Below, piece by piece: positions 1 to 64,000 of a stretch of DNA of 64,000 nucleotides (position 1 is the first letter of the stretch; each line of letters begins with the position of its first letter). A program made the translations under genes and the position numbers. The notes below the pieces were generated by a model, which was given only the letters and a program-made list of their open reading frames with translations, was not told where the DNA came from and did not search any database. The DNA comes from Tribonema minus. Lineage: Eukaryota > Sar > Xanthophyceae > Tribonematales > Tribonemataceae. The stretch covers positions 868,001-932,000 of the forward strand of contig JAFCMP010000135.1 of assembly GCA_017506865.1 (NCBI GenBank). Direction: 5' to 3'.

Positions 1-2210
1 TCGTGGTGATGACGGGGGACGGGTGTGTGTGTGCATACATGAAAACCTCACCTGTGTATATGCATACATTGAATAAGCAGAAAATTCCGTATATATTTTT
101 CCGTGAAACGAAAATTCCAGAATTATATCTCTTAACCAACGATGCATACATACATGCCTCGATGATGGAGGAAGTGGGATACAGCAGACCTGGACACCCG
201 GACCATGGAAGAAAGTCCCATCCTGCTATGATGCACACAATACTTGGCTGCAAATGCCGTTCTGCGTGCAGTCGGTGAGTCAGTAATTTTCTCAGCAAAG
301 CACAGACTTGCTGAGCCTTCATGTCAAGCAAGAATGCAACTTGAAGTTACTTTGTTCAAGTTTCCGTTCATCATCAACTTGTGACTTGACTCCCACGAAT
401 CAATGGTGTGCTGACACCGTGCCAGATGTACAGTGACAATGAAGGGATTCAAACTTTGAATGCAAGGCCATGCATGTTGTCATCATATTCAGCGGTGCGT
501 GAGGCCAGATCATCAGTGACCGGATTTTGCAGCATGACTTCGCTGATGTTGGCCGAGTATACTGCCTAAGTGGCTCACGACGCCAACCTGCTGCCGCTCT
601 GCCGTTGCATCGCTGACATCAGGCAACTCCGATTTGGCTTGTGGAACGTACATACACTGTGGTGTACGAGAAGGCTGCCTGATGCCAGAAGCAGCATACT
701 TCGAAGTGCTTGTTTTCGGCATGCAAGTATAACAAAAGCATCATGTGCAACAAAGCAAGTTCATGCATCAAAAGTGTTCAGGGTCAGCTGGTATTTTTGA
801 GAACAACCCTCCTCGGGTCGGGCGCATTGTCACCCTGTTCGAGTTGCCACATCACTACAGGCAAGGTAATTCAGAGTACGGACGCTTTTGAAGGGAGCAG
901 GATGGCGTGCATGTCAGCATTGGGCTAAGCCAAGCCTTGTCACCAGGCTGATGTCACCAACACTCTTGGACCGCTTGTGCCAATGCATGCGCCCTCCAAG
1001 CGTGCGCTCGTGCCCGTAGGCGATGCTTGTGCGCTGTGCAAGCGACGGCGTCCGCGCCACAGTCCGGCACCTATTCCTCAATCCCGACAACACCTGTCAG
1101 TGCCGGACAGATCGCTGCATGCGCGTCTTGCACTCTCTGCGGCTCGCATTTGGCTTAGGTGCGACAAGGTGCACCGCCGCCGCGGTGCTTTCGCAAAGCC
1201 GTCGTGAAGTCGCACCGCTGCGCGCTGGCCGCAGTGCCGGCCAGAACCACTGCATGCAGCTGCCTGGTGCAAGCTTGAGCACAGCGACACACAGATCACC
1301 TGCCTGCGTGCGATGGCCAGCGCTGCGTGGCGCATGGCGCCGCGTGGCGCATGTCGCGCTCACAGCGTTGCACTGTGCGTGCAGGAAGTTGACGCCGCTG
1401 CGTGGGGAAATCGCCTACAAGTTGCCGGCAGCGCGCGCAACCTGACAAGAAGCTGATGCACTGCGCCGCGGCACGGTCCACGGCGTGCCGCGCGCATAAG
1501 CAGCAGATACGCGCTGGGGGCCCCCAAGTGACTCGTGCTGCGAGTCGACTCGTGCTGTGAATCATGCAGGCAGGCCTGGTTGCGTTCACGACGCTCCCTG
1601 CTTGCTCACCCACTCTTCCTCCGCTCTGCACGGAAGCAGTGCAGCACCAGCATTCAAGATGGCAATTGAGCAACCAGGATGCCGCGAGCTCCACGCCAAT
1701 GCTGTTTCTCTTTGGCCACAACAAGAGCAACTTTTGAGATCCACCGTGTTTCCAGGCTTGCTGTTGCAAAAGCCTGCAATCCTACACAGGAGTCTCTGTT
1801 GATTTATTTGGGTACAGATCCAGGCCTGCTTTGAGTCTGCGTGATGCCCGTGGCCATAGCAAAAGCGAAGTGTATGTGCACTCCCCCTTCCCTTCTGATG
1901 CATCATAGCCCCCTCCCTCTGATGCACTCAAAGAGGCCGGAGACTATGCCATGATGGCAGCACGCATGCGCTCAACTGCACATGTGTGGAGTGCACACAC
2001 AGCAGTAACGCGCACGGGCGCACATTGACAGTACAATGGCTGCTGAGCCGTGCTGCGCGGAAGAACCAGTTCACACAAGTCCTTCACGTTTCACCGTCAT
2101 CATCTGGAGTGCCTCTCACAGCGGCATTAACTGTGTGGAACAGTATGAAGCCATTGTCCTTCTAAGTTACAACTTGCAGCGCGGACGTCGCAGGGTTGCC
2201 ACCTACGCAC
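1..2210. other. No supported gene; possible 3' continuation of the IQ-motif gene
   Basis: No open frame here has exon-like composition with believable splice borders. The left 900 bases are less GC-rich than the rest. From about 1,000 to 1,500 the sequence is GC-rich and could hold downstream exons of the minus-strand gene whose last exon I can place ends at 2,211. I could not find a terminal exon with a stop codon in phase, so the gene's 3' end is left open. Confidence 0.4.
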
Positions 2211-5200
2211 CTTTGTATGTGCTCCTCGTCCTGCGTCATGGCGTCGTGCAGCTGCGCCAGAAGCGCGTCCGCGCCCGCGCGCGCCGCCACCTGCACCGCC
2301 GCGTCGATCAGCACCGGAGCAGCAGCGCTCGGCACTCAGACAGCGAGTCGCGCATGAATTCAAGAGCCACATGTGAGAAACTTGTGCAATGGCGCATGGA
2401 CTAGCAGTCAGCAGCAGCAGCAGCAGCAGCGGCAACAGAGGTGGCAATAGCAGCAGCAGCAGCGGTGCCGCATATTGGTACGTCATTGTTTTAATGAAGC
2501 TGCTGCAGCGCTCGTGAGTGGACCAGCAAGACAAAGAGGCCTCCGACGCGCGCCGACTCCGTTGCCACCGTGTGTATGCAGCAAATCCTCCTCACTGCGC
2601 TGCATTGAGTGTCACCAACGACCTCAGCGCACCGCGAGTGCGCGCCCCAGTAACTAGCAGTGTGCGCGTGTCAGCGCAGTCACGCCGCCAACTAGCTTGG
2701 GTTAGGGTTAGGGTTGGGGTGAGGGCAGTCACGCCGCCGACTAGCTTAGGGTTAGGGTTAGGGTTAGGGTGAGGGCGGTCACGCTGCCGACTAGCTGTGC
2801 CGCGCCAGGACGCACGTCACGCAAGAACATGCCTCGCCAGCCACCTGATGATACCCCACACCCGCCGCAGCCACCACCAGTGGCTAGTGGCCACCCCTCA
2901 CCCTAATTTGGCAAGCGAGGTCTGCGATGACACGCACACACACCGCCTCGCACACGGAACGTTACGCGCCACTGCCTTCTGAAAACTGGCGCGTCATGCA
3001 ATGATGTGCCGCATCAAGCGGACGGCCGCGCCGCAGCGCAGCGCACTTCAAGTTCAACTTGCCTGGTGGTACGCGGCCGCGAGCAGCGGGCTCTCGCGCA
3101 GCAGCGCGGCGCCCATAGCGTCCGCCGCATGCAGCAGCGCCAGCTGGCGACGCGCGAGCAGCCGCGTGAGCAGCTCGCCCATGCGCGCGCGCGCCGTCGC
3201 GTGAGAGCCGGCGTCGCCTGCAGCGAACAAATATTTCATGGCATGAGCGGTGTTTCTGGGCTGCTGCGCTGCGACGGGATGAGCGCCAGCGCGGGAGTGT
3301 CACTTCAAGGTGAAGTAAAGGCAGGTGCTGGACGCGCGACTGCAAGGCGGGTGATCTGCTGCTCTGAGTGCACGGCAGGAACAGCATCAGCGCATCTGCT
3401 TCTTCGGTCCGCTGCCCACGCGAGCGCCCTGCAGTGCGGCGCATGTGCTGCAGCCCGTGCTCACGTACCTAGCGTGCGCATGCAGTGCGCCAGCAGCAGC
3501 CCGCGAAGGACGCCGGCGCGCATCGCCTCGTCCACTGCAGCGGCCTCCGCTGCCGCCGCCGCTGCCGCTGCCGCCCGCTGCATGCGCACCAACACATGCA
3601 CGGCGCAAATATGCAGGGTGCGGTGAAAACTGGTGCTGCGCACATATTCAAGGGCGGTGAAAACTGGTGTTGCATGGTTGGTGCACCAACACATGCACAG
3701 CGCACATGCGCAAGGTGGGGGGTAAAAACTGGCGTTGCGTGATTTGAGGTCGGGGCAGCATACACATCACAGAACAACATCGATGTAGGGGACCGTGCAT
3801 GCTTGACAGAGGCTCTGACACCGCGCCCGTCGCACTGTGCGCACAACGCCGCATGCTGTTACGCGTCGCGATGCTCAGCAGCAAGTGCGTTAATACCATC
3901 CCAGATGAACGGGGTGTGCCAGTGAAATGCAGGCATTGGGCGCTGCTGTGCCGCGGCATGGCACGCTGGCGCAGCGTTGGCCATGCTACTGTGCGTAGAG
4001 GCAGGTATGGACCATATGTACTACCAGGGTGCGCAGCACGAAGCCGCCGCCGACTCAAATAAAGTGGGTGCTGCTGCGCAACGGGCACACACGTTCCTGC
4101 GCTGCAGTGTCCAGGGCACACTGCTCAGCGCGCAACGCGCTAGCGCGCACATGCCAAACGGCATGTGCTGGGTGCAGCTATGGCGCGCGCTGCTGCGCCG
4201 CCGGCATGATGTCCAGATCGCGCATACTGCTATGCCCCATCTAGTAGAAGGCGTGGCGCACTGGCGGCACTCATCTTCGCCGTTCTGCGCAGCGGTGACG
4301 CCATGCTGCGGCAGTGGGTGCGTGCCCCTGAGACACTGAGCACTGTAGCCTCCCCACAGGGGGGGCAGCAGCAGCAGCGCTCAACCTTGGCGTGCGCCCT
4401 GGCGCGTGTCGACGCAACGCATCTCGGTACGTGGTACGGCACAGAGCGTGCGTGAAGGGCTGGGGTTAGGATTGGGGTTAGGGTTAGTGACGCGGTGACA
4501 GCGCTCACCCGCAGCTCCGGCAGCTGAGCCGTGACCTCCTCGGCGACTGCCTCCGCTGCCACCTCGCTCAGCAGCTGCTCGCACGCGTCATCGTGCTGCG
4601 GCGCGCGGGCGTGGATGGCAGCAGACGTACGCTTTCGGTTGAATGGAACGCGATTTGTTGCTGGTATCAGCAGTAAGCGTTGTCCGACAGTGCAGTGCGC
4701 ATCTGCGTGACCCCGCACTTTATGAGGATAACAGTTTGGGTCGGAGATTTTAAACAGTTTGGGTCAGATTGCACCAATTTGGCCCTACACGGTGACAGTT
4801 TGAGTCAGGACCAGGGTTAGCGAGCCTCGATGAGAACTTCTGCCAGTGGTGAGAGTGGCGAATGTTGCCGATGCGTATGCGCGACGTGCGTTGGCGAGTT
4901 AAAGTGCTGCCTCGCATGAAGTAAGCGTTGCTGTTAGACACTGACAATGACAAAACACGACATGTAAAAAGGCTGTATGATATGCAGCCGAAGGCTGCGC
5001 GCAATACAACCCGTCGAGTGGGAGGGTGGCTCTTCGCACACACTCGGAACGTCATCAACTTCAAGTTCAACGAGCACCCTCGCGACCCCCCTTTTCCTAA
5101 ATCAGCACGCCTCAACCTTGCGAGGCTCGCCACTTCACATACAGTGCCCCCGTCTTGCGCGCTGCCTGAATTGCAGCAGCCGCCTACAAGTCCAGAGAGC

Positions 5201-8200
5201 TCACCATTGGTATTTTCCGCTTTAGCCGCCAAGCAGGAAACGGACACCAGCTGGTATTTCGGGCGCAGTTGAACTGTTGCAAGGGAATTGAAGTCGCGTC
5301 ACAGTGCCCAGTAACCCCGTTCCTTATGAGCGCACATGTCCTGGGGACACCAGCACTAATCTGTGTCCACACCTGCCTTGCGATTTCCTGCAAGTCTGCC
5401 CTTTAGAGACACACTGCGGAACTTCACGTCTCATCCGTATGTCCACAACGGCATCGCGGGGTCATTTTCCATGCCACAGTGCTCAAGTCACCCTGACCCT
5501 GTTGGTGCATTCATCGAGAGTTCCAGCACCTCACCGCGTTCCGCGTGTGCATGCTGTCTCCCCCACGCACCAACAAACGCCCCATGTCACAGTGCTCAGA
5601 ACTTGTACCCCTCCTATCGCATGCACCTGCCCAGAACCCAGGGCTGATTCCACACGTGTACTGGTGCTCAGTGGCCACGGCCATACCGCAAATGCACGAC
5701 GCACGCAATGCCAATGACTCAGGTGTCGTTACTCAGTGGCCACGACCATACCGCAACTGCACGATGTACGCAATGCCAATGACTCAGTTGTCGTTACGAC
5801 TCAGTGGCCACGGCCATACCGCAAATGCACGACGTACGCAATGCCAACGACTCAGTGGTCGGTACGACTCGGTGTCCACGGCCATACCGCAAATGCACGA
5901 CGTACGCAATGCCAACGACTCAGTTGTCGTTACGACTCGGTGTCCACGTGTCCATACTGCAACTGCACGATGTACGCAATGCCAACAACTCATTTGTCGC
6001 TACGACTCGGTGTCCACGTGTCCAAACCGCAAACGGACCACGTCCGCAATGCCAACGACTCAATGACTCAACAACTCAATGACTCACCCACACATCCTCG
6101 ATGGCATCGCGGGCCACGTCCCAAATGCCAACAACTCAATGACTCAACGACTCAATGACTCACCCACGCATCCTCGATGGCATCGCGGGCCACGTTCTCC
6201 AGCACCTCCGCGACCGCCGCGTCTAAGAGGCCCCCGCCGATGCGCCACAGCCGCTGCCGCTCCACGTACTCCTCCGCCGCCTCACGCACAGCCTGGTGTC
6301 AGGGGCGCAGCGGTGACACAACGAAAGAAATTAGATGGATGGCACGTGCATATGCGTTGTGTGTACAGAGGAAATTAGACGGATGGCATATGTATACGCG
6401 TTGTGTGTGTCACGGCCGGGGGAGGCGCGCAGAGCGGGCGGTCCTGGCGTCGTCAGTGATGGCGAATCGCTGAACATGACGCGTCGTGCGCTCGATGGCT
6501 GTACTCTCCTCCGCCGCCTCGCGCACCGCATCATGATGCAGCGCAGTTGTTGACAACACGGAAGAAATGAGATGGATGGCATATGCATATACGTTGTGTG
6601 CGTCACGGCCGGGGGAGGCGCGCAGAGCGGGCGGTCCTGGTGTCGTCAGTGATGGCGAATCGCTGAACCTGACGCGCTGTGCGCGCGACGGCGGGCATGG
6701 CAGTCGCCGGTTCGCGGTTCGTCGCTTGCGGGGTACTCCACGGTGCAACTCTAACCTTAACGCTATGTAACGATAATCTCTGCACAGTGACAGCGCTCAA
6801 CCATCTCAAAGTTCAAGTCTGAAGCTCCACTGCGCACGCGCCTCGTACCTCCGCCGCGGCCTCGCACGCAGCGCCGCGCATCGCCTCCGCCAGCACAGCG
6901 GCAGTTTCTGCATCATGACAGCGCGCGGCCACCTCAAAATTCAAGTTTGAAGCTCTACCGAGCGCGCCTTGTACCTCCGCTGCGGCCTCGCGCGCAACGC
7001 TGCGCGTCGCCTCCGCCAGCACTTCGTCCGCCACCGCCAGCAGCGGGTTGCGGCGCTCCGCGGCGCGCGCTGCGGACAGGTGCGCTGCCGCCGCCTCGCG
7101 CACCGCCGCCGCCGCTGCCGCCGCCGCTGCCTCCGCCACCAGCGGCTGCAGGAGCTCTGCGGCCTGCATGGACGCACAGAGAATTGTGAGTGGCGCTTCG
7201 AGGCTGCGGGATGGGGCGCAGCTCCGCACAGCTCGGGTTGTGGTTGTTGCGGCAGAGGCGGGGCTAGAGCGCCGGCGCTCATTGTGCTAGGACGCGGCAC
7301 ATGTCTCAGCAAGTACAAACTGTCCGCATCGAATACCTGGATCCGTTGCCGACCTTGCCAGTCGACGCACACCCAGGCCCGGTGTACGCAGACAACCATG
7401 TATTTTTTGTCGATACTCGCTTGCACACCTCTTGGCGTGAGTGATCTAAAATGCCATTCTTGCACTCACACACGCAGCGCACACACAGCAATGGCAGCAC
7501 TTGCGGATGCCGCGGCTGACACATGCATCATGTGATCGAGTGCTACATCTGGCATGTGCATCGTACGGTTGAGTGCTGCAGCCGTGTCTGACATACGCAT
7601 CCTACGACTGAGTGCAACGTCTGACGTATGCATCTTACCATTCAGTACTAAGTATGTCAGACATATGCATCTTACAGTTGAGTGCCGCAGCATTTTCGTG
7701 AGCTGCTCAGCGCTGCTCACCACGGCCTCCATCGCCTCCGACTGCATCGCACGCTCCCGCGCTGCCGCCTCCTCCGCCACCACAGCGCTCGCCACGCTCC
7801 GCACCGCCCCCCCTCTGCCGCTGAGACACTCGTGCAGCAGCGCCGCCGCCACGGCGGCGCTGCGCTCGCGCAGCAGCGCCGCGGCGCGGCGCGCCGCCGC
7901 CGCACGCCGGCGCCGCAGGAACGCCCTTATGCAGCGCTGAATGCGTACGGCAGCAGCGGTCTTGAGCGCGGCGTCCAGGCGTTGAGCCTCAGCGGCAGCG
8001 CGCTTGCGCTGCTGCTGCCGCTTTGAGCTGCTGTGCAAGCGCCGATGGGCGTCATGGTGGTGTGTGCGGCGGTGCTCATCGGCGGATGCGCCGCCATCGC
8101 TGCCGCGGCGGCGGCTTTTGCGCCTGCTGCTGCTGCTGGGTATGTGATGATGATTGCGGTGGCCGTGTGATGTGTCTTTGTGGTGGCTTGAATGGCGCTC

Positions 8201-8581
8201 TCGTTGCGATCGGTGATGGTGGTGACTGTTTCGGTGACGTCTCTGCCTGCTGTTGCTGGAGCTGCTGCCGCCGCCGCCGCTGCTGCTGTGGCTACTACTA
8301 GTGGATCTCCTTGTTCGACTGCTGTTATGTCTAGAGCGCTTGCTGCCACTCCTGCGCTTGCTGCGTGAGCTTCTGCTGGAGCTGATGCTGCTGCTTCCCC
8401 CACTGTTGTTGGATCTTCTTCCGCGTGCTCTTGAGCAGCTGCTGCTGTGGGTTTCACGGTGCTTTTCATGTCTAGTCCGACTGCTCCTGGCTCGTCCAAT
8501 CCTGCTGCTGCTGTTGCTGCTGCTACTTCTGCTGCCTTCGCTGGTGCTGGTAGTGCTGCTGCCAGCAGACCTGCTTCCCAT
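2211..8581 (-). CDS. IQ-motif, Arg/Ser/His-rich protein with Ala-rich helical exons (3' end unresolved)
   Basis: Multi-exon minus-strand gene of unrecognised function. Exons I can place: 7,721-8,581 (ATG at 8,581), 6,975-7,163, 6,164-6,292, 4,509-4,595, 3,469-3,577 and 3,063-3,217, all joining in phase, then a block at about 2,211-2,330 that needs one more exon between. Exon 1 (287 codons) is an Arg/Ser/His-rich disordered tail followed by an IQ calmodulin-binding motif near residues 212-230 (VRIQRCIRAFLRRRR). Later exons are Ala/Glu-rich amphipathic helices with recurring EA..AVREAA patterns, e.g. AVREAAEEYVERQRLW. This could be a cytoskeletal, centrosomal or flagellar protein binding calmodulin or centrin; that is inference from the IQ motif only. 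The donor after 3,063 is GC (GCAAGT), not GT. Introns carry copies of exon edges (6,085-6,118; about 6,500-6,535; 6,848-6,905). Exon borders are fairly sure, function is not. Confidence 0.6.
2677..2797. repeat. About 50-bp tandem repeat containing TTAGGG telomere-type units
   Basis: Three tandem units start with cRgtcacgcYgccRactagct at about 2,677, 2,727 and 2,776. The first two are followed by gggttaggg-type runs ending in gtgaggg. It lies in GC-rich non-coding sequence of the IQ-motif gene. The TTAGGG core matches a telomere-type repeat, but the unit is compound, so it spread by local tandem duplication rather than being a chromosome end. Confidence 0.8.
5671..6075. repeat. Minisatellite, about 67-70 bp unit, six copies
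   Basis: Six head-to-tail units, each containing a core like taccgcaaatgcacgacg followed by tacgcaatgccaacgactca, with a few per cent divergence between units. It lies in the intron downstream of the minus-strand exon 6,164-6,292. The last unit runs into short caatgactca repeats and then into a copy of that exon's 3' edge at 6,085-6,118. All six frames stay open over much of it because of the period, so proteins predicted here are artefacts. Confidence 0.85.
6085..6118 (-). repeat. Decoy copy of exon 3' edge plus donor (IQ-motif gene)
   Basis: On the minus strand this repeats the end of exon 6,164-6,292 and its donor: the coding text VARDAIED followed by TGG|GTGAGTC is found again about 79 bases downstream inside the intron. 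It is one of many exon-edge copies in the window. Confidence 0.75.
6411..6695. repeat. Direct repeat, about 90 bp, period 193
   Basis: The segment starting gtcacggccgggggaggcgc at about 6,411 recurs almost unchanged at about 6,604, with tggcgaatcgctgaac shared near its end. A copy of the start of exon 6,164-6,292 (GTGCGCGAGGCGGCGGAGGA on the minus strand, near 6,515-6,535) lies between the two. The block is therefore one of the acceptor-side duplications seen throughout the window. Confidence 0.7.
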
Positions 8582-10001
8582 AACGTGCTATGTGCGCGTT
8601 GTGGGTGGCACTCACCAATTATAATCCTTGAATCAATATGGCAAAGCCACGTGCAGCTGCGTGTGGCTGTTATCCCTTAATCGTGCTGGAGTGATACGCT
8701 CATCGCATTGCAGTCTCAACATAGCATTGCCTACACCCTCGCACAAATAGACACACAACCGTCAAGTTCAACCTGTAACAGTCGGGACTCTTAGTTGAGC
8801 CGGGCAAGCGAACGGCGACATCAGTTGTTGGCAGGATCAACAAAATCAGAGCACAGGGTTGGTGATGCGTTCAGCGCTCAACATCAACCGCGCACAGGAC
8901 TCAACACACACCAACCAAGCACATGATGCATCTTTGGCCTTGCCATGACAACTGCAAATGACGCTGTTGACACGGCGCAGCCTTTGGCAGCTACATGTTA
9001 GCAGTTGAGCTGAGGCAGCACGGTGCCCCTGTCTGCGGCAGTGCAGTCTGGGTGCATCAGCGCAGCAGGTGCACACAACTAATGTGCTCTTCAAAGGCGT
9101 CGCACACACTTGCACTGGGGCGCGGCATAGGATCAATCAAGACGGAGTCAATTGCCGCCTCCTCTTCAGGGTGGTGTGCTCATGGCCACGCACGTCAATT
9201 CCGCATGAGCTTCGAAAGCTCGCCGTGACGATCGCACAAAATGTGGGAGGAGTCGAATATGAGAGGTGCAATGAGCTGTGACGTGCAACATTTGTCAGCA
9301 ACATGTTTGCTTCAGCTTGAGTCAAGCCTTGAAGCAGAATCAGGCTTGCTGACGCCTCAGACTCAGAAGACTTATAGTGCTAGAGCTGCTAGTAGTAGAG
9401 CGTAGGCATGCCCTGCAACGGGCAGGCCTGTGATGGTGACATGCTAATGCAAGTGCACGAGGTTTTGATTGTCTGGCTGATTTTATAGCGATGGCTGAGC
9501 CTGCAGTCAGCAGGCGCTTGTGTATCTGCAGCTCATTGTGGCAGCGTCATGCTCACACAGCGCGGCGTTGTGGCACATCAGATCAGGCCAGGACACGCTT
9601 GGCTGCAGAGACTGTACACCGATATCGATTGTGGTGCTCTGCCAAACTTGACTGCTAAGTTGCATAGCGTGAATACTTGTCACATATGTGCATACTTCTA
9701 CGGCTTATATCTGAAGAGAGAGTGCTGCGTGAGCGTCCCTGTCGTGGGCGTATCTGCTTCCGTGACACTCGCACACACCGCACCTTCAAAGCTTGGTGGA
9801 TTACTCGCAGTGCTCGCATCATTGCACAGTAGATTGAACAGAAAACTGCTGTTTATGAGCAGTTACAAGCTTCAGGTCACGCCAGGAAGTGAATTCATGA
9901 ACTTGAAGTAAAAGTTGTCAAGAAAAAACTTTTTGGCAACTGTAAGACACGTCATTGCATTTTGACGAGCGGTGTTGGCCTGGAAGACCATCGCCGGCGA
10001 C
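8582..10001. other. Intergenic spacer between two divergent genes; no gene seen
   Basis: This lies between the start codon of the minus-strand IQ-motif gene and the start of the plus-strand monooxygenase gene. It is less GC-rich than the coding blocks and no frame has convincing exon borders. It must hold both promoters, but I see no clear TATA box or initiator. Confidence 0.5.
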
Positions 10002-13000
10002 ATGGCGAAGCAGCGGGCGCAGCAGCATTGGCGTTTGCTGCTGCTGGCCTGCTTGGCCTGCGCACATGTTCACATCACGCAGGCATTTCTGCCTCTGAGC
10101 GCAGCTCCTGCCACGGCAATCAGGCAGCAGCATGCCAGTCACAGGTCCAGGCTTGCAGCTGCTACTACCTCCTCCTATCTTGCATCTCTGGAGCAGCAGC
10201 AGCAGCAGCAGGCCACGGAGGCGTCACAGGTCGACGGCAGTAAGCCTGTGGGGCCTGCCAAGACAGTGATAATCGGAGGCGGGCCTAGGTGAGCGGGAAG
10301 GACGTATGCGCGCAAGTCGTACAACACTCCACCTTTGCTGCATGTGATAATTGCACAGCGCAAGCATGTGCCTCTGGTCAGATCAATTAGCCTGTGTGTG
10401 GCGCGTCACCATTCCAGCAGGAAGTAGTACTCTCAGTCCCTCATCAAAGTGTGGTCATGGCTGCTGGCTGACATGCGTCGATGCCATCACCATCGGAATC
10501 GTCACCAATGCCGCTGATGACGCTGCGGCTTCCTACATGCCCCACTTCCGGCTTTCACTTCCTGTTCTCTGCGCACTGTGATGCGACAGTGGCCTGGCGA
10601 CTGCGCTTATGCTGGCGAGGCGCGGTTACAAAAACATATCCGTTTACGAGAGGCTGAGCCAGCCACCGAAGCCGGATAGCCAGGAGTGGGGAGACCCAAA
10701 CAGGTGCGTTTTGAATGCATTCAAATTCATGAAATGTCCAGCTTGGGCTACACATGTAGCTGCATTCACAAGGCATGCACCCACTGTGTTCTATCATCGA
10801 ATATACTTGCTGCTATGGATCAAGAAGTGATTGCCGTGGCCCTTCTGCCAATATCTCAAGCGCCCGGCTCAAGATGTTGTTGTTGCAGCAGCAGTCGTAG
10901 TGGTAGTGAGATGAACACGGACAGGGCGATCTGAGCGCATCCTAATCTGTGCCCTGCTGCACTCTATGTATCAGATGCATTGCCTCAAGAGAACGGGCAA
11001 TCGTGTTAAGTTCGCCATTTCAGGCCCTGGCAGCGAGATGCCTCTGAGTGCGTTGCAGCCGAATTCACTCCTTATTTGCGAGACACTGGAAGACACAACC
11101 GTCCTCCCGCAGATACGCACGCGTGGCCGGAAATATGCAGCTGCGCTGTTGCCGGAGGACGGCGAGGATGGCGGAAATAGAAAGGGAGAAAGACGCCTCC
11201 AGCTTCAGATGCCCAACACCACGACGATATTGTGCCACTCATCAACAGAAAACACACAAGATGGATCCACTCCCCAATCGTCTGCGACCGACTGCCTCTC
11301 ACCTGCACCCGCCGCGCACGCCGCCACCGCTGCCGTCGCTGCTGCCGCCAGGAGCTACATGCTGGGCATTGGCGGGCACGGCCAGGTCTCGCTCCACACC
11401 ACGCGTCTGTGCGTATTTCGCGCACTCCTCGATAAACGATAAAAAGCACATGACATTCACTCACCGATCGTCCCCCACCGACTCGCCCCTCACCCGCTCT
11501 CGCCGCACGCGCCACCGCCGCTACCGCAGGAGCTACATGCTGGGCATCGGTGGGCGCGGCCAGGTCTCGCTGGCGCGCCTCGGCGCCTTCGGGCGCGTCA
11601 TGGCGTACTGCGCGTCGGCCGTCGGGCGCATGGACTGGAGCCCCAAGAGCCCCGACGCAGTCATACGCGACTTCTCGGAGAGGTGCGTGCGTGCGTACAT
11701 GCGAACCCCCTTCGCCTACTGACGAAACTAACACCGTGGCAAAGTAGGACACGCAAGGTGGACCCAGTGCAAAGTGCAGAACAGCACTTGACCAGGGCAG
11801 GCTGGATTGCAAAGGAGTGATTATCATGTGGGTGTTTGTTTGTGAGAAACAGTCCTGCCGCAGGGGCAGACCAGAACTGGACAGGTGCTGGACCAGTCCA
11901 TGGTGGACCAACAGAGCAACTCCACTGTGGTGAGGACCTGTGCAGGTATGTAGGCACATGCAAATATGGTGCGTACGTTTCAAACTCCGTCAGTTGAAGT
12001 GCGCCCAGGGACCGCCCGACGCAGTCATCCGGGACTGCTCAGAGAGGCACGAACGTAGATGCTACCCATGTGCCGCACGGCGCTTGGTTACTGTGTGCGC
12101 CGATGCAGCCGTCAGCGACCTGTTTTGCGTAAGGACGCACCTCAAGTCTGTAATTGAGGATGACATGTTTCCAGCTTGAATGCTTTATACTGCATAGCAA
12201 GCCACCGGCACCTCCTGTCGGTGAATGTTCATCGTCTGAATTCGTCAGCGCCCTGAGCAAGAATCTACGAAAACCACGAATCTCTGCAGACCCCGCCCCT
12301 CAACCTCTCGCACAGCATGTTCAGAGTGCACGCCAACCGCCGCTGCCCCCCCCCCTCCCCCCCCGTCAACCACCCCCACTCCCCCCACTTGCACACACTC
12401 GCCTCCCCCCCCAGGAAGTACAAGACGCGCACGATAGCGCGCGACAGGCTCGTCGCCGCGCTGCTGGAGGAGGTGCCCGATGTCTGCACCTGTGCACTGC
12501 CCTTGGGCTATTTCCTCAAAACTTCTTGAGCCAGATGCCGCCCTCGGCCTTTTCAAAGAGCCCCACACACTCCCCCCCCCGCCCCCCCCTCCCCCCCTTT
12601 GCAGGAAGTACAAGACGCGCACGATCGCGCGCGACCGGCTCATCGCTGCGCTGCTGTCGGAGGTGCCGGATGTCTGCATTTGCACTGCCCTTGGCCCATT
12701 GCTTGAGCTAGATGCTGCCCTCGCCTTGTCACACACACACCCCCCGCCCCGCCCCCCTGCTGCAGGAAGTACAAGACGCGCACGATAGCGCGCGACAGGC
12801 TCGTCGCCGCGCTGCTGGAGGAGGTCCAGGCGCGCCACGCGGATGCCGTGGACGTCGCCTTCGATGTCGACTGCGCCGCCGTCGCGTGGGGCCCCTCCGT
12901 AACCGCGCCGAAAGGCAGCAGCGAGCAGCAGGGCGATGGCAGCAACGCTCAGCAGGGAAGGCCCGTGCGGCTGAGCATGGTGCCGGGGCCCGCGGCGCCT

Positions 13001-16000
13001 TCAAACGTCGCGCCATTTGAGCTGGAGGCTGACTTGGTGGTGGTGAGGAAGGGGCCGTTTGTGCATGCTGCTCTAGGGCTGCGAGAGTTGCAGTGTGTTG
13101 TTGCATTCCAGTCCGCTTGCAGGGTCAAGGCTGATTTGGTGGTGGTGAGGAAGGGGGTGCGCCGTTTGCGACTGCTGCTCGCAGGCTGCGAAAGTTGAAG
13201 CGCTTCGAAGCATTTCTTCTGTTGTCCCATTCTGCTTGTAGGGAGTGGTCGAACTCGAGGCTGATCTGGCGGTGGTGAGGAAGGGGCGCGGCGCGACACT
13301 TGCGCACGCTGCTTGAGGGCTGCGAGAGTTGAAGCGTGCTCTTGTATGCTGTTCCACCTAGGAGTGGTTACGCTTGTTGCCACATCATTGTGACAACAAT
13401 TCCGTTTGCGCGTGCTGCTTGACGGCTGCGAGCGTTGCGGTGTGTTTTTTGTATTCCGTTCCGCTGGTAGGATCGAGGCTGACCTGGTGGTGGTGAGGAA
13501 AGGGCCGTTTGCGCTTGCTGCTCAAAGGCTGCTAGAATTGCAGTGTGTTCTCGTGTTCATTTCCGCTGGTAGGGAGTGAGTATGCCTTTTCTGGTTGACA
13601 ATGTGTGACATGAAGGCCATCAGTCAGCGTCGTCCGCCGCTCGTTTAGAAGGGCGGTCAGGTCAATCGAGGCCAATTGCAACCCCACGCAGTGCGCATTG
13701 CTTCGCACGCCATTGCGGCAGAGCGTGTTGATGGCTCCCCATGCCAAGCGCTGCTGTACTGCAAGCGCGGGCAGCGTCACTGCTTGAAGTAGCTGCCACT
13801 GCGCTGAGCGCCGCGGCCGCGATCATACCATCCATCCTGCATCTGCACGCAGCTGATGCGAAACGTGAAGCATTCCCTGACGTGCGCGCGCCTGCGCTGC
13901 TGCCGCTGCTCCTGCCGCTGCTGCTGCTGCTGCTGCTGCTGCGCTGCTGCTGTGCGCAGGGCGCCGACGGCGTACGCAGCGCCGTGCGCGCTGCCATGGA
14001 GGCCGACCCCGCAGCCGTCAAGGTATGTATGTACATCCGATGCCGCGCGCTCGTCGCGGAAACGCGTGCGAAGAGGCGAGCACTTGATGTTTTGCAACAA
14101 AGAGAGTTGTTGCTCAAGGCGAGCACTTGATGTTCTGCAACAAAGAGAGTTGTTGCTCATTGGTCTGTTGCTCCGTACCGGCACGGTCAGACATCAAGGC
14201 GACCAATGCGGCAGAAGACCGGCGACGGTTGTGTACTGTTGGAAGTGAGTGTATTCGTGGTCTGTCTACCGGCAAGTGTAACTGCCGTAACTGTCAATTG
14301 TGCAAACAGCAGCGCACATGTAACTGTCATAGGCTCCAACAGGTATGCATGTACGACCGACGCCGCGCGCTCGTCGCGGAAACGTGTGACGAGAGGCGCG
14401 CATTTGATGTCTTTGGTCAAGCGCACGCGGCGCCTCTAGCGCTCTTTGCTGGCGCATACGCGCGAAGGTTTGAGAGCAGGACCGTGTGCTCAGCGTCCCA
14501 CGCGGCTGGGCGTCGCTCGCCCTGCGCAGCAGCGCTCAGGTCTCAGTGCTTAGCGGCACTGTTGTGTGGTGCTGCGCCGCAGGTGATGTCGCGTGCGCAG
14601 AGTGCGACCGTGTGAGTCACCGGCGGGAGTTAGGGCTAGGGTTAGGGCTAGGGCCAGGGTCATGGAACCGGCAGGACAGACGTCGCATAGCGCCATCGCG
14701 AGAGCACTGTGGGCCGCGCGAGAACTGCGGGCGTCGCTGAGCAACTGTCAGTTACAAGTTGAACAACTGCCGCTGACACTTTTTCTTTGTGTTTCGCGTT
14801 GCGCAGGCCGCCAGCGGCAAGGCGCTGCGCGCGGTGCGCTTCCCCAACACCAACGAGCGCGTCTACAAGACGATCCCGCTGCGCGTCCCGGACGACTGGC
14901 GGACGGACCTCAACTACAGCTACGTGAGTGCCATACCGTAGGTATACACTTGCCTGCGCATAAACAACGCTGTTAGATATGCATGCATGCGTCGCGTGGG
15001 TACACGGTACACGCGAGTTGACAGGGACTCCGGGTCTCGCTGGCGGTGTGCGAGCAAACCCGCCACTGTGCTTCGAAAGCAGGCAGGCGCGCGGGCGCCC
15101 GTAGCATCAAGTGCAGCTTCGTGTCATGTATAATGCAGTGAACCATCTCACCATAAGGTTGGCCGCGCATTGAGCGGGACTGGTTACGTTTGCCGGATGT
15201 GTTAGGGTTAGGGTTAGGGTTAGGGTTTGTGACGGTGCGTGCGTTCCAAAGCGCACCCATCAAGGCAGCGAAGAAGCGCTTTGTCTCTGGGGAGCCACTG
15301 CGCCGCCATCATTCGCTGCCGCTGCCTGACAAATCGTCTGGCCCTCGAGCGCGTGCAGGGTACTTCCTGATGCAAACCCCCTGATGCTCGAGCCAGCTGA
15401 CTCATCACACCCTGGCATATCTCACGCCCCCCCCCCCCCCCCCCCCCCCTTTTCCCCCCTCGCTGGCGTTTCTCAGCTCAGCAAAGAGGGGGTGACCCTG
15501 GAGGCCCTGCCCAATCTCGAATGCGCCCTCGTGGGGGTGGTCCTGTACAGGCCCGGCAACGAAGCGGTGGAAAGTGAGTGTATTGTGGATCGTGGCAACC
15601 GGTGTCTGCTGATGTGCTTGCCGCCCCGACTGCCTGACATAAAAACGCATCAAGTCATGCACAGCGCCGCCGGTTTTGTGGTCTGGACCCGGTCGATGCT
15701 CTGCAACGAAGCGGCAGAAAGTGAGTATTATGGATCGTGGGGCATTCTGCGTGTGCTGCTACGCATGTTTATCGGCATTTTCAACGCTTGCCGCCGGGCT
15801 GGTGGCGAATGGCTGCGTAGCGCAGGCGGCGGCAACGCGTGATGATGATCAGTGACATGTTGTTTTCTGAACTCGCTCAGTGGTGGTGTTGGCGTCATAG
15901 TAGCTGTCATGCACTGCGGCAAAATGTGACAAGGGGGGAAGTGAGTGCTTTTGAAGTTGGTGATGTTGGCATGGCACAGGTTGAAGTTGCGGTGTGAGCA

Positions 16001-19000
16001 TGTCACGTTTGTTGCATGGAATGCGGTACACTTGCAGGTTCACAGAGTGACCGGCGGTGTATCCGTCTGTAGTCCAATGCGCAGCGTGCTGCATGCAACT
16101 TTGCATCTCCGGAACTATGCTCACGTTGCAACAACTGATTTTAACATGACCTCTGCGTGTGTCCTGTGTGCCAGGCATCAAAACGAAGGAGCAGGCCAGA
16201 GACTTCTTTGATAAGGCGTTCCCAGCACTTGCGGGCTTTATCTCTGATGAGGTACGTGCATGTTGGTGGCTGATGCGCAGTCCTGATCTTTATATGTACT
16301 CTTGTACTCTATGACGACATATTGAAGATCGCTGGCAGGAGCGGCTTCTGGTGCACTCATGCGAAAACTTCACATGTGTCCGATTAAACTTGAACATTGC
16401 CTAGGGTATTTAAGCATACCCTGCCGGTGGCCGCGACCTGTGAGCGCTGAATATGTGACACAGTGTATATGTAGCCTTGCGAAATGTGCTCAAAACGGCT
16501 GAGGTTTGCCGCTGTGTCAGCATGTGTGTAAGTGTGCATGATGGTGATATGGGCTTGCTCGGGGGGGAGTGGGGGCGGAAATGCATGAGCAGTGCTGATG
16601 CACTGCCGCGCCACTTCAACTTGATCTGATTTCATTTCTGACACAACAGTCGCTCCTCAACTTGATCTAATTGTTTTTTCAAGCCTGACACAACAGTCGC
16701 TCTGGCGAGCACTTTAAAATTTCCAAGGACTGCAAAAACTCAGCCGAGCGCCTGTGAGCAAGCCCTCATGCTTGTGCAATGTTGGTATTTGGCCGACACA
16801 CCATATTCCTAATGCTTTAGAAGTGTCTGTGAGTGTTGCAAGCCTTGTATGCATCAGTATGTTACACACCGTCTGTGGCGAGCATTACAACACATTCCCA
16901 AAAGAAAGGTGGCGCAGGCACTGTGAGCTAGCTCTCAGGCTTGCATAATGTCATTTTCTGGGCCGACACACCATGTTCCTCATATGATATCTGTGAGCGC
17001 TGCAAGCCTCGTACGCATCCGCATGTGACACACCGCCTATGTTGTGCGCCCTCGCATGCTCACTTCAGGACACGCAACGGTTCGTAGAGAAGCCCGTGAG
17101 CAAGCTGCCGTCGTCCAGGCACAGCGGCCCTGTGCTGCGCATGGGCCTGCGAGCAAGCCCTTATGCTTGTGCGAAATGTTGTTCGTCGGCAGATGCATCA
17201 TGCTCATCATGTTGTATCTGTAAGCGCCGCAAGCCTTGCCCACGCCCTTGTGTTCGCATTTCAGGACATGCAACGGTTCGTAGAGAAGCCCGTGAGCAAG
17301 CTGCCGTCGTTCAGCTACTGCGGCCCGGTGCTGCACATGGGCGCAGCGGGCGTGCTCCTGGGCGATACCATCAAGACCGTCAAGCCGTACTTTGGCATGG
17401 GCGTCAACTCGGTAACAAGTGCAGTGCGCGCCGCAGCACAGCAGCGCTAACCCTAACCCTAGATACCATCAGAAACGTCAGTCCTAACCCTCACCAGCAG
17501 AAACGTCAAAGCCGTACTTCGGCATGGGCGTCAACTCGGTAAAAAGTGCACTGCGCGCCGCAGCGCAGCAGCCCTAACCCTAAACCTACCCTCAAGACCA
17601 GGTCTTTCTCGTGTAGCCTTCGTTACTCATCCCTCGGCATAGGCGTCGACTCGGTAAAAACGGCTCTGCGCGCCGCAGCGCAGCAGCCCTACTTTCTCTC
17701 TCGTGTAGCCTTGTTCCTCCCTCTTTCGACCCCGTGTCTGCACGGACACTCCAACTAGAAGTACACGGCGTGATGCGTGGGCATAAGAGGCGGCGCTGCG
17801 TACTTCGACATGGGCGTCAATTCGGTAAAAAGTGCAGTGCGCGCTGCAGCACAGGCGCCCTAATCCTACCCCCAACACCAAGTCTTTCTTGTGTAGCCTT
17901 TGTCATGAGCGCCGCAGCACAGCACCCCTAACTCTAGGACTAGGTCCGCTCTCGTGTAGCCTCGTTGCTCCCTCTTTTGACAGTACTTCGGCATGGGCGT
18001 CAACTCAGTAACGTGCAATGGACGCGAATCAAAAGATCACAGAGCTCCATGTGACAAAGTGTGGTGAGCCGCAAATGCCTTCCACCAATGACCGTGGTCG
18101 CCGCTGCTGCGGCAATTGGACCCAAGCATGTGTGGCGCAGCACAGCAGCCCTAAACCTAACCCTCAGACACTAGGTCTCTCTCGTGTAGCCTTGTTGCTC
18201 CCTCTTTTGACCGTTGAGGCCGGCGCTGTGTCCTGGCACCTAAACTTTAACTAGAAGTATACATAGAGTCGGCGTTGCGCGGGATGGGGTGACTGCACCA
18301 CCGGCTGACGCATGTGATCTTTCACTCTTGTTGTGTGTTTCTCTGCGACCAAAACAGCATTATAGTGTGCCTCACGCGTGAGATGTGCTGAGCTCGTCTT
18401 TGCCAGAAGCGGTGCTCAAAACTCCTTCATGTCATACATATACACCTCCATCTGTGAAGTTAGGGTCGATCAAAATGAGAGCAAAAGAGAATACATAGTG
18501 GTTGGCTCACCTGTCGAATGATTGCAGCTGCGGGTCGCGGCGGAGCAGGCGATGCTGATGAATTAGCCATTATTGAGTGAGCACGGTGCTGGTCACGCAT
18601 ACATACATACATACTCCTGTTTCAAAGTACACTGGAAGTGTACGAGCATTTGCATCCTGTAAAATATCAGTATTGTGAAGAATGCATGTTTTCAAAGTAC
18701 AACGCAAGTCTACGAGCAGGTACATACTGCAAAGTATCAGTATCGTCAGGAATGCATAGTATGTACTGTATGCATGCACGGATGTGGGTATGCACATGTT
18801 GAACGGCTGCTTGTCTCGGCAACACCACCCAGTGCCAGGCTGACGCTCCTCCGCTCCCTGCTCCAGGCATTCGAGGACATATGCGTACTGGACGACTGCC
18901 TGAATGACACGGGGGACAATCTGCAAGAAGCGCTGCCGCTCTTCTCAAAAAGGTGCGTCCGCAGTTGAAGCGGAACTTGTGAGTTTTCTTTGTCTTGGGG

Positions 19001-20055
19001 CAGAAGCGCGTTCAGCATCATCAGGATATCTGCAGCTCCCCGCGACGATGTACTGGTGATGATTGGCGACATTGCTCCACACGCGCCTACACTCGCGCAC
19101 TGAACTTCTCTTCTGGAGTTCTGAGGTGCAGCATCACGGTGCATTGGTGGTGTTGTGTGCAACTGCAGCTGCCCCCCCCCCCCCCCCCTGTAGCTCCCTG
19201 GTTCTCAACTTCACATGTGCATCTCCAAATGTCCTCCTGCACCTGGTCCGCTCCTTCTCAACTTCACATATCCTCCCCCCGTTTCAGAAACCCCCCTGTG
19301 TTCTCAATCTCCATTCTCTCCTCCCCCCCCCCTTGCGCCAGGCGTGCCGCAAGCGCCAAGGCCCTGGTTGAACTGAGCCGCCAGTTTGATTCCGAGGGCA
19401 TCAAGCAGGCGGTGCTGTTCATCGGGCCCATCATCCTAGACGGCATCTTCAGCAAGGCGTTCCCGCGTGCGTTCAAGCCTAACACCATACAGCTGCTGCA
19501 GATACCGGAGGCGGGCAGCTTTGTGCAGGTATGTAGGTATGCCCGTGAAGCAGGGATGCCCCCCCCCCCCCCCCCCCCCTCCCCATTTTGTTTTTGAGTG
19601 TCGGCAAGAAAGAGAGATCCTGTCTCTGTCTTGGCATCCTGGGTGGGTACACCCGCCACACCTCAGCATGCGCGGTCGTTCGAGCGAAATTCAGCTATCA
19701 TTAGCTGTCACCAAGGAGGGGGGGGAGGGGGGCTGCAACCATGTGCCTACACTGTCTGGTGAGTGCCCAGCAAATACTGATGCGTGCTGATACCTGATAC
19801 ATGCTGCCCCCCCCCCCCTTCCCGGACTCTGCACAAAAACCTGTTGCTCCAAAGCGCGTTCCCCCTTTCTCGTGTGAAGGGCGCGTGCTTCCTTGCGTTC
19901 AGCGTTTCACTGCCGCTGCTGTGGCGGCGGCGGCGCCGCCAGTGGCTGGAATGATTTCAACGAAGCCTCCGTACGCCCCGGTGGCCATCACAATGCAGCG
20001 TGCGCGCGCCACCGCTGCTGCGCATTCGCACTCGCGCACACGCATGCCCACTGAC

Positions 20056-20086
<31 letters not shown>

Positions 20087-20214
20087 ACTGCACCGCTCGC
20101 GCGCAGGTGCGGCGGCGCAAGCGCCTCGACCGCGTGCTGCAGCTCGGCATCATCGCGGGCGCGCTCAGACTCGCGCTCGCAGCCGCGCGGCTCGCGCTGC
20201 GCCTGACGCTGTAG
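10002..20214 (+). CDS. Kynurenine 3-monooxygenase-like FAD-dependent monooxygenase, predicted plastid-targeted
   Basis: Class A flavoprotein monooxygenase; the family hydroxylates aromatic substrates using FAD, NAD(P)H and O2. Twelve exons join in phase to 570 codons: 10,002-10,288; 10,590-10,703; 11,530-11,682; 12,766-13,042; 13,960-14,022; 14,807-14,923; 15,477-15,573; 16,175-16,251; 17,265-17,411; 18,867-18,952; 19,342-19,528; 20,107-20,214. The Rossmann motif VIIGGGPSGLA (about residues 88-98) is rebuilt across intron 1, the DG motif DLVVGADGVRSAVR (about 274-287) across intron 4, and the GD motif LLGDTIKTVKPYFGMGVNS (about 426-444) lies in exon 9. The N-terminus has a hydrophobic core (residues 11-20) and a predicted cleavage ITQA|F (28/29), followed by a Ser/Ala/Arg-rich stretch: a bipartite signal plus transit peptide of red-lineage plastids. 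A hydrophobic C-terminal helix may bind membrane. The true substrate could be another aromatic compound. Introns are full of exon-edge copies. Confidence 0.88.
11352..11400 (+). repeat. Decoy acceptor plus exon 3 start (monooxygenase)
   Basis: GCCAG|GAGCTACATGCTGGGC at 11,352 copies the first codons of exon 3 (true start 11,530; coding RSYMLGIGG.GQVSL), then diverges into intron sequence. The 5' flank (ccgccRccgct...) is also duplicated, so the period is about 178 bases. Splicing here would run into a stop codon a little later. Confidence 0.8.
12011..12058 (+). repeat. Decoy copy of exon 3 end (monooxygenase)
   Basis: This repeats the end of exon 3 (PDAVIRD.SER), about 331-354 bases after the true end at 11,682. 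The donor following it is decayed: gcacga where the true donor reads GTGCGT. Confidence 0.75.
12415..13495 (+). repeat. Exon 4 with multiple acceptor-side and donor-side copies (monooxygenase)
   Basis: The sequence AG|GAAGTACAAGACGCGCAC (coding RKYKTRTIARDRL) occurs at 12,415, 12,605 and 12,766; only the last runs on into a full exon. The exon end GACTTGGTGGTG|GTGAGG is at 13,043 (true donor) and recurs with few changes at 13,145, 13,275 and 13,493, each followed by aagggg-like intron sequence. The exon is thus preceded by two truncated acceptor copies and followed by three truncated donor copies, with periods of about 100-220 bases. Confidence 0.9.
14340..14420 (+). repeat. Second copy of the exon 5 donor and intron start (monooxygenase)
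   Basis: The sequence from the exon 5 donor (gtatgtatgtacatccgatg at 14,023) recurs at about 14,342 as gtatgcatgtacgaccgacg and continues similar for about 60 bases (cgcgcgctcgtcgcggaaacg in both). A shorter repeat, ttgatgttYtgcaacaaaga, lies between them at about 14,084 and 14,127. Confidence 0.75.
15202..15229. repeat. Interstitial TTAGGG array
   Basis: Four perfect or near-perfect TTAGGG units lie in intron 6 of the monooxygenase gene. A degenerate run also lies at about 14,625-14,662 in the preceding intron. Confidence 0.9.
15427..15476 (+). other. Poly-C tract before acceptor of monooxygenase exon 7
   Basis: About 30 consecutive C residues, then ttttcccccctcgctggcgtttctcag and the exon start at 15,477. 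It occupies the polypyrimidine-tract position but is nearly pure C. Similar C runs precede other acceptors in this gene (12,340-12,414; 12,570-12,604; 19,322-19,341). Confidence 0.8.
15700..15726 (+). repeat. Decoy donor copy of exon 7 end (monooxygenase)
   Basis: CAACGAAGCGGYRGAAA|GTGAGT at the true exon 7 end (15,573) recurs about 146 bases later at 15,704-15,726. Confidence 0.8.
17065..18015 (+). repeat. Exon 9 array: one acceptor-side and four donor-side copies (monooxygenase)
   Basis: An acceptor copy at about 17,070 (tcag|GACACGCAACGGTTCGTAGA) encodes a near match to the first 18 residues of exon 9, then diverges. True exon 9 is 17,265-17,411. After it, the text for PYFGMGVNS|gtaa recurs in degraded form at about 17,512-17,541, 17,630-17,660, 17,803-17,828 and 17,981-18,011. 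The copies are separated by cgcgccgcagcRcagcagccctaaccct, so a telomere-type CCCTAA motif is part of the duplicated unit. Confidence 0.85.
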
Positions 20215-21735
20215 CGCTGAGCGCCGCCGCCGCTGCCGCCGCCGCTGCCGCTGCCGCCGCCGCCACCGCTGCTGCTGCCGCTGCAGCCGCCGCTGTTGCG
20301 TGTGCGTGCGTGCGTCGCAACGCGCTTCAGCAGCGGCGTCGCCGCCGCCGCGCTCGTTCGTGAGATGTGCGCGTGCGTCGCGACGCGGCGCGGCGGCGGG
20401 CGTGCCCGGGCTCCCCGATCGGGGCTACGCAGATTTCCTGCTGCACACGGCGTTCGCACGGGCATCGTGCCAACCCCAGGCACGGCTGCAGACAGTGCGG
20501 CGCACACCGGCTCGCAAGCGGCGAGAGTCACGAGTGCAGCCAATCAAATCGGGTGGATGCGTTGCCTGCCCCGCGTGGTAATCGTCGCCGCACTGCTGCC
20601 AGCGTTGGCCAGCATAGGACTATGCGAGTCTGGTATGGAGCAGTAGTCTGAACACTGTAAGCTCGTGGGAACATGCACATGCGCGTTCACACAGCAGCAG
20701 CTGCTGCCCAGGGCGGCGGCTGTTTGCTTTTTATTTTTATTTCAAGGGGGGAACTAGCTAGATGGGAATAGTTGCTCGGATGCACGTTCGGCCATTGCTG
20801 CACAATGTGCAGGGCAAGCCCTGCTGCAACACATTCGTCCCCCATGCTTCTGTAATATCACACTGCACTGTCACACATGACAGTTGATTGCGCTCTGAGA
20901 GCTCCCAACATACCCTGCATAATGTGGCAACCTACACACTGCCTTCAGTTCCGGGGGAATCTTGTGTACTCTTTCTCGTTGGTGTTGCATTGCCAGTATA
21001 GGTCACTTGAAAGGAAACCTGAGAAGAGGACCTCTATCCGCTGTGTTTTGCATACAGAGTTGCATGCACATCTGGCGCTTTTTACATGGGGCCAACAAAC
21101 CTGTGCGCACGGCCATGGTGGCCACAGTGCGTCATGGCGAGGCACGACGCCATTACTTTTTTTTGGCAAACATTCTCAATGTGGCAATACGACACAGAGG
21201 TTTAAGAAGATCATTCTGTCCCAAAGCCCCCCAACACACGCGAATGCGCAGTATATGGCAGCAGGTCATTGATCATTGATGGCGTGTACATTACGCAGGA
21301 AGAGCCAGGCAATCATCGACGCCATTGGGAGCAACAACAAGCAGCAAGAGCATACGGTTCAAGTTGATGTAAGCCGGCACTCCACAAGAATATTTTTATG
21401 GCATTCTGGTACGGACGCAGACTCTCATGGCATTCACTCTAATGGCATTCTGGTGCAGACGCAGACTCTCAAAACGACTTTGAGGATGTCCCTGGTGTTT
21501 GTACTTTTATTAATTTCGCTTCGCAAGGGGCGCGAAAAGCCCTCTCTTTGGATGTGCACTCAATGCAACATTCCTTCTCCGAAGAGAAACTCAAACGCAA
21601 ACAGGCTTCCCCCTCTTCACACTACCACCAACACCCCACAACCAAACCCTACTTAGGCTTGCCCAGCCGTGAGGCACACTTGTCCCGTCTTGGTGTTTGT
21701 ACTGATCAGTCAGCCCGGAAATTACCCCCGAGGCA
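20215..21735. other. Intergenic; no gene seen, small tandem repeats
   Basis: Between the monooxygenase stop codon and the LRR gene's 3' end. It starts with a GCY-rich run (20,215-20,300), then becomes AT-richer with a poly-T/A patch near 20,715-20,745. At about 21,398-21,470 the string atggcattctggt[a/g]c[g/a]gacgcagactctca occurs twice. No frame looks coding. Confidence 0.5.
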
Positions 21736-23423
21736 TCAACATGTGTCAACAGCGCACCCCATGAGCGCTGCAGCAGATCTCCTGACAAGCTCGCAGCAGC
21801 CCTTGGCCTCTATGCTCTGCAGCAGCGGCAGCTGGCCCAGCGCGGCTGGCAGGCTCGCCAGTGTCATGCAATCTGTCAAGATCACAGATCTGAGCGCTGC
21901 CAGGGCACCCATGGAGTCCGGCAGCTGCGGCAGCCCTATGCAGAGCCTCAGACCAAGCCACCTCAGAGCTTTGAGGTTGCTGAGAGAGTCTGGTATAAGG
22001 TCAGCCGCGTGCAGGCGCGCAGGTCCAGTGCCGTCAGTGCCCGCAGGTCACCGACACTGTCTGGCAGCCGCTGGAGATGAGTGCAGTGCACGAGTGCAAG
22101 CTCTGTCAACGCTGACAGCCTACCTAAGCTCTCCGGCAAGCTTGCCAGCTTGGTGCAATCGCTCAAGTTTAGATTGGTCAACGCGGCCAGATTGGCCAAG
22201 CTGTCGGGCAAGCCAATGAGCTCTTCGTTCCAGTGGAGGTCAAGGGCCGTCAAACCAGACAGGGCACCGATACTGTCTGGCAGCCTCTCGAGATTGCCGC
22301 AAAAGTGTGCGTCGAGATTTGTCAATGAAGCGAGATTGCCAATGCTTTCTGGCAGTGTCTGAACGCCGCCGTGACACACCAGTAGCTCCGTCAGCGCTGC
22401 GAGGTTGCCGATGCTGTCTGGCGGACTAGTGAGCGCTGCACAGTAGCTCAGGTCGAGGTATGTCAACGCGGACAACTGGCCAATGCTGTCTGGCAGGGCA
22501 GTGAGTTTCTCACGCCCGCTGAGTTCAAGCGTTGTCAACGCGGTCAATCTGCCAATGCTGCTGGGCAAACTAGTGAGTCTGGTGCATTCAACCAGATCGA
22601 GCCTGGTCAGCACTGACAAGTCACCGATTGAATCAGGCAGCTGCGCAACCGAGGCTTCTACCAACAGTACCCTAACTAGCGTGAGCACATCAGACTGGGG
22701 GCCGGAATCCGTGAGGCGCAGCGCCGTGCGCAGCAGCGGCAACATCTCCATGGGGTTGCATGCCAGCAGATGCAGCTCTTGCAGCGAGCATGGAACGCGT
22801 GTCAGCGTCCCCTGCATGCCACATAAGGTCATGGCCTTCACATCTTCGAAGAGGCCATCGAACCTGTCTCTGGCACCCGCACCGGGGGCAGGGGGGCTCA
22901 GTGACAAGGCGACCAGCGGGTCGGCGTCGAAGCGCCCCTCGAGCTGCAGGTGGACAATGGTGTTGCTGATGAAAGCCTGACGTGAGGTAGCTGGTAGCAA
23001 CGGCTCTTTGAGGGTCAGGCGTGCAACCGGTCTCACCTTCCGGTGCATAGATCTGCACATGCCCCAGGCAGACTTGGGCAACAGGCGGTTCTGCGCCATC
23101 ACCGTCAGCACTTGCAGTGCATCCGGCCTGACGTCCTGACGTTTCGAAGCTTTGTGCCGCTGCTGCACTGGTGGAGCTTTCGATTGCGCAATGGCTGCAT
23201 GAGTCTCGCCGTCGTCATCGCTGAGGGCGCTGGCCGACAGATCAGCGCAAACTCCAGCTGCTGTTCCGCCGCCAGCAGCCAAAACTACCCCCCCCTGTGA
23301 GCCTCCGTGCTTCGAGTCATGCGGCTGTAGCGGGCCTTGTAAAGCGCTGGCGTTCTGCCCTCTTTGTGCTATAGCTGCGTCGAGACTGGCCACCTGCTGC
23401 GCGCTGGCGCACGCTTCGCGCAA
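21736..23423 (-). CDS. Leucine-rich-repeat protein with a C-terminal frameshift
   Basis: Intronless minus-strand LRR protein. About nine 24-residue repeats of the pattern LPDSIGxLxALTxLDLxxC, the kind found in plant PIRL and NBS-LRR proteins, cover the C-terminal half. The N-terminal 170 residues are low-complexity with a short basic segment. The frame closes at 21,963, but LRRs continue without break in another frame (PDSLSNLKALRWLGL, then LPDSMGALAALRS, LPAALGQLPLLQS) to a stop at 21,736-21,738. The switch lies near 22,000-22,010, in the text encoding ACTRL, and looks like a single-base loss. The start is uncertain: the first in-frame codon at 23,423 is TTG, and there is a stop shortly upstream, so an upstream exon is possible. 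No NB-ARC, kinase or membrane segment is visible. Ligand-binding or scaffold roles are typical of the family; specific function unknown. Confidence 0.75.
22000..22012 (-). other. Frameshift point in LRR gene
   Basis: Upstream codons give LDLRACTRL in the main frame; downstream LRR codons resume in a different frame. The consensus repeat continues on both sides without loss of residues, so a one-base deletion (natural, or an assembly error at gacctt) explains it. Confidence 0.6.
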
Positions 23424-23661
23424 GGCATCAAGTTCCCTCGCCGCATGCTACCTGCGAAGTTGGAGCGCTGTAATATCGGTAGCTTCTAGTGCGAATATCG
23501 GAGCTTCTAGTGCGTCGAAGGTGGGCATTGCTACAGCAGCAGCAGCTGGCGCCTTACAGCAGCAGCAGCTGGTGCCTTACAGATTTTTTTAAATGGGTGA
23601 GACTTCAACACGCACTTGAAGTTGCTTCCTTGAGGTCACCTCAGGTGTGCAGTAGGTGACA

Positions 23662-24751
23662 CTAGTACTTTTATTATATTCCACTTGTGGCTGTGGAAAT
23701 GCCATGTTGTAGGTGTGTCGCCTTGTTTTCACTCTTGGGTGTAGCATGCAAAGCTTGCACGCCGCACCCCGCCCCCCACATCACCCCCAACAAAGCACCC
23801 GCAAGCGACTGTCCCCCACATAATAGCAGGGATACTGAACAAAGCTACAAGACTCTCCCCCCACAGACAGACCCGTCTTAGGGCCACCCAGCTCCACGCA
23901 GACTCCATCTCAAAGTTTTCATGCAGGCCAAGGTCACCATAATGGGCCCTGAACTGGAGATTGTGGCTATCTACGTGAACTCCGATATCATAAAGATAAG
24001 CAGAGAGAGTCACTGGGCGCCAGGCGCTGACGCTAGAAAGAAAGGCTATATAACTAAGCAAAGCATCGCCTCCTTGATGGGCGAGACGGTGGTTCACCGG
24101 GCCCCCCATATCACCCCCAACAAAGCATCCGCAAGCGACTGTCCCCCACACACTAGCAGGGATACCAAACAAAGCTGCAAGACTCTCTCCCCACAGACAG
24201 ACCCGTCTTAGGGCCACCCAGCTCCACGCAGACTCCATCTCAAAGTTTTTATGCAGGCCAAGGTCACCATAATGGGCCCTGAACTGGAGATTGTGGCTAT
24301 CTTCGTGAACCCCGATATCATAGAGATAAGCAGAGGGAGTCACTGGGCGCCAGGCGCTGACGCTAGAGAGAAAGGCTATATAACTAAGTAAAGCATCGCC
24401 TCCTTGATGAGCGAGATCACGGCTCACCGCAGGCTGCAAGCCTGACAAGATATTGCCATTTACCGCTGCGAGTAACTTGTGGTTGGTGCCGTGGCGTGCA
24501 GCCGACTCCGCTTGCTCTCCAAGCACGCCAAGCCGCTGCCTGTCCCTCCTCCGTACGCCAGCCAGGGCTTCCGAGACACCACCACACGTTTGAAGTTTTC
24601 TCGAAGGGGCTACGCACGCTGGCATCACCTGAGGGCCGCTGGTGCTAGCTCCTGCAAGCCCTGCAGCCCAGCCCACCCACCACACCAGCCGCATTCGCTG
24701 CCACGCCTCTCGGCGTTAACGAGCGTTGTACTCTTCTAGTACTTTTATTAT
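23662..24751. repeat. Segment bracketed by 16-bp direct repeats
   Basis: CTAGTACTTTTATTAT occurs at 23,662-23,677 and again at 24,736-24,751. The segment between, about 1.06 kb, is less GC-rich than the flanks and holds a 330-bp tandem duplication. I see no terminal inverted repeats or transposase. It could be an inserted element with a long target duplication, or the product of a recombination between short repeats. Confidence 0.5.
23729..24694 (-). CDS. Hypothetical 321-codon ORF with an internal 110-residue tandem duplication
   Basis: Open minus-strand frame in the bracketed segment. A 330-bp unit (e.g. tcacccccaacaaagca at 23,781 and 24,111) is present twice and, being a multiple of three, keeps the frame open, so each half encodes about 105 similar residues (LAHQGGDALLSYIAFLSSV at the start of each). 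The two copies differ at about ten residues with no clear excess of silent changes. The N-terminal 16 residues are hydrophobic. No family recognised. The frame may be open only because the repeat unit is open; no splice sites or codon-bias argument supports expression. Confidence 0.3.
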   Translation of the reverse strand: MRLVWWVGWAAGLAGASTSGPQVMPACVAPSRKLQTCGGVSEALAGVRRRDRQRLGVLGEQAESAARHGTNHKLLAAVNGNILSGLQPAVSRDLAHQGGDALLSYIAFLSSVSAWRPVTPSAYLYDIGVHEDSHNLQFRAHYGDLGLHKNFEMESAWSWVALRRVCLWGESLAALFGIPASVWGTVACGCFVGGDMGGPVNHRLAHQGGDALLSYIAFLSSVSAWRPVTLSAYLYDIGVHVDSHNLQFRAHYGDLGLHENFEMESAWSWVALRRVCLWGESLVALFSIPAIMWGTVACGCFVGGDVGGGVRRASFACYTQE

Positions 24752-26326
24752 GACACTAGTACTAGTGTGTGGCCAGCACCAGAATGCTGTTGTGAGCAGT
24801 GCAATGGGATCTATCGAGGTATGTATGCATACAACAAAATCTGAGAGTACAGTACATCACAGCGCAGACTAGGCTGCTGCGTTGACGCAAGCTTTTCGAT
24901 TGCATAGGCAACCCGGCCTCCCTTGGGCCTTTATAAATACAAGTCCATACGTACAGTACATGTGCATTACTAGATTGCTGGGTTTGGGTATGATACCAAC
25001 TCCCGCTGTGCAAATCGACCACAGCAGTAACATTGACAGTGAAGCCTATTCCAGACGAGAACAGATAGCCTGGAATTCAAAGACCATGTGATGCATTATT
25101 TGAACAAATGCAGAACGTTGATGTCTCCAACAGCGCAGGCAGCCCTGACTGAGTTGTGCAGTTGTGTGTTTACCCTGTAATGGGCGCCATCATCACACGC
25201 AACTGCATGTACTCTTGCATTGCTTTCGCACGTGCGTTTGATGCAACTTGTGCCGCTCAAAACTCAAAGCTATCAACAGGGCCCCCCCCCCCCCCCCCCC
25301 CCCCCTTACTGCTGATACCGCCTCGCCTTGTACCTCAGCAAAGTGCACCTCGGTGCACATGGAGGCTCCGCCCGACAAGCACGCAGGACACACTTAGTGA
25401 TGAAGCAAACAGTGCGGGCAGATCCATGGGAACACGAGGCCAGTGCAGGTGCAAGTGCTACCAGTTCAACTTCAACCAGATGTGACACTCCTTAAGTGTA
25501 AGAAGTCCATCCTCAACTGAAGACTCCACATGCTCGAAAACTGATTGCGATAGAGGCATCGCGAGCACTGTCATGTTGCAGCGCAAAGCAGCCTGCGATA
25601 ACTTGGCTGGCACAATTTTTTAACCAAGCTATGCTGACCGCAAATGCAGCCCGTACATCCCGGCGATTGAGTTCATCGCTCTTAGGCACAGTCGCGGCGT
25701 CCGACGCGTCACCGCTGGGAGCTGCTCCGTGCACCACATATAAACACTGTCGTGCGCAAACTCGGTGATGCGCAGGGCAGCGCCGCTAGACCACACGCGC
25801 ACCGCCCTCACCTTGGTCTACGTGGCGCACCCCTGCCTTCCAGAGCTCGGCCGCGGTGCGCACGCCGCTGCTGCGCACAGCGCCATGAACACACGTGGGC
25901 TCGGGCGCTGTCTGCGTGCCATAGACAACGCTCAGCTGTGCGGCGCACGGCGCTTTGGGCACGATGCGCAGCAGCGCCGGCAGCGCGCATTTATGCTCTG
26001 CCCCCCGTCTGGTGCGGCACGCATCGATGCCCCCCCCCCCCCCCCCCTCCCCGCAAGGGCGGCTCAACAGTAGTAGGCTGCTGTCACCGCTCAGAGGCTG
26101 CCGGCATACTGTTCGTTTTTGTGCAGTGTCGGTTACAGCCTTGATGTTAATGGGTGCAGGGCAGCAGGGGCGTGGCAGCGCGGCAGCCTGCCCGTGTACA
26201 AAGTCAGCTGCGCTGCACCGCCTTGTATGCACACCTGCATCGCACGACAGCGCCGCTGAATGCCTCAGCCCCCGCCCGCCCACGACCCTCTCCCCCCCCT
26301 TTCTGTTCCCCGCAAAGGCCCTACGT
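24752..26326. other. Intergenic; no supported gene
   Basis: Less GC-rich sequence to about 25,650, then GC-rich. Contains poly-C runs at about 25,281-25,305 and 26,031-26,047 that resemble the intron 3' tracts seen elsewhere, but I could not attach exons to them. Confidence 0.4.
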
Positions 26327-26410
26327 CAGTAAAAGTACACGCGCTTGGCGTCCACACTGCATCGGCAGTTGCGCCCTCCGTCAGTTATAGCACACGCGCT
26401 TGGCGTGCAC
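26326..26410 (-). repeat. Duplicated 3' end of the FNIP gene
   Basis: The last codons of the FNIP gene (HAKRVCYN then stop) are followed about 54 bases downstream by a second copy (DAKRVYFY then stop), including flanking ctgacg. This is a tandem duplication of the coding 3' end, leaving a vestigial second stop. Confidence 0.8.
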
Positions 26411-29400
26411 CAAGTACGCGTAGTCTGCCGGCACCTCGACGGACGCGCGCGGCAGCGGCGGCAGCCTGTGCGTGTAGCCCTCGCCGACCCGAAGCCGCGC
26501 CGTGAGCAGGGGGCAGTCGGGCACGCGCGCGCCGCAGCCGCTCTCGAGCTCCACGCTCTGCAGCCGGTGCCCGCCGCGCAGCAGCGGCACCGGCGCGCCC
26601 GGCCAGTTGCAGCCCGCGCCGAGCGTGAGCGTGGCGAGGCTCGGCGGCAGGCGCAGGCCGCGCGCGAAGACCACGCCGCGGCAGTTGATCTCCTGCAGGC
26701 TGTGCGGGAGGTTGGAGACTCTGACGCGCGGCGCGGCGGCGCCAGCGCCGCCGCTGCGCGCGCCGCCGCTGCTGCCCCCGACGTTGTAGCTGACAATGCT
26801 GCCGTGGTCCGCACTGAGGTCGCCACTGCCGCCGCTGCTGCCGCCACCGCCCACACCACCACCGCCGTTGTCACCATCGCCATTGCCGCAGTTGCCAGTG
26901 GCGCTGCCGGTGTTGGTCTCCGCACAGCCGTCGCCGCCAGCGTCGCCAGCGGCAGCAAAAGCGCGCAGAGTTGCGGCGGCCGCAGCAATGAAAGTGCTTG
27001 TCGCATCAGCATCAGCAGCAGCAGCAGCAGCAGCGGTGGCGGCGGCGGCAGCAGCATCCCCAGCAGCATCGCCCACCCTGCAGATGAAGACCTCCAGCTT
27101 GTCCGGCAGAGCGCCGAGCCGTGCGCAGCGACCTCCGCGCAGCGGCGGCGGCGGCGCGTGCAGCTCCAGCGTTTGCAGCTCCGGCGGCAGCAGCGTCAGG
27201 TCCTGGCGCCAGCAGCGCAGGCGCAGCGTGCGCAGGCCGCGCGGCAGCGCGCGCAGCGGCAGCGCGCCCGCCGCCGCGCCGAGCGACAGGTGGCGCAGCG
27301 CCGGCGGCAGCGGGCCGAGCGCGTGGGCGAAGCGCGCGTCGCGCGCGAAGGCGAGCGTGTCTAGCGCCGGCGGCAGCGCGCCGAGGCTCTGGTCGAACGC
27401 CGCGCCGAGCTCGAGGACCCTCAGGCCGGCGGGCAGCGGCCCCAGCGGGCGGTTGAAGCAGCGCCCGAGGCGCAGCGCGCGCAGCGCCGGCGGCAGCGCG
27501 CCGAGGTCCCTGTCGAAGCGCGCGTTGCCGTCCGCGGGGCACAGCTCCAGAGTGCGGAGGCCGCGCGGCAGCGGCCCGAGGCGGCGCGTGAACGCCTTGG
27601 AGGGGATGACGAGCGTCTCCAGCGCGTCCGGCAGGCGCCCGAGGCGCTGCGTGAAGCCCTTGCAGAGGCGCAGCTCGCGCAGCGCGCGCGGGAGGGCGGC
27701 GCCGAGCGCGTGGTTGAAGTTGCTGTCCGCGTGGAGCTCGAGGACGCGCAGGCCGTCCGGCAGCGCGCCCAGGGGCTGCCTGGGACGCGAGCGGCACGCG
27801 TGCGCGAGGTGCACGGGATCAACTTCAACCTGTGCAGGCACCTCGTCAAGTGCGACCGAGGCGTGGGCTGCCAGCGCTGCACACGACAACAGCATGGCGT
27901 CACCTTCAGTCTACATGACAACAGCGTGGCGTCACCTTCAGTCTACAAGGCAGTTGAGCAGGAACCTTGTGCTTGTCAAGCGCGATCAAGTCGCAAGCTG
28001 CCAGACGCTGCACATGACAGCAGCGTGGCGTCACGCACAGCATTGCGGCGCCAGTGCAACTGCCCGAACGCTAGGTCGAGGCCCCTGCAGCGGGATATAA
28101 GGGGGCAGCGGGATATAAGGGGGCATGTTCCCCCAGCAAGGCAATCCAGCACCAACACGGCTGCAACGACAGGGTGCGGTGGGCCAGCAGACGCGAGCAA
28201 GCAGCACCTGCAGGATGCTTCATGGACGCTGGGGCGCGAAGCCAACCGCCTTATGCACGGCGTGGGTATGTAGGTACGTTTGAGCGATGTGCACTCGCGC
28301 ATCAGCGGCCGCGCGCCGCAAAGCGTCGACACGCCTCACGCGCCCCTGCCCCCTGCACAGAGCGTACGCTTGACTTTCAGTGAGTCCAAGCGACGAACGC
28401 ATGCACGGTCGCAGCGCATGTGACCCTGCAGGCGGGGCGCAGAAAGCTGGCTGGCCGACCGATGGTCACAGCGCATGAGTGCAGACAGAAGGCTGGCCGA
28501 TTGATACCAACAGATAGCTGCTGACCTGAAGCCGGCGCTGCAGATGCGCAGCACCTCCAGCGTCGCCGGCAGCTGTCCCAGAGGCGCGCTGAACTTCAAG
28601 TGCTTGAAGTCCTCGCCGTGCCACAGCGAGAGCTCCACCAGCCGCGGCGGCAGCGCGCCGAGGCCCCTCCGCGTGCACTCGCAGTCCGTCAGCTCCAGCC
28701 GCTGCAGCGACGCCGGCAGCAGCGGCAGCGCCGCGCTGCCCTCTTGCTGCCCGTTGTCGCTGCGCGCAAATGACAATTGCCGATCATCGGATTAGAGCAG
28801 GGGGTCAGGATGGCAGGCGCCAGTTCAGTTCTCGTGCTGGAACAGAGTCAAGGCGGCAGGCGTGGCTGCAGCGCTCACGCAGCTGCTGACTCTGAGCCGC
28901 ATACTTCGCGCTGCCGCAGCGAGCCCGGCGGCAGCGGCAAGAGACATATAGACTGCGGGTCTCTTACCCAGGGTACGCGCACAAACCTCCGAGTTCCGGC
29001 TCGGCAGTTCCGGGAAGAGGTTTGAACTAGTTCTGGGGCCGGTGGCTGGGTCTGCAGTAGCCGGAACCTCCGGAACTAAAAAACGTTTGCAAACCTCACA
29101 GAGCACGTCTGCCAGCACCGTAAGCCTGCTGCAGCAGCTCACGCGTGCTGTTTCCGGCGTTGCCTTGAAGTGCAAGTAGAGTTGCGACTACTTGCGACTA
29201 CTTCCGCCTGCAGCCCTAGGTCTAGGGGTAGGGATAAGCCAAGCCCTAGTATTAGGGGTAGGGTTAGGGCTAGGGTTATAGTGCCTGCTGCAACTAGGGT
29301 TACGTTCAAAATGTGCATTTTGCTGTCATAAAATCAATGAGGCACCCATTGTGGGCACCTAGTGCCCTCCACGGCGTGTGAAGGCTGTCAAGACACCCGC

Positions 29401-30662
29401 TGATGCATGTGGTGACCGTTGGAGGCCGCAATGTAGTTCCGGAGGTTCCGGGGAGTTCCGGGAGTTCCGGCAGGAGCCGGCTTCCCCGGAACTGAAACTC
29501 GGAGGCCTCGGAGGTTTGTGCGCGCACCCTGCTCTTACCTCGCATCCGCGCCGCCGCCGCCGCCGTCGCCGCCGCCGCCGCCGCCGCCGCCGCGCATCAT
29601 AACCGTGCAGCCGTCCAGCTCCAGCGCCTCCAGCTGCTCCGGCAGCCGCAGCGCCGGCGCCACGTCGCAGTCGCTCAGCGCCAGCACGCGCAGCGCCGCA
29701 GGCAAGCGCGTGCAGCAGCCGCACAGCGCCAGCGTCTCCCCCGGCGGCGGCGCGAGCTCCAGCGTGCGCAGCGCCGGCGGCAGCGCGTCGCGGCAGCGCA
29801 CGGCGGCGGCGGCGGCGGCCAGGGCGGCCCACGCGCTGCTGCCGTGCGGCACCGCCCACGGGCAGCAGTTGAGCGTGAGCGCGCCGAGGCTGCGCGGCAG
29901 CAGCGCGAAGAGGCGCGCGAGCGCCGGCGGCGCGGCGGGCGCGCCGCGCAGCAGCACGTGCTCGAGCGACGGCGGCAGCACGGCGGCGGCGGCGCGCTCT
30001 AGCGCAGTCGCGTCGACGAAGTCTTCGAGGCAGAGCGAGCGCAGCGCCGTCAGGGGCGCGGCGCATGCGAAGGCGCTCGCGCGCAGGCCCCCCGAGGCGT
30101 GCAGGCCCGTCACCTGGAGGGGATTTGGGAGGCGGTGATGAAGGCGAGGGGGTGGCGAGGGACGGTGGCGTTTGAGAACAGGCCGCACGTAGCTGCATGG
30201 GGACCTCAATCCCTGCATCGTGTGGCAAGTTGGACGTTGCCCAAAGAGGCGGGGTCGCGTGTGGAGGCCACGGGGCAATATGCAGTATGAGATGGCTGCG
30301 AGGCAACACGAGGCATGCATGGCTGCTTGCTGCTTGCTCTCGTGTGGTCGAGCGATGTGTGATTTTTCAGCGCTCACCCTCTTGGATCTCGAGACTTGGG
30401 CCAAGATTCCGTCGGGTGTGGTTCGGTCCAGCTCCACATACACCGCGACGTCCCCATCGGCATGCAGGCCCCTGTTGAGACTCCAGCCTTCCTTGGGCAG
30501 CCAACCCGTTGTGTTGAGCACTTGGAAGACCAACCTGATTTGGCCATCCTGGCAATTGGGCGTCGTGGACGCTAATGCGCCGCCTGACGCTAGCGGACGT
30601 TCAGCAGTAGGATCAGGCCAACAATCGTTCGATGCATGGCTGGAACTCCTGCCGGCGCCCAT
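26381..30662 (-). CDS. FNIP-repeat protein, four exons
   Basis: Exons 30,378-30,662, 29,539-30,113, 28,526-28,759 and 26,381-27,779 join in phase (0, 2, 2) to 830 codons. FNIP repeats are about 22-residue LRR-like units, common in Dictyostelium, algae and giant viruses. Exon 4 shows at least six: patterns such as GFxQPLGALPDGLRVLEL, FNHALGAALPRALRELRL and FNRPLGPLPAGLRVLEL. The first is rebuilt exactly across intron 3 (SAGF|RQPLGALP), which supports the model. Exons 2 and 3 hold divergent units (LPPSLEHVLL, LPEQLEALEL, LPASLQRLEL). Exon 1 is a 95-residue leader (QVLNTTGWLPKEGWSLN) I do not recognise. A Gly/Ala/Asp-rich linker and a final degenerate repeat end the protein. No membrane segment is obvious. 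Role unknown; the repeats suggest protein binding. The donor of exon 2 coincides with a transposon insertion. Confidence 0.85.
28961..28968. repeat. Left 8-bp target-site duplication of hAT-like MITE
   Basis: CTCTTACC, identical to the 8 bases at 29,532-29,539. Eight-bp target duplications are the hallmark of hAT-superfamily transposition. Confidence 0.8.
28969..29531. mobile_element. Non-autonomous hAT-like element (MITE) in intron 2 of the FNIP gene
   Basis: A 563-bp element with 25-bp terminal inverted repeats matching at 24 positions (each begins CAGGGTRCGCGCACAAACC) and flanked by a perfect 8-bp duplication, CTCTTACC. Its subterminal regions are packed with AGTTCCGG/CCGGAACT motifs, as is usual for hAT transposase-binding regions. 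There is no transposase ORF. The interior includes degenerate TTAGGG repeats (29,213-29,282). The right boundary abuts FNIP exon 2: the duplicated target, read on the minus strand, is G|GTAAGAG, i.e. the last exon base plus the splice donor. The insertion therefore lies immediately inside the intron and left a copy of the donor at each end. Confidence 0.8.
29213..29282. repeat. Degenerate TTAGGG/CTAGGG run
   Basis: A series of taggggta, ttagggctaggg and similar units lies within the hAT-like element. It is more degenerate than the runs at 15,202 and 38,873. Confidence 0.7.
29532..29539. repeat. Right 8-bp target-site duplication, overlapping a splice donor
   Basis: CTCTTACC. On the minus strand this reads GGTAAGAG: the final base of FNIP exon 2 and the intron donor GTAAGAG. 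Confidence 0.8.
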
Positions 30663-31054
30663 CGCTCTGTGCACTCACACTGCGCCAAAACTTTTTGAAG
30701 AAGGCGAGTCAACTGTTGAGCTTTGCGACTGTGAGATCTTTGGAAGATTCTTTTGCAGAGTACTCACGCCAAGCAGCAGCAGTTGGAGCTGAAAATGCAT
30801 TGTGCAGACGAGCTTCTTCGATGGCTGCACATCCTCCTCTACTGTGCATCATATCATATACAGACGTGATCGAGACAGTAATCATAGAGCAGAATGTAGG
30901 AGCACCTTGCCATGCGCAAAAACTGGGGAAAGGTGCGGGAGGCGGCGCAGCGGGCAGTACCTGGTACCGGCAGCCAGACGCGGCACGGCAGGCAATGCTT
31001 TCACAACAGACGCTGACAATGCACTGAGCACCTACTTCATATCATTCAAGTGTG
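30663..31054. other. Spacer between two minus-strand genes; no gene seen
   Basis: Between the start codon of the FNIP gene and the stop codon of the next minus-strand gene upstream. It should carry the FNIP promoter and the neighbour's 3' UTR. No distinct motif was recognised. Confidence 0.5.
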
Positions 31055-33779
31055 TTATTTGGCCTTGGCTTTATGCCGTTTTGGGGGACTTTTGCTCTTG
31101 CTTTTTGCAGCATTCTTGACGCCCTTCTTCTTGGCTGCACCAGCATCGCCAAACAAGTCGCCCAAGACCGCCAGCAGGTCTTCAGTAGCTGGTAATGGTA
31201 GCGGCCTCCCAGCGACTGTTCCCTTCCAGCCGGGGATGTTGCTGCAAACATGGCAAATGCAAGAGTGCGCGAACATTATGCATGACACACCCCGCTTTTT
31301 GGGCGCGATCATTGCCACAGAAACGGCTTCGGGCGCATCTGATCAAAAATTATGTTCTGAAGAGATGTAAAAAGAAAAAAGTAGATCTCACCACCGCTGG
31401 GAGAATGGAATACCGATGTGTGACAGGTGTGAACTGCTGAAACATCCATGAGATCGCAACGTGACGACACGCAGCTCCTTGTAAATTGCATGTCACAAAG
31501 AAGAAGCGGTGCACAAGCAGAGCCGATGTTCATGGATGTGTAGTATGAGGTGCCTGGCGATTGTGACGAAGATTATATGCAAGACGCGCGCGTGCATGTA
31601 CGGGGCTCATGTCAAGTTGAATCTGCGCGCGCGTTGCTGCCGACAGAACCATAGTACTTATTCCATGTTATGATACGTTAGTGGCACATTGCATGTCACT
31701 TCGCGCCAGGGCATGTGCTGATTGCATACGGTATGTATCAGAATCATGGAGGTGCAGCAGCGCTCACCTAGCAGCCACCCTCACAGCATACCCCAGGCTA
31801 TAGACCTCCTGCATCACCGCAGCGCCCGCCAGCCCCGCTGGTAGAGAGTTGAGCGACACAAACGTGCCACACAAGGCTTGTAGCCGATCCGCAGCTGCTT
31901 CCGTTGGATCCGCTGCTGGCTCCCCCGCTTGCTGAGCGTCATCGACTGCCTGTGCGGGCCAAAGCAGCAGTGGTGGTAAGCTGATGCACGCGTTGTGCTC
32001 TCGGCCTTACATAGGAGTGCTGCATCAGTTATGGCATGTCACAGACTGTATGTGGCAGCGTCCGCATTGCTAAAGTAGGCATTGAACTCATCGACTGCCA
32101 CGGGCAGCAACGTTGCTGGCCGCACAAAACTGATGGGTTTATCGCAAGTGCACGTCATCATACGTGCAACTGCCGCTGTCGTTGCAATTGAGGGGCCGGC
32201 AGCCCCTCTCTCCACGTGTTGCGCTAATGCAGTGCGCGCACCTGCTGCCGCAGCATACCTCAGCAGCTGCACGGAGCAGTCGTTGTCGTACTGCGGGCAT
32301 CACGCTGCTCAGGGCATGACCGCGGCTGAGACCATCGCCGCCAGTGATAGGGTGTCTTTACAGAGATTCAACACACACTTACTGCGAATACTTAGTGGCT
32401 TTGAGTCAGGCTCTCCGTTTGGCTGCGCGCCTGGGGGTGCATGCAGCCAAGAGCGGCGTGCCGCGCTGTCCCGCGCCGAAACCTCAACTTAATGAGAAAG
32501 CGCACGCCGCGCGCCAACTCACCAACGAGCAAGTGAGCTCCAGTGCTGGTACACAAGCGCTAGTATTTGCCAATTCGAGCACACATCCATGAACGAAAGC
32601 AGTGGCAGTCACTGACGCCAGAACAAGTACCTGTAACGGCGGCGCTGCGGCCTCCAGCTGCAGCTCCAGCACGCTGTCTATGCTGGCGAGCGTGGCCTCG
32701 GAGGCGCTCGCCACGCGCGCGCGCACCACCTTGAAGGTGCGTTTCTGCAGGTCCAGCTCTGTGTCCAGCACAATCTGCAGTTGCAACACACAAATTTCAA
32801 GCTGTTACACACGCGGCGTGTGCGTCAAAGGTGGGCGCGCACGGCACGCCCGCATTCACGTGGTGCGTGCCCTCTTGCATGGCCGCAGCATGTCGTGTGG
32901 ACAGGTGCACCCAGACACGGCCGGCAGCGTCTGCTTCCTGCATGCAGCCACAGCGGCGGCTGAAGACATCGCGATTGCATTTGCGCTTACAGAAGCAGCC
33001 GGTGGCAGCCAGAAAGCCATCAGCGGCAGCTACACAGATGGCGCGCACACGCACTGACCTCGGGATCTGCGATTGGCTGCTTCCCCGTCTCAGCGGCTCG
33101 CTTCCTGCTGCCGATGAAGCGCATCGCCTGAGCTTTCTGCGCGTCAGTGCTCGCCAGACCCATGAGACCCTCCTCCGATGCCAGTCCCCTGAAGCAGTCG
33201 GGCACCACACGGGGGCACAGCACCTGCGGCACCGCTGTGAAGTTAGATTTGAAGTTGCGCAAGACTTACGTGGCGCCGTCCCACTCTCGCTTGGAAGCAG
33301 ATAGCACCACCGGTATTGGTCAGAACAGGTGTCTAGTGTGTCAAGCTACGCTGTGTGAATGTGTAGCTGCACAGCGTAGATGCCAGGCTCAGCTACGTCG
33401 CTCGCAAGTACTACGACCTACTGTCACTGTACCTACAGGCACAGAATGTTGAACTGGCACAGCAAGCTGATTGAGGTACTCCGTGCACTGGCAGCAAATG
33501 ACATCCATGTCTGATGCAATGGCAACGCCTCGGCTTGTTCATGGACTCTTGATAGGCGTCAGAAGCCAGGGCTGCCAGTTAAGTAGATGGTGTGGCTGCT
33601 GACAGGCTGAGCTCCAGCGAACTGCTCCTAACAACTCGCTGCTCAACTTTAACAAACTCTGCCTTAATCAGATCACATGAACACGAAACAGGCTTTGAAA
33701 GCGACATACTTGGACGTACCGGCGCCTTCTTGTTCATCAGCTTCTGTAACTCCAGCACCTTGGCCAGTGCGTCTGCCAT
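31055..33779 (-). CDS. Unrecognised multi-exon protein with Lys-rich C-terminus
   Basis: Exons supported by splice borders and phase: 33,720-33,779 (MADALAKVLELQKLMNKKAP), 33,059-33,223, 32,631-32,774, 31,768-31,949 and terminal 31,055-31,241. Exons 33,059-33,223 and 32,631-32,774 join directly in phase, as do the last two (AVRVAA|SNIPGWKGTVAGRPLP). One or two exons between 32,259 and 32,631, and one near 33,270, remain unresolved; a block at about 32,050-32,290 (YDNDCSVQLLRY...) is open and may be exonic. Sequence features: a possible GLASEEGLMGLASTDAQKA motif, a helical segment LDLQKRTFKVVRARVA, and a basic tail (KKKGVKNAAKSKSKSPPKR) resembling a nuclear localisation or nucleic-acid-binding tail. 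I do not recognise the family. The composition and the clean exon joins argue it is real and conserved. Confidence 0.55.
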
Positions 33780-34020
33780 GGTGATGCAGCTCTCTGTCTA
33801 TTATCTATCTATCGTTTTTTTTTTTCTTTTTCGAACTATTTTCCACATGAAGTTGAGGTTTTTGAAGAAACAGTTGAAGTTGGAATTTTTGGAGCAGACC
33901 GAGCTTTGCTAGAGCAGATGCAGTGATGCAGGCACTACTGCGTGCCTGTCTGATACCTGTCTTTTGCTACGGCAGGCTGGCACTGAGAGGCTCCTTGTCG
34001 AAACCTCAATTTTACCTTCA
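33780..34020. promoter_or_regulatory. Divergent promoter spacer, 241 bp
   Basis: The start codons of the minus-strand gene (33,779) and of the proposed plus-strand COG4 first exon (34,021) face away from each other across 241 bp. A poly-T/poly-A-like tract (about 33,810-33,830) stands out in GC-rich surroundings and may exclude nucleosomes. If COG4 has further 5' exons this spacing would change. Confidence 0.4.
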
Positions 34021-37000
34021 ATGAGGGACGAGGGCCAGCGGCCAAGTTCGCCTGTGCCGCTGCCGCCACCGACCTTTGAGGAATGCTTCGAGCAATTCCA
34101 TCTGTGCCTGGCGGAAGCCAGGCTGGACGATATGCTGGTAGGCATACATCGTCAGACCAGAATTAGTGTATCCTCAAGATCTTTATGACACAGCGGCTAC
34201 CTAATCCTTAACTCGCAGCAGCGAAGTGATGCTGCGCCTGCATTGGTGCTGCTTCAACGTTGTGGCGTCAACATCACGGATGTGCACCGCCACTTTGGTA
34301 CTGTCAATCACATTACGACTGCTGCCGCATGTCAACACGCCCACACGAATATTGACATTTCTGCGATGATGCCTGCTCGTTCTCAGGGTTGGGTGCAGGC
34401 CATGGCGGACATAGCCGCACCGGGAAGTGTGTACGCTGAAATGCTGGATGCCTGCAGGGCCAAAGGTCAGGACGCATAGAGTATGCCGGCTGTGTGAGGG
34501 GTGGCAGCACAGCAGTTGTGCAGAGATTGCACCTGTGTTTCATGGCCTCAATGGAGTTGCACGGAAAGCATTTGCGTGACGAAGGCGTTGACGGTGCAGC
34601 ATTCCGTGGCACCCCTTGTCATTGAGCAGTGCCACCGCCCACCGCGGAACTGACAACAGGAGGCGAGGCAGCGGTGGAGGCGTTGCGGCAGCAGTGCAAG
34701 GCCGCGCGGGAGGCGATGGTGCAGCAGTCCGGACAGGATGACGGCAGCGGCGGCGGCGGCGGTGGCGGCGATGAGATGCTGGATGCGACGTGCCACCTGG
34801 CGGTGTGCCTGGGGCGGGAAAAGCAGGTGAGCGCTGCCGTGCTGCCCGGCGCGCCTGGCAGTCATGAGCGACAGTGGCAGCGGCAGCGGCAGCAACAGCG
34901 GCAGAGAGCAGCAGCAGTCGCAGCGGCGGCGGCAGCAGCAGGCAGGTTGCAGGCGGGAAGGGGCGCGCCGCTGGCGCGGCTGACCAGCTGGCGTCGGCGG
35001 TAGCGCAGCCGCTGCTGCTGCGCGGCACGGAGGATTGAAGCATGTGCAGCGGCACAGGCCAGCGGTGCACGGATGAATATGAATGTGCCCTGTGAGCTGC
35101 TGTCGCCGGCGCACGCCGTGACTCATTGTGAGATCCGCCAATGCGTAGGGTGCCGCGTACAACGAATTGGTCGGCCTCTCCGCACCAGGCGTGAGCGCTG
35201 CTGACTGCGTATCGCTGACGGCGCATCGTTGCAGCGCAGGCTTGCCTGCCGCGCGGAGGCGCGCTGCTCGCCGCCGCAACGATGACGCAGCAGCAGCTTG
35301 GCATCAGCTGGGCATGTCTCAATACTCGCCCAGCTTTACCTACCTAGCGGTTGTGTAACGTGCGTGCCCTTTGCCGCTTCTGCGTCGTGCCCTCTACATT
35401 GTCAAGGCTGAATAATTTGACGAGCAGATGCCGTGAAGTCACGCGCGTGTGGCTGCGAATCGACGCGGCAGCAGCACGTGTATACGCTCAAGGCGCGCCC
35501 TCTCGCAGAGCGCCAACGCGCACGCCCCTGCACCTCCTGCAGGTACTTCAGTGCGAACTGTACGCTGCTCGTGCCCGCAGGCGGCCAACATCTTCGGCGG
35601 CTACCTGCGCAGCAGGGCGAAGGGCGTCGCGGACCGCGCGCTTAAGCGCCTGTCCGCGCAGCGCGCGCTCTACCGGCTGAGCCAGGTGCGCTGCATCCAA
35701 GCATGCACGGAGGCAGGTACTTTTTTTTGGGGGGGTAACCAGCCTTACTGACTAGGTTAGGTATGAATTATACGGGCAGGTATGAGTTGCAGTCATGCAT
35801 ATGCGGCCGCCGTGTCCACTGCACGTGGCAAAAACACATTTGCACATACACGCTGCGGAGCGCTGCGCAGCGGTTTTGCCTCCAGACGCTACTTAGCGGC
35901 CAGTCATTGCGGCGAACGCCAATGATGTGAGTGACACGCTCCCCATCTCGTGTCTCAGCGATGACGCAGGCACACTTCAAGCGTCGCACTCCCTGCCAGC
36001 ATCGCCTATGGTGTGTCGCTGCGTGCATGGGTGCGCTGGTTTGTTTGCGACTGACTGCCGTGTGCGCCTGTCACACTGGCGCTTGATGCCAGCCGCCGCC
36101 GCATCACGTGACGCCAACGGCAGCCAACTGAGGCACGTCAACTTCAAATCGCTGAGCAGTGTCACACCCAACAGCTGAGTCGTGTGCAGCACACACACGC
36201 TGAGCTGTATAAAAACGCCCCGCCTGGTTCGTGTCACGCCGAGTGTTGAGATGCGCTCAATTCCGTATTTGAGCGCAGGGCGGCGGCGGCGGCGGCGGCG
36301 GCGGGCTCGCGGGACACGCAGGCGCGGCGACCGACGGCAACGGCGCCAGCGCAGGTGAGCCGCACCGATCGCTGTCACTGCTGCTGCTGCTGCGTTGCTG
36401 CTGCTGCTGCTGCTGGTGATGCTGCTGCTGCTGCTGCTGCTGCTGCTACCACTGCTGCTGCTGCCGCTGTTGCTGCTGCTGCCGTATCAATAGCGGCAGC
36501 AGCAGCGCCGCGCGCAGCCGCAGCCGCCGCGCACCCTGCGCGCCCTCATTCCCGCGCACTCAAACATACATACACCGCGCGCGTCGCTGCGCGCGACGCC
36601 ACGTGCCTGCCCTCACGCCGCGCGCGCGCATTCACGCGTGCCGCCGCGCTGCTGCAGACGCGGAGGACGCGCACCCGCACGTGACGGCAGTGGCGGCGGT
36701 CCTCGGCACGGCGGCGGCGCAGCTGGCGCGGTTGCGCGGCGCGGGCCTCACGGCGGCGGCGGCGGCGGCGGGCGGCGGCGGCGGCGCTGCCGCGGCGGCA
36801 GCGGGCGGCACGGCGGGGGGGCAAGCGAGTGCTGCTGCGGCGGCGGCGGCGCAGCTGCACGGCGAGGCGTGCGCAGCGGCAACGAGCGCGCTGACGTGGT
36901 TCGAGGCGGATGCGGGGCTGGCGCGGTGGCTGGAGCGCGCGCAGGTGCTCAACTGTAACCCTACTTAGCATCATGTGCTCAACTGTAACCCTAGTTGGCA

Positions 37001-40000
37001 GCAGTAGCCCTAGGCACCGCGGGGACGTGGCGCCGGCGTCCGACGAACGAGATAGTTCAAGTAGATTGCGTGGCGGCAGCGGCGGCAGTGCTGCATGTCT
37101 CTGAGCGTCACCTGCCTGCCGTCACCTATAGCTTTGTGAGCACGGGGGTGGCGCCACACAAAATGAAAGAGGGTGTCTCGCAATGTGAGAGCTTATGTTG
37201 GCCGCGCCTGCCCACAGGGCGCAGGTGACTGCGCAGCAGCAGCGGCAGTGTCGGCGGCGGCGGCGGCGGTCTTGGCGATAGCTGGCAGCAGCGCTCATTA
37301 CCGTTCTGCCCCGTGCACAGTGCCTGTGCTGCTGCTTCAATAGCTGTTAGCCACGTGATTGTGACCTCACTGCGCAGAAACATGCTCCAGACACAGCAGA
37401 AAACGCGCTGGAGTCTCTGAGAGCAGGCCCGTGAGCCCCTCACAAAAAATGGAGCATGCTTGGAAACAACTCCCCCGCTGCACAGTGTCACAGGGGAAGT
37501 TGAGCTGCGCTGCCCACCCCTGCCCGCCGCGCCGCAGACCGCGGTGCAGGCGAACATGCAGCAGCAGCAGCAGCAGGCGGCGGCGACAACAGCGCGCCCG
37601 CCGCCGCGCTCCCCCGCGCGCCCCCCCCCCGCCCCCCCCCTGGACCCCAAGACCATGGACTTCCTCATCGACGAACTCGCGTTCGCGTGCCAGCTCGGCC
37701 AGCGCTACCTCGACTTCGCCGCGCAGGAGGGGGTGAGCTGCTGCGAGGGGGGCCCCAACCCTAGTGCAAGGGCTAGCCCCCCCCGCGCGGCGCGCAGCCC
37801 CCGGAAGGGGGGGGACGAGGAGGGGGAGGGGGGGGAGGGGGGTCTGCTGAGCCGTGTGCAGGCGCTCGTCGGCGCGTACGTGCAGCTGGAGGACGCATAC
37901 TGCCTGCTGAGCGTGCACAAGGCGCTGCGCATCGCGGAGCCCATCGAGGTGAGCGCTGCCGCCGCTGCTGCTGCCGCCGCCTCCGCCGCCGCCGCCGCCG
38001 CCGCTGCTGCTGCTGCCGCCGCCGCAGCCGCAGCCAACCAGCCACACTCCCGTGGCCAGGTGCGGCGGCGCCGCGCAGCGCTGCTGCCGCGTGTGCGCGC
38101 CGCAGGCTGCAGGCGATGCTGCTGTGCCCATCGCAAGTCTACTCGGAAGCAGCTGAGAGCTGTAGAAACATGCCGCAGCGTCTGGTGCCACGTGTGTTTT
38201 GAAATGTGGCACAGCGACAAGACTTCGCGCTGCCGCTGCGCAGGAGTGCCCCCCCCTCTCCCCCCCCCTGTCACACCGGCAGCGAGGTGCAGTGCAAGCT
38301 CTAACCCTCATCTCAACCCCCCGCCCTCGTGCTCTTGCACTGCCGCCATGCGCGTTGCGGTGCTGCGCAGCGCTTGCGACACCGCGGCCCTTGTGTCATG
38401 CCCTAACCCTAACACCAAGTGCCTCGCTGGCATAATTTCAACCCTGACCCTAGAATTGTGGCCCTGCCGCCACGCCTGCGGAGATGATGGGGCCCGCCTG
38501 GTGCATCTGCGCTGGCGCTGCCACACAGACTGGGGCCAATGCGCGCCTTCGCTGATGCATATGCTCTTCTGTGGTGCCACGATGTTCGTGTCGCTGCTGC
38601 CTTGGCAACGGCTGTCAGGTAGTGAGTCGCGTGCGCCTGCTACGTGTCGCCGCGTCGGACCAGCCATACTGCGCACCCAACTGCATTGTCAGGGCCGTGA
38701 CGCATCCATCGCTGCAAGGCCGTCCGTGACGACTTCTTGTCTACGCGCGCTGCGTTGCGCTGCAACAATACGATGTGCCGCTCACCCCGAGCCGTATGCC
38801 CTGCTGCTGCTGTCTTTGGCTTGGGCAGGTGACGGCGGGCGTGTTTGTGAGCTCGGTGAGTGCACGCGCTCAGGGTTAGGGTTAGGGTTAGGTTAGGGTT
38901 AGGGTTAGGATTACGGTTAGTGTTCTGTGCTCGCGCGCTGTACTACACTGATGCAACGTAGAAAATTGCTGCTCACTAGCCTGTTGCTCCGCGCCGCCAG
39001 AGGCAGACATCAAGGTGACCAATGCAACGGAAGACAGAAGACGCCAGACGAAAACTACCAGGAGTGAACGTATTGTGGTCTTTGAACCGGCAAGTGTAAG
39101 CAGAAGCGCCCCGTTATCAATCAACTGGGCGGCGCAGCGCTCGCGAGTGCGCCAGCGCCATCCCTTACCCCCCCCCCATCCATGCGCCGCTGCTGCCTTC
39201 GCCGCTGCTGCCGCCGCTGCCGCCGCCGCTGGCGCCGCCACTGCCGCCGCCACTGCCGCCGCTGCTGCCACCGCCGCTGCCGCCGCCGCTGCCGCCGTCG
39301 CCATGCGCGCTGCTGCCGCCGCCATGCGCACCGCCGCCGCCGCTGCCGCTGCCGCCGCCGCCGCCGCTGCCGCTGCCGCCGATGCCGCTGCCGCCGCCGC
39401 CGCGCAGGCCGTGGAGGACGCCTCCTTCCTGCTGCAGAAGTCGCTCGAGCGCAGCATCTCGACGTGCAGCGAGCAGGCGATCATGGCCGTCGTCAACAGG
39501 ATCGCGGAGCTCCTGGAGCCGCGCGCGCCGCCGCCGAGCCTGTTTGCGGGCCTCGCCGCCGCCGCGCCGCCGCCACGCGCGCCGCCTGCGCCGCCGCAGC
39601 CGCAGGTGCGCACCTTGAGGAATAGAAGTGTACTTGAACAAATTGTCAGTTTTTTGGCGTGAATTTGCATCGCCAGGGTCTGGCCACGGCCGCGACGCCC
39701 GCGGGAGCGCCGCCCGCCCCAGGTCTGTACTTCAAGAATTGTACTTCACAAAATTCATAAAAATTGCATCAAAAAACAAAAATCTAGAATTTGTTTGCAA
39801 CAAACAAAAATCTAGAATGTGTTTTTGTCGGCAATGCTAAAAACTCTGAAATAAAGAATTGTACTTCGAGAAGTGTACTCCAAGATTCCTGTGTGTGCGT
39901 TTGCATCGTCAGGGCCTGAAGCCGCGGGAGCGTCGCCTGCGCTGCTGCAGCCACCCGGTCCATGCTTCAACAAGAAATGGTAGTACTTCAAGAATGGTAC

Positions 40001-43000
40001 TCAAGAAGTGTGTCGCGCGTGCGCCTTCGGGCCTTTCGCCCGCGCCACCGCAACCCCCCGCCTCACAGCACAATGAGAAAAGGTGCTTTTGATATGGTAA
40101 TTCAACAAGTGTGTCGCGCGTGCGCCGTCGGGCCCGTCAGAGCGGCAGCAGTAGGTTCATTTGGGAGCGGCGGGGGGGCACGAGAGAGCCAGTGCTACGG
40201 GGTCAGCGAGAGTTCGCTCGCGCTTTTGGTGCGTGCAGCAGGTGTAAAACGTGCTGTGTTCACGCGTCGCGTCTGGGCCTTTTTCTTGTCTCCTTTCGCC
40301 AGTAGGCGCAGCCGCAAAACGACGCTCAGGAGCAGCGGCAACGGATGCGTGGCTGGGTGCAAAGTCAACCGTTTTGGCCTTACTTCAACCCATGGGCAGG
40401 GGGGTCCGGACTACAGCTGGAGGCAGCTTACTGTACGCATTTTTTTTTTTTGCCATGTCGCGATCTCGCAAACACGCGTGCATGCATGAGAGGAGCGACG
40501 CTTCGGCGCCAACCGTCAACGCCACCAGGCATGCCATCTCCGCATGGAGAGCAGGCGTCGCACAGCATAGTAACAAGTCGCTTGGTTGCGGATAGACCTC
40601 GCATGGGCGTCGTATGTCAAGCGGCACAGGCCTTGACAGCACTTTGCGCACAGCTGCGCCAGAGCCCTTTGGTTAGCAGGGCACGACAAGTACATTCTGA
40701 CCCTCGTGTGCCTGCTGTTACCGCCGTAACTGCCCGCAGGCGCGCCCGCCGTCCTCGCACGACCGCGCATCAGACTTTTCTGCGGCCCTCGCGCGCGCGC
40801 TGGAGGAGGCCGTGGAGGTACATATACATACATATACATGGAAACGTATCACTGTTGGAAAATGAGATGGTCCAACACCTAGGGCATACTCTAGGGGTAG
40901 GGCACGGTCCAGTTCAAAGGGTTTCTCCAGGAAGTTCCTGCAAGTTCTTGAAGGGTTCTGGTGCCAGAGATGCCGTTTGTTAAAACGTACCTCGAGTATA
41001 TTGATTGGTAAATATGAGTCTGATAGCGTTGACCGACCCTCAAACGGTGCTCAATGTCTACCAGCAATTATCAGGATTTCTCTTGGCATCTTTGACACTC
41101 GACAGCAGTAAGTCTGACCACGTCATCTATAGTGATCGTCAGTGAGCACTGAGACACTATGTTGCCACTGGGGTATGTGTAGACTCCGGTAGCAGGCTCA
41201 ACATGCACACCAATCTGGGCTCTTCGCGTCGTGAGCAAGCATTGAAGAACCGTAGCGACGCGCTGCGCCTGCTGATTGGCCGAACATGCCGAGCGCTGAC
41301 ATCAGGGTAGGTAGGCTCACGATGTAGGGGTGTGTATGCCTGTCTGTCCGGCCTATGCAACACACTGCCCCCCCTTGTTGGCTGATAACGCTGAGCGCTC
41401 ACAACACGCCGCAGGTTGGGTCACGGCGTACATGCCTGTTTTAAGCGTGCTGGTGGCAGCTGGGTCTGCAACTCCCGTACCAGATGACGCAGGGACTGCC
41501 ATGACACAGTTCCAGCGCTTCGGCCGCTCGTGCCGCGCGCTGTTACCGGGGGGCAGGTGGTATTACGCTGTGTGCACGTGCAGGGGTAAGTAGGTAGGGC
41601 TGCGCGTCCGCCCTCTCGCAGCGCACCGCGGCAGACAGGCACTCGGCGCATCTCACAGCATCGCACCGCGCGAGCGCTGAGCACTGGCCGAAGGTGGCCG
41701 CGCGTCAATTTTGCACATTCAAGTCCATCGGATGGTGCAGGTCTGGCTCTCTGCAAGCATCAACAGACCCCGCACAGCAACGTGTAGCGCTGCTCTGCGC
41801 CGCTGCTGCCGCACGCAGCGACCAATCACCTCGTCCGTTGCCCCTGAGCGCTGCCGCAGGTCAGCGAGGCCGACGCTGCGCTGCCGCCGCCGCCGCCGCC
41901 GTCCGCCGCTGCCGCCGCCGCCGCCGAGTACGACCGGCTGGTGGCGGGGGTGCTGCGGCCGCGCGGCGGCGCGGCGGCGGCGGCGGCGGCGGAGGAGCGC
42001 GCGCGCGACCTCGTCGTCATGGCCAACAGCGCGCACTTCGCGGCGCACTCGGCGGCGGCGGTGCGCGCGGCGATCGCGGGGCGGCTGCGCGAGGGCGCGC
42101 CGCTCGTGGTCGCGCTCATGGAGCAGGTCGCCGCGGCGCAGGTATTCAAGCAGTACGTATGTACGGATGCGGTGCGTGCGTGCGTGTGTGTGCTTGGGGA
42201 GGTGGGTTGGGGTTGGGGGTGTTGCGCAAGAGAGCTGAGCGATGCGTCCGTGGTCGCGCTCATGGAGCAGGTCGCCGCCGCGCAGGTGCGTAGTATGTAG
42301 TATGTATGTATGGACATTGCATTGCAAATTATCCTGGCATGACCCAGTCTCAACCTGACTCTCGCTGAGTAGGTAGGCGTGGGTGTGTGGGTAGGTGTGC
42401 GTGCTGCGCGAGGGCGCGCCGCTCGTGGTGGCGCCCATGGAGCAGGTCGCCGCGGCGCAGGTACGTAGTGGTGGACCCTGTGGCAGCTACATGATCATTG
42501 CTAGGGTTAGGGTTAGCCCTAGGTACGTACTGCTAGGCTACAATGCACCTAGCAGCACCCGTCCGGCGTCGGCCTTCTGTTGCATTGGTCACCTTGACGC
42601 ATGCCTCTGCTGGTGTGGAGCAACAGGGTAGTGACCAACAGCTCTCTTTGTTGCAAAGCATCGAGTGCTCGCCTCTTAGCACGCGTTTCCGCGGGAGGGC
42701 ACGCCACTCGTGGCCGCGCTCATGGAGCAGGTCGCCACCGTGCAGGCACGTAGGTAGGTATGGGTGCGTGTGTAGGTGTGCGTGCTCCGGGAGGGGGGGT
42801 TAGGGTTGGGGTTAGGGCTGTGCGCAAGCGCGCTCATGGAGCAGGTCGCAGCGGCGCAGGTGTTTAGGTAGTATGTATGTATGGGTGCGTGCGTGTGCAT
42901 GTGCGCTTGGGGAGGTGGGTAAGGGTTAGGGTTTGTGCGCAAGAGAGGTGAGCGAAGCGTCCGCTGTCGCGCTCATGGAGCAGGTCGCTGACGCGCAGGT

Positions 43001-43419
43001 ACGCAGTGACAGCGCACTGGCACGCACATGTGGACATTGCATCGCGAACCATCCACGCAAGAACCAGTTTTGATCTGACTCTCCCTCCCCCCCCCCCCCC
43101 CCCCCCCCCCGCGCGTGCGCCCGCACGCACGCACCACGGGCTGGAAAACTTGTTAAAGTTGCTCCATATTTTCCAAGCAGACACTCCAGATTTTTTCAAT
43201 CACTGACATTTGCATGTCGTCCCCCCCGGCAGCGCGCATACGAGCCAGCTGAGCGTCGAGCACCTGGCCGCGGCGCAGGTATATAACGCGCACGGCACCG
43301 GCACGCGCATATGGGCATTGCATCGCGAACTATCCTGGCGTAAACCACTTTCGATCTGACTCTCGCTTCAAAGCCCCCCCCCCCACTCCCCCCCCCCCCC
43401 ACTGCCCCCCCCCCCCACG

Positions 43420-43454
<35 letters not shown>

Positions 43455-45626
43455 CAGCGCGCGTACGAGCAGCTGCGCGACGAGCACCTGGCCTGCCTGC
43501 TGCGCGAGGCCGCGTACCCGCCGCTGGCGGAGGTGCTGCGCCGCGGCGCGTGCGCGCGCGCGTGCTACGACATCGACGCCGACGGCTACGAGGCCGCGGT
43601 CGCAGGTGAGCGGTGCTGCGCTTCGCTGTGAACTTGAACTTGAAGTTGAAGTTGTGCGTGGCCACGCGGCGCGCACGCCGAGCAACTAGTCACTACGACA
43701 TTGACGCCGACGGCTACGAGGCCGCGGTTGCGGGTGAGCGCTGCGCTGCGCTGTAGGGTTGAAGTTGAAGTCAAAGTTGTGCATGACTGCGCGGCGAGCA
43801 CGTGCATGCCGAGCACCCACTACGACATTGACGCCGACGGCTGCGGAGCCGCGGTGGCAGGTGAGCGCTGCTGCTGCGCTGCGCTGCGCTGTTGAACTTG
43901 AAGTTATGTGTGACCGTGGGCGCACGCGCGCATGCCAAGCACCCGCGATGCCTCCGCGGGGGCGCAGCGTGTTGGCGAGCGGCGGCACGACTGGCGCTGG
44001 CGGCGGCAGTGCCGCTGCCGGCAGCGCGCGGCGCGTGCGCTCTTGCTGCGTCCGTAAAGGCGCTGCAGCCGGGCAGCGATGGCGCAGCCCGTTGCACGAG
44101 CAGGGTGCGGCAGCCTGCAGCGCGCGCAGCGTCGCCGCCGAGGGCCGTGCTCTGCGGTTCGCTCTCGCTGAGCTGCGGACACGGACCAGGGTGGGGTGCG
44201 AGGAAGGGGGTTGAATGATGTTACTGCTAGTTCAAAACCCCCGTGCGAGGCACGTCAGCAGGTCCGGCGGCATCGGCGGCGCGCGCTTTGTGCGACGCGC
44301 GATTTGCGTCACGCATCGCCTCTCGATAGCTGCTGGCGCTGCTCCGGCGTCAACGTGCTGGTACCAGCTGCCGCGGTTTCGACGTCACACCGCTTCTCGT
44401 GCGTTGGCATCAGCGCGCGCGGGGTAGCAATCCAGTACTTTAGAGTATCTCGGCACCGCCTAGCGCGGCGGGCAGTCACACCCACTCGCTGCATGGAGCG
44501 CGGCAGCGCCCAACGAGGCTGCCGGCATTTAAAGGCGCTCGCAGCATTCGGCACCCCTACCTCTGGGCGCAGGGTCATGCCTCACATGCACACGCTTCAG
44601 CATGGCTCAGTGCAGGAGTGAATCCCTGTTTGCGCTGGGTCTCACTGTTGAGACGTTGAAAAATGCAGCACTCCTGCCCTGTGCAGATGAGCCCCGCAAG
44701 GTGCCGCAGAGGCTCTGTGCGAGGCCTGGCAGATCCCGCCGCGTGCCTGATGAAGGTCGCCCCCCCCCCCCCACGTTTTACGAGTTTTCCACCTGCCACG
44801 CGTTGCGCATTTGATGTGGTGCACCACACCATGCTTCAACATCACACCCCCCGCCGACACACCCGAACACACACGACAGAGCCCCGCCCGCGTCTCGCGT
44901 CGCCGCCGCCGCCGCCGCCCCCGCAGCCGGCGCGCCGGCCGCGGCAGCGCTCGCCACGGCGGCGGACGAGGGGCCGCTCGGCGCCGCGTGCCGCGCCGGT
45001 CTCGACTCCGGGGTATTTGCGCTGCTCGCACAGGCGGCGGCGGCACGCCTGTGCGCGGACGTGGAGGCGGCCGTGCTGGGTGGCGGCGGCGGCGGCGGCG
45101 TCACCGAGTGGGGCGCGTTGCTGCTGCAGCGTGAGGTGCGCGTGCTGCAGCAGCGGCTCGGCGCGCTCGTGGAGGGCGGCACGCTGACCGCGCAGGTGCG
45201 GGAGAGAGCGCGCACCGCCGCGCCGCAGCTGCGGCGCCATTGTGCGCGCACGACTTGTACTTTCGGTTTCCATGTATGCGATGGCGCAACCCCGCTCAAC
45301 GGCTGCATGTGCACTCACGACGCGCAGCGGATGTAGATTGTCCCAAGTTCAAGCAAGGATGCAAAAAGCTCAAAGTTCACTGGACCATGCAAAGCTCAAG
45401 TTCAAATGGCAATATGATTGACGCCAACCTCCCCCTTTGCGTGCGCTGCCAGTTTTCGCGGCTGCAGCAGGTGGTGCAACTGTTGACGCTGGAGCGCCCC
45501 GCAGACGCTCCACTGTTGCACAAGGTCGGCGCGACATTGCCGACAGACGTTGCCCGCGCAGTCCTGCGTCTGCGACAGGATTTCGACCCGGCTGCGATAG
45601 AGCTGGCCCTCGGCAAATTAGCTTAA
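34021..45626 (+). CDS. COG4: Conserved oligomeric Golgi complex subunit 4
   Basis: COG4 is a lobe A subunit of the COG tethering complex, which captures retrograde vesicles at the Golgi. Fourteen exons join in phase to 861 codons: 34,021-34,137; 34,219-34,465; 34,660-34,826; 35,581-35,685; 36,279-36,354; 36,658-36,944; 37,538-37,948; 38,829-38,855; 39,408-39,605; 40,740-40,817; 41,860-42,141; 43,458-43,605; 44,927-45,195; 45,453-45,626. Family signatures: FLIDELAFACQLGQRYLDF (about residue 376), VGAYVQLEDAYCLLSVHKA, the segment VFVSS|AVEDASFLLQKS split by introns, WGALLLQREVRVLQQ, and the C-terminal FSRLQQVVQLLTLER with DVARAVLRLRQDFDPAAIE, matching the conserved COG4 tail. Ala/Gly/Pro-rich insertions lengthen it relative to animal COG4 (about 785). 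The first two exons show no clear COG4 similarity, so the 5' end is tentative. The 129 nt at 37,733-37,861 could be an in-frame intron. Large introns hold exon-edge copies. Confidence 0.85.
36371..36490. repeat. CTG/CTGCTG trinucleotide tract in COG4 intron
   Basis: Imperfect (CTG)n of about 100 bp just after the donor at 36,355. Comparable tracts lie at 13,905-13,950, 20,056-20,092 and 62,398-62,505. They keep frames open and produce spurious poly-Leu, poly-Ala and poly-Cys ORFs. Confidence 0.85.
38829..38855 (+). other. COG4: 27-nt micro-exon of COG4
   Basis: Bounded by ggcttgggcag| and |gtgagtgc, in phase, encoding VTAGVFVSS. In COG4 family members this is the conserved segment leading into the VDDVF-like motif, here VEDASF in the next exon, so the micro-exon is needed to restore the conserved text. 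Confidence 0.75.
38873..38922. repeat. Interstitial TTAGGG array in COG4 intron
   Basis: About seven TTAGGG-type units, mostly perfect, start only about 15 bases after the micro-exon donor. Confidence 0.9.
39185..39407 (+). repeat. GCC/GCT (GCN) tract immediately before COG4 exon acceptor
   Basis: About 220 bp of gccgctgcc repeats end in cgcgcag| at 39,407. It is C/T-rich in two positions of three and may serve as an extended pyrimidine tract. It is open in several frames (poly-Ala, poly-Arg/Cys), which I treat as non-coding because the exon alignment to COG4 starts after it. Confidence 0.7.
42233..43285 (+). repeat. Six donor-side decoy copies after a COG4 exon
   Basis: The end of exon 41,860-42,141 (LMEQVAAAQ|GTATTC) is copied with its donor at exon ends near 42,286, 42,461, 42,746, 42,862, 42,999 and 43,279. 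The shared text is CTCATGGAGCAGGTCGCC..GCGCAG followed by gtRYgtag. Some copies keep a usable GT donor; the one at 42,746 has GC. Each is followed by gtatgtatgg/gtgtgtaggtgtgcg intron sequence and often by a TTAGGG run (42,797-42,820; 42,915-42,935). Confidence 0.9.
43083..43457 (+). other. Long poly-C tracts before COG4 acceptor
   Basis: About 25-30 C residues at 43,083-43,112, and an almost unbroken run of about 75 C with rare A/T/G at 43,375-43,453, ending cccgcag| at exon start 43,458. This is the most extreme example of C homopolymer in the polypyrimidine position. It is also a likely assembly length error and an i-motif/G-quadruplex candidate. Confidence 0.85.
43690..43868 (+). repeat. 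COG4: Two donor-side decoy copies after COG4 exon 43,458-43,605
   Basis: The exon end encoding YDIDADGYEAAVA|GGTGAGCG is repeated at about 43,692-43,738 and 43,821-43,868, each followed by ctgcgctg and gttgaaSttgaagt intron text. The period is about 130 bases. Confidence 0.9.
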
Positions 45627-46321
45627 TGAGAATGTGTTTGCTCAGTCGTGGGAGCTGCCCTCCCTGCCTCTTTGTACTTTGCTGCATGTTCCTTGGCAGC
45701 TCATCGCGGAGCGCGTAGGTCGGATGGACGCGAACTATTCTTGTGCACCACCCCTCCGTCTGAAGCTCGCTCATGTGAAGAATCGAATCGATTTCAGGAT
45801 CCAAGGTAGTCGTAGTTTTTTGGGTGCTGCCGCGCCCACGCAACCAACCCTCAGCACCACGTGCTTTCAAGCAACGAACCTCGGCGCCGATGTTCGCAGC
45901 TCGCGCCAGCTAGCTCAACATTCATCAGACCAACCATTCATCGGCGCAACTCAAAACAAAAAAAATGAACTTCCGTTACATGTGTGAAGGTTTTTTGCCA
46001 CAGATGGATACTGCGGCATGCCCAGACGCGCCCCAAGCTGATATCTCAGCTGTACTGCACAACTGTAGTGCGCAGCGGTGTATCGATCATGCTAGGCTTC
46101 GATATCGCATCGCAGTCACGACTGCTCTTTGCCCACCACGCAAGTTGCTGGAGTCCCCTCCGAGCAGTAACACAAGACAGACAGCGACAGCGGCAACATG
46201 CGAGTAGCGCGGCCTACGGATGCGCTGACGCACGTTGAGCTTTCCGATCGTAGTCCGTGCCATCAAGCAAGCAAGGAGCTGCCATTTCTGCTCTTGCGTC
46301 CTACTGCGAGCACACATCAGC
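45627..46321. other. Spacer between COG4 and the next plus-strand gene
   Basis: No convincing gene. It should include the COG4 3' UTR and polyadenylation signal and the next promoter. A short poly-A patch (acaaaaaaaatga) is at about 45,955. Confidence 0.45.
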
Positions 46322-47796
46322 ATGGCGCACAGACCTTCTGCCAGGACGTGGGCCCGGCGCTGCCTACAGTCTGCAGCGCTGATGCGCTCGGAGAACGGCA
46401 TCGGCGTGACACCTAGTTGGAAAGTCACAGAGTCGGGCAGCACAGAAAGAATACCCACAGCCCCGCCCTCACCGGGGCACGACAGTGAGTCCGATGCACT
46501 CAGCGAGAGCTCGGCATGCGAGTGGTCAACCTCGAGCACCGACACTGGCTGTGCTTTGTCGTTCAGGTCAGAAAACAGTGAAACCAACCTGCAACAACAG
46601 GAGGCCGCTGCTACTGACGCCTTCACGAACGACAGCAGCGCAGGCAGCAGCACCAGCCCTACTCCCTCAGTCATCTCCCCGGAGCGACTCCGCTCGTCAG
46701 CAACGCCGTCACGGCTTGCCGCGCGCCTGCAGCTGCAGGTCTGCATCGCCGAGGAGTACGAGGCCAACGGCGCCTTTGCTGCCGCCATCCCGAGCGCTGC
46801 CACCGCCCACAGCGCCGCCGCGTTCAGCTGCACGTGCGCCACCACCACCGGCGCCACCCTCAAGCTCAAGAGCCTGAGCTGGGACAGCAAGCGCGTGGCG
46901 CACCGCTCGTCGCTGTGCTTCTTCGACCGCAGCTTCTCCGCCGCCCCCGCTGCCGCGGCCGCGGCGGCGGCGGCACAGCAGCGGGCGCCGCCGCCGCCGC
47001 TGCGCCGCAGCGCCACCGCCAGCGGCGCGTGCGACGCCGGCGCCAAGCCCAACGGCCAGCGCGGCGCGGCGTGCGTCCTGTCGCGCTCCGACTCTGAGGT
47101 GGTGCGGCGCGCCGCCGTGCGGCCCGCGAGCGCGCTCGGCGCGACGCAGCAGCAGCGCTCCGCGCAGCAGCGCCCCGCGCAGCAGCGCGCCGTCGCCGAC
47201 GCTGGGGGCTCCCTCCGCTCAGGTGCGCGTGCGTCCCCTCTCGCCGAACTGGGGGGGGGGGTCCGGTGCCCCCCCCCGTGTGCTCCGGGTTGTTGCTTCG
47301 TGGAGGGGCGCCAGAGGGGAGGGGGGGGGGGCGTAGATCTTGTTCAAAGTGTCTGCGGGGTGTGTTATTTTGAACGGCAGTGCAGCGCGGCGCGCTCCCG
47401 TGACTGTATGACGAGTCAGCGCGCGCCAAACCACCCAACCGCCGCGCCTTCTTGAGCTTCACCGCAGCGCCGCCGACCGGGGTGCGCGCGCGTGATGGCT
47501 TCAGCCGCCACCTCAACTTGCTGTTGAACTCTGCAGAGGCCGCCCGACCTGCGCACGCAGGCCCCCCGCCCGGTCTCCTCGCAGAGGAGCGTCACAGATT
47601 CACTACGTGCCCGCCCGCGCGCGCGTTGGCGCGATGCCACGCTGCCACTGACCCCCGCCCCGCGCTCCCTCCGCGATGCGTGCTGCTGCCAGGTGCGCGC
47701 AGCGGCGGCGGCAGCAGCGGCGCCCAGCCGCGACCCAGGCTGTTGCGCCTCAGGGCAGCGTCCGTGTCGCCAGTGGTCGAGCGCCTGTACCAGTGA
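46322..47796 (+). CDS. Ser/Ala-rich hypothetical protein, two exons
   Basis: Exon 46,322-47,222 and exon 47,693-47,796 join in phase 1 (TCA G|GT GCG) to 334 codons, ending VSPVVERLYQ then stop. The ATG at 46,322 is the first in the open frame; the frame is open upstream to about 46,235 without ATG, so an earlier exon is possible. The N-terminal third is Ser/Glu-rich and acidic (SESDALSESSACEWSTSS). The middle has a more ordered segment (LKLKSLSWDSKRVAHRSSL, then CFFDRSFS); the rest is Ala/Gln/Arg-rich. No family recognised. The overlapping minus-strand open frame (46,087-47,052) reads Leu/Ala/Arg-rich without order, and I take it as the shadow. Confidence 0.5.
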
Positions 47797-49204
47797 GATC
47801 AATGGGTTCTCACGCGATGGGGCCGCTGGCGCTCTCGCCGCGGCAGCCCGCCGCCGCTGTATACTACATACCTACATACCCACGCCAGGCCCCGCATGTA
47901 ATCAGGACGAACACGCGCACGGCGCCGCACGCGCGCGCCGCCCGCCCCTTGTATGGCGGGCCGCGTCCGCTCTGCGCAGGGTGCTGACAGCGAATGCGTG
48001 ACACGCGCATTAGCTGAGTGCCCCCCCCCCCCTAAAGGCCCCTTCCTCAGGTTTCTGAGCGCCCGGGTGTCTGTCCATGCCGCGAACGCATCGACGACAA
48101 CGCTTGCGCGAAACTTGAATTCGCTGCGCCCTACTCTGCCGTCGTGGTCACCCACGGCAGTCGCGCGCGCGGCGCAGCGCTCGCGCAGCTGGTGTGCGGA
48201 GCGCTGCGGCGTGCAGACTGGCGGCGGAGTCCTCTATTTGCGCGCATTCGCCCCCCCTGGGCCGCCCTGATCAAGCCCGCGCACCGCGCGCCCGCCACTG
48301 CGGGCTCGCTTGCTCGCCGCACCCTGCTGCTTAGCTTCGCCTCCTCTTTCGGAACCCTGCGTGGACCAGTACTTCGCCGCGGCGCATGGGCTGCATTCTC
48401 TGTTAGGGTACTCTGTCAATTTCTACGTGCGTTCTCAGACGGCGTCCGCACCGCGTCTTGTGCTGCCTGTGCGTGCGTGTTTGTGCATGTGCGCGCACGT
48501 GTGTGTTGTGTGCGTCAGCCTTGCTCAGCAACGACGGACATGCACTCAGCGCGTTCTGTCCTGTGAATGAGCATGGCCCCCATGGCCCCAGGTCAGCATG
48601 GATGTTGGTTAATACCGTAAGTATGTGCTAACCCTAACCCTATTTTACACACTGCGTGCGCGCGCACAAGGCATGTGTGTGACTAGGCTGTGCCTGGCCT
48701 GCCAAAATGGGTACATGCGGGGATTTGAGCAACACGGCTTCGCGAAGTCCATGACCGATTTCGCTGTTACAGAAACAGCATGGACGAATGAACAACGATG
48801 GACATCACGTTGTAATAAAGAAGGGCCTCTTTGAGTGTGGCGAGTGACACGGCATAAGAAAAGACATCGAAATTTGGTGCCTTCATGTTGTCTGCTCTGC
48901 CATTTGTGCGCCCAGGTGTTGTCGATACAACGCATCTCGGTACCTGTACGAACACACTACCTGATATACGAACACTAGTTGTATCGTTTTAACACCTGGG
49001 CGAACATGTTGGCACCTGTGGCAGTTGTTGGCTGTGCCAGTCTGCCCAAACTTCAACAATCATGAGTGCACGTATTTCGTTTTTCGAACATTGCAATTTG
49101 CTTTGTCTGAAGGCATAGTGTCCCCAATTGACTTTGTTTCGTCACCATTCGAACTGCCTCCAGCGCCCCCGTGGCAGCAGCAGTGCTCCACAGGGACGCA
49201 GTCC
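47797..49204. other. No supported gene
   Basis: Mixed GC-rich and AT-richer sequence. No pair of splice borders gives a convincing exon. A short C-strand telomere-type motif (ctaaccctaaccctatt) lies at about 48,628-48,645. Confidence 0.4.
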
Positions 49205-49396
49205 TCATGATGCACACTCGGAATCTTCCGGTGCAACATGCACATGAGGCGTGCATGCATGAGTCATTGGCAGACAGTGTGTGCCTGTGCGCTCCATCGC
49301 GACTGATGAGCAGGCGAAGCACATGCGGCAGTGCTCGCCCGCAGCGGCGCGTCGCACAAACTCAATGGCTGCTCGCATGCTCTGTTCCCAGATGGC
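49205..49396 (-). CDS. Possible terminal exon of an unidentified minus-strand gene
   Basis: Minus strand: an acceptor (gggcgagccacag|) precedes an open stretch beginning GAIWEQSMRAAIEFVRRAAA, followed by a Cys-rich piece (EHCRMCFACSS) and a stop at 49,205. Composition is protein-like and the acceptor is good, but I found no upstream exon in phase before the 3' end of the neighbouring gene at 50,158. It could be a short gene, an exon of a nested gene, or chance. Confidence 0.25.
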   Translation of the reverse strand, partial: AIWEQSMRAAIEFVRRAAAGEHCRMCFACSSVAMERTGTHCLPMTHACTPHVHVAPEDSECAS

Positions 49397-50157
49397 GCCC
49401 TGTGGCTCGCCCACTTACGGACGCAGTGCAGCAAACGGTGGCAACGCCGCGATGCAGCGTTAACTTCAACTGTTGCATCATCATTACATGGGCTCCGCAG
49501 GCACCAGAGGAATCGCTACTGTACAAAGTACTGTATCCAAAGAGCACTTGAAGGCAAACTGCGATGGTGCTTCGCACGAATGGGGGGATTCCCAGGCAGT
49601 GCGACCCATTAGGTGCGCGCAGCGGTCGGTCGCCTTGGTGTCTGGTTAGGCCAGCACAAGCACGCTACCTGGGGCCATCCCCTCCTTACGCTGCCGAGGA
49701 GCAAAGTATGCAAAGATCGTCACAGGTCACAAACTGCGACTGCACTTGTTTTGAGCACTGCTGCAGCAGCGGAAGCGGCTCCGCTGTGCTGGCGCAGTAC
49801 GCAGCACTCAGCGCATTGCCCCCCCCCTCCCTCCCCCTGCTCCCCCCCCCCACACACACATGGCGCCAATCCCTCTCTCTCACTCTTTCGAGTTCGCAGA
49901 GTGCCACGCGCCGTTTGCCGCCTGCTGTGGGACTCCGGCTCTGCCTCAGGCACGCATTAAGCGTGCAGCACCGCTCAGGCAGCGGTGCGCGCGTCATTCG
50001 CAGCACGGCGCTTGCGGGGTTTCACGAGGGCCGACCTGGTTCGCGGGAAGGGCATTGATGGATCCCATGTCGCTGCATCGGCGGCAACCACCGAACTGTC
50101 AGCTGGCTGGCCACTGTAGTTGGCGGTGGCGATGCGTAACGTCGAGCGCTGATGCGC
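49397..50157. other. No supported gene
   Basis: Downstream of the LEM2/MAN1-like stop codon. Contains pyrimidine-rich runs (49,820-49,852) like intron 3' tracts but no attachable exon. Confidence 0.4.
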
Positions 50158-53100
50158 TTACGCCCGCAGGAAGAGCAGGCGCGGCGGCTCCGGGATGGGC
50201 AGCGGCTGCGGCGGCGCACACGGCAGCGGCGAGGAGGCGTCAAGGGAGAGAATTGAGGTTCACGACTTCAAGTTTCAGAGACAGGTGTCGAGGACACAGG
50301 GGTATTCGCTCCTTGCAAATTCTCGCTTGGGAGGGCCCTGGCGATCAACATACGCGCACGCCTCCAGGCGTGTTCATGTCTTGTCACAAAAGCACGCAAC
50401 GGGCCAGCGCACGCGTGCGCACCACTTGCTGCGTGCTCTTGACAGGTATAGTTGAGTGCTGTCACGTCAGGGGCCTGCCGCCCCCGTCACTGTCACATTT
50501 CGCTGGCGCGCCGCGCGCGCGCTGCCTCTTGCTGGAATGCGTCTCTATGCAATGTCTGTCGCCCGCATCGTGACGCGCCAGTGCGCGTGTCAGTTCCTAT
50601 CGTGATCATGCGTCGCAGCGGCGCCCGTTGCGGGACGGCTTCGTGACATGACTGCGTGCCGTTTGCGCAAGACACGCGCACTGTGGTGTCGCGATCATGC
50701 ATGCCGAAGCATCGTGAAGTGCTCCTTAGCACGTTGGTACTGATGTGAGCGCAGCAGCAGCAGCAGCAGCAGCAGCGCTCACCAGCACGGCCTCCTCGCG
50801 CCTGTCGGCGGCCGTCCAGCACCACGCGGGGACGTTGTGCTGGCCGCGCACGTTGGCAAACACGAGGCGCACGCGCGGGTCCTTGTCGACCTGGCAGCGG
50901 CAGCGGAGCGTCACCACACAACACCGGTTGAGCATCGCCACAACACCGATTGAGCATCACCACAACACCGATTGAGCATTATCACAATGCAAACACAAGG
51001 CGCACGCGCGGGTCCTTGTCGACCTGGCAGCGGCAGCGGAGCATCACCACAACACCGGGTAAGCATCATCACAATGCAAACACCAGCAGCATGTGCAACA
51101 GCGCTGCGAACCTGCAAGGCCGCTGGTGAGGAACCGTGCGTTCAAAATGGCTTGCATTGGGGTGTGTGAGGGGGGAGGCTGCAGCACGCAGCGCTCGGCA
51201 ACTGCTTCGCCGTTCTTTCGGCACGGGTCTCTGCTGCCAAACCGAGAACCCTCACTGAGCTCCAGAGCGTCCACCAGTGACCGAGCGAACCGAGTACGAG
51301 TGACGCCCTGAGGGTGTGGCAGCGCTCCTCAACACGGCAGTGGTGTTCAGAGAGGGTAGCAGCGCTCAGAAAGGGCGGCAGCGCTCATCACTAGAGTGGC
51401 AGCGCTCCTCGACATGGCAGCAGCGCTCATAAAAAAATGAACAGGGCAGCAGCGCTCCTCAACACTGGCGGCAGCGCTCAGAGAGGCTGGCAGCGCACAT
51501 CAACAGAGCAGCAGCGCTCCTCAACAGGCAGCAGCGCTTCTCAAGCACGGCGACAGCGCTCAGAGAGGGTGGCAGCGCTCATCGCTAGAGTGGCAGCGCT
51601 CCTCAACAGGGCGGCAGCGCTCCTCAACACAGCGACAGTGCTCAGAGAGGATCTCAGCGCTCATCACTAGACTGGCAGCGCTCCTCAGCAGGGCAGCAGC
51701 GCTCCTCAGCACGGCAGCGCTCCTCATCAAAACATCAGCGAAAATGGCAGCAGCGCTCACAAAGGGTGGCACTCTAAGCTGCGGCAGCGTGTGGCAGCGC
51801 TCAAGAAGGGCAGCGTGGCAGCGCTCAACGATGCAGACGGCAGCGCTCACCTTCCGCTGCACCCAGGGCCACGCGTCCGTGAGCGCGCGCGTGCGCACGC
51901 GCGAGCTGGCCGCGCTCAGCCCTACGCGCTCCAGCGCGTGCGCCTGCGATGGCGGCGGCAGCGGCGGAGAGGAGTGTTTGGTCGGTGCGAGATCAACAAA
52001 GAGCAGAGTCTGTGCACGCCAAAGTCTGTTGCGAGCGCGCGCGGTTCCTTCCTGGTCTGATGATGCCCAGGGCTTTCATCTGTTGGAGTACTTGGTTTTG
52101 GCGGGCACTTGTGGTGAGCGCATGCGGACGCGCGAGCTGGCAGCGCTCAGCCCGACGCGCTCCAGCGCGTGCGCCTGCAGCGGCGCGGCGGCAGGAGAAA
52201 GGAGCATTTGAAACCACCTGTTTCACTGTGATCATCGGTGCTCAATGATACCCAGAGCTTTCGTCTTGTCGAGTGTAAGCAAGTGCGGACGCGCGAGCTG
52301 GCAGTGCTCAACCCTGCGCGCTCCAGCGCGTGCGCCTGCGGCGGCGCGGGCGGCGGAGAGGAATGTTCGGTTCGAGACAACAGAAAAGGGTGCGTACACA
52401 AAACGTACGTTGTTGCGAGCGTTCATGGCTGCTTGCGGGCTCAACGATACCCAGGGCTTTCGTCTTCTCGGGTGTACAATTTTGCAGATATGTGTAAGCA
52501 AGTAGCGCTCGGCCCTGCGCGCTCCAGCGCGTGCGCCTGCGGTGGTGGCGGCGGCGGAGAGGAGAATTTGGAACCACCTGATTGATTGTAAGCACGCACA
52601 CCTGCTTACAGCCTTAGTGGGGGGGGGGGGGGGGGGGGCACTGTTTGTACCAACTGGACAACTGAAGGTGACACTGGTCTACGAAAAAGCGTCCTTGCAT
52701 GTGCAGGACGGGCATGCAATACGTGTCAACAAATCCACTATTGACGACGACATTCAAACTCGCAATGATCGACTCAGAGGAAGCTGAAGAAGTGTGATAC
52801 CCTGAGGATTCACCTGCATGTGCGAGACGGGCGGGCACGGGCTTGCCCCCCACAATTGAAGATGACGTTCAACTCGAAATGCTCACAGATACTTCTTGAA
52901 CATGTGATACCATGGAGGATTGTCCATTTATGTACCTGTATGTGCGGCACAGGCACGGGCCTGTCCTCAACGTCCTTGTGTGTGCACACGCACGTGTCAA
53001 CAACATGACGGTCGAGGATCATGTTCAAATCAAATAAAGTTCAGATCAAAGAAAGTTGAACTTGAGATACCCTGAAAATTGTACCTGTATGTGTGAGACT

Positions 53101-56100
53101 GGCACGGGCTTGTCCTCTACGTCACGCGCGTGCTCCACGAGGTATCGGTACGCAGCGTTGCGCAGCTTAGTCGCCAGCACGATTCTGTGGGGGGCCGGCA
53201 GGGGGGTGGGGACAGAGGTGCGCGAGGAGGGGGGGGGGGGGGGGGCGTGAGGTGTTTGTGCAATGTGGGGGCATGGGGGCGGGGGATGGGGGGGGAAGTC
53301 CTAGCAAAAGGGGGCGCGGAATGAGCGGAGTGCAGGCACAAGCGGTGGGGGGAGGGTGCTGTCGCAAGTCTGTTGACGAAAGCGCCCAACGTGAGCAGAA
53401 CACAGCAAGCTCTGACACGTTTCGCTGCGTTCCAGCATCGAATTCCAGCAGCTGCGGGACTCTGACTCTGCCGTTGCTTCAGCCTGCGAGACGCCGCCAA
53501 GGTCTCAGCAGGGCCAAGTCAAGTGTGAAAGAACATTTGTGAGCATTTGTGATGCTGCATGCTGCCAGACTTCTGCCGGTGGAGCCTACAGAGCCACCAT
53601 TACCAATCGCTCTCTCTCTCTCTGCCCTCATGCGTTGCTGATCACACTGCTGCTTCTAAATACCTACTCACACCGGTCGGCACATGTGCGCGGCAGCACT
53701 GCTCGGCGCGTGTTGACAGCAGCGCTCAGCATCCGTTGACGCTCCGATGATGGCACCCCAGGTCGCAATTTACCATAAAGCACAAGGCGCGTCGGTCCCA
53801 ATTGTGACCTTCACATCGAAATGGTGCAGGGCCGACACTCTTCTACGCCCCGCACGCACAGCGCTTTTCGACGAACTACACAGCACGACTCTCTCCTGGC
53901 AACGCGCGCTGATCATGACGCTTTCTTGAAATTGCGAGCTTATCACAATGCTTTCTTGAAAACGCGCGCGCTGATGGCCGTTGACGATGACGGCGGCGGC
54001 GGCGACGTCTCTCGCGAATCGCGATTCGTGCAGCTGCTCAGCGGCGCGCGCGCAGCGCTCCCCATCGACCGGCGCAACGCTCCACACTTTCAAAGACACG
54101 CAGTGCTGCGGCGGGCCGCAAACGACGGCGGCGTTGCTGCTGGCGCGTCGCGGTTGGCGCAGCGCCTGCGCCGCTGCTCACCGGCGGTAGCGCGCACGGC
54201 GCTTGCCGTCGACCCACAGCAGGAAGAGCAGCGCCGCCACCGCGATGCTGATCTCGCGCTGCCGCTCCTTTGCGAACGCCGTGGCCCCCCTGTGGATGCG
54301 GCGCGCGCGCGTGAGTGCGTCAGTGCCGGTAACACATTCCAGTCGCTGAAAGTGGCAACGACTAATTCTCGGTGGGTATGTATTGTGACAGCTGCGATGC
54401 TCAGCCAGCGCCGCCTCTGGCTCAGGATTAGAGTTGGGGTTTAGGGTTAGGGTTAGCCGCGAATGCGATGCCCCCAGCTCGCGATGCGCCCCCTCGCAAA
54501 CGCTGTGGCCCCCCTGTCAGTGCGGCGCGCGGGTGAGTGCGTCAGTGCCGGCGATAGTTCACGTGCTGAATTTACCTCTCAGGATGGTCCCTGGAGGCGT
54601 CCTCTCAGTATTGGAAGAGGAGGTGTGCAGGGTTAGGGTTAGGGTCAGAGAGTAGGGTCCCCTGGTAGGCTCGTGCAGCGCGTCTCTGACTGTGGGCTGC
54701 CTGTGCCAGATAGCTCTGGGGATGACCTGATTTTCGGTGGGGGGTGGTGTGACAGTTGCAGTGCTCAGCTTCTCGGTGGGCATCAGATGATACAAAAAGC
54801 GTGGCGTATGCGCACTCTCACGCGCGCATCTCGCACTATTCATATTGCTATCATCAGAACTTGATGACGTGGTACTGGCTTTGGCTATGGAACCAGGTGC
54901 GGAGGCCGTTTTGGTTGATACTGCTATGGCACACGCCAAACAACCCCGCACGCACCTCCTGATCGCGCAGCCCAGCGGTACATGCATGACGATTAGGTGA
55001 CGGAATTGTGATACCGAGCTCCATATCTCCACGAACGAACATATGCTTTTAGAAGCGTGGCGTACACGCACTTTGCGCATATACTTGCCATCGGCAAACT
55101 ATTACCTGTTTCTGGAGGCACACTACCTTTTTTTTTCAATAAAACTATTGAAACCACAACTTGGACATGAAAAAAACAAGAGGCCCCACCTATAAAATTA
55201 TACAACTCAGAAAATGGTGCGTGCCCCTCTCACGCACCTCTTGATCGCGCAGCCCAGCGGCAGCGGCACGAGCTGCTCCTCCCTCTCGCTCAGTGCAAAC
55301 TCCGCACCGCCGTCGACGACCGTGAAGGTGTCGTCCAGGAGGCCGCGCCGCAGCAGCGTCGGCAGCACGCGCGCGTCGGCAACAGCGCACGCCGCAGCGT
55401 CACCTGCGGTTGAGGCAGCGCGGCGGAGAGTGTACATAGCAGCGCGGCTCAAGCGATTGTTACATTACAGTTGAAGTTCATGTTTCGAAGCCTCCTGGCA
55501 TAGAGGAGAACGCGCCGCAGCAGCGCCGGCAGCACGCGCGCGTCGGCGGCGGCACACGCCGCGGCGTCGCCTGGCAGCGGAAGCAGCGGCGCGGCTTAGC
55601 GAGTGCTACTTCATGATTGAAGTTCACAATGCGACCATTCAGGCGTAGAGGAGCACGCGCCGCAGCTGCTGCGGGCAGCGCGCGCGCGTCTGCGGCGGCG
55701 CATGCCGCGACGGCGCCTGGCAGCGGAGGCGGAGATGTAGCAGGGCGGTTTAGCGAGCATTATTTCACATTTGAAGTTTACGATGCAGCCATCAGGCGTA
55801 GAGGAGCACGCGCCGCAGCAGCGCGCAGCAGCACGCGCGCGTCGGCGGCGGCGCACGCCGCGGCGGCGCCTGGCAGCGGAGGCGGAAATGCAGAGCGGCT
55901 TAGCGAGCGTTACTTCACAATTGGAAATAACAATGCAGCCATTCGGGCGTAGAGGAGCACGCGCCGCAGCAGTGCGGGGCAGCATCGTCGCTACGCAGCA
56001 GAGGCAGCGCGGCGCAGCGGAGGTTGCAGCGGCGCGGCTCAGCGTTGCTACTTCATGATCAAAGTTCATGATGCCTCTAGGCGTAGAGGAGCACGCGCCG

Positions 56101-59100
56101 CAGCTGCTGAGGGCAGCACGCGCGCGTCTGCGGCGGCGCACGCCGCAGCGTCGCATGGCAGGGGAGACGGAGATCGCAGCGGCGCGGCTAAGCGAGTGCT
56201 ACTTCACAGTTGAACTTCATGATGCGAAGCCCTCTCCAGGCGTGAGGGAGCGCGCGCCGCAGCAGCACGGGGCAGCACCATGCTCCTCGACGGCAGCAGA
56301 AGTTGCCGCGTCTGGTAGCGGAGGCAGCGCGGCGTACGCTGGTTGCGGAGGCAGCGGTGTTGCTCAGCAAGTACAACATCACTTGTTATGAACCTACCAA
56401 CACGATCGGTCTGTGTATGTCGCCACCGCAAGGCGCTGCTGTCACCTTGTTGTATGATGCAGATTTGAAGGTGCCATCACTGCCAGTCGCGATCGCTGCC
56501 ACCGCCTGCTGCGGCGATTCTGACGCTGGCAACAGGCGAGGCTGCTGCGCGCTGCGCGACGGGCGCAGCCAGCGCCGAGGCCTCACCGTGCGTCTTACAA
56601 GATTCCCCCCAGACAAGTTATTTAGGAGTACACAACTGCCGCATTCTACTTCAACTTGACAGCCCGCGTGACATGGTCGTGATGACTGAACAGGCTCCTG
56701 TCAGCACTGCGATACACGGCAGGCACCCGCAGCCCTCTCAGAAAGCGCAACCTACAACGCGCAGTAGACAGCAACGCCGCAAAGTCCCCCCCCACACAGT
56801 CAAGTCGATGTACACAGCTGTCCCATCCTGCGTCAACTCGCCGGCCTGCTCAAAGCATCGCAATGACTGCACGGGCGCCTATGCGCACTGCGAGACGCTG
56901 CTAGCGCCCGCAACCCTCCTTTCAGAAAGCGCAACTACGACGCGCGCGGCAGCCAAAAACCCCGCCGAACCCTCACCGTCAGCGTCGCACGCCTCTAGCG
57001 GCGGCGGCAGCGGCAGCCGCGGCGGCGGCGCGCCGCTGCACAGGTGCGCCTCCACGCTCTTCCGCAGAAAGTTCCTGGCGCGTTCCGCCTCGCTGCGCAG
57101 CCGCGGCTCCAGCGCGCACGCGTCGCCGTGCTTGACGAAGTGCGCCTCGCAGCCGACGAGCCTGCCGCCGACGCACTGCGGCGGCGGAAGCGGCAGCGGC
57201 GGCAGCAGCGCATGTCATGAGCGCCGGCGGCGGCGGCAGCGGCAGCGGCGGCGCATGTGACGTGCCCGCGCAGGCGATGTGGTGAGGCATAGGTGATCGT
57301 ATCAAGGCGTAGAGCGGTCTATCAGTGAGCACATGTGTGGTGTCTGCTGTGCTTGGGGCTGGAGTGATTACCGAATCACCATCAGTGTACGTGGTCGTAC
57401 TACAAGTCATACTGGACGTACTGCCTCGAGGAGACGTCAAGCGAGAGTCCAGAGCGCGATGTGCAGCATTTGTGTGCTTCTCCTAGCCGAAGTCACGGTT
57501 CAAATCGCACATTCGGTGAGAGCTGTGTCCAGAGGCGTGTGGAGGCATGCACTTAGTGGCGCGTTGAAACATGCACATTCACAGCGCCCTTCAACATCTG
57601 CACCCACCCAGTCTGCAGCATGTTGGCATGTACACTTTCAAATATAACATCCTTTGACAAATATATACATACAGTATATACAAGAGATACATACCGGCCC
57701 TGCACGGCCGCCGGTCCCTGCAGATGCCCTCCTCCACGCCGCCGACAATACGTACGTACAGTATACCTAGAGCTCTACGATCTTTTGATGCGTTTCCATC
57801 TACATACTGGGGATACATACCTGCCCTGCGCGCGGGCATGGCCGCCACTCCCTGCACACGCCCTCCTCCACGCCGCCGGGCGGGTCGCCGTAGCACACGC
57901 GCCCGCCGTACTGCAGGGCGGCGTGCGCCCTGCTCCACAGCTGCGCGAGCGCGACGCTGCGGGCGCGCGAGCACGGGGCATTTTGACGACTGCTGTGAGA
58001 AGTATGTATGCTTGACAAGTGACATTATATTAAAAGCATATACTTCATAGCACACGCGCCCGCCGTACTGCAGGGCGGCGTGCGCCCTGCTCCAGAGCTG
58101 CGCGAGCGCGACGCTGCGGGCGCGCGCACACGGGGTTTTGAACGACTGTGAGGGGTATGTATGCTTGACAGTTGACATTGTTTCAAATGCGTACACTTCA
58201 TAGTACTTCAAGTATACACATCGGGTCGCCGGAGTATTGCAGGGTGGTGTGCGCCCTGCCCCAGACGCGCGCGACCGCGACGCTGCAGGCGCCGTGCGTG
58301 CGTGCGTGCACGAAGCGTTTGACGGCTGTGAGGGGTATGTAGGTATGCTTGACATTATATCAAATGCATTTACAAACTCCATCACGGTACTTTCAAGTAC
58401 ACAGATCAGGTTTATACATGGAGGAGAGTGGACTCCACCCCCGGAGTCGCTGCTTGCAGCGCTGAGGTCCACAAGCGAGTACAACCAATTGTGTGTTAAC
58501 ATCCTAAACCCTCAAGGGTCACCGCATGCTTCACAATGCACGCAGAACAGTACCTTCAAGAGTGGCATGAGGATGGACAACTAGGTAGGTAAGTAAGGGT
58601 ACCTGGCAGTCGCCCAGCACCGCGGCGCCACCAGCACCAGCCCCCAGCCTGCCAGCACCACCACGAGCGCGGCAGCAGCGAGCGCGAGCGCGGCCGTCGC
58701 CAGCCGCGCGCGCCGCGACCGCCGCTGCTGCGTCGCCGCCAGCTGCGCAATGGGCTGCGCCGCCGGCGGCGCAGCGGGCGGCGGCGGCGGCGGCGCCCTG
58801 CGCGGCAGCAGCAGCAGCAACCGGATTCATGCAGGGAGTGAGAAGGCTGGCTGGCGGCTTCTTCTGTCATTTCGTGTGAGCGCGGAAGCAGCTGAGGATT
58901 GAGCTGGCTGTTGTTGTCCTAGGCTGCGGGAGCTGCGCGGCCGTGCTGAGCGATGGTGCCGGCCCGATATGTGTGTTCACGCACGTGCAACGGCCGCCGG
59001 AGTCTAACGGCATGCACGATGCGCAGCCCTGCCGCTGCGCGCGCGCAGCGCGTCAAGTGCACTCGCAGTTTACGTCATGGGGTGCGTGCAGGCGCGCATG

Positions 59101-61268
59101 CACTGGAAGTGTAGAGAGCGGTCCTCTGAGGAGGAGGCCCTTAACAAAAAAAGTGTACTATCCTGGCTTAGATGAGCAATGGCCTCGGCAAAGCCACTGC
59201 GCATCGCAGGCACACCCCACCTGCCTGTCAGGCCACCTGCAAGGTCGACCACTGCGATGATGCGAGGCGCTCGCGGCAGCCTGCACGATGGACGGCGCTC
59301 TGCGCTGCACCCCAAACTTCAACTGCGCGCAGAGGGCACCACAAGCAGCAGCGCTCAACCTCGCCCCCCATCGCTCACCTGCGCCTCCTCCCTGCCACTG
59401 CGCTGCCGCCGCCCGCGTTGCCGAGCGCCGCTGCCACCCCCTCGTCCGCGCGCCCCCCATCCCCTTCTGCGCCCTCGGCCAGCCACGCGCCGCCGCCGCC
59501 GCCGCCGCCGCCGCCTCCGCTGACAGGCACACGCGCGCCGGGCGGACTCTCCCCCTGCTCCTGCTCTTGCACGAACTGAGCCAGTCTGCCGCGTGGCGGT
59601 GACAGCGATCGCCGTCCGCCGCCAGTGCCGCCGCCAGTGCTGCCGCCGCCGCCGTAGCCGATGCCGCCATCGCCGGCGCCGTACATGACACCGTACCTGC
59701 CGCCGGCGCCGCTGCCGCTGCCGCCGTAGCTGTGCCGCTGGTGCTGCTGCTGCTGCTGCTGCTGCGGCGGCGTCGTGGACGCGATCGGCAGCGGCGGCAT
59801 CGGCATTCGCGGCGGCACGAAGCCCTGCGGCGCGGCCGGCGGCACGCGCGCCGGGTAGAACGCGCCCGAGCTGCTGCTGCTGCCGTCGACGGCGTGGCGG
59901 CTGATGCCGGTGCCGCCCCGCCCCGCAGCGCCGCCGCCGACTCCGCTGCTGCCGCCGGCGGCGCTGACGCTTCCGGCAAAGCCCGCGCCGCCGCTGCCTC
60001 CGGCGCCGCTGCCAACGAAGCCGACTGCCCCCGCAACCGCCGACCTGCCGCTGCGGGTCTCCCACAGCGCCGGCGCGGCAGCGGGCTGCTGCCACTGCGG
60101 CTGCTGCGGCTGCGGCGGCGGCAGCAGCGGGGGGTGCCTGCGCGGCGCCTTGCGCGGTGGCTCGCGCTCCCCGGCGTCCGTGCTGCTGTGGAAGCCCTCC
60201 TCTTCGTCCTCCTCCTCCTCCTCCTCCTCCAGCTTCATGCTGGCCTCATGGCGGCGGCGGTGGCGGCGCTCCGCATCGCTGTCGTTGTCGACGTCGACGC
60301 TGTCCTCGCCTTCGAGGGGGCGCGCGCGGCGCTGCTGCTGCTGCGGCGGCGGCGAGTGCGCGCGCTTCTTGCCCTTGGCGTTCGCGTCGGCCCACTCGCG
60401 CGCGCGCCGGCGCTCGCTGGCGGCGGCCTCTGCGCGCGCCGCGTCGCTGTGAGGTTGCTGAGCGGTGTGCCGTTTTTTGAGCGGAGGGGATTCGCCGCCG
60501 CTGTCGCCGCGCTCTGCTGCTGCGCTGCCGGCCTGGCCCTTGAGGGTTTTCTCCGCCCACTCGCGCGCCTTGCGGCGCTGCTCCTCTCGGGAGAGCGCGG
60601 GCCTCTTGGTGCCGCTTGTTGCTGCCGGGAAAACATGGGTTGAAGTTGTGAGTGAAAGCTGGCAATTTTGAGTGAGAAAGCTGGCATTTGTGGGGTGTGG
60701 TGCAGCAGTGTCATGACCACATGCAATGCTGAGTCATGCAGATCCAGCTCCTGCAGATTACAGCGGGACTGCGCAGCCGTTGTTTTGATGATGCATGTCA
60801 GTGGTGACCGTGTCAACCATGTTGATGGCGATGCTGACCAACACTTTCACGAGACGTTGAGCACAGGTGCGTACAACAGGCAAATGCCGACTGGCGAGTG
60901 AAGGCGCTCCACAGGCTGCTGCGTACATACGAAGCACGCACAGTAGCCGGGCAGCAACAACACTTCCTGCATCTTTCAGAACGCCTGATCAGCGCAACGC
61001 GAACGAACAACAACACAGAGCTGTCGAAAACAGCATCATTGCCTGCCGGTCCACTAGCCTCTCCAGTTCGCTGACCTTCGCCGCTCCGACGCTCGGCCGC
61101 CACAGCAGCATAAGGTGGCGGTTTGGGTTTATCGCTGTGGTTGAAGGTCTCTTCAATGTACTTCTGCGCCGACTTGGCTATCTCCTTCCTCTTGGCCGGC
61201 GTCTGATCCGTCATCCCCTTAGCCCCAGCGCCGCCTCCGGCAAGGCTGTTCCCACCACCAGTCGCCAT
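50158..61268 (-). CDS. LEM2/MAN1/Src1-type inner nuclear membrane protein (MSC domain)
   Basis: Two-pass inner nuclear membrane protein; the family tethers chromatin and recruits ESCRT to seal the envelope. Eleven exons join in phase to 862 codons: 61,076-61,268; 59,379-60,621; 58,603-58,797; 57,821-57,956; 56,977-57,175; 55,238-55,403; 54,182-54,289; 53,085-53,184; 51,851-51,943; 50,783-50,890; 50,158-50,205. Residues 1-478 are basic and disordered, with two AREWA..xxKG motifs, an acidic run and Gly/Pro/Gln-rich tracts. TM1 is LATAALALAAAALVVVLAGW (about 510-530). The lumenal MAN1-Src1p C-terminal signature is VCREWRPCPRAGQ|CVGGRLVGCEAHF (about 577-603), with paired Cys. TM2 is ISIAVAALLFLLWV (about 724-737). 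Next comes the nucleoplasmic winged helix (KPVPVSHIQ, SSRVRTRALTDAWPWVQRK, WCWTA). I see no LEM or HeH/SAP domain at the N-terminus. Most introns carry exon-edge copies. Confidence 0.85.
50985..51046 (-). repeat. Decoy acceptor plus exon start (LEM2/MAN1-like, VDKDPRVRL exon)
   Basis: On the minus strand, CTGCCAG|GTCGACAAGGACCCG, the start of exon 50,783-50,890, is also present at about 51,030, after which it diverges following CGCGTGCGCCT. Confidence 0.85.
51315..51850 (-). repeat. About 21-bp satellite derived from a splice donor
   Basis: More than 20 tandem, imperfect units of the form TGAGgAGCGCTGCC(N)5-8 (minus strand) begin exactly at the donor of exon 51,851-51,943, which reads GTGAGCGCTGCC. 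Units alternate between tgaggagcgctgctgccctgt and tgatgagcgctgccactctag types. The donor's first 12 bases are thus the seed of the array. Confidence 0.85.
52120..52560 (-). repeat. Three acceptor-side decoy copies (LEM2/MAN1-like, AHALERVGL exon)
   Basis: True acceptor at 51,943. Copies of GCAG|GCGCACGCGCTGGAGCGC begin at 52,174, 52,335 and 52,536 (minus strand), i.e. upstream of the true exon in transcription order. They keep 30-60 bases of exon text (AHALERxGLSxASSRVR) before diverging. The duplicated unit includes the ctctccgccgcc intron tail. Confidence 0.9.
52690..53010 (-). repeat. Donor-side decoy copies (LEM2/MAN1-like, RIVLATKL exon)
   Basis: The exon end DVEDKPVPVSHIQ|GTAC (true donor at 53,084) is copied at about 52,930-52,985 (DVEDRPVPVPHIQ|GTACAT) and, shorter, at about 52,818-52,848 (KPVPA then cacatgcag|gtgaat), with a remnant near 52,695-52,715. 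Each is followed by the same intron text, ending ggtatcac/ggtatctc. Confidence 0.85.
54425..54460. repeat. Interstitial TTAGGG run
   Basis: attagagttggggtttagggttagggttag lies in an intron of the LEM2/MAN1-like gene. A second short run is at about 54,630-54,655. Confidence 0.8.
54480..54545 (-). repeat. Decoy acceptor plus TM2-exon start (LEM2/MAN1-like)
   Basis: Minus strand: CACTGACAG|GGGGGCCACAGCGTTTGC parallels the true acceptor CATCCACAG|GGGGGCCACGGCGTTCGC at 54,289. The shared upstream text is actgacgcactcacRcgcgc. Confidence 0.85.
54950..54990 (-). repeat. Donor-side decoy copy (LEM2/MAN1-like exon 55,238-55,403)
   Basis: Minus strand: ccgctgggctgcgcgatcaRgag|gtgcgtg, the end of the exon (LPLGCAIKR) and its donor, appears again about 270 bases downstream. 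Confidence 0.85.
55500..56290 (-). repeat. Array of acceptor-side decoy copies (LEM2/MAN1-like exon 55,238-55,403)
   Basis: Upstream of the true acceptor (55,403) at least four copies begin near 55,570, 55,709, 55,867 and 56,155, with weaker ones near 56,000 and 56,270. Each encodes a version of GDAAACAxADARVLPxLLRR before switching to a shared intron text (ctctacgcctgaatgg..gcatcRtgaacttcaa). Period about 140-160 bases. Confidence 0.9.
57690..58300 (-). repeat. MSC exon flanked by both acceptor-side and donor-side copies
   Basis: Around true exon 57,821-57,956: upstream copies of CGTCGCGCTCGCGCAGCT..TGGAGCAGGGCGCACG near 58,110 and a more diverged one near 58,285, and a downstream copy of GGCGGCGTGGAGGAGGGC..TGCAGGG and its donor at about 57,700-57,750. 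All are followed by tatgtat..tgacattat intron text. Confidence 0.9.
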
Positions 61269-61437
61269 CCCTCACCTGTGATGAGGCACACATTCTCGAA
61301 CTGCAAGTACTGGAAGTTAGATCCAGACTGAAACGTAGTCTGCAAGCCAAACGACAGCGCTGCAGATGAGGAGTGTGGTGGGCCACAGTAGTCCGCTCCG
61401 CACGCAAGTGCAGCTGAGTCACCGCTAGCAAGAACCG
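61269..61437. promoter_or_regulatory. Divergent promoter spacer, 169 bp
   Basis: This lies between the start codons of the minus-strand LEM2/MAN1-like gene (61,268) and the plus-strand SBBP gene (61,438). Both start exons are supported by protein features, so this short spacer must contain both core promoters and 5' UTRs. No TATA box is evident. Confidence 0.6.
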
Positions 61438-64000
61438 ATGCCGGCGATTGCTGTAGCTCTGGGTGTCCTGCTTGCAAGCTCAGCTGTTGCAGCCAATCCG
61501 CCACCCCTGGCCTCCGTCTATAACAGCTCCTTCTGGTTGGGCTTGGAGTCTACTCCGCAGGACCAGGTCAGCAGCTCGCAGCCATCAGAATTATGCGTGC
61601 TTGGCCCCATTTTTACAATTGTCGGGGCGCGATTGTTCCACACCTTTCAGCAGCAACTTTGCGCGCAGGTGGATGCCCATGTACTGTGTGTTGAAGCCTG
61701 CTGTGGCCGCTTGACCTATACATTCTGCTGCAGCTTACCGATGCGGTGGCGGAGGCCGGCGGAAACGCAGTGTACATATCGGGGTACGGGTCCGGCATCG
61801 CAGCGGCAGGGGTCCCTGATCCTCGCGGTCAGGACGCATTTTTGAGGGCGTACAATGCGACAGGAGGGCTGCTCTGGAGCGCCAACTATGGGTGAGCCGA
61901 TGCTACATCATCACATTACATGTACTGCTGTTGACGCATGATGTGCATCCCCTGGCTTTCCGCACAGCACCAAGTCTGCTGACTCCTCCAATGGAGCAGT
62001 AGCTGGAGACCCATTGCGTGAATGGCATGTTCTCTATACTGGAGGCGTTCGTGGAATGCGCTGGCTCAATTTGATAATACTATATGTAGCAATTCTGAGA
62101 TTGTGGCATCGGACTGCGGCACCAGGCGCGCAGCCAGCAAATCAGGCGACTGTCGGAACGCATTGCACACGAGTGCAACACCTGTTGGACATAGGCATTG
62201 CCCCCCGTCACCGATTCCCTGCTCGGTTTCGAACTCGGCATCTTGCAATCGGCCATCACATGTGTCACAAGTTCACAATGCCAGTGTTTAAGATTTTACA
62301 TGTCGTTCGAGCAACTGGATGAAGAGGTGCCGGCGCTGCTCAGCAGCAGGCGTTCACACCTATTGCCGATGACCTCGCTCTGTGTCTGCCGCTGCTGCTG
62401 ATGATGATGATGATGATGATAATGATGCCGATGCTGATGCTGATGCTTGATGCTGCTGCTGCTGCTACTGCTGCTTCTGATGCTGCTGCTGCCGCTGCTG
62501 CTATATGCGCAGGGGGCAGTACGATGACTCGGCAGAGGGGGTTGCGCTGGATGGAAGTGGGGGGGTGTTCATAGCAGGGACGCTGGGCGGACCGCCACAA
62601 GTGAGTCAACAATAGTGTCATGATTGGACTGACAGTACATTTTTTGGCCTTCAAGTTTTGCTTATAAGAGATGCTGTGCCTATCATAGTATTATATCCGG
62701 CCTCAAAGTTTGCTTGCATCAGATGCTGTGTCTGTCATAGCATCGCGCGCACATGGGCGTATCCGCGCCGGATGTGTTCTGCTGATGGACATCACGGCAC
62801 GCAACAACTCCAGGCCGCTGACCATCATCGCCTTATGCGCTTCACTACTGCCAAGATGGAGGCGCCATTGCACTAGCCTCTGAGCGTTGACAACACCGCG
62901 GCGGGCATCCGAACCACCACGCCTACCTACCATGGCGTGCGGTCTTTGCGACACTTCAACACCATGCACTTCAACTGTGACGCGTGGAACTGATGCCATT
63001 GCTCAATACAGGGACACCTCCGGCGCGTGAGCGGCACGCCACAACGGGGCCTCAGGGTTTTTCCGCGCCGCGGAATGCGCACGGGGCGCGCACACGGCGA
63101 CGCCCACCTACATACTTCTTTGAAGTACATATCTCTGCTGGGATGTGACACTCCACACAATTCACAATTCTTTTAAGACGTTCAAATGCGCGCCTCCGCC
63201 GCCCCCGCGGCACAGGAGGACGGCACGGGGAAGAACTCTAGCGCGTTTGCGGCGCGCTACGACGCGGCGACGGGCGCGCGCGTGTGGGAGCGCACGTGGG
63301 GCACGGACGACACGGACGGCGCAGCAGGTGTCGCCGTCGACGCTGGCGAGGGGCTACTGTATGTGGTGGGGTCCACGCAGGGGAGCTTCGGGGGGGACGC
63401 CGCGGCGCCCAACGGCACGGTGAGCATACGCAGTACGTGATGTTCATTACAACATGACCTGTGTGCATGTACATGCATCTAAGGTGTACATGTACTTGAA
63501 CACATACACTACGTGTATGTACATGTGTCTAGGGTGTACGTGTACTTGAACGGCATGGTGAACATATACACTACGTGTATGTACGTGTACCTATGGTGTA
63601 CGTGTACTTGAACGGCATGGTGAGCATGCGGAGTACGCACATAAATGTATATATGTATAGTCTGCGTGTACTTAAGTGGCGCGGAGGACACGGACGGCGC
63701 GTCCGGCATCGCCGTCGACGCGGGCGAGGCGCTGTTGTATGTGGTGGGGGTCCACGCAGCAGAGCTGTGGGGGCGACGCTGCGGCGCCCAATGGCACAGT
63801 GAGCACGCGGAGTGCGCACATTGGCTAGCATGTGCATACCAAATGCACACATCATGAATTGCTGTACGGTGCCAGCATATATACTCATAGGATATGTTGG
63901 TTACACACACATATATACGTATGATGTATATATGCGGTGCGGCGCGTCTGCAAAATGCACATATGAATCGCTCTACGGTGCCAGTGTGATGTGCGCACTC
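61438..64000 (+). CDS. Secreted SBBP-type beta-propeller protein (partial, continues past window)
   Basis: The ATG at 61,438 opens a clear signal peptide (MPAIAVALGVLLASSAVAAN). Exons: 61,438-61,566; 61,734-61,891; one starting 61,968 (TKSADSSNG; end not resolved); one starting at about 62,513 with GQYDDSAEGVALDGSGGVFI and ending before gtgagtc at about 62,600; 63,216-63,419; then off the end. Repeats match the SBBP pattern: GNAVYISGYG then DAFLRAYNATGGLLWSANYG; FAARYDAATGARVWERTWG then DDTDGAAGVAVDAG then LLYVVGSTQGSFGG. SBBP repeats form beta-propellers in extracellular and surface proteins. Phases are consistent for exons 1-3, but not proven between the third and the 62.5-kb exon. The donor end of the 63.2-kb exon is copied downstream. 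Confidence 0.7.
62398..62505. repeat. ATG/CTG trinucleotide tract in SBBP-gene intron
   Basis: (atg)n then (ctgatg)n then (ctg)n lie directly before the acceptor at about 62,512. Confidence 0.85.
63420..63830 (+). repeat. Donor-side copies after SBBP exon
   Basis: The exon end with donor (GACACGGACGGCGC..., LLYVVG, then cccaacggcacg|gtgagcatacg) is copied at about 63,685-63,812 (gacacggacggcgcgtccgg ... cccaatggcacagtgagcacg). Between them the intron start gtgaRcatacRcagtacgt is repeated several times with acatgtRtctagggtgtacgtgtacttgaac. The copy has lost or gained bases and no longer keeps frame. Confidence 0.8.

Follow-up and report, generated by a model that had tools for sequence, protein, structure and literature searches.

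Within the 64,000 nt stretch of Tribonema minus DNA analysed here (the window; contig JAFCMP010000135.1), a KMO-like monooxygenase gene (bp 10002–20214, forward strand) has an open reading frame that runs across 12 exons and corresponds to T. minus protein P0002; its KMO identity is confirmed by a named homolog. Several of its introns contain decoy half-exons, truncated copies of an adjacent exon edge together with its splice site. The 3′ part of a COG4-like gene (bp 41860–45627, forward strand; four exons modelled) and part of a LEM2/MAN1-like gene (bp 50783–58603, reverse strand; seven full exons) were likewise rebuilt, from open frames and splice sites. The names COG4 and LEM2 follow an earlier note on this DNA; a Pfam scan of three single exons of these two genes returned no match. 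Two further genes keep that note's labels, IQ and SBBP. The SBBP exon has only a sub-cutoff Pfam match, to PQQ_2, and in the FNIP gene the FNIP repeat domain is confirmed by Pfam.

The KMO decoys all lie on the forward strand. A copy of the acceptor and start of exon 3 (true acceptor 11530) occupies bp 11265–11393, two copies of the acceptor and start of exon 4 (true acceptor 12766) lie at bp 12402–12664, and three copies of the end of exon 4 with its donor (true donor 13042) lie at bp 13128–13574. Farther along, the end of exon 7 and its donor (true donor 15573) are copied at approximately bp 15702–15742 (40 columns, 88% identity), the acceptor and start of exon 9 (true acceptor 17265) at bp 17047–17146, and the end of exon 9 and its donor (true donor 17411) four times at approximately bp 17493–18020. 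All of these junctions reach threshold, as the earlier note would have it; its case at donor 14022 is weaker, the copy being almost wholly intronic. The public model P0002 takes in four of the decoy copies as exon, at three places (the exon 3 copy, both copies of the exon 4 start and the copy of the exon 9 start), and KMO homologs lack these inserts.

In the COG4-like gene, a series of copies of an exon end and its donor (true donor 42141) lies at bp 42249–43001 and two copies of another (true donor 43605) at bp 43693–43944, both on the forward strand and both at threshold, in agreement with the earlier note; the acceptor at 43458 reaches threshold too, with a forward-strand copy of the acceptor and exon start at bp 43221–43269. 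A dispersed element some 187 bp long also sits in one COG4 intron. In the LEM2/MAN1-like gene the copies lie on the reverse strand, and those of an acceptor and exon start are found at bp 50989–51074 (true acceptor 50890), bp 52118–52589 (three copies; 51943), bp 54456–54551 (54289), bp 55504–56329 (a tandem series; 55403) and bp 58048–58411 (two copies; 57956). The end of an exon and its donor (true donor 57821) are copied at bp 57675–57744. These LEM2 cases hold up, and the two others that had been listed are weaker, donor 53085 with a score of 44 and donor 55238 with a 30-base match that extends 7 bases beyond the junction. The IQ and SBBP cases are likewise borne out at threshold, by a reverse-strand copy of the exon end and donor 6975 at bp 6779–6896 and a forward-strand copy of the exon end and donor 63419 at bp 63678–63816, the latter with a frame-breaking 1-base gap.

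When the window was searched for junction-spanning copies at most 1 kb away, 15 of 44 junctions had one at threshold (6 of 22 donors and 9 of 22 acceptors). The 14 donor copies are without exception 3′ of the true junction and the 13 acceptor copies 5′ of it, the placement that the geometry of tandem duplication requires. The full set of modelled junctions numbers 108, of which 42 are in the window (COG4 and LEM2 each lost an outer junction whose partner exon is not modelled) and 66 are in 11 chaperonin and proteasome loci. The genes outside the window were chosen by Pfam alone; seven of ten chaperonin gene clusters and seven proteasome loci, the latter drawn from those with at least two matches, were retrieved, and tRNA-synthetase matches were left out. 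Three low-confidence introns (one in L031 and two in L034) and the first intron of L037 were dropped before counting, and L040 and L042, where zero introns were accepted, do not enter the junction counts. A direct copy is present in the junction's own intron in 30 of the 108 cases, an inverted copy in the same intron in none, and a copy in one length-matched intron of another gene in none. Copy density is strongly uneven from gene to gene, and 16 of the 66 junctions in the Pfam-chosen genes are copied; the half-exon copies are thus real and recur in genes that were not selected for them, confirming the earlier claim.

The copies lie near their source, in direct orientation, and contain both exon and intron sequence, as expected of duplications that cross a boundary. 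Among 37 internal exons, whole-exon copies with both splice sites are absent (about 13% expected, none seen) beside 32 one-junction copies. In a further sample of 20 loci, direct repeats cover 14.3% of the DNA and inverted repeats 0.4%, and Markov sequences of the window and these loci contain no local repeats. By TRF the coverage of these loci is 7.6%, compared with the 14.3% found by local similarity, and TRF periods of at least 50 make up 4.7–5.7% of three sets, below the local-alignment coverage. With locus L022, which has satellite-like arrays, excluded from the unit-size counts, 142 duplication clusters have a median unit of 141.5 bp and a mode at 120–140 bp, and 12 of them exceed 220 bp. 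The smallest repeat offset is mostly 80–220 bp, which narrows the size range of 80–330 bp given in the earlier note. In abutting pairs the size limit is less sharp: 28 of 106 offsets exceed 220 bp, multiples of the unit among them (L022 again excluded).

In 57 junction-spanning copies that reach 12 bases or more to either side of the junction, divergence from the true sequence is 9.6% in the exon parts and 17.1% in the intron parts, a ratio of 0.56 (0.47–0.66); this count filters out low-complexity matches, an earlier version having taken in poly-C matches at COG4 43458. By codon position the exon parts diverge by 6.4, 7.5 and 15.0%, and positions 1 and 2 together stand at 0.41 (0.32–0.49) of the intron divergence, slightly under half. 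An assembly artefact, in which repeats were collapsed or expanded, is rejected on this pattern and has a negligible chance of being correct, because an assembler yields no such codon-position-patterned divergence. It might instead be supposed that decoys are partly functional, as alternative or cassette exon edges under selection that give proteins short internal repeats; the decoys in the public KMO model would suit this idea, as would the scarcity of gaps in exon parts (0.52 per 100 columns, less than half the 3.05 of intron parts) and the comparison of decoys with one another, where divergence at positions 1 and 2 is 0.51 (0.35–0.63) of the intron value. However, 13 of 15 exon-part gaps break the frame and such gaps affect 11 of the 57 copies, position 3 in the decoy–decoy comparison exceeds positions 1 and 2 only 1.36-fold (1.02–2.04), the KMO homologs have no inserts, and the public CCT models leave decoys out (all 17 are skipped in CCT-theta and CCT-gamma). 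Given the divergence, the frame-breaking gaps and the decoy–decoy comparison, function as the rule is unlikely and is not preferred; the copies decay nearly neutrally, though exon-part gaps are rarer than expected.

A different question is whether duplication is directed at splice junctions, for instance through breaks tied to transcription or splicing. Copies were found at 16 of 66 junctions versus 140 of 974 one-sided interior tests, a rate at junctions some 1.7 times that in intron interiors (observed ratio 1.68), and within genes the 16 exceed an expected 8.6 (P 0.0036 if positions are independent). Random-duplication simulations mostly give ratios below 1, from 0.62 to 0.86 without indels; with indels they give 0.91 and 1.17, and the observed ratio is reached in 2.5% and 12.3% of samples, the latter in the older, indel-rich simulation. 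Against targeting, duplications are also abundant in introns and random loci away from known junctions, and an earlier, looser count had 10 of 58 junctions copied versus 58–61 of 402 interior points tested on one side (90 of the 402 when copies on any side are taken, and 17 of 190 exon-interior points); that count, which included three low-confidence introns and zero proteasome genes, is superseded by the 66-junction count. Since interior duplications are common and a simulation attains the ratio, targeting is improbable as the main reading; the ratio is marginally compatible with random duplication and leaves room for a mild preference for junctions. As the source of the copies described here, introners or some other dispersed element are rejected, as is intron birth from duplicated exonic AGGT, and these readings could hardly be correct: the element in the COG4 intron would fit the former and one LEM2 intron the latter, but 0 of 108 junction windows match another gene's length-matched intron, and of 54 introns just one carries a donor/acceptor signature, a borderline one (in-register similarity score 13, level with the highest of 2862 null pairs).

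Small tandem duplication, occasionally reaching across a single splice junction, is supported as the explanation of where the copies lie, how they are oriented, how local they are and how they decay. The locality and direct orientation, the recurrence in unselected genes and loci, the size scale, the near-neutral decay and the absence of whole-exon copies are direct observations. The interpretation in the earlier note, that tandem duplications overlap junctions, is largely supported: it explains the copies, and duplication is also common outside junctions (140 of 974 tests; 14.3% of the sampled loci). It seems quite likely that small tandem duplication is random, that half-exons are tolerated in introns, and that they later drift and are reduplicated. 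Stretches of about 80–220 bp would be duplicated head-to-tail again and again across the sampled T. minus genome, and selection would mostly purge duplications that fall inside an exon and those that copy a whole one. Intronic duplications and those spanning one junction would survive, the latter because the true exon is intact next to the truncated copy. The copy has one splice site and lacks a partner, and therefore probably goes unrecognised as an exon; the outermost sites would stay in use, and this escape from exon definition may be the reason for tolerance. The decoy would then drift near-neutrally and could be duplicated anew, so that introns presumably lengthen. At the DNA level, a length-bounded process such as re-ligation of Okazaki flaps or fill-in of paired nicks might be responsible. 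More tentatively, and with somewhat less than even confidence, a bounded duplication of nucleosome or Okazaki-fragment size (few above about 220 bp) may continually seed the introns with half-exons and so lengthen them; the fidelity of splicing would then depend on exon definition, with half-exons tolerated and whole-exon copies purged.

Should the sample represent the genome as a whole, roughly one in four T. minus splice junctions has a similar decoy within its own intron. This is a natural experiment in what guides the spliceosome when two sites are nearly equal, exon definition or site strength, and it offers a direct view of one route to intron lengthening; the scale of the unit size points to a testable DNA process. 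If the bounded-duplication proposal is true, the pool of half-exons would let new exon edges and introns be watched directly as they arise. Public T. minus gene models should be used with caution, as they can hold decoy exons, KMO being an example.

Tandem exon duplication, as in mutually exclusive exons, also copies exon sequence next to the exon; at the 37 internal exons in T. minus, however, no copy has both splice sites. Minisatellites likewise consist of head-to-tail units of roughly 100–200 bp, whereas the T. minus copies are mostly few, diverged and often separated. Internal duplication across an intron–exon boundary is known (Gao and Lynch 2009, as cited in PMC3443670 and PMC4974935), and in those events, as far as the citing papers describe them, the duplicated segment also spans the boundary and a partial exon copy keeps its splice site; T. 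minus differs in that about a quarter of sampled junctions are copied, often several times and at many ages, and in that the copies stay inside the intron by two public CCT models. The potato RdRp gene, by the account in PMC4974935, gained an intron by tandem duplication across one intron–exon boundary, the same structural event at one junction, but there a spliced new intron was made and none is demonstrated in T. minus. The gain of introns through tandemly duplicated exonic AGGT (Rogers 1989; Hellsten 2011; as summarized in PMC3443670) shares the small tandem genomic duplication, and differs in its in-register donor/acceptor similarity, borderline here as noted above. Introners, as outlined in PMC9860276, affect many introns of one genome, as here, whereas the T. 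minus copies are local, gene-specific and not common to the introns compared. No account of the pattern in Tribonema was recognised in the literature searched, which took in few subscription papers and not the genome paper of T. minus. The type of duplication event is already known; its pervasiveness, its size scale and its effect on annotation appear to be new.

Direct repeats lying no more than 1.5 kb apart number 95 in the Tribonema minus window (contig C135) by self-alignment, and local direct repeats (offset 50–1000) cover 16.7% of it, with inverted ones at ∼0.2%. In 20 loci taken at round coordinates on several contigs of the assembly (158 Mb in 554 contigs; 200 kb sampled), the corresponding values are 14.3% and 0.4%; Markov sequences of the window and these loci contain no local repeats. 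Local-repeat density is 19.8% over 14 gene loci, with 0–3.6% in four chaperonin loci and 23–33% in three, and 14.5–54.5% in four proteasome loci and 3.9–27.2% in three more. One sampled locus, L022 (C536:100001–110000), has satellite-like arrays with a 131-bp unit, and local direct repeats make up 42.5% of it.

At the threshold used, 15 of 44 junctions of the KMO (12-exon monooxygenase), COG4 and LEM2 genes have a junction-spanning copy. The earlier note placed acceptor copies 5′ and donor copies 3′ of the true exon, and this holds throughout these three genes (13/13 and 14/14, respectively), a polarity that tandem duplication imposes geometrically. Its claim that the arrangement recurs in further genes was also borne out, in the IQ gene and the SBBP exon. 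The names COG4, LEM2, IQ and SBBP are those of that note; a Pfam scan of the COG4, LEM2 and SBBP exons gave no supporting match above the cut-off.

When 42 window junctions and 66 from 11 chaperonin and proteasome loci are considered together, 30/108 are matched by a direct copy within the same intron. Inverted copies are absent, as are copies in another gene's intron of similar length, one such intron being compared per junction (0/108 each), which argues against chance, low complexity or dispersed elements as the source of the copies. Intron interiors are also rich in copies: 88 of 264 interior points in KMO, COG4 and LEM2 introns have a local copy on one side or the other (59 upstream, 58 downstream), compared with 44/400 points in the 20 loci and 16/258 elsewhere in the window. 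In genes chosen by Pfam matches to chaperonins and proteasome subunits, thus avoiding genes picked for the pattern, 16/66 junctions vs. 140/974 interior tests (33 confident introns, 11 loci) have an own-intron copy; 8.6 such junctions are expected within genes (P = 0.0036 if positions are independent). Under simulated random duplication and decay, the junction/interior ratio came to 0.86, 0.73 and 0.62 when small indels were left out and to 0.91 and 1.17 when they were included; in the latter two settings the observed 1.68 was reached in 2.5% and 12.3% of 33-intron samples. These counts and simulations indicate that general intron duplication is the main fact, and that a mild preference of duplication for junctions is possible.

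The smallest offset in 142 repeat clusters has a median of 141.5 bp (quartiles 115 and 178) and exceeds 220 bp in only 12. Simulated detection was 0 at 40 bp, 0.48–0.58 at 60–80 bp and 0.83–1.0 from 100 bp up. Missed detection thus does not explain why long units are rare, and the lower end of the size range is poorly measured. The 106 abutting pairs have a median offset of 162.5 bp, with 28 above 220 bp; this set includes array multiples of the unit, so the upper size limit is a tendency. A 330-bp unit repeated head-to-tail at 23765–24429 (93% identity) is longer than most. Overlaps at eight near-abutting pairs (≥85% identity) are 5, −3, 2, −6, 2, 36, 4 and 4 bp, compatible with short microhomology at five of them. 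A duplication process limited to lengths of about a nucleosome or an Okazaki fragment would fit the unit sizes; candidates are re-ligated flaps, for which yeast rad27 mutants are a precedent, or fill-in at paired nicks, for which there is precedent in plant work.

At 37 internal exons there are 32 one-junction copies and no copy of an entire exon with both splice sites, where the unit lengths predict a whole-exon share of ∼13%, or about five. Since the copies are not independent, this absence is suggestive only; complete extra exons may be selected against and half-exons tolerated, as a half-exon would be without the partner splice site that exon definition needs.

Divergence was measured in 57 copies at 30 junctions (15/42 window, 15/66 outside). 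Copies differ from the true sequence by 9.6% in the exon part and 17.1% in the intron part, a ratio of 0.56 (0.47–0.66); ∼0.5 is expected for a freely drifting decoy beside a conserved exon because both copies accumulate changes on the intron side. Splice dinucleotides are kept in 23/27 decoy donors and 28/30 decoy acceptors, about what drift predicts at such divergence (estimated ∼0.84), and 13 of 15 exon-part gaps are not multiples of three (such a gap occurs in 11/57 copies), so the reading frame of decoys is not being kept. On the other hand, gaps per 100 columns are 0.52 in exon parts vs. 3.05 in intron parts, well under half, which counts against full neutrality. Exon-part differences at codon positions 1, 2 and 3 are 6.4, 7.5 and 15.0%, with positions 1+2 at 0.41 (0.32–0.49) of intron divergence. 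Comparisons between decoys (53 pairs, 13 junctions) count against full neutrality too: free drift of both would put this last ratio between 0.5 and 1, it is 0.51 (0.35–0.63), and position 3 differs 1.36 (1.02–2.04) times as much as positions 1+2. It is possible that a minority of decoys is under constraint, but we prefer to attribute the departures from full neutrality to the repeat-rich, indel-prone nature of the introns.

The KMO protein rebuilt here matches the public T. minus protein P0002, which starts later and takes four decoys as exons, of which one precedes exon 3, two precede exon 4 and one precedes exon 9; these inserts are absent from all three homologs aligned with it. The CCT-theta model without its nine decoys is an exact substring of public P0110, and the CCT-gamma model without its eight equals P0230 over the modelled exons save one artificial join; thus both public models omit their 17 decoys. 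In a plain Pfam search decoy half-exons give repeated matches to identical profile positions (e.g., 52–88, 53–81, 51–147), as at C51:21979–22639, C5:352998–353558 and C135:208164–208583, which can push domain counts for T. minus above their true values.

Other window features include a dispersed ∼187-bp element with an internal TTAGGG run at 42468–42654, which matches at least 40 other places (76–90% identity); related 43-bp tandem pieces at 14074–14159; short interstitial TTAGGG-type arrays at 2746, 14629, 15201 and 38872, some intronic; and long poly-C runs just 5′ of true acceptors (e.g., 43374–43453, 15431–15458), as if poly-C were the pyrimidine tract.

Median length is 1013 bp for introns that carry a junction copy vs. 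523 bp for those lacking one (n = 27 each), a difference that may partly be a detection effect because a copy needs room. In simulations, ∼0.007 duplications per base per substitution per site matches the interior rate of 0.14; this would be roughly one duplication per 140 substitutions, to be read only as an order-of-magnitude figure that depends on a single set of assumptions. The LEM2 intron at 55404–56976 shows in-register donor/acceptor likeness (score 13, equalling the highest among 2862 null pairs) and is a weak candidate for birth by tandem duplication.

With the settings quoted for Ectocarpus, TRF covers 7.6% of the 20 T. minus loci vs. 3.35% reported for Ectocarpus by a pipeline in which transposable elements take precedence (PMC12477816). 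One review counts tandem genomic duplication among the real routes of intron gain (PMC3443670), and a potato gene is reported to have gained an intron through duplication across one intron-exon boundary (PMC4974935). The literature searched yielded no account of such copies pervading a single genome; the kind of event is already known, and its pervasive occurrence within one genome appears to be the new part.
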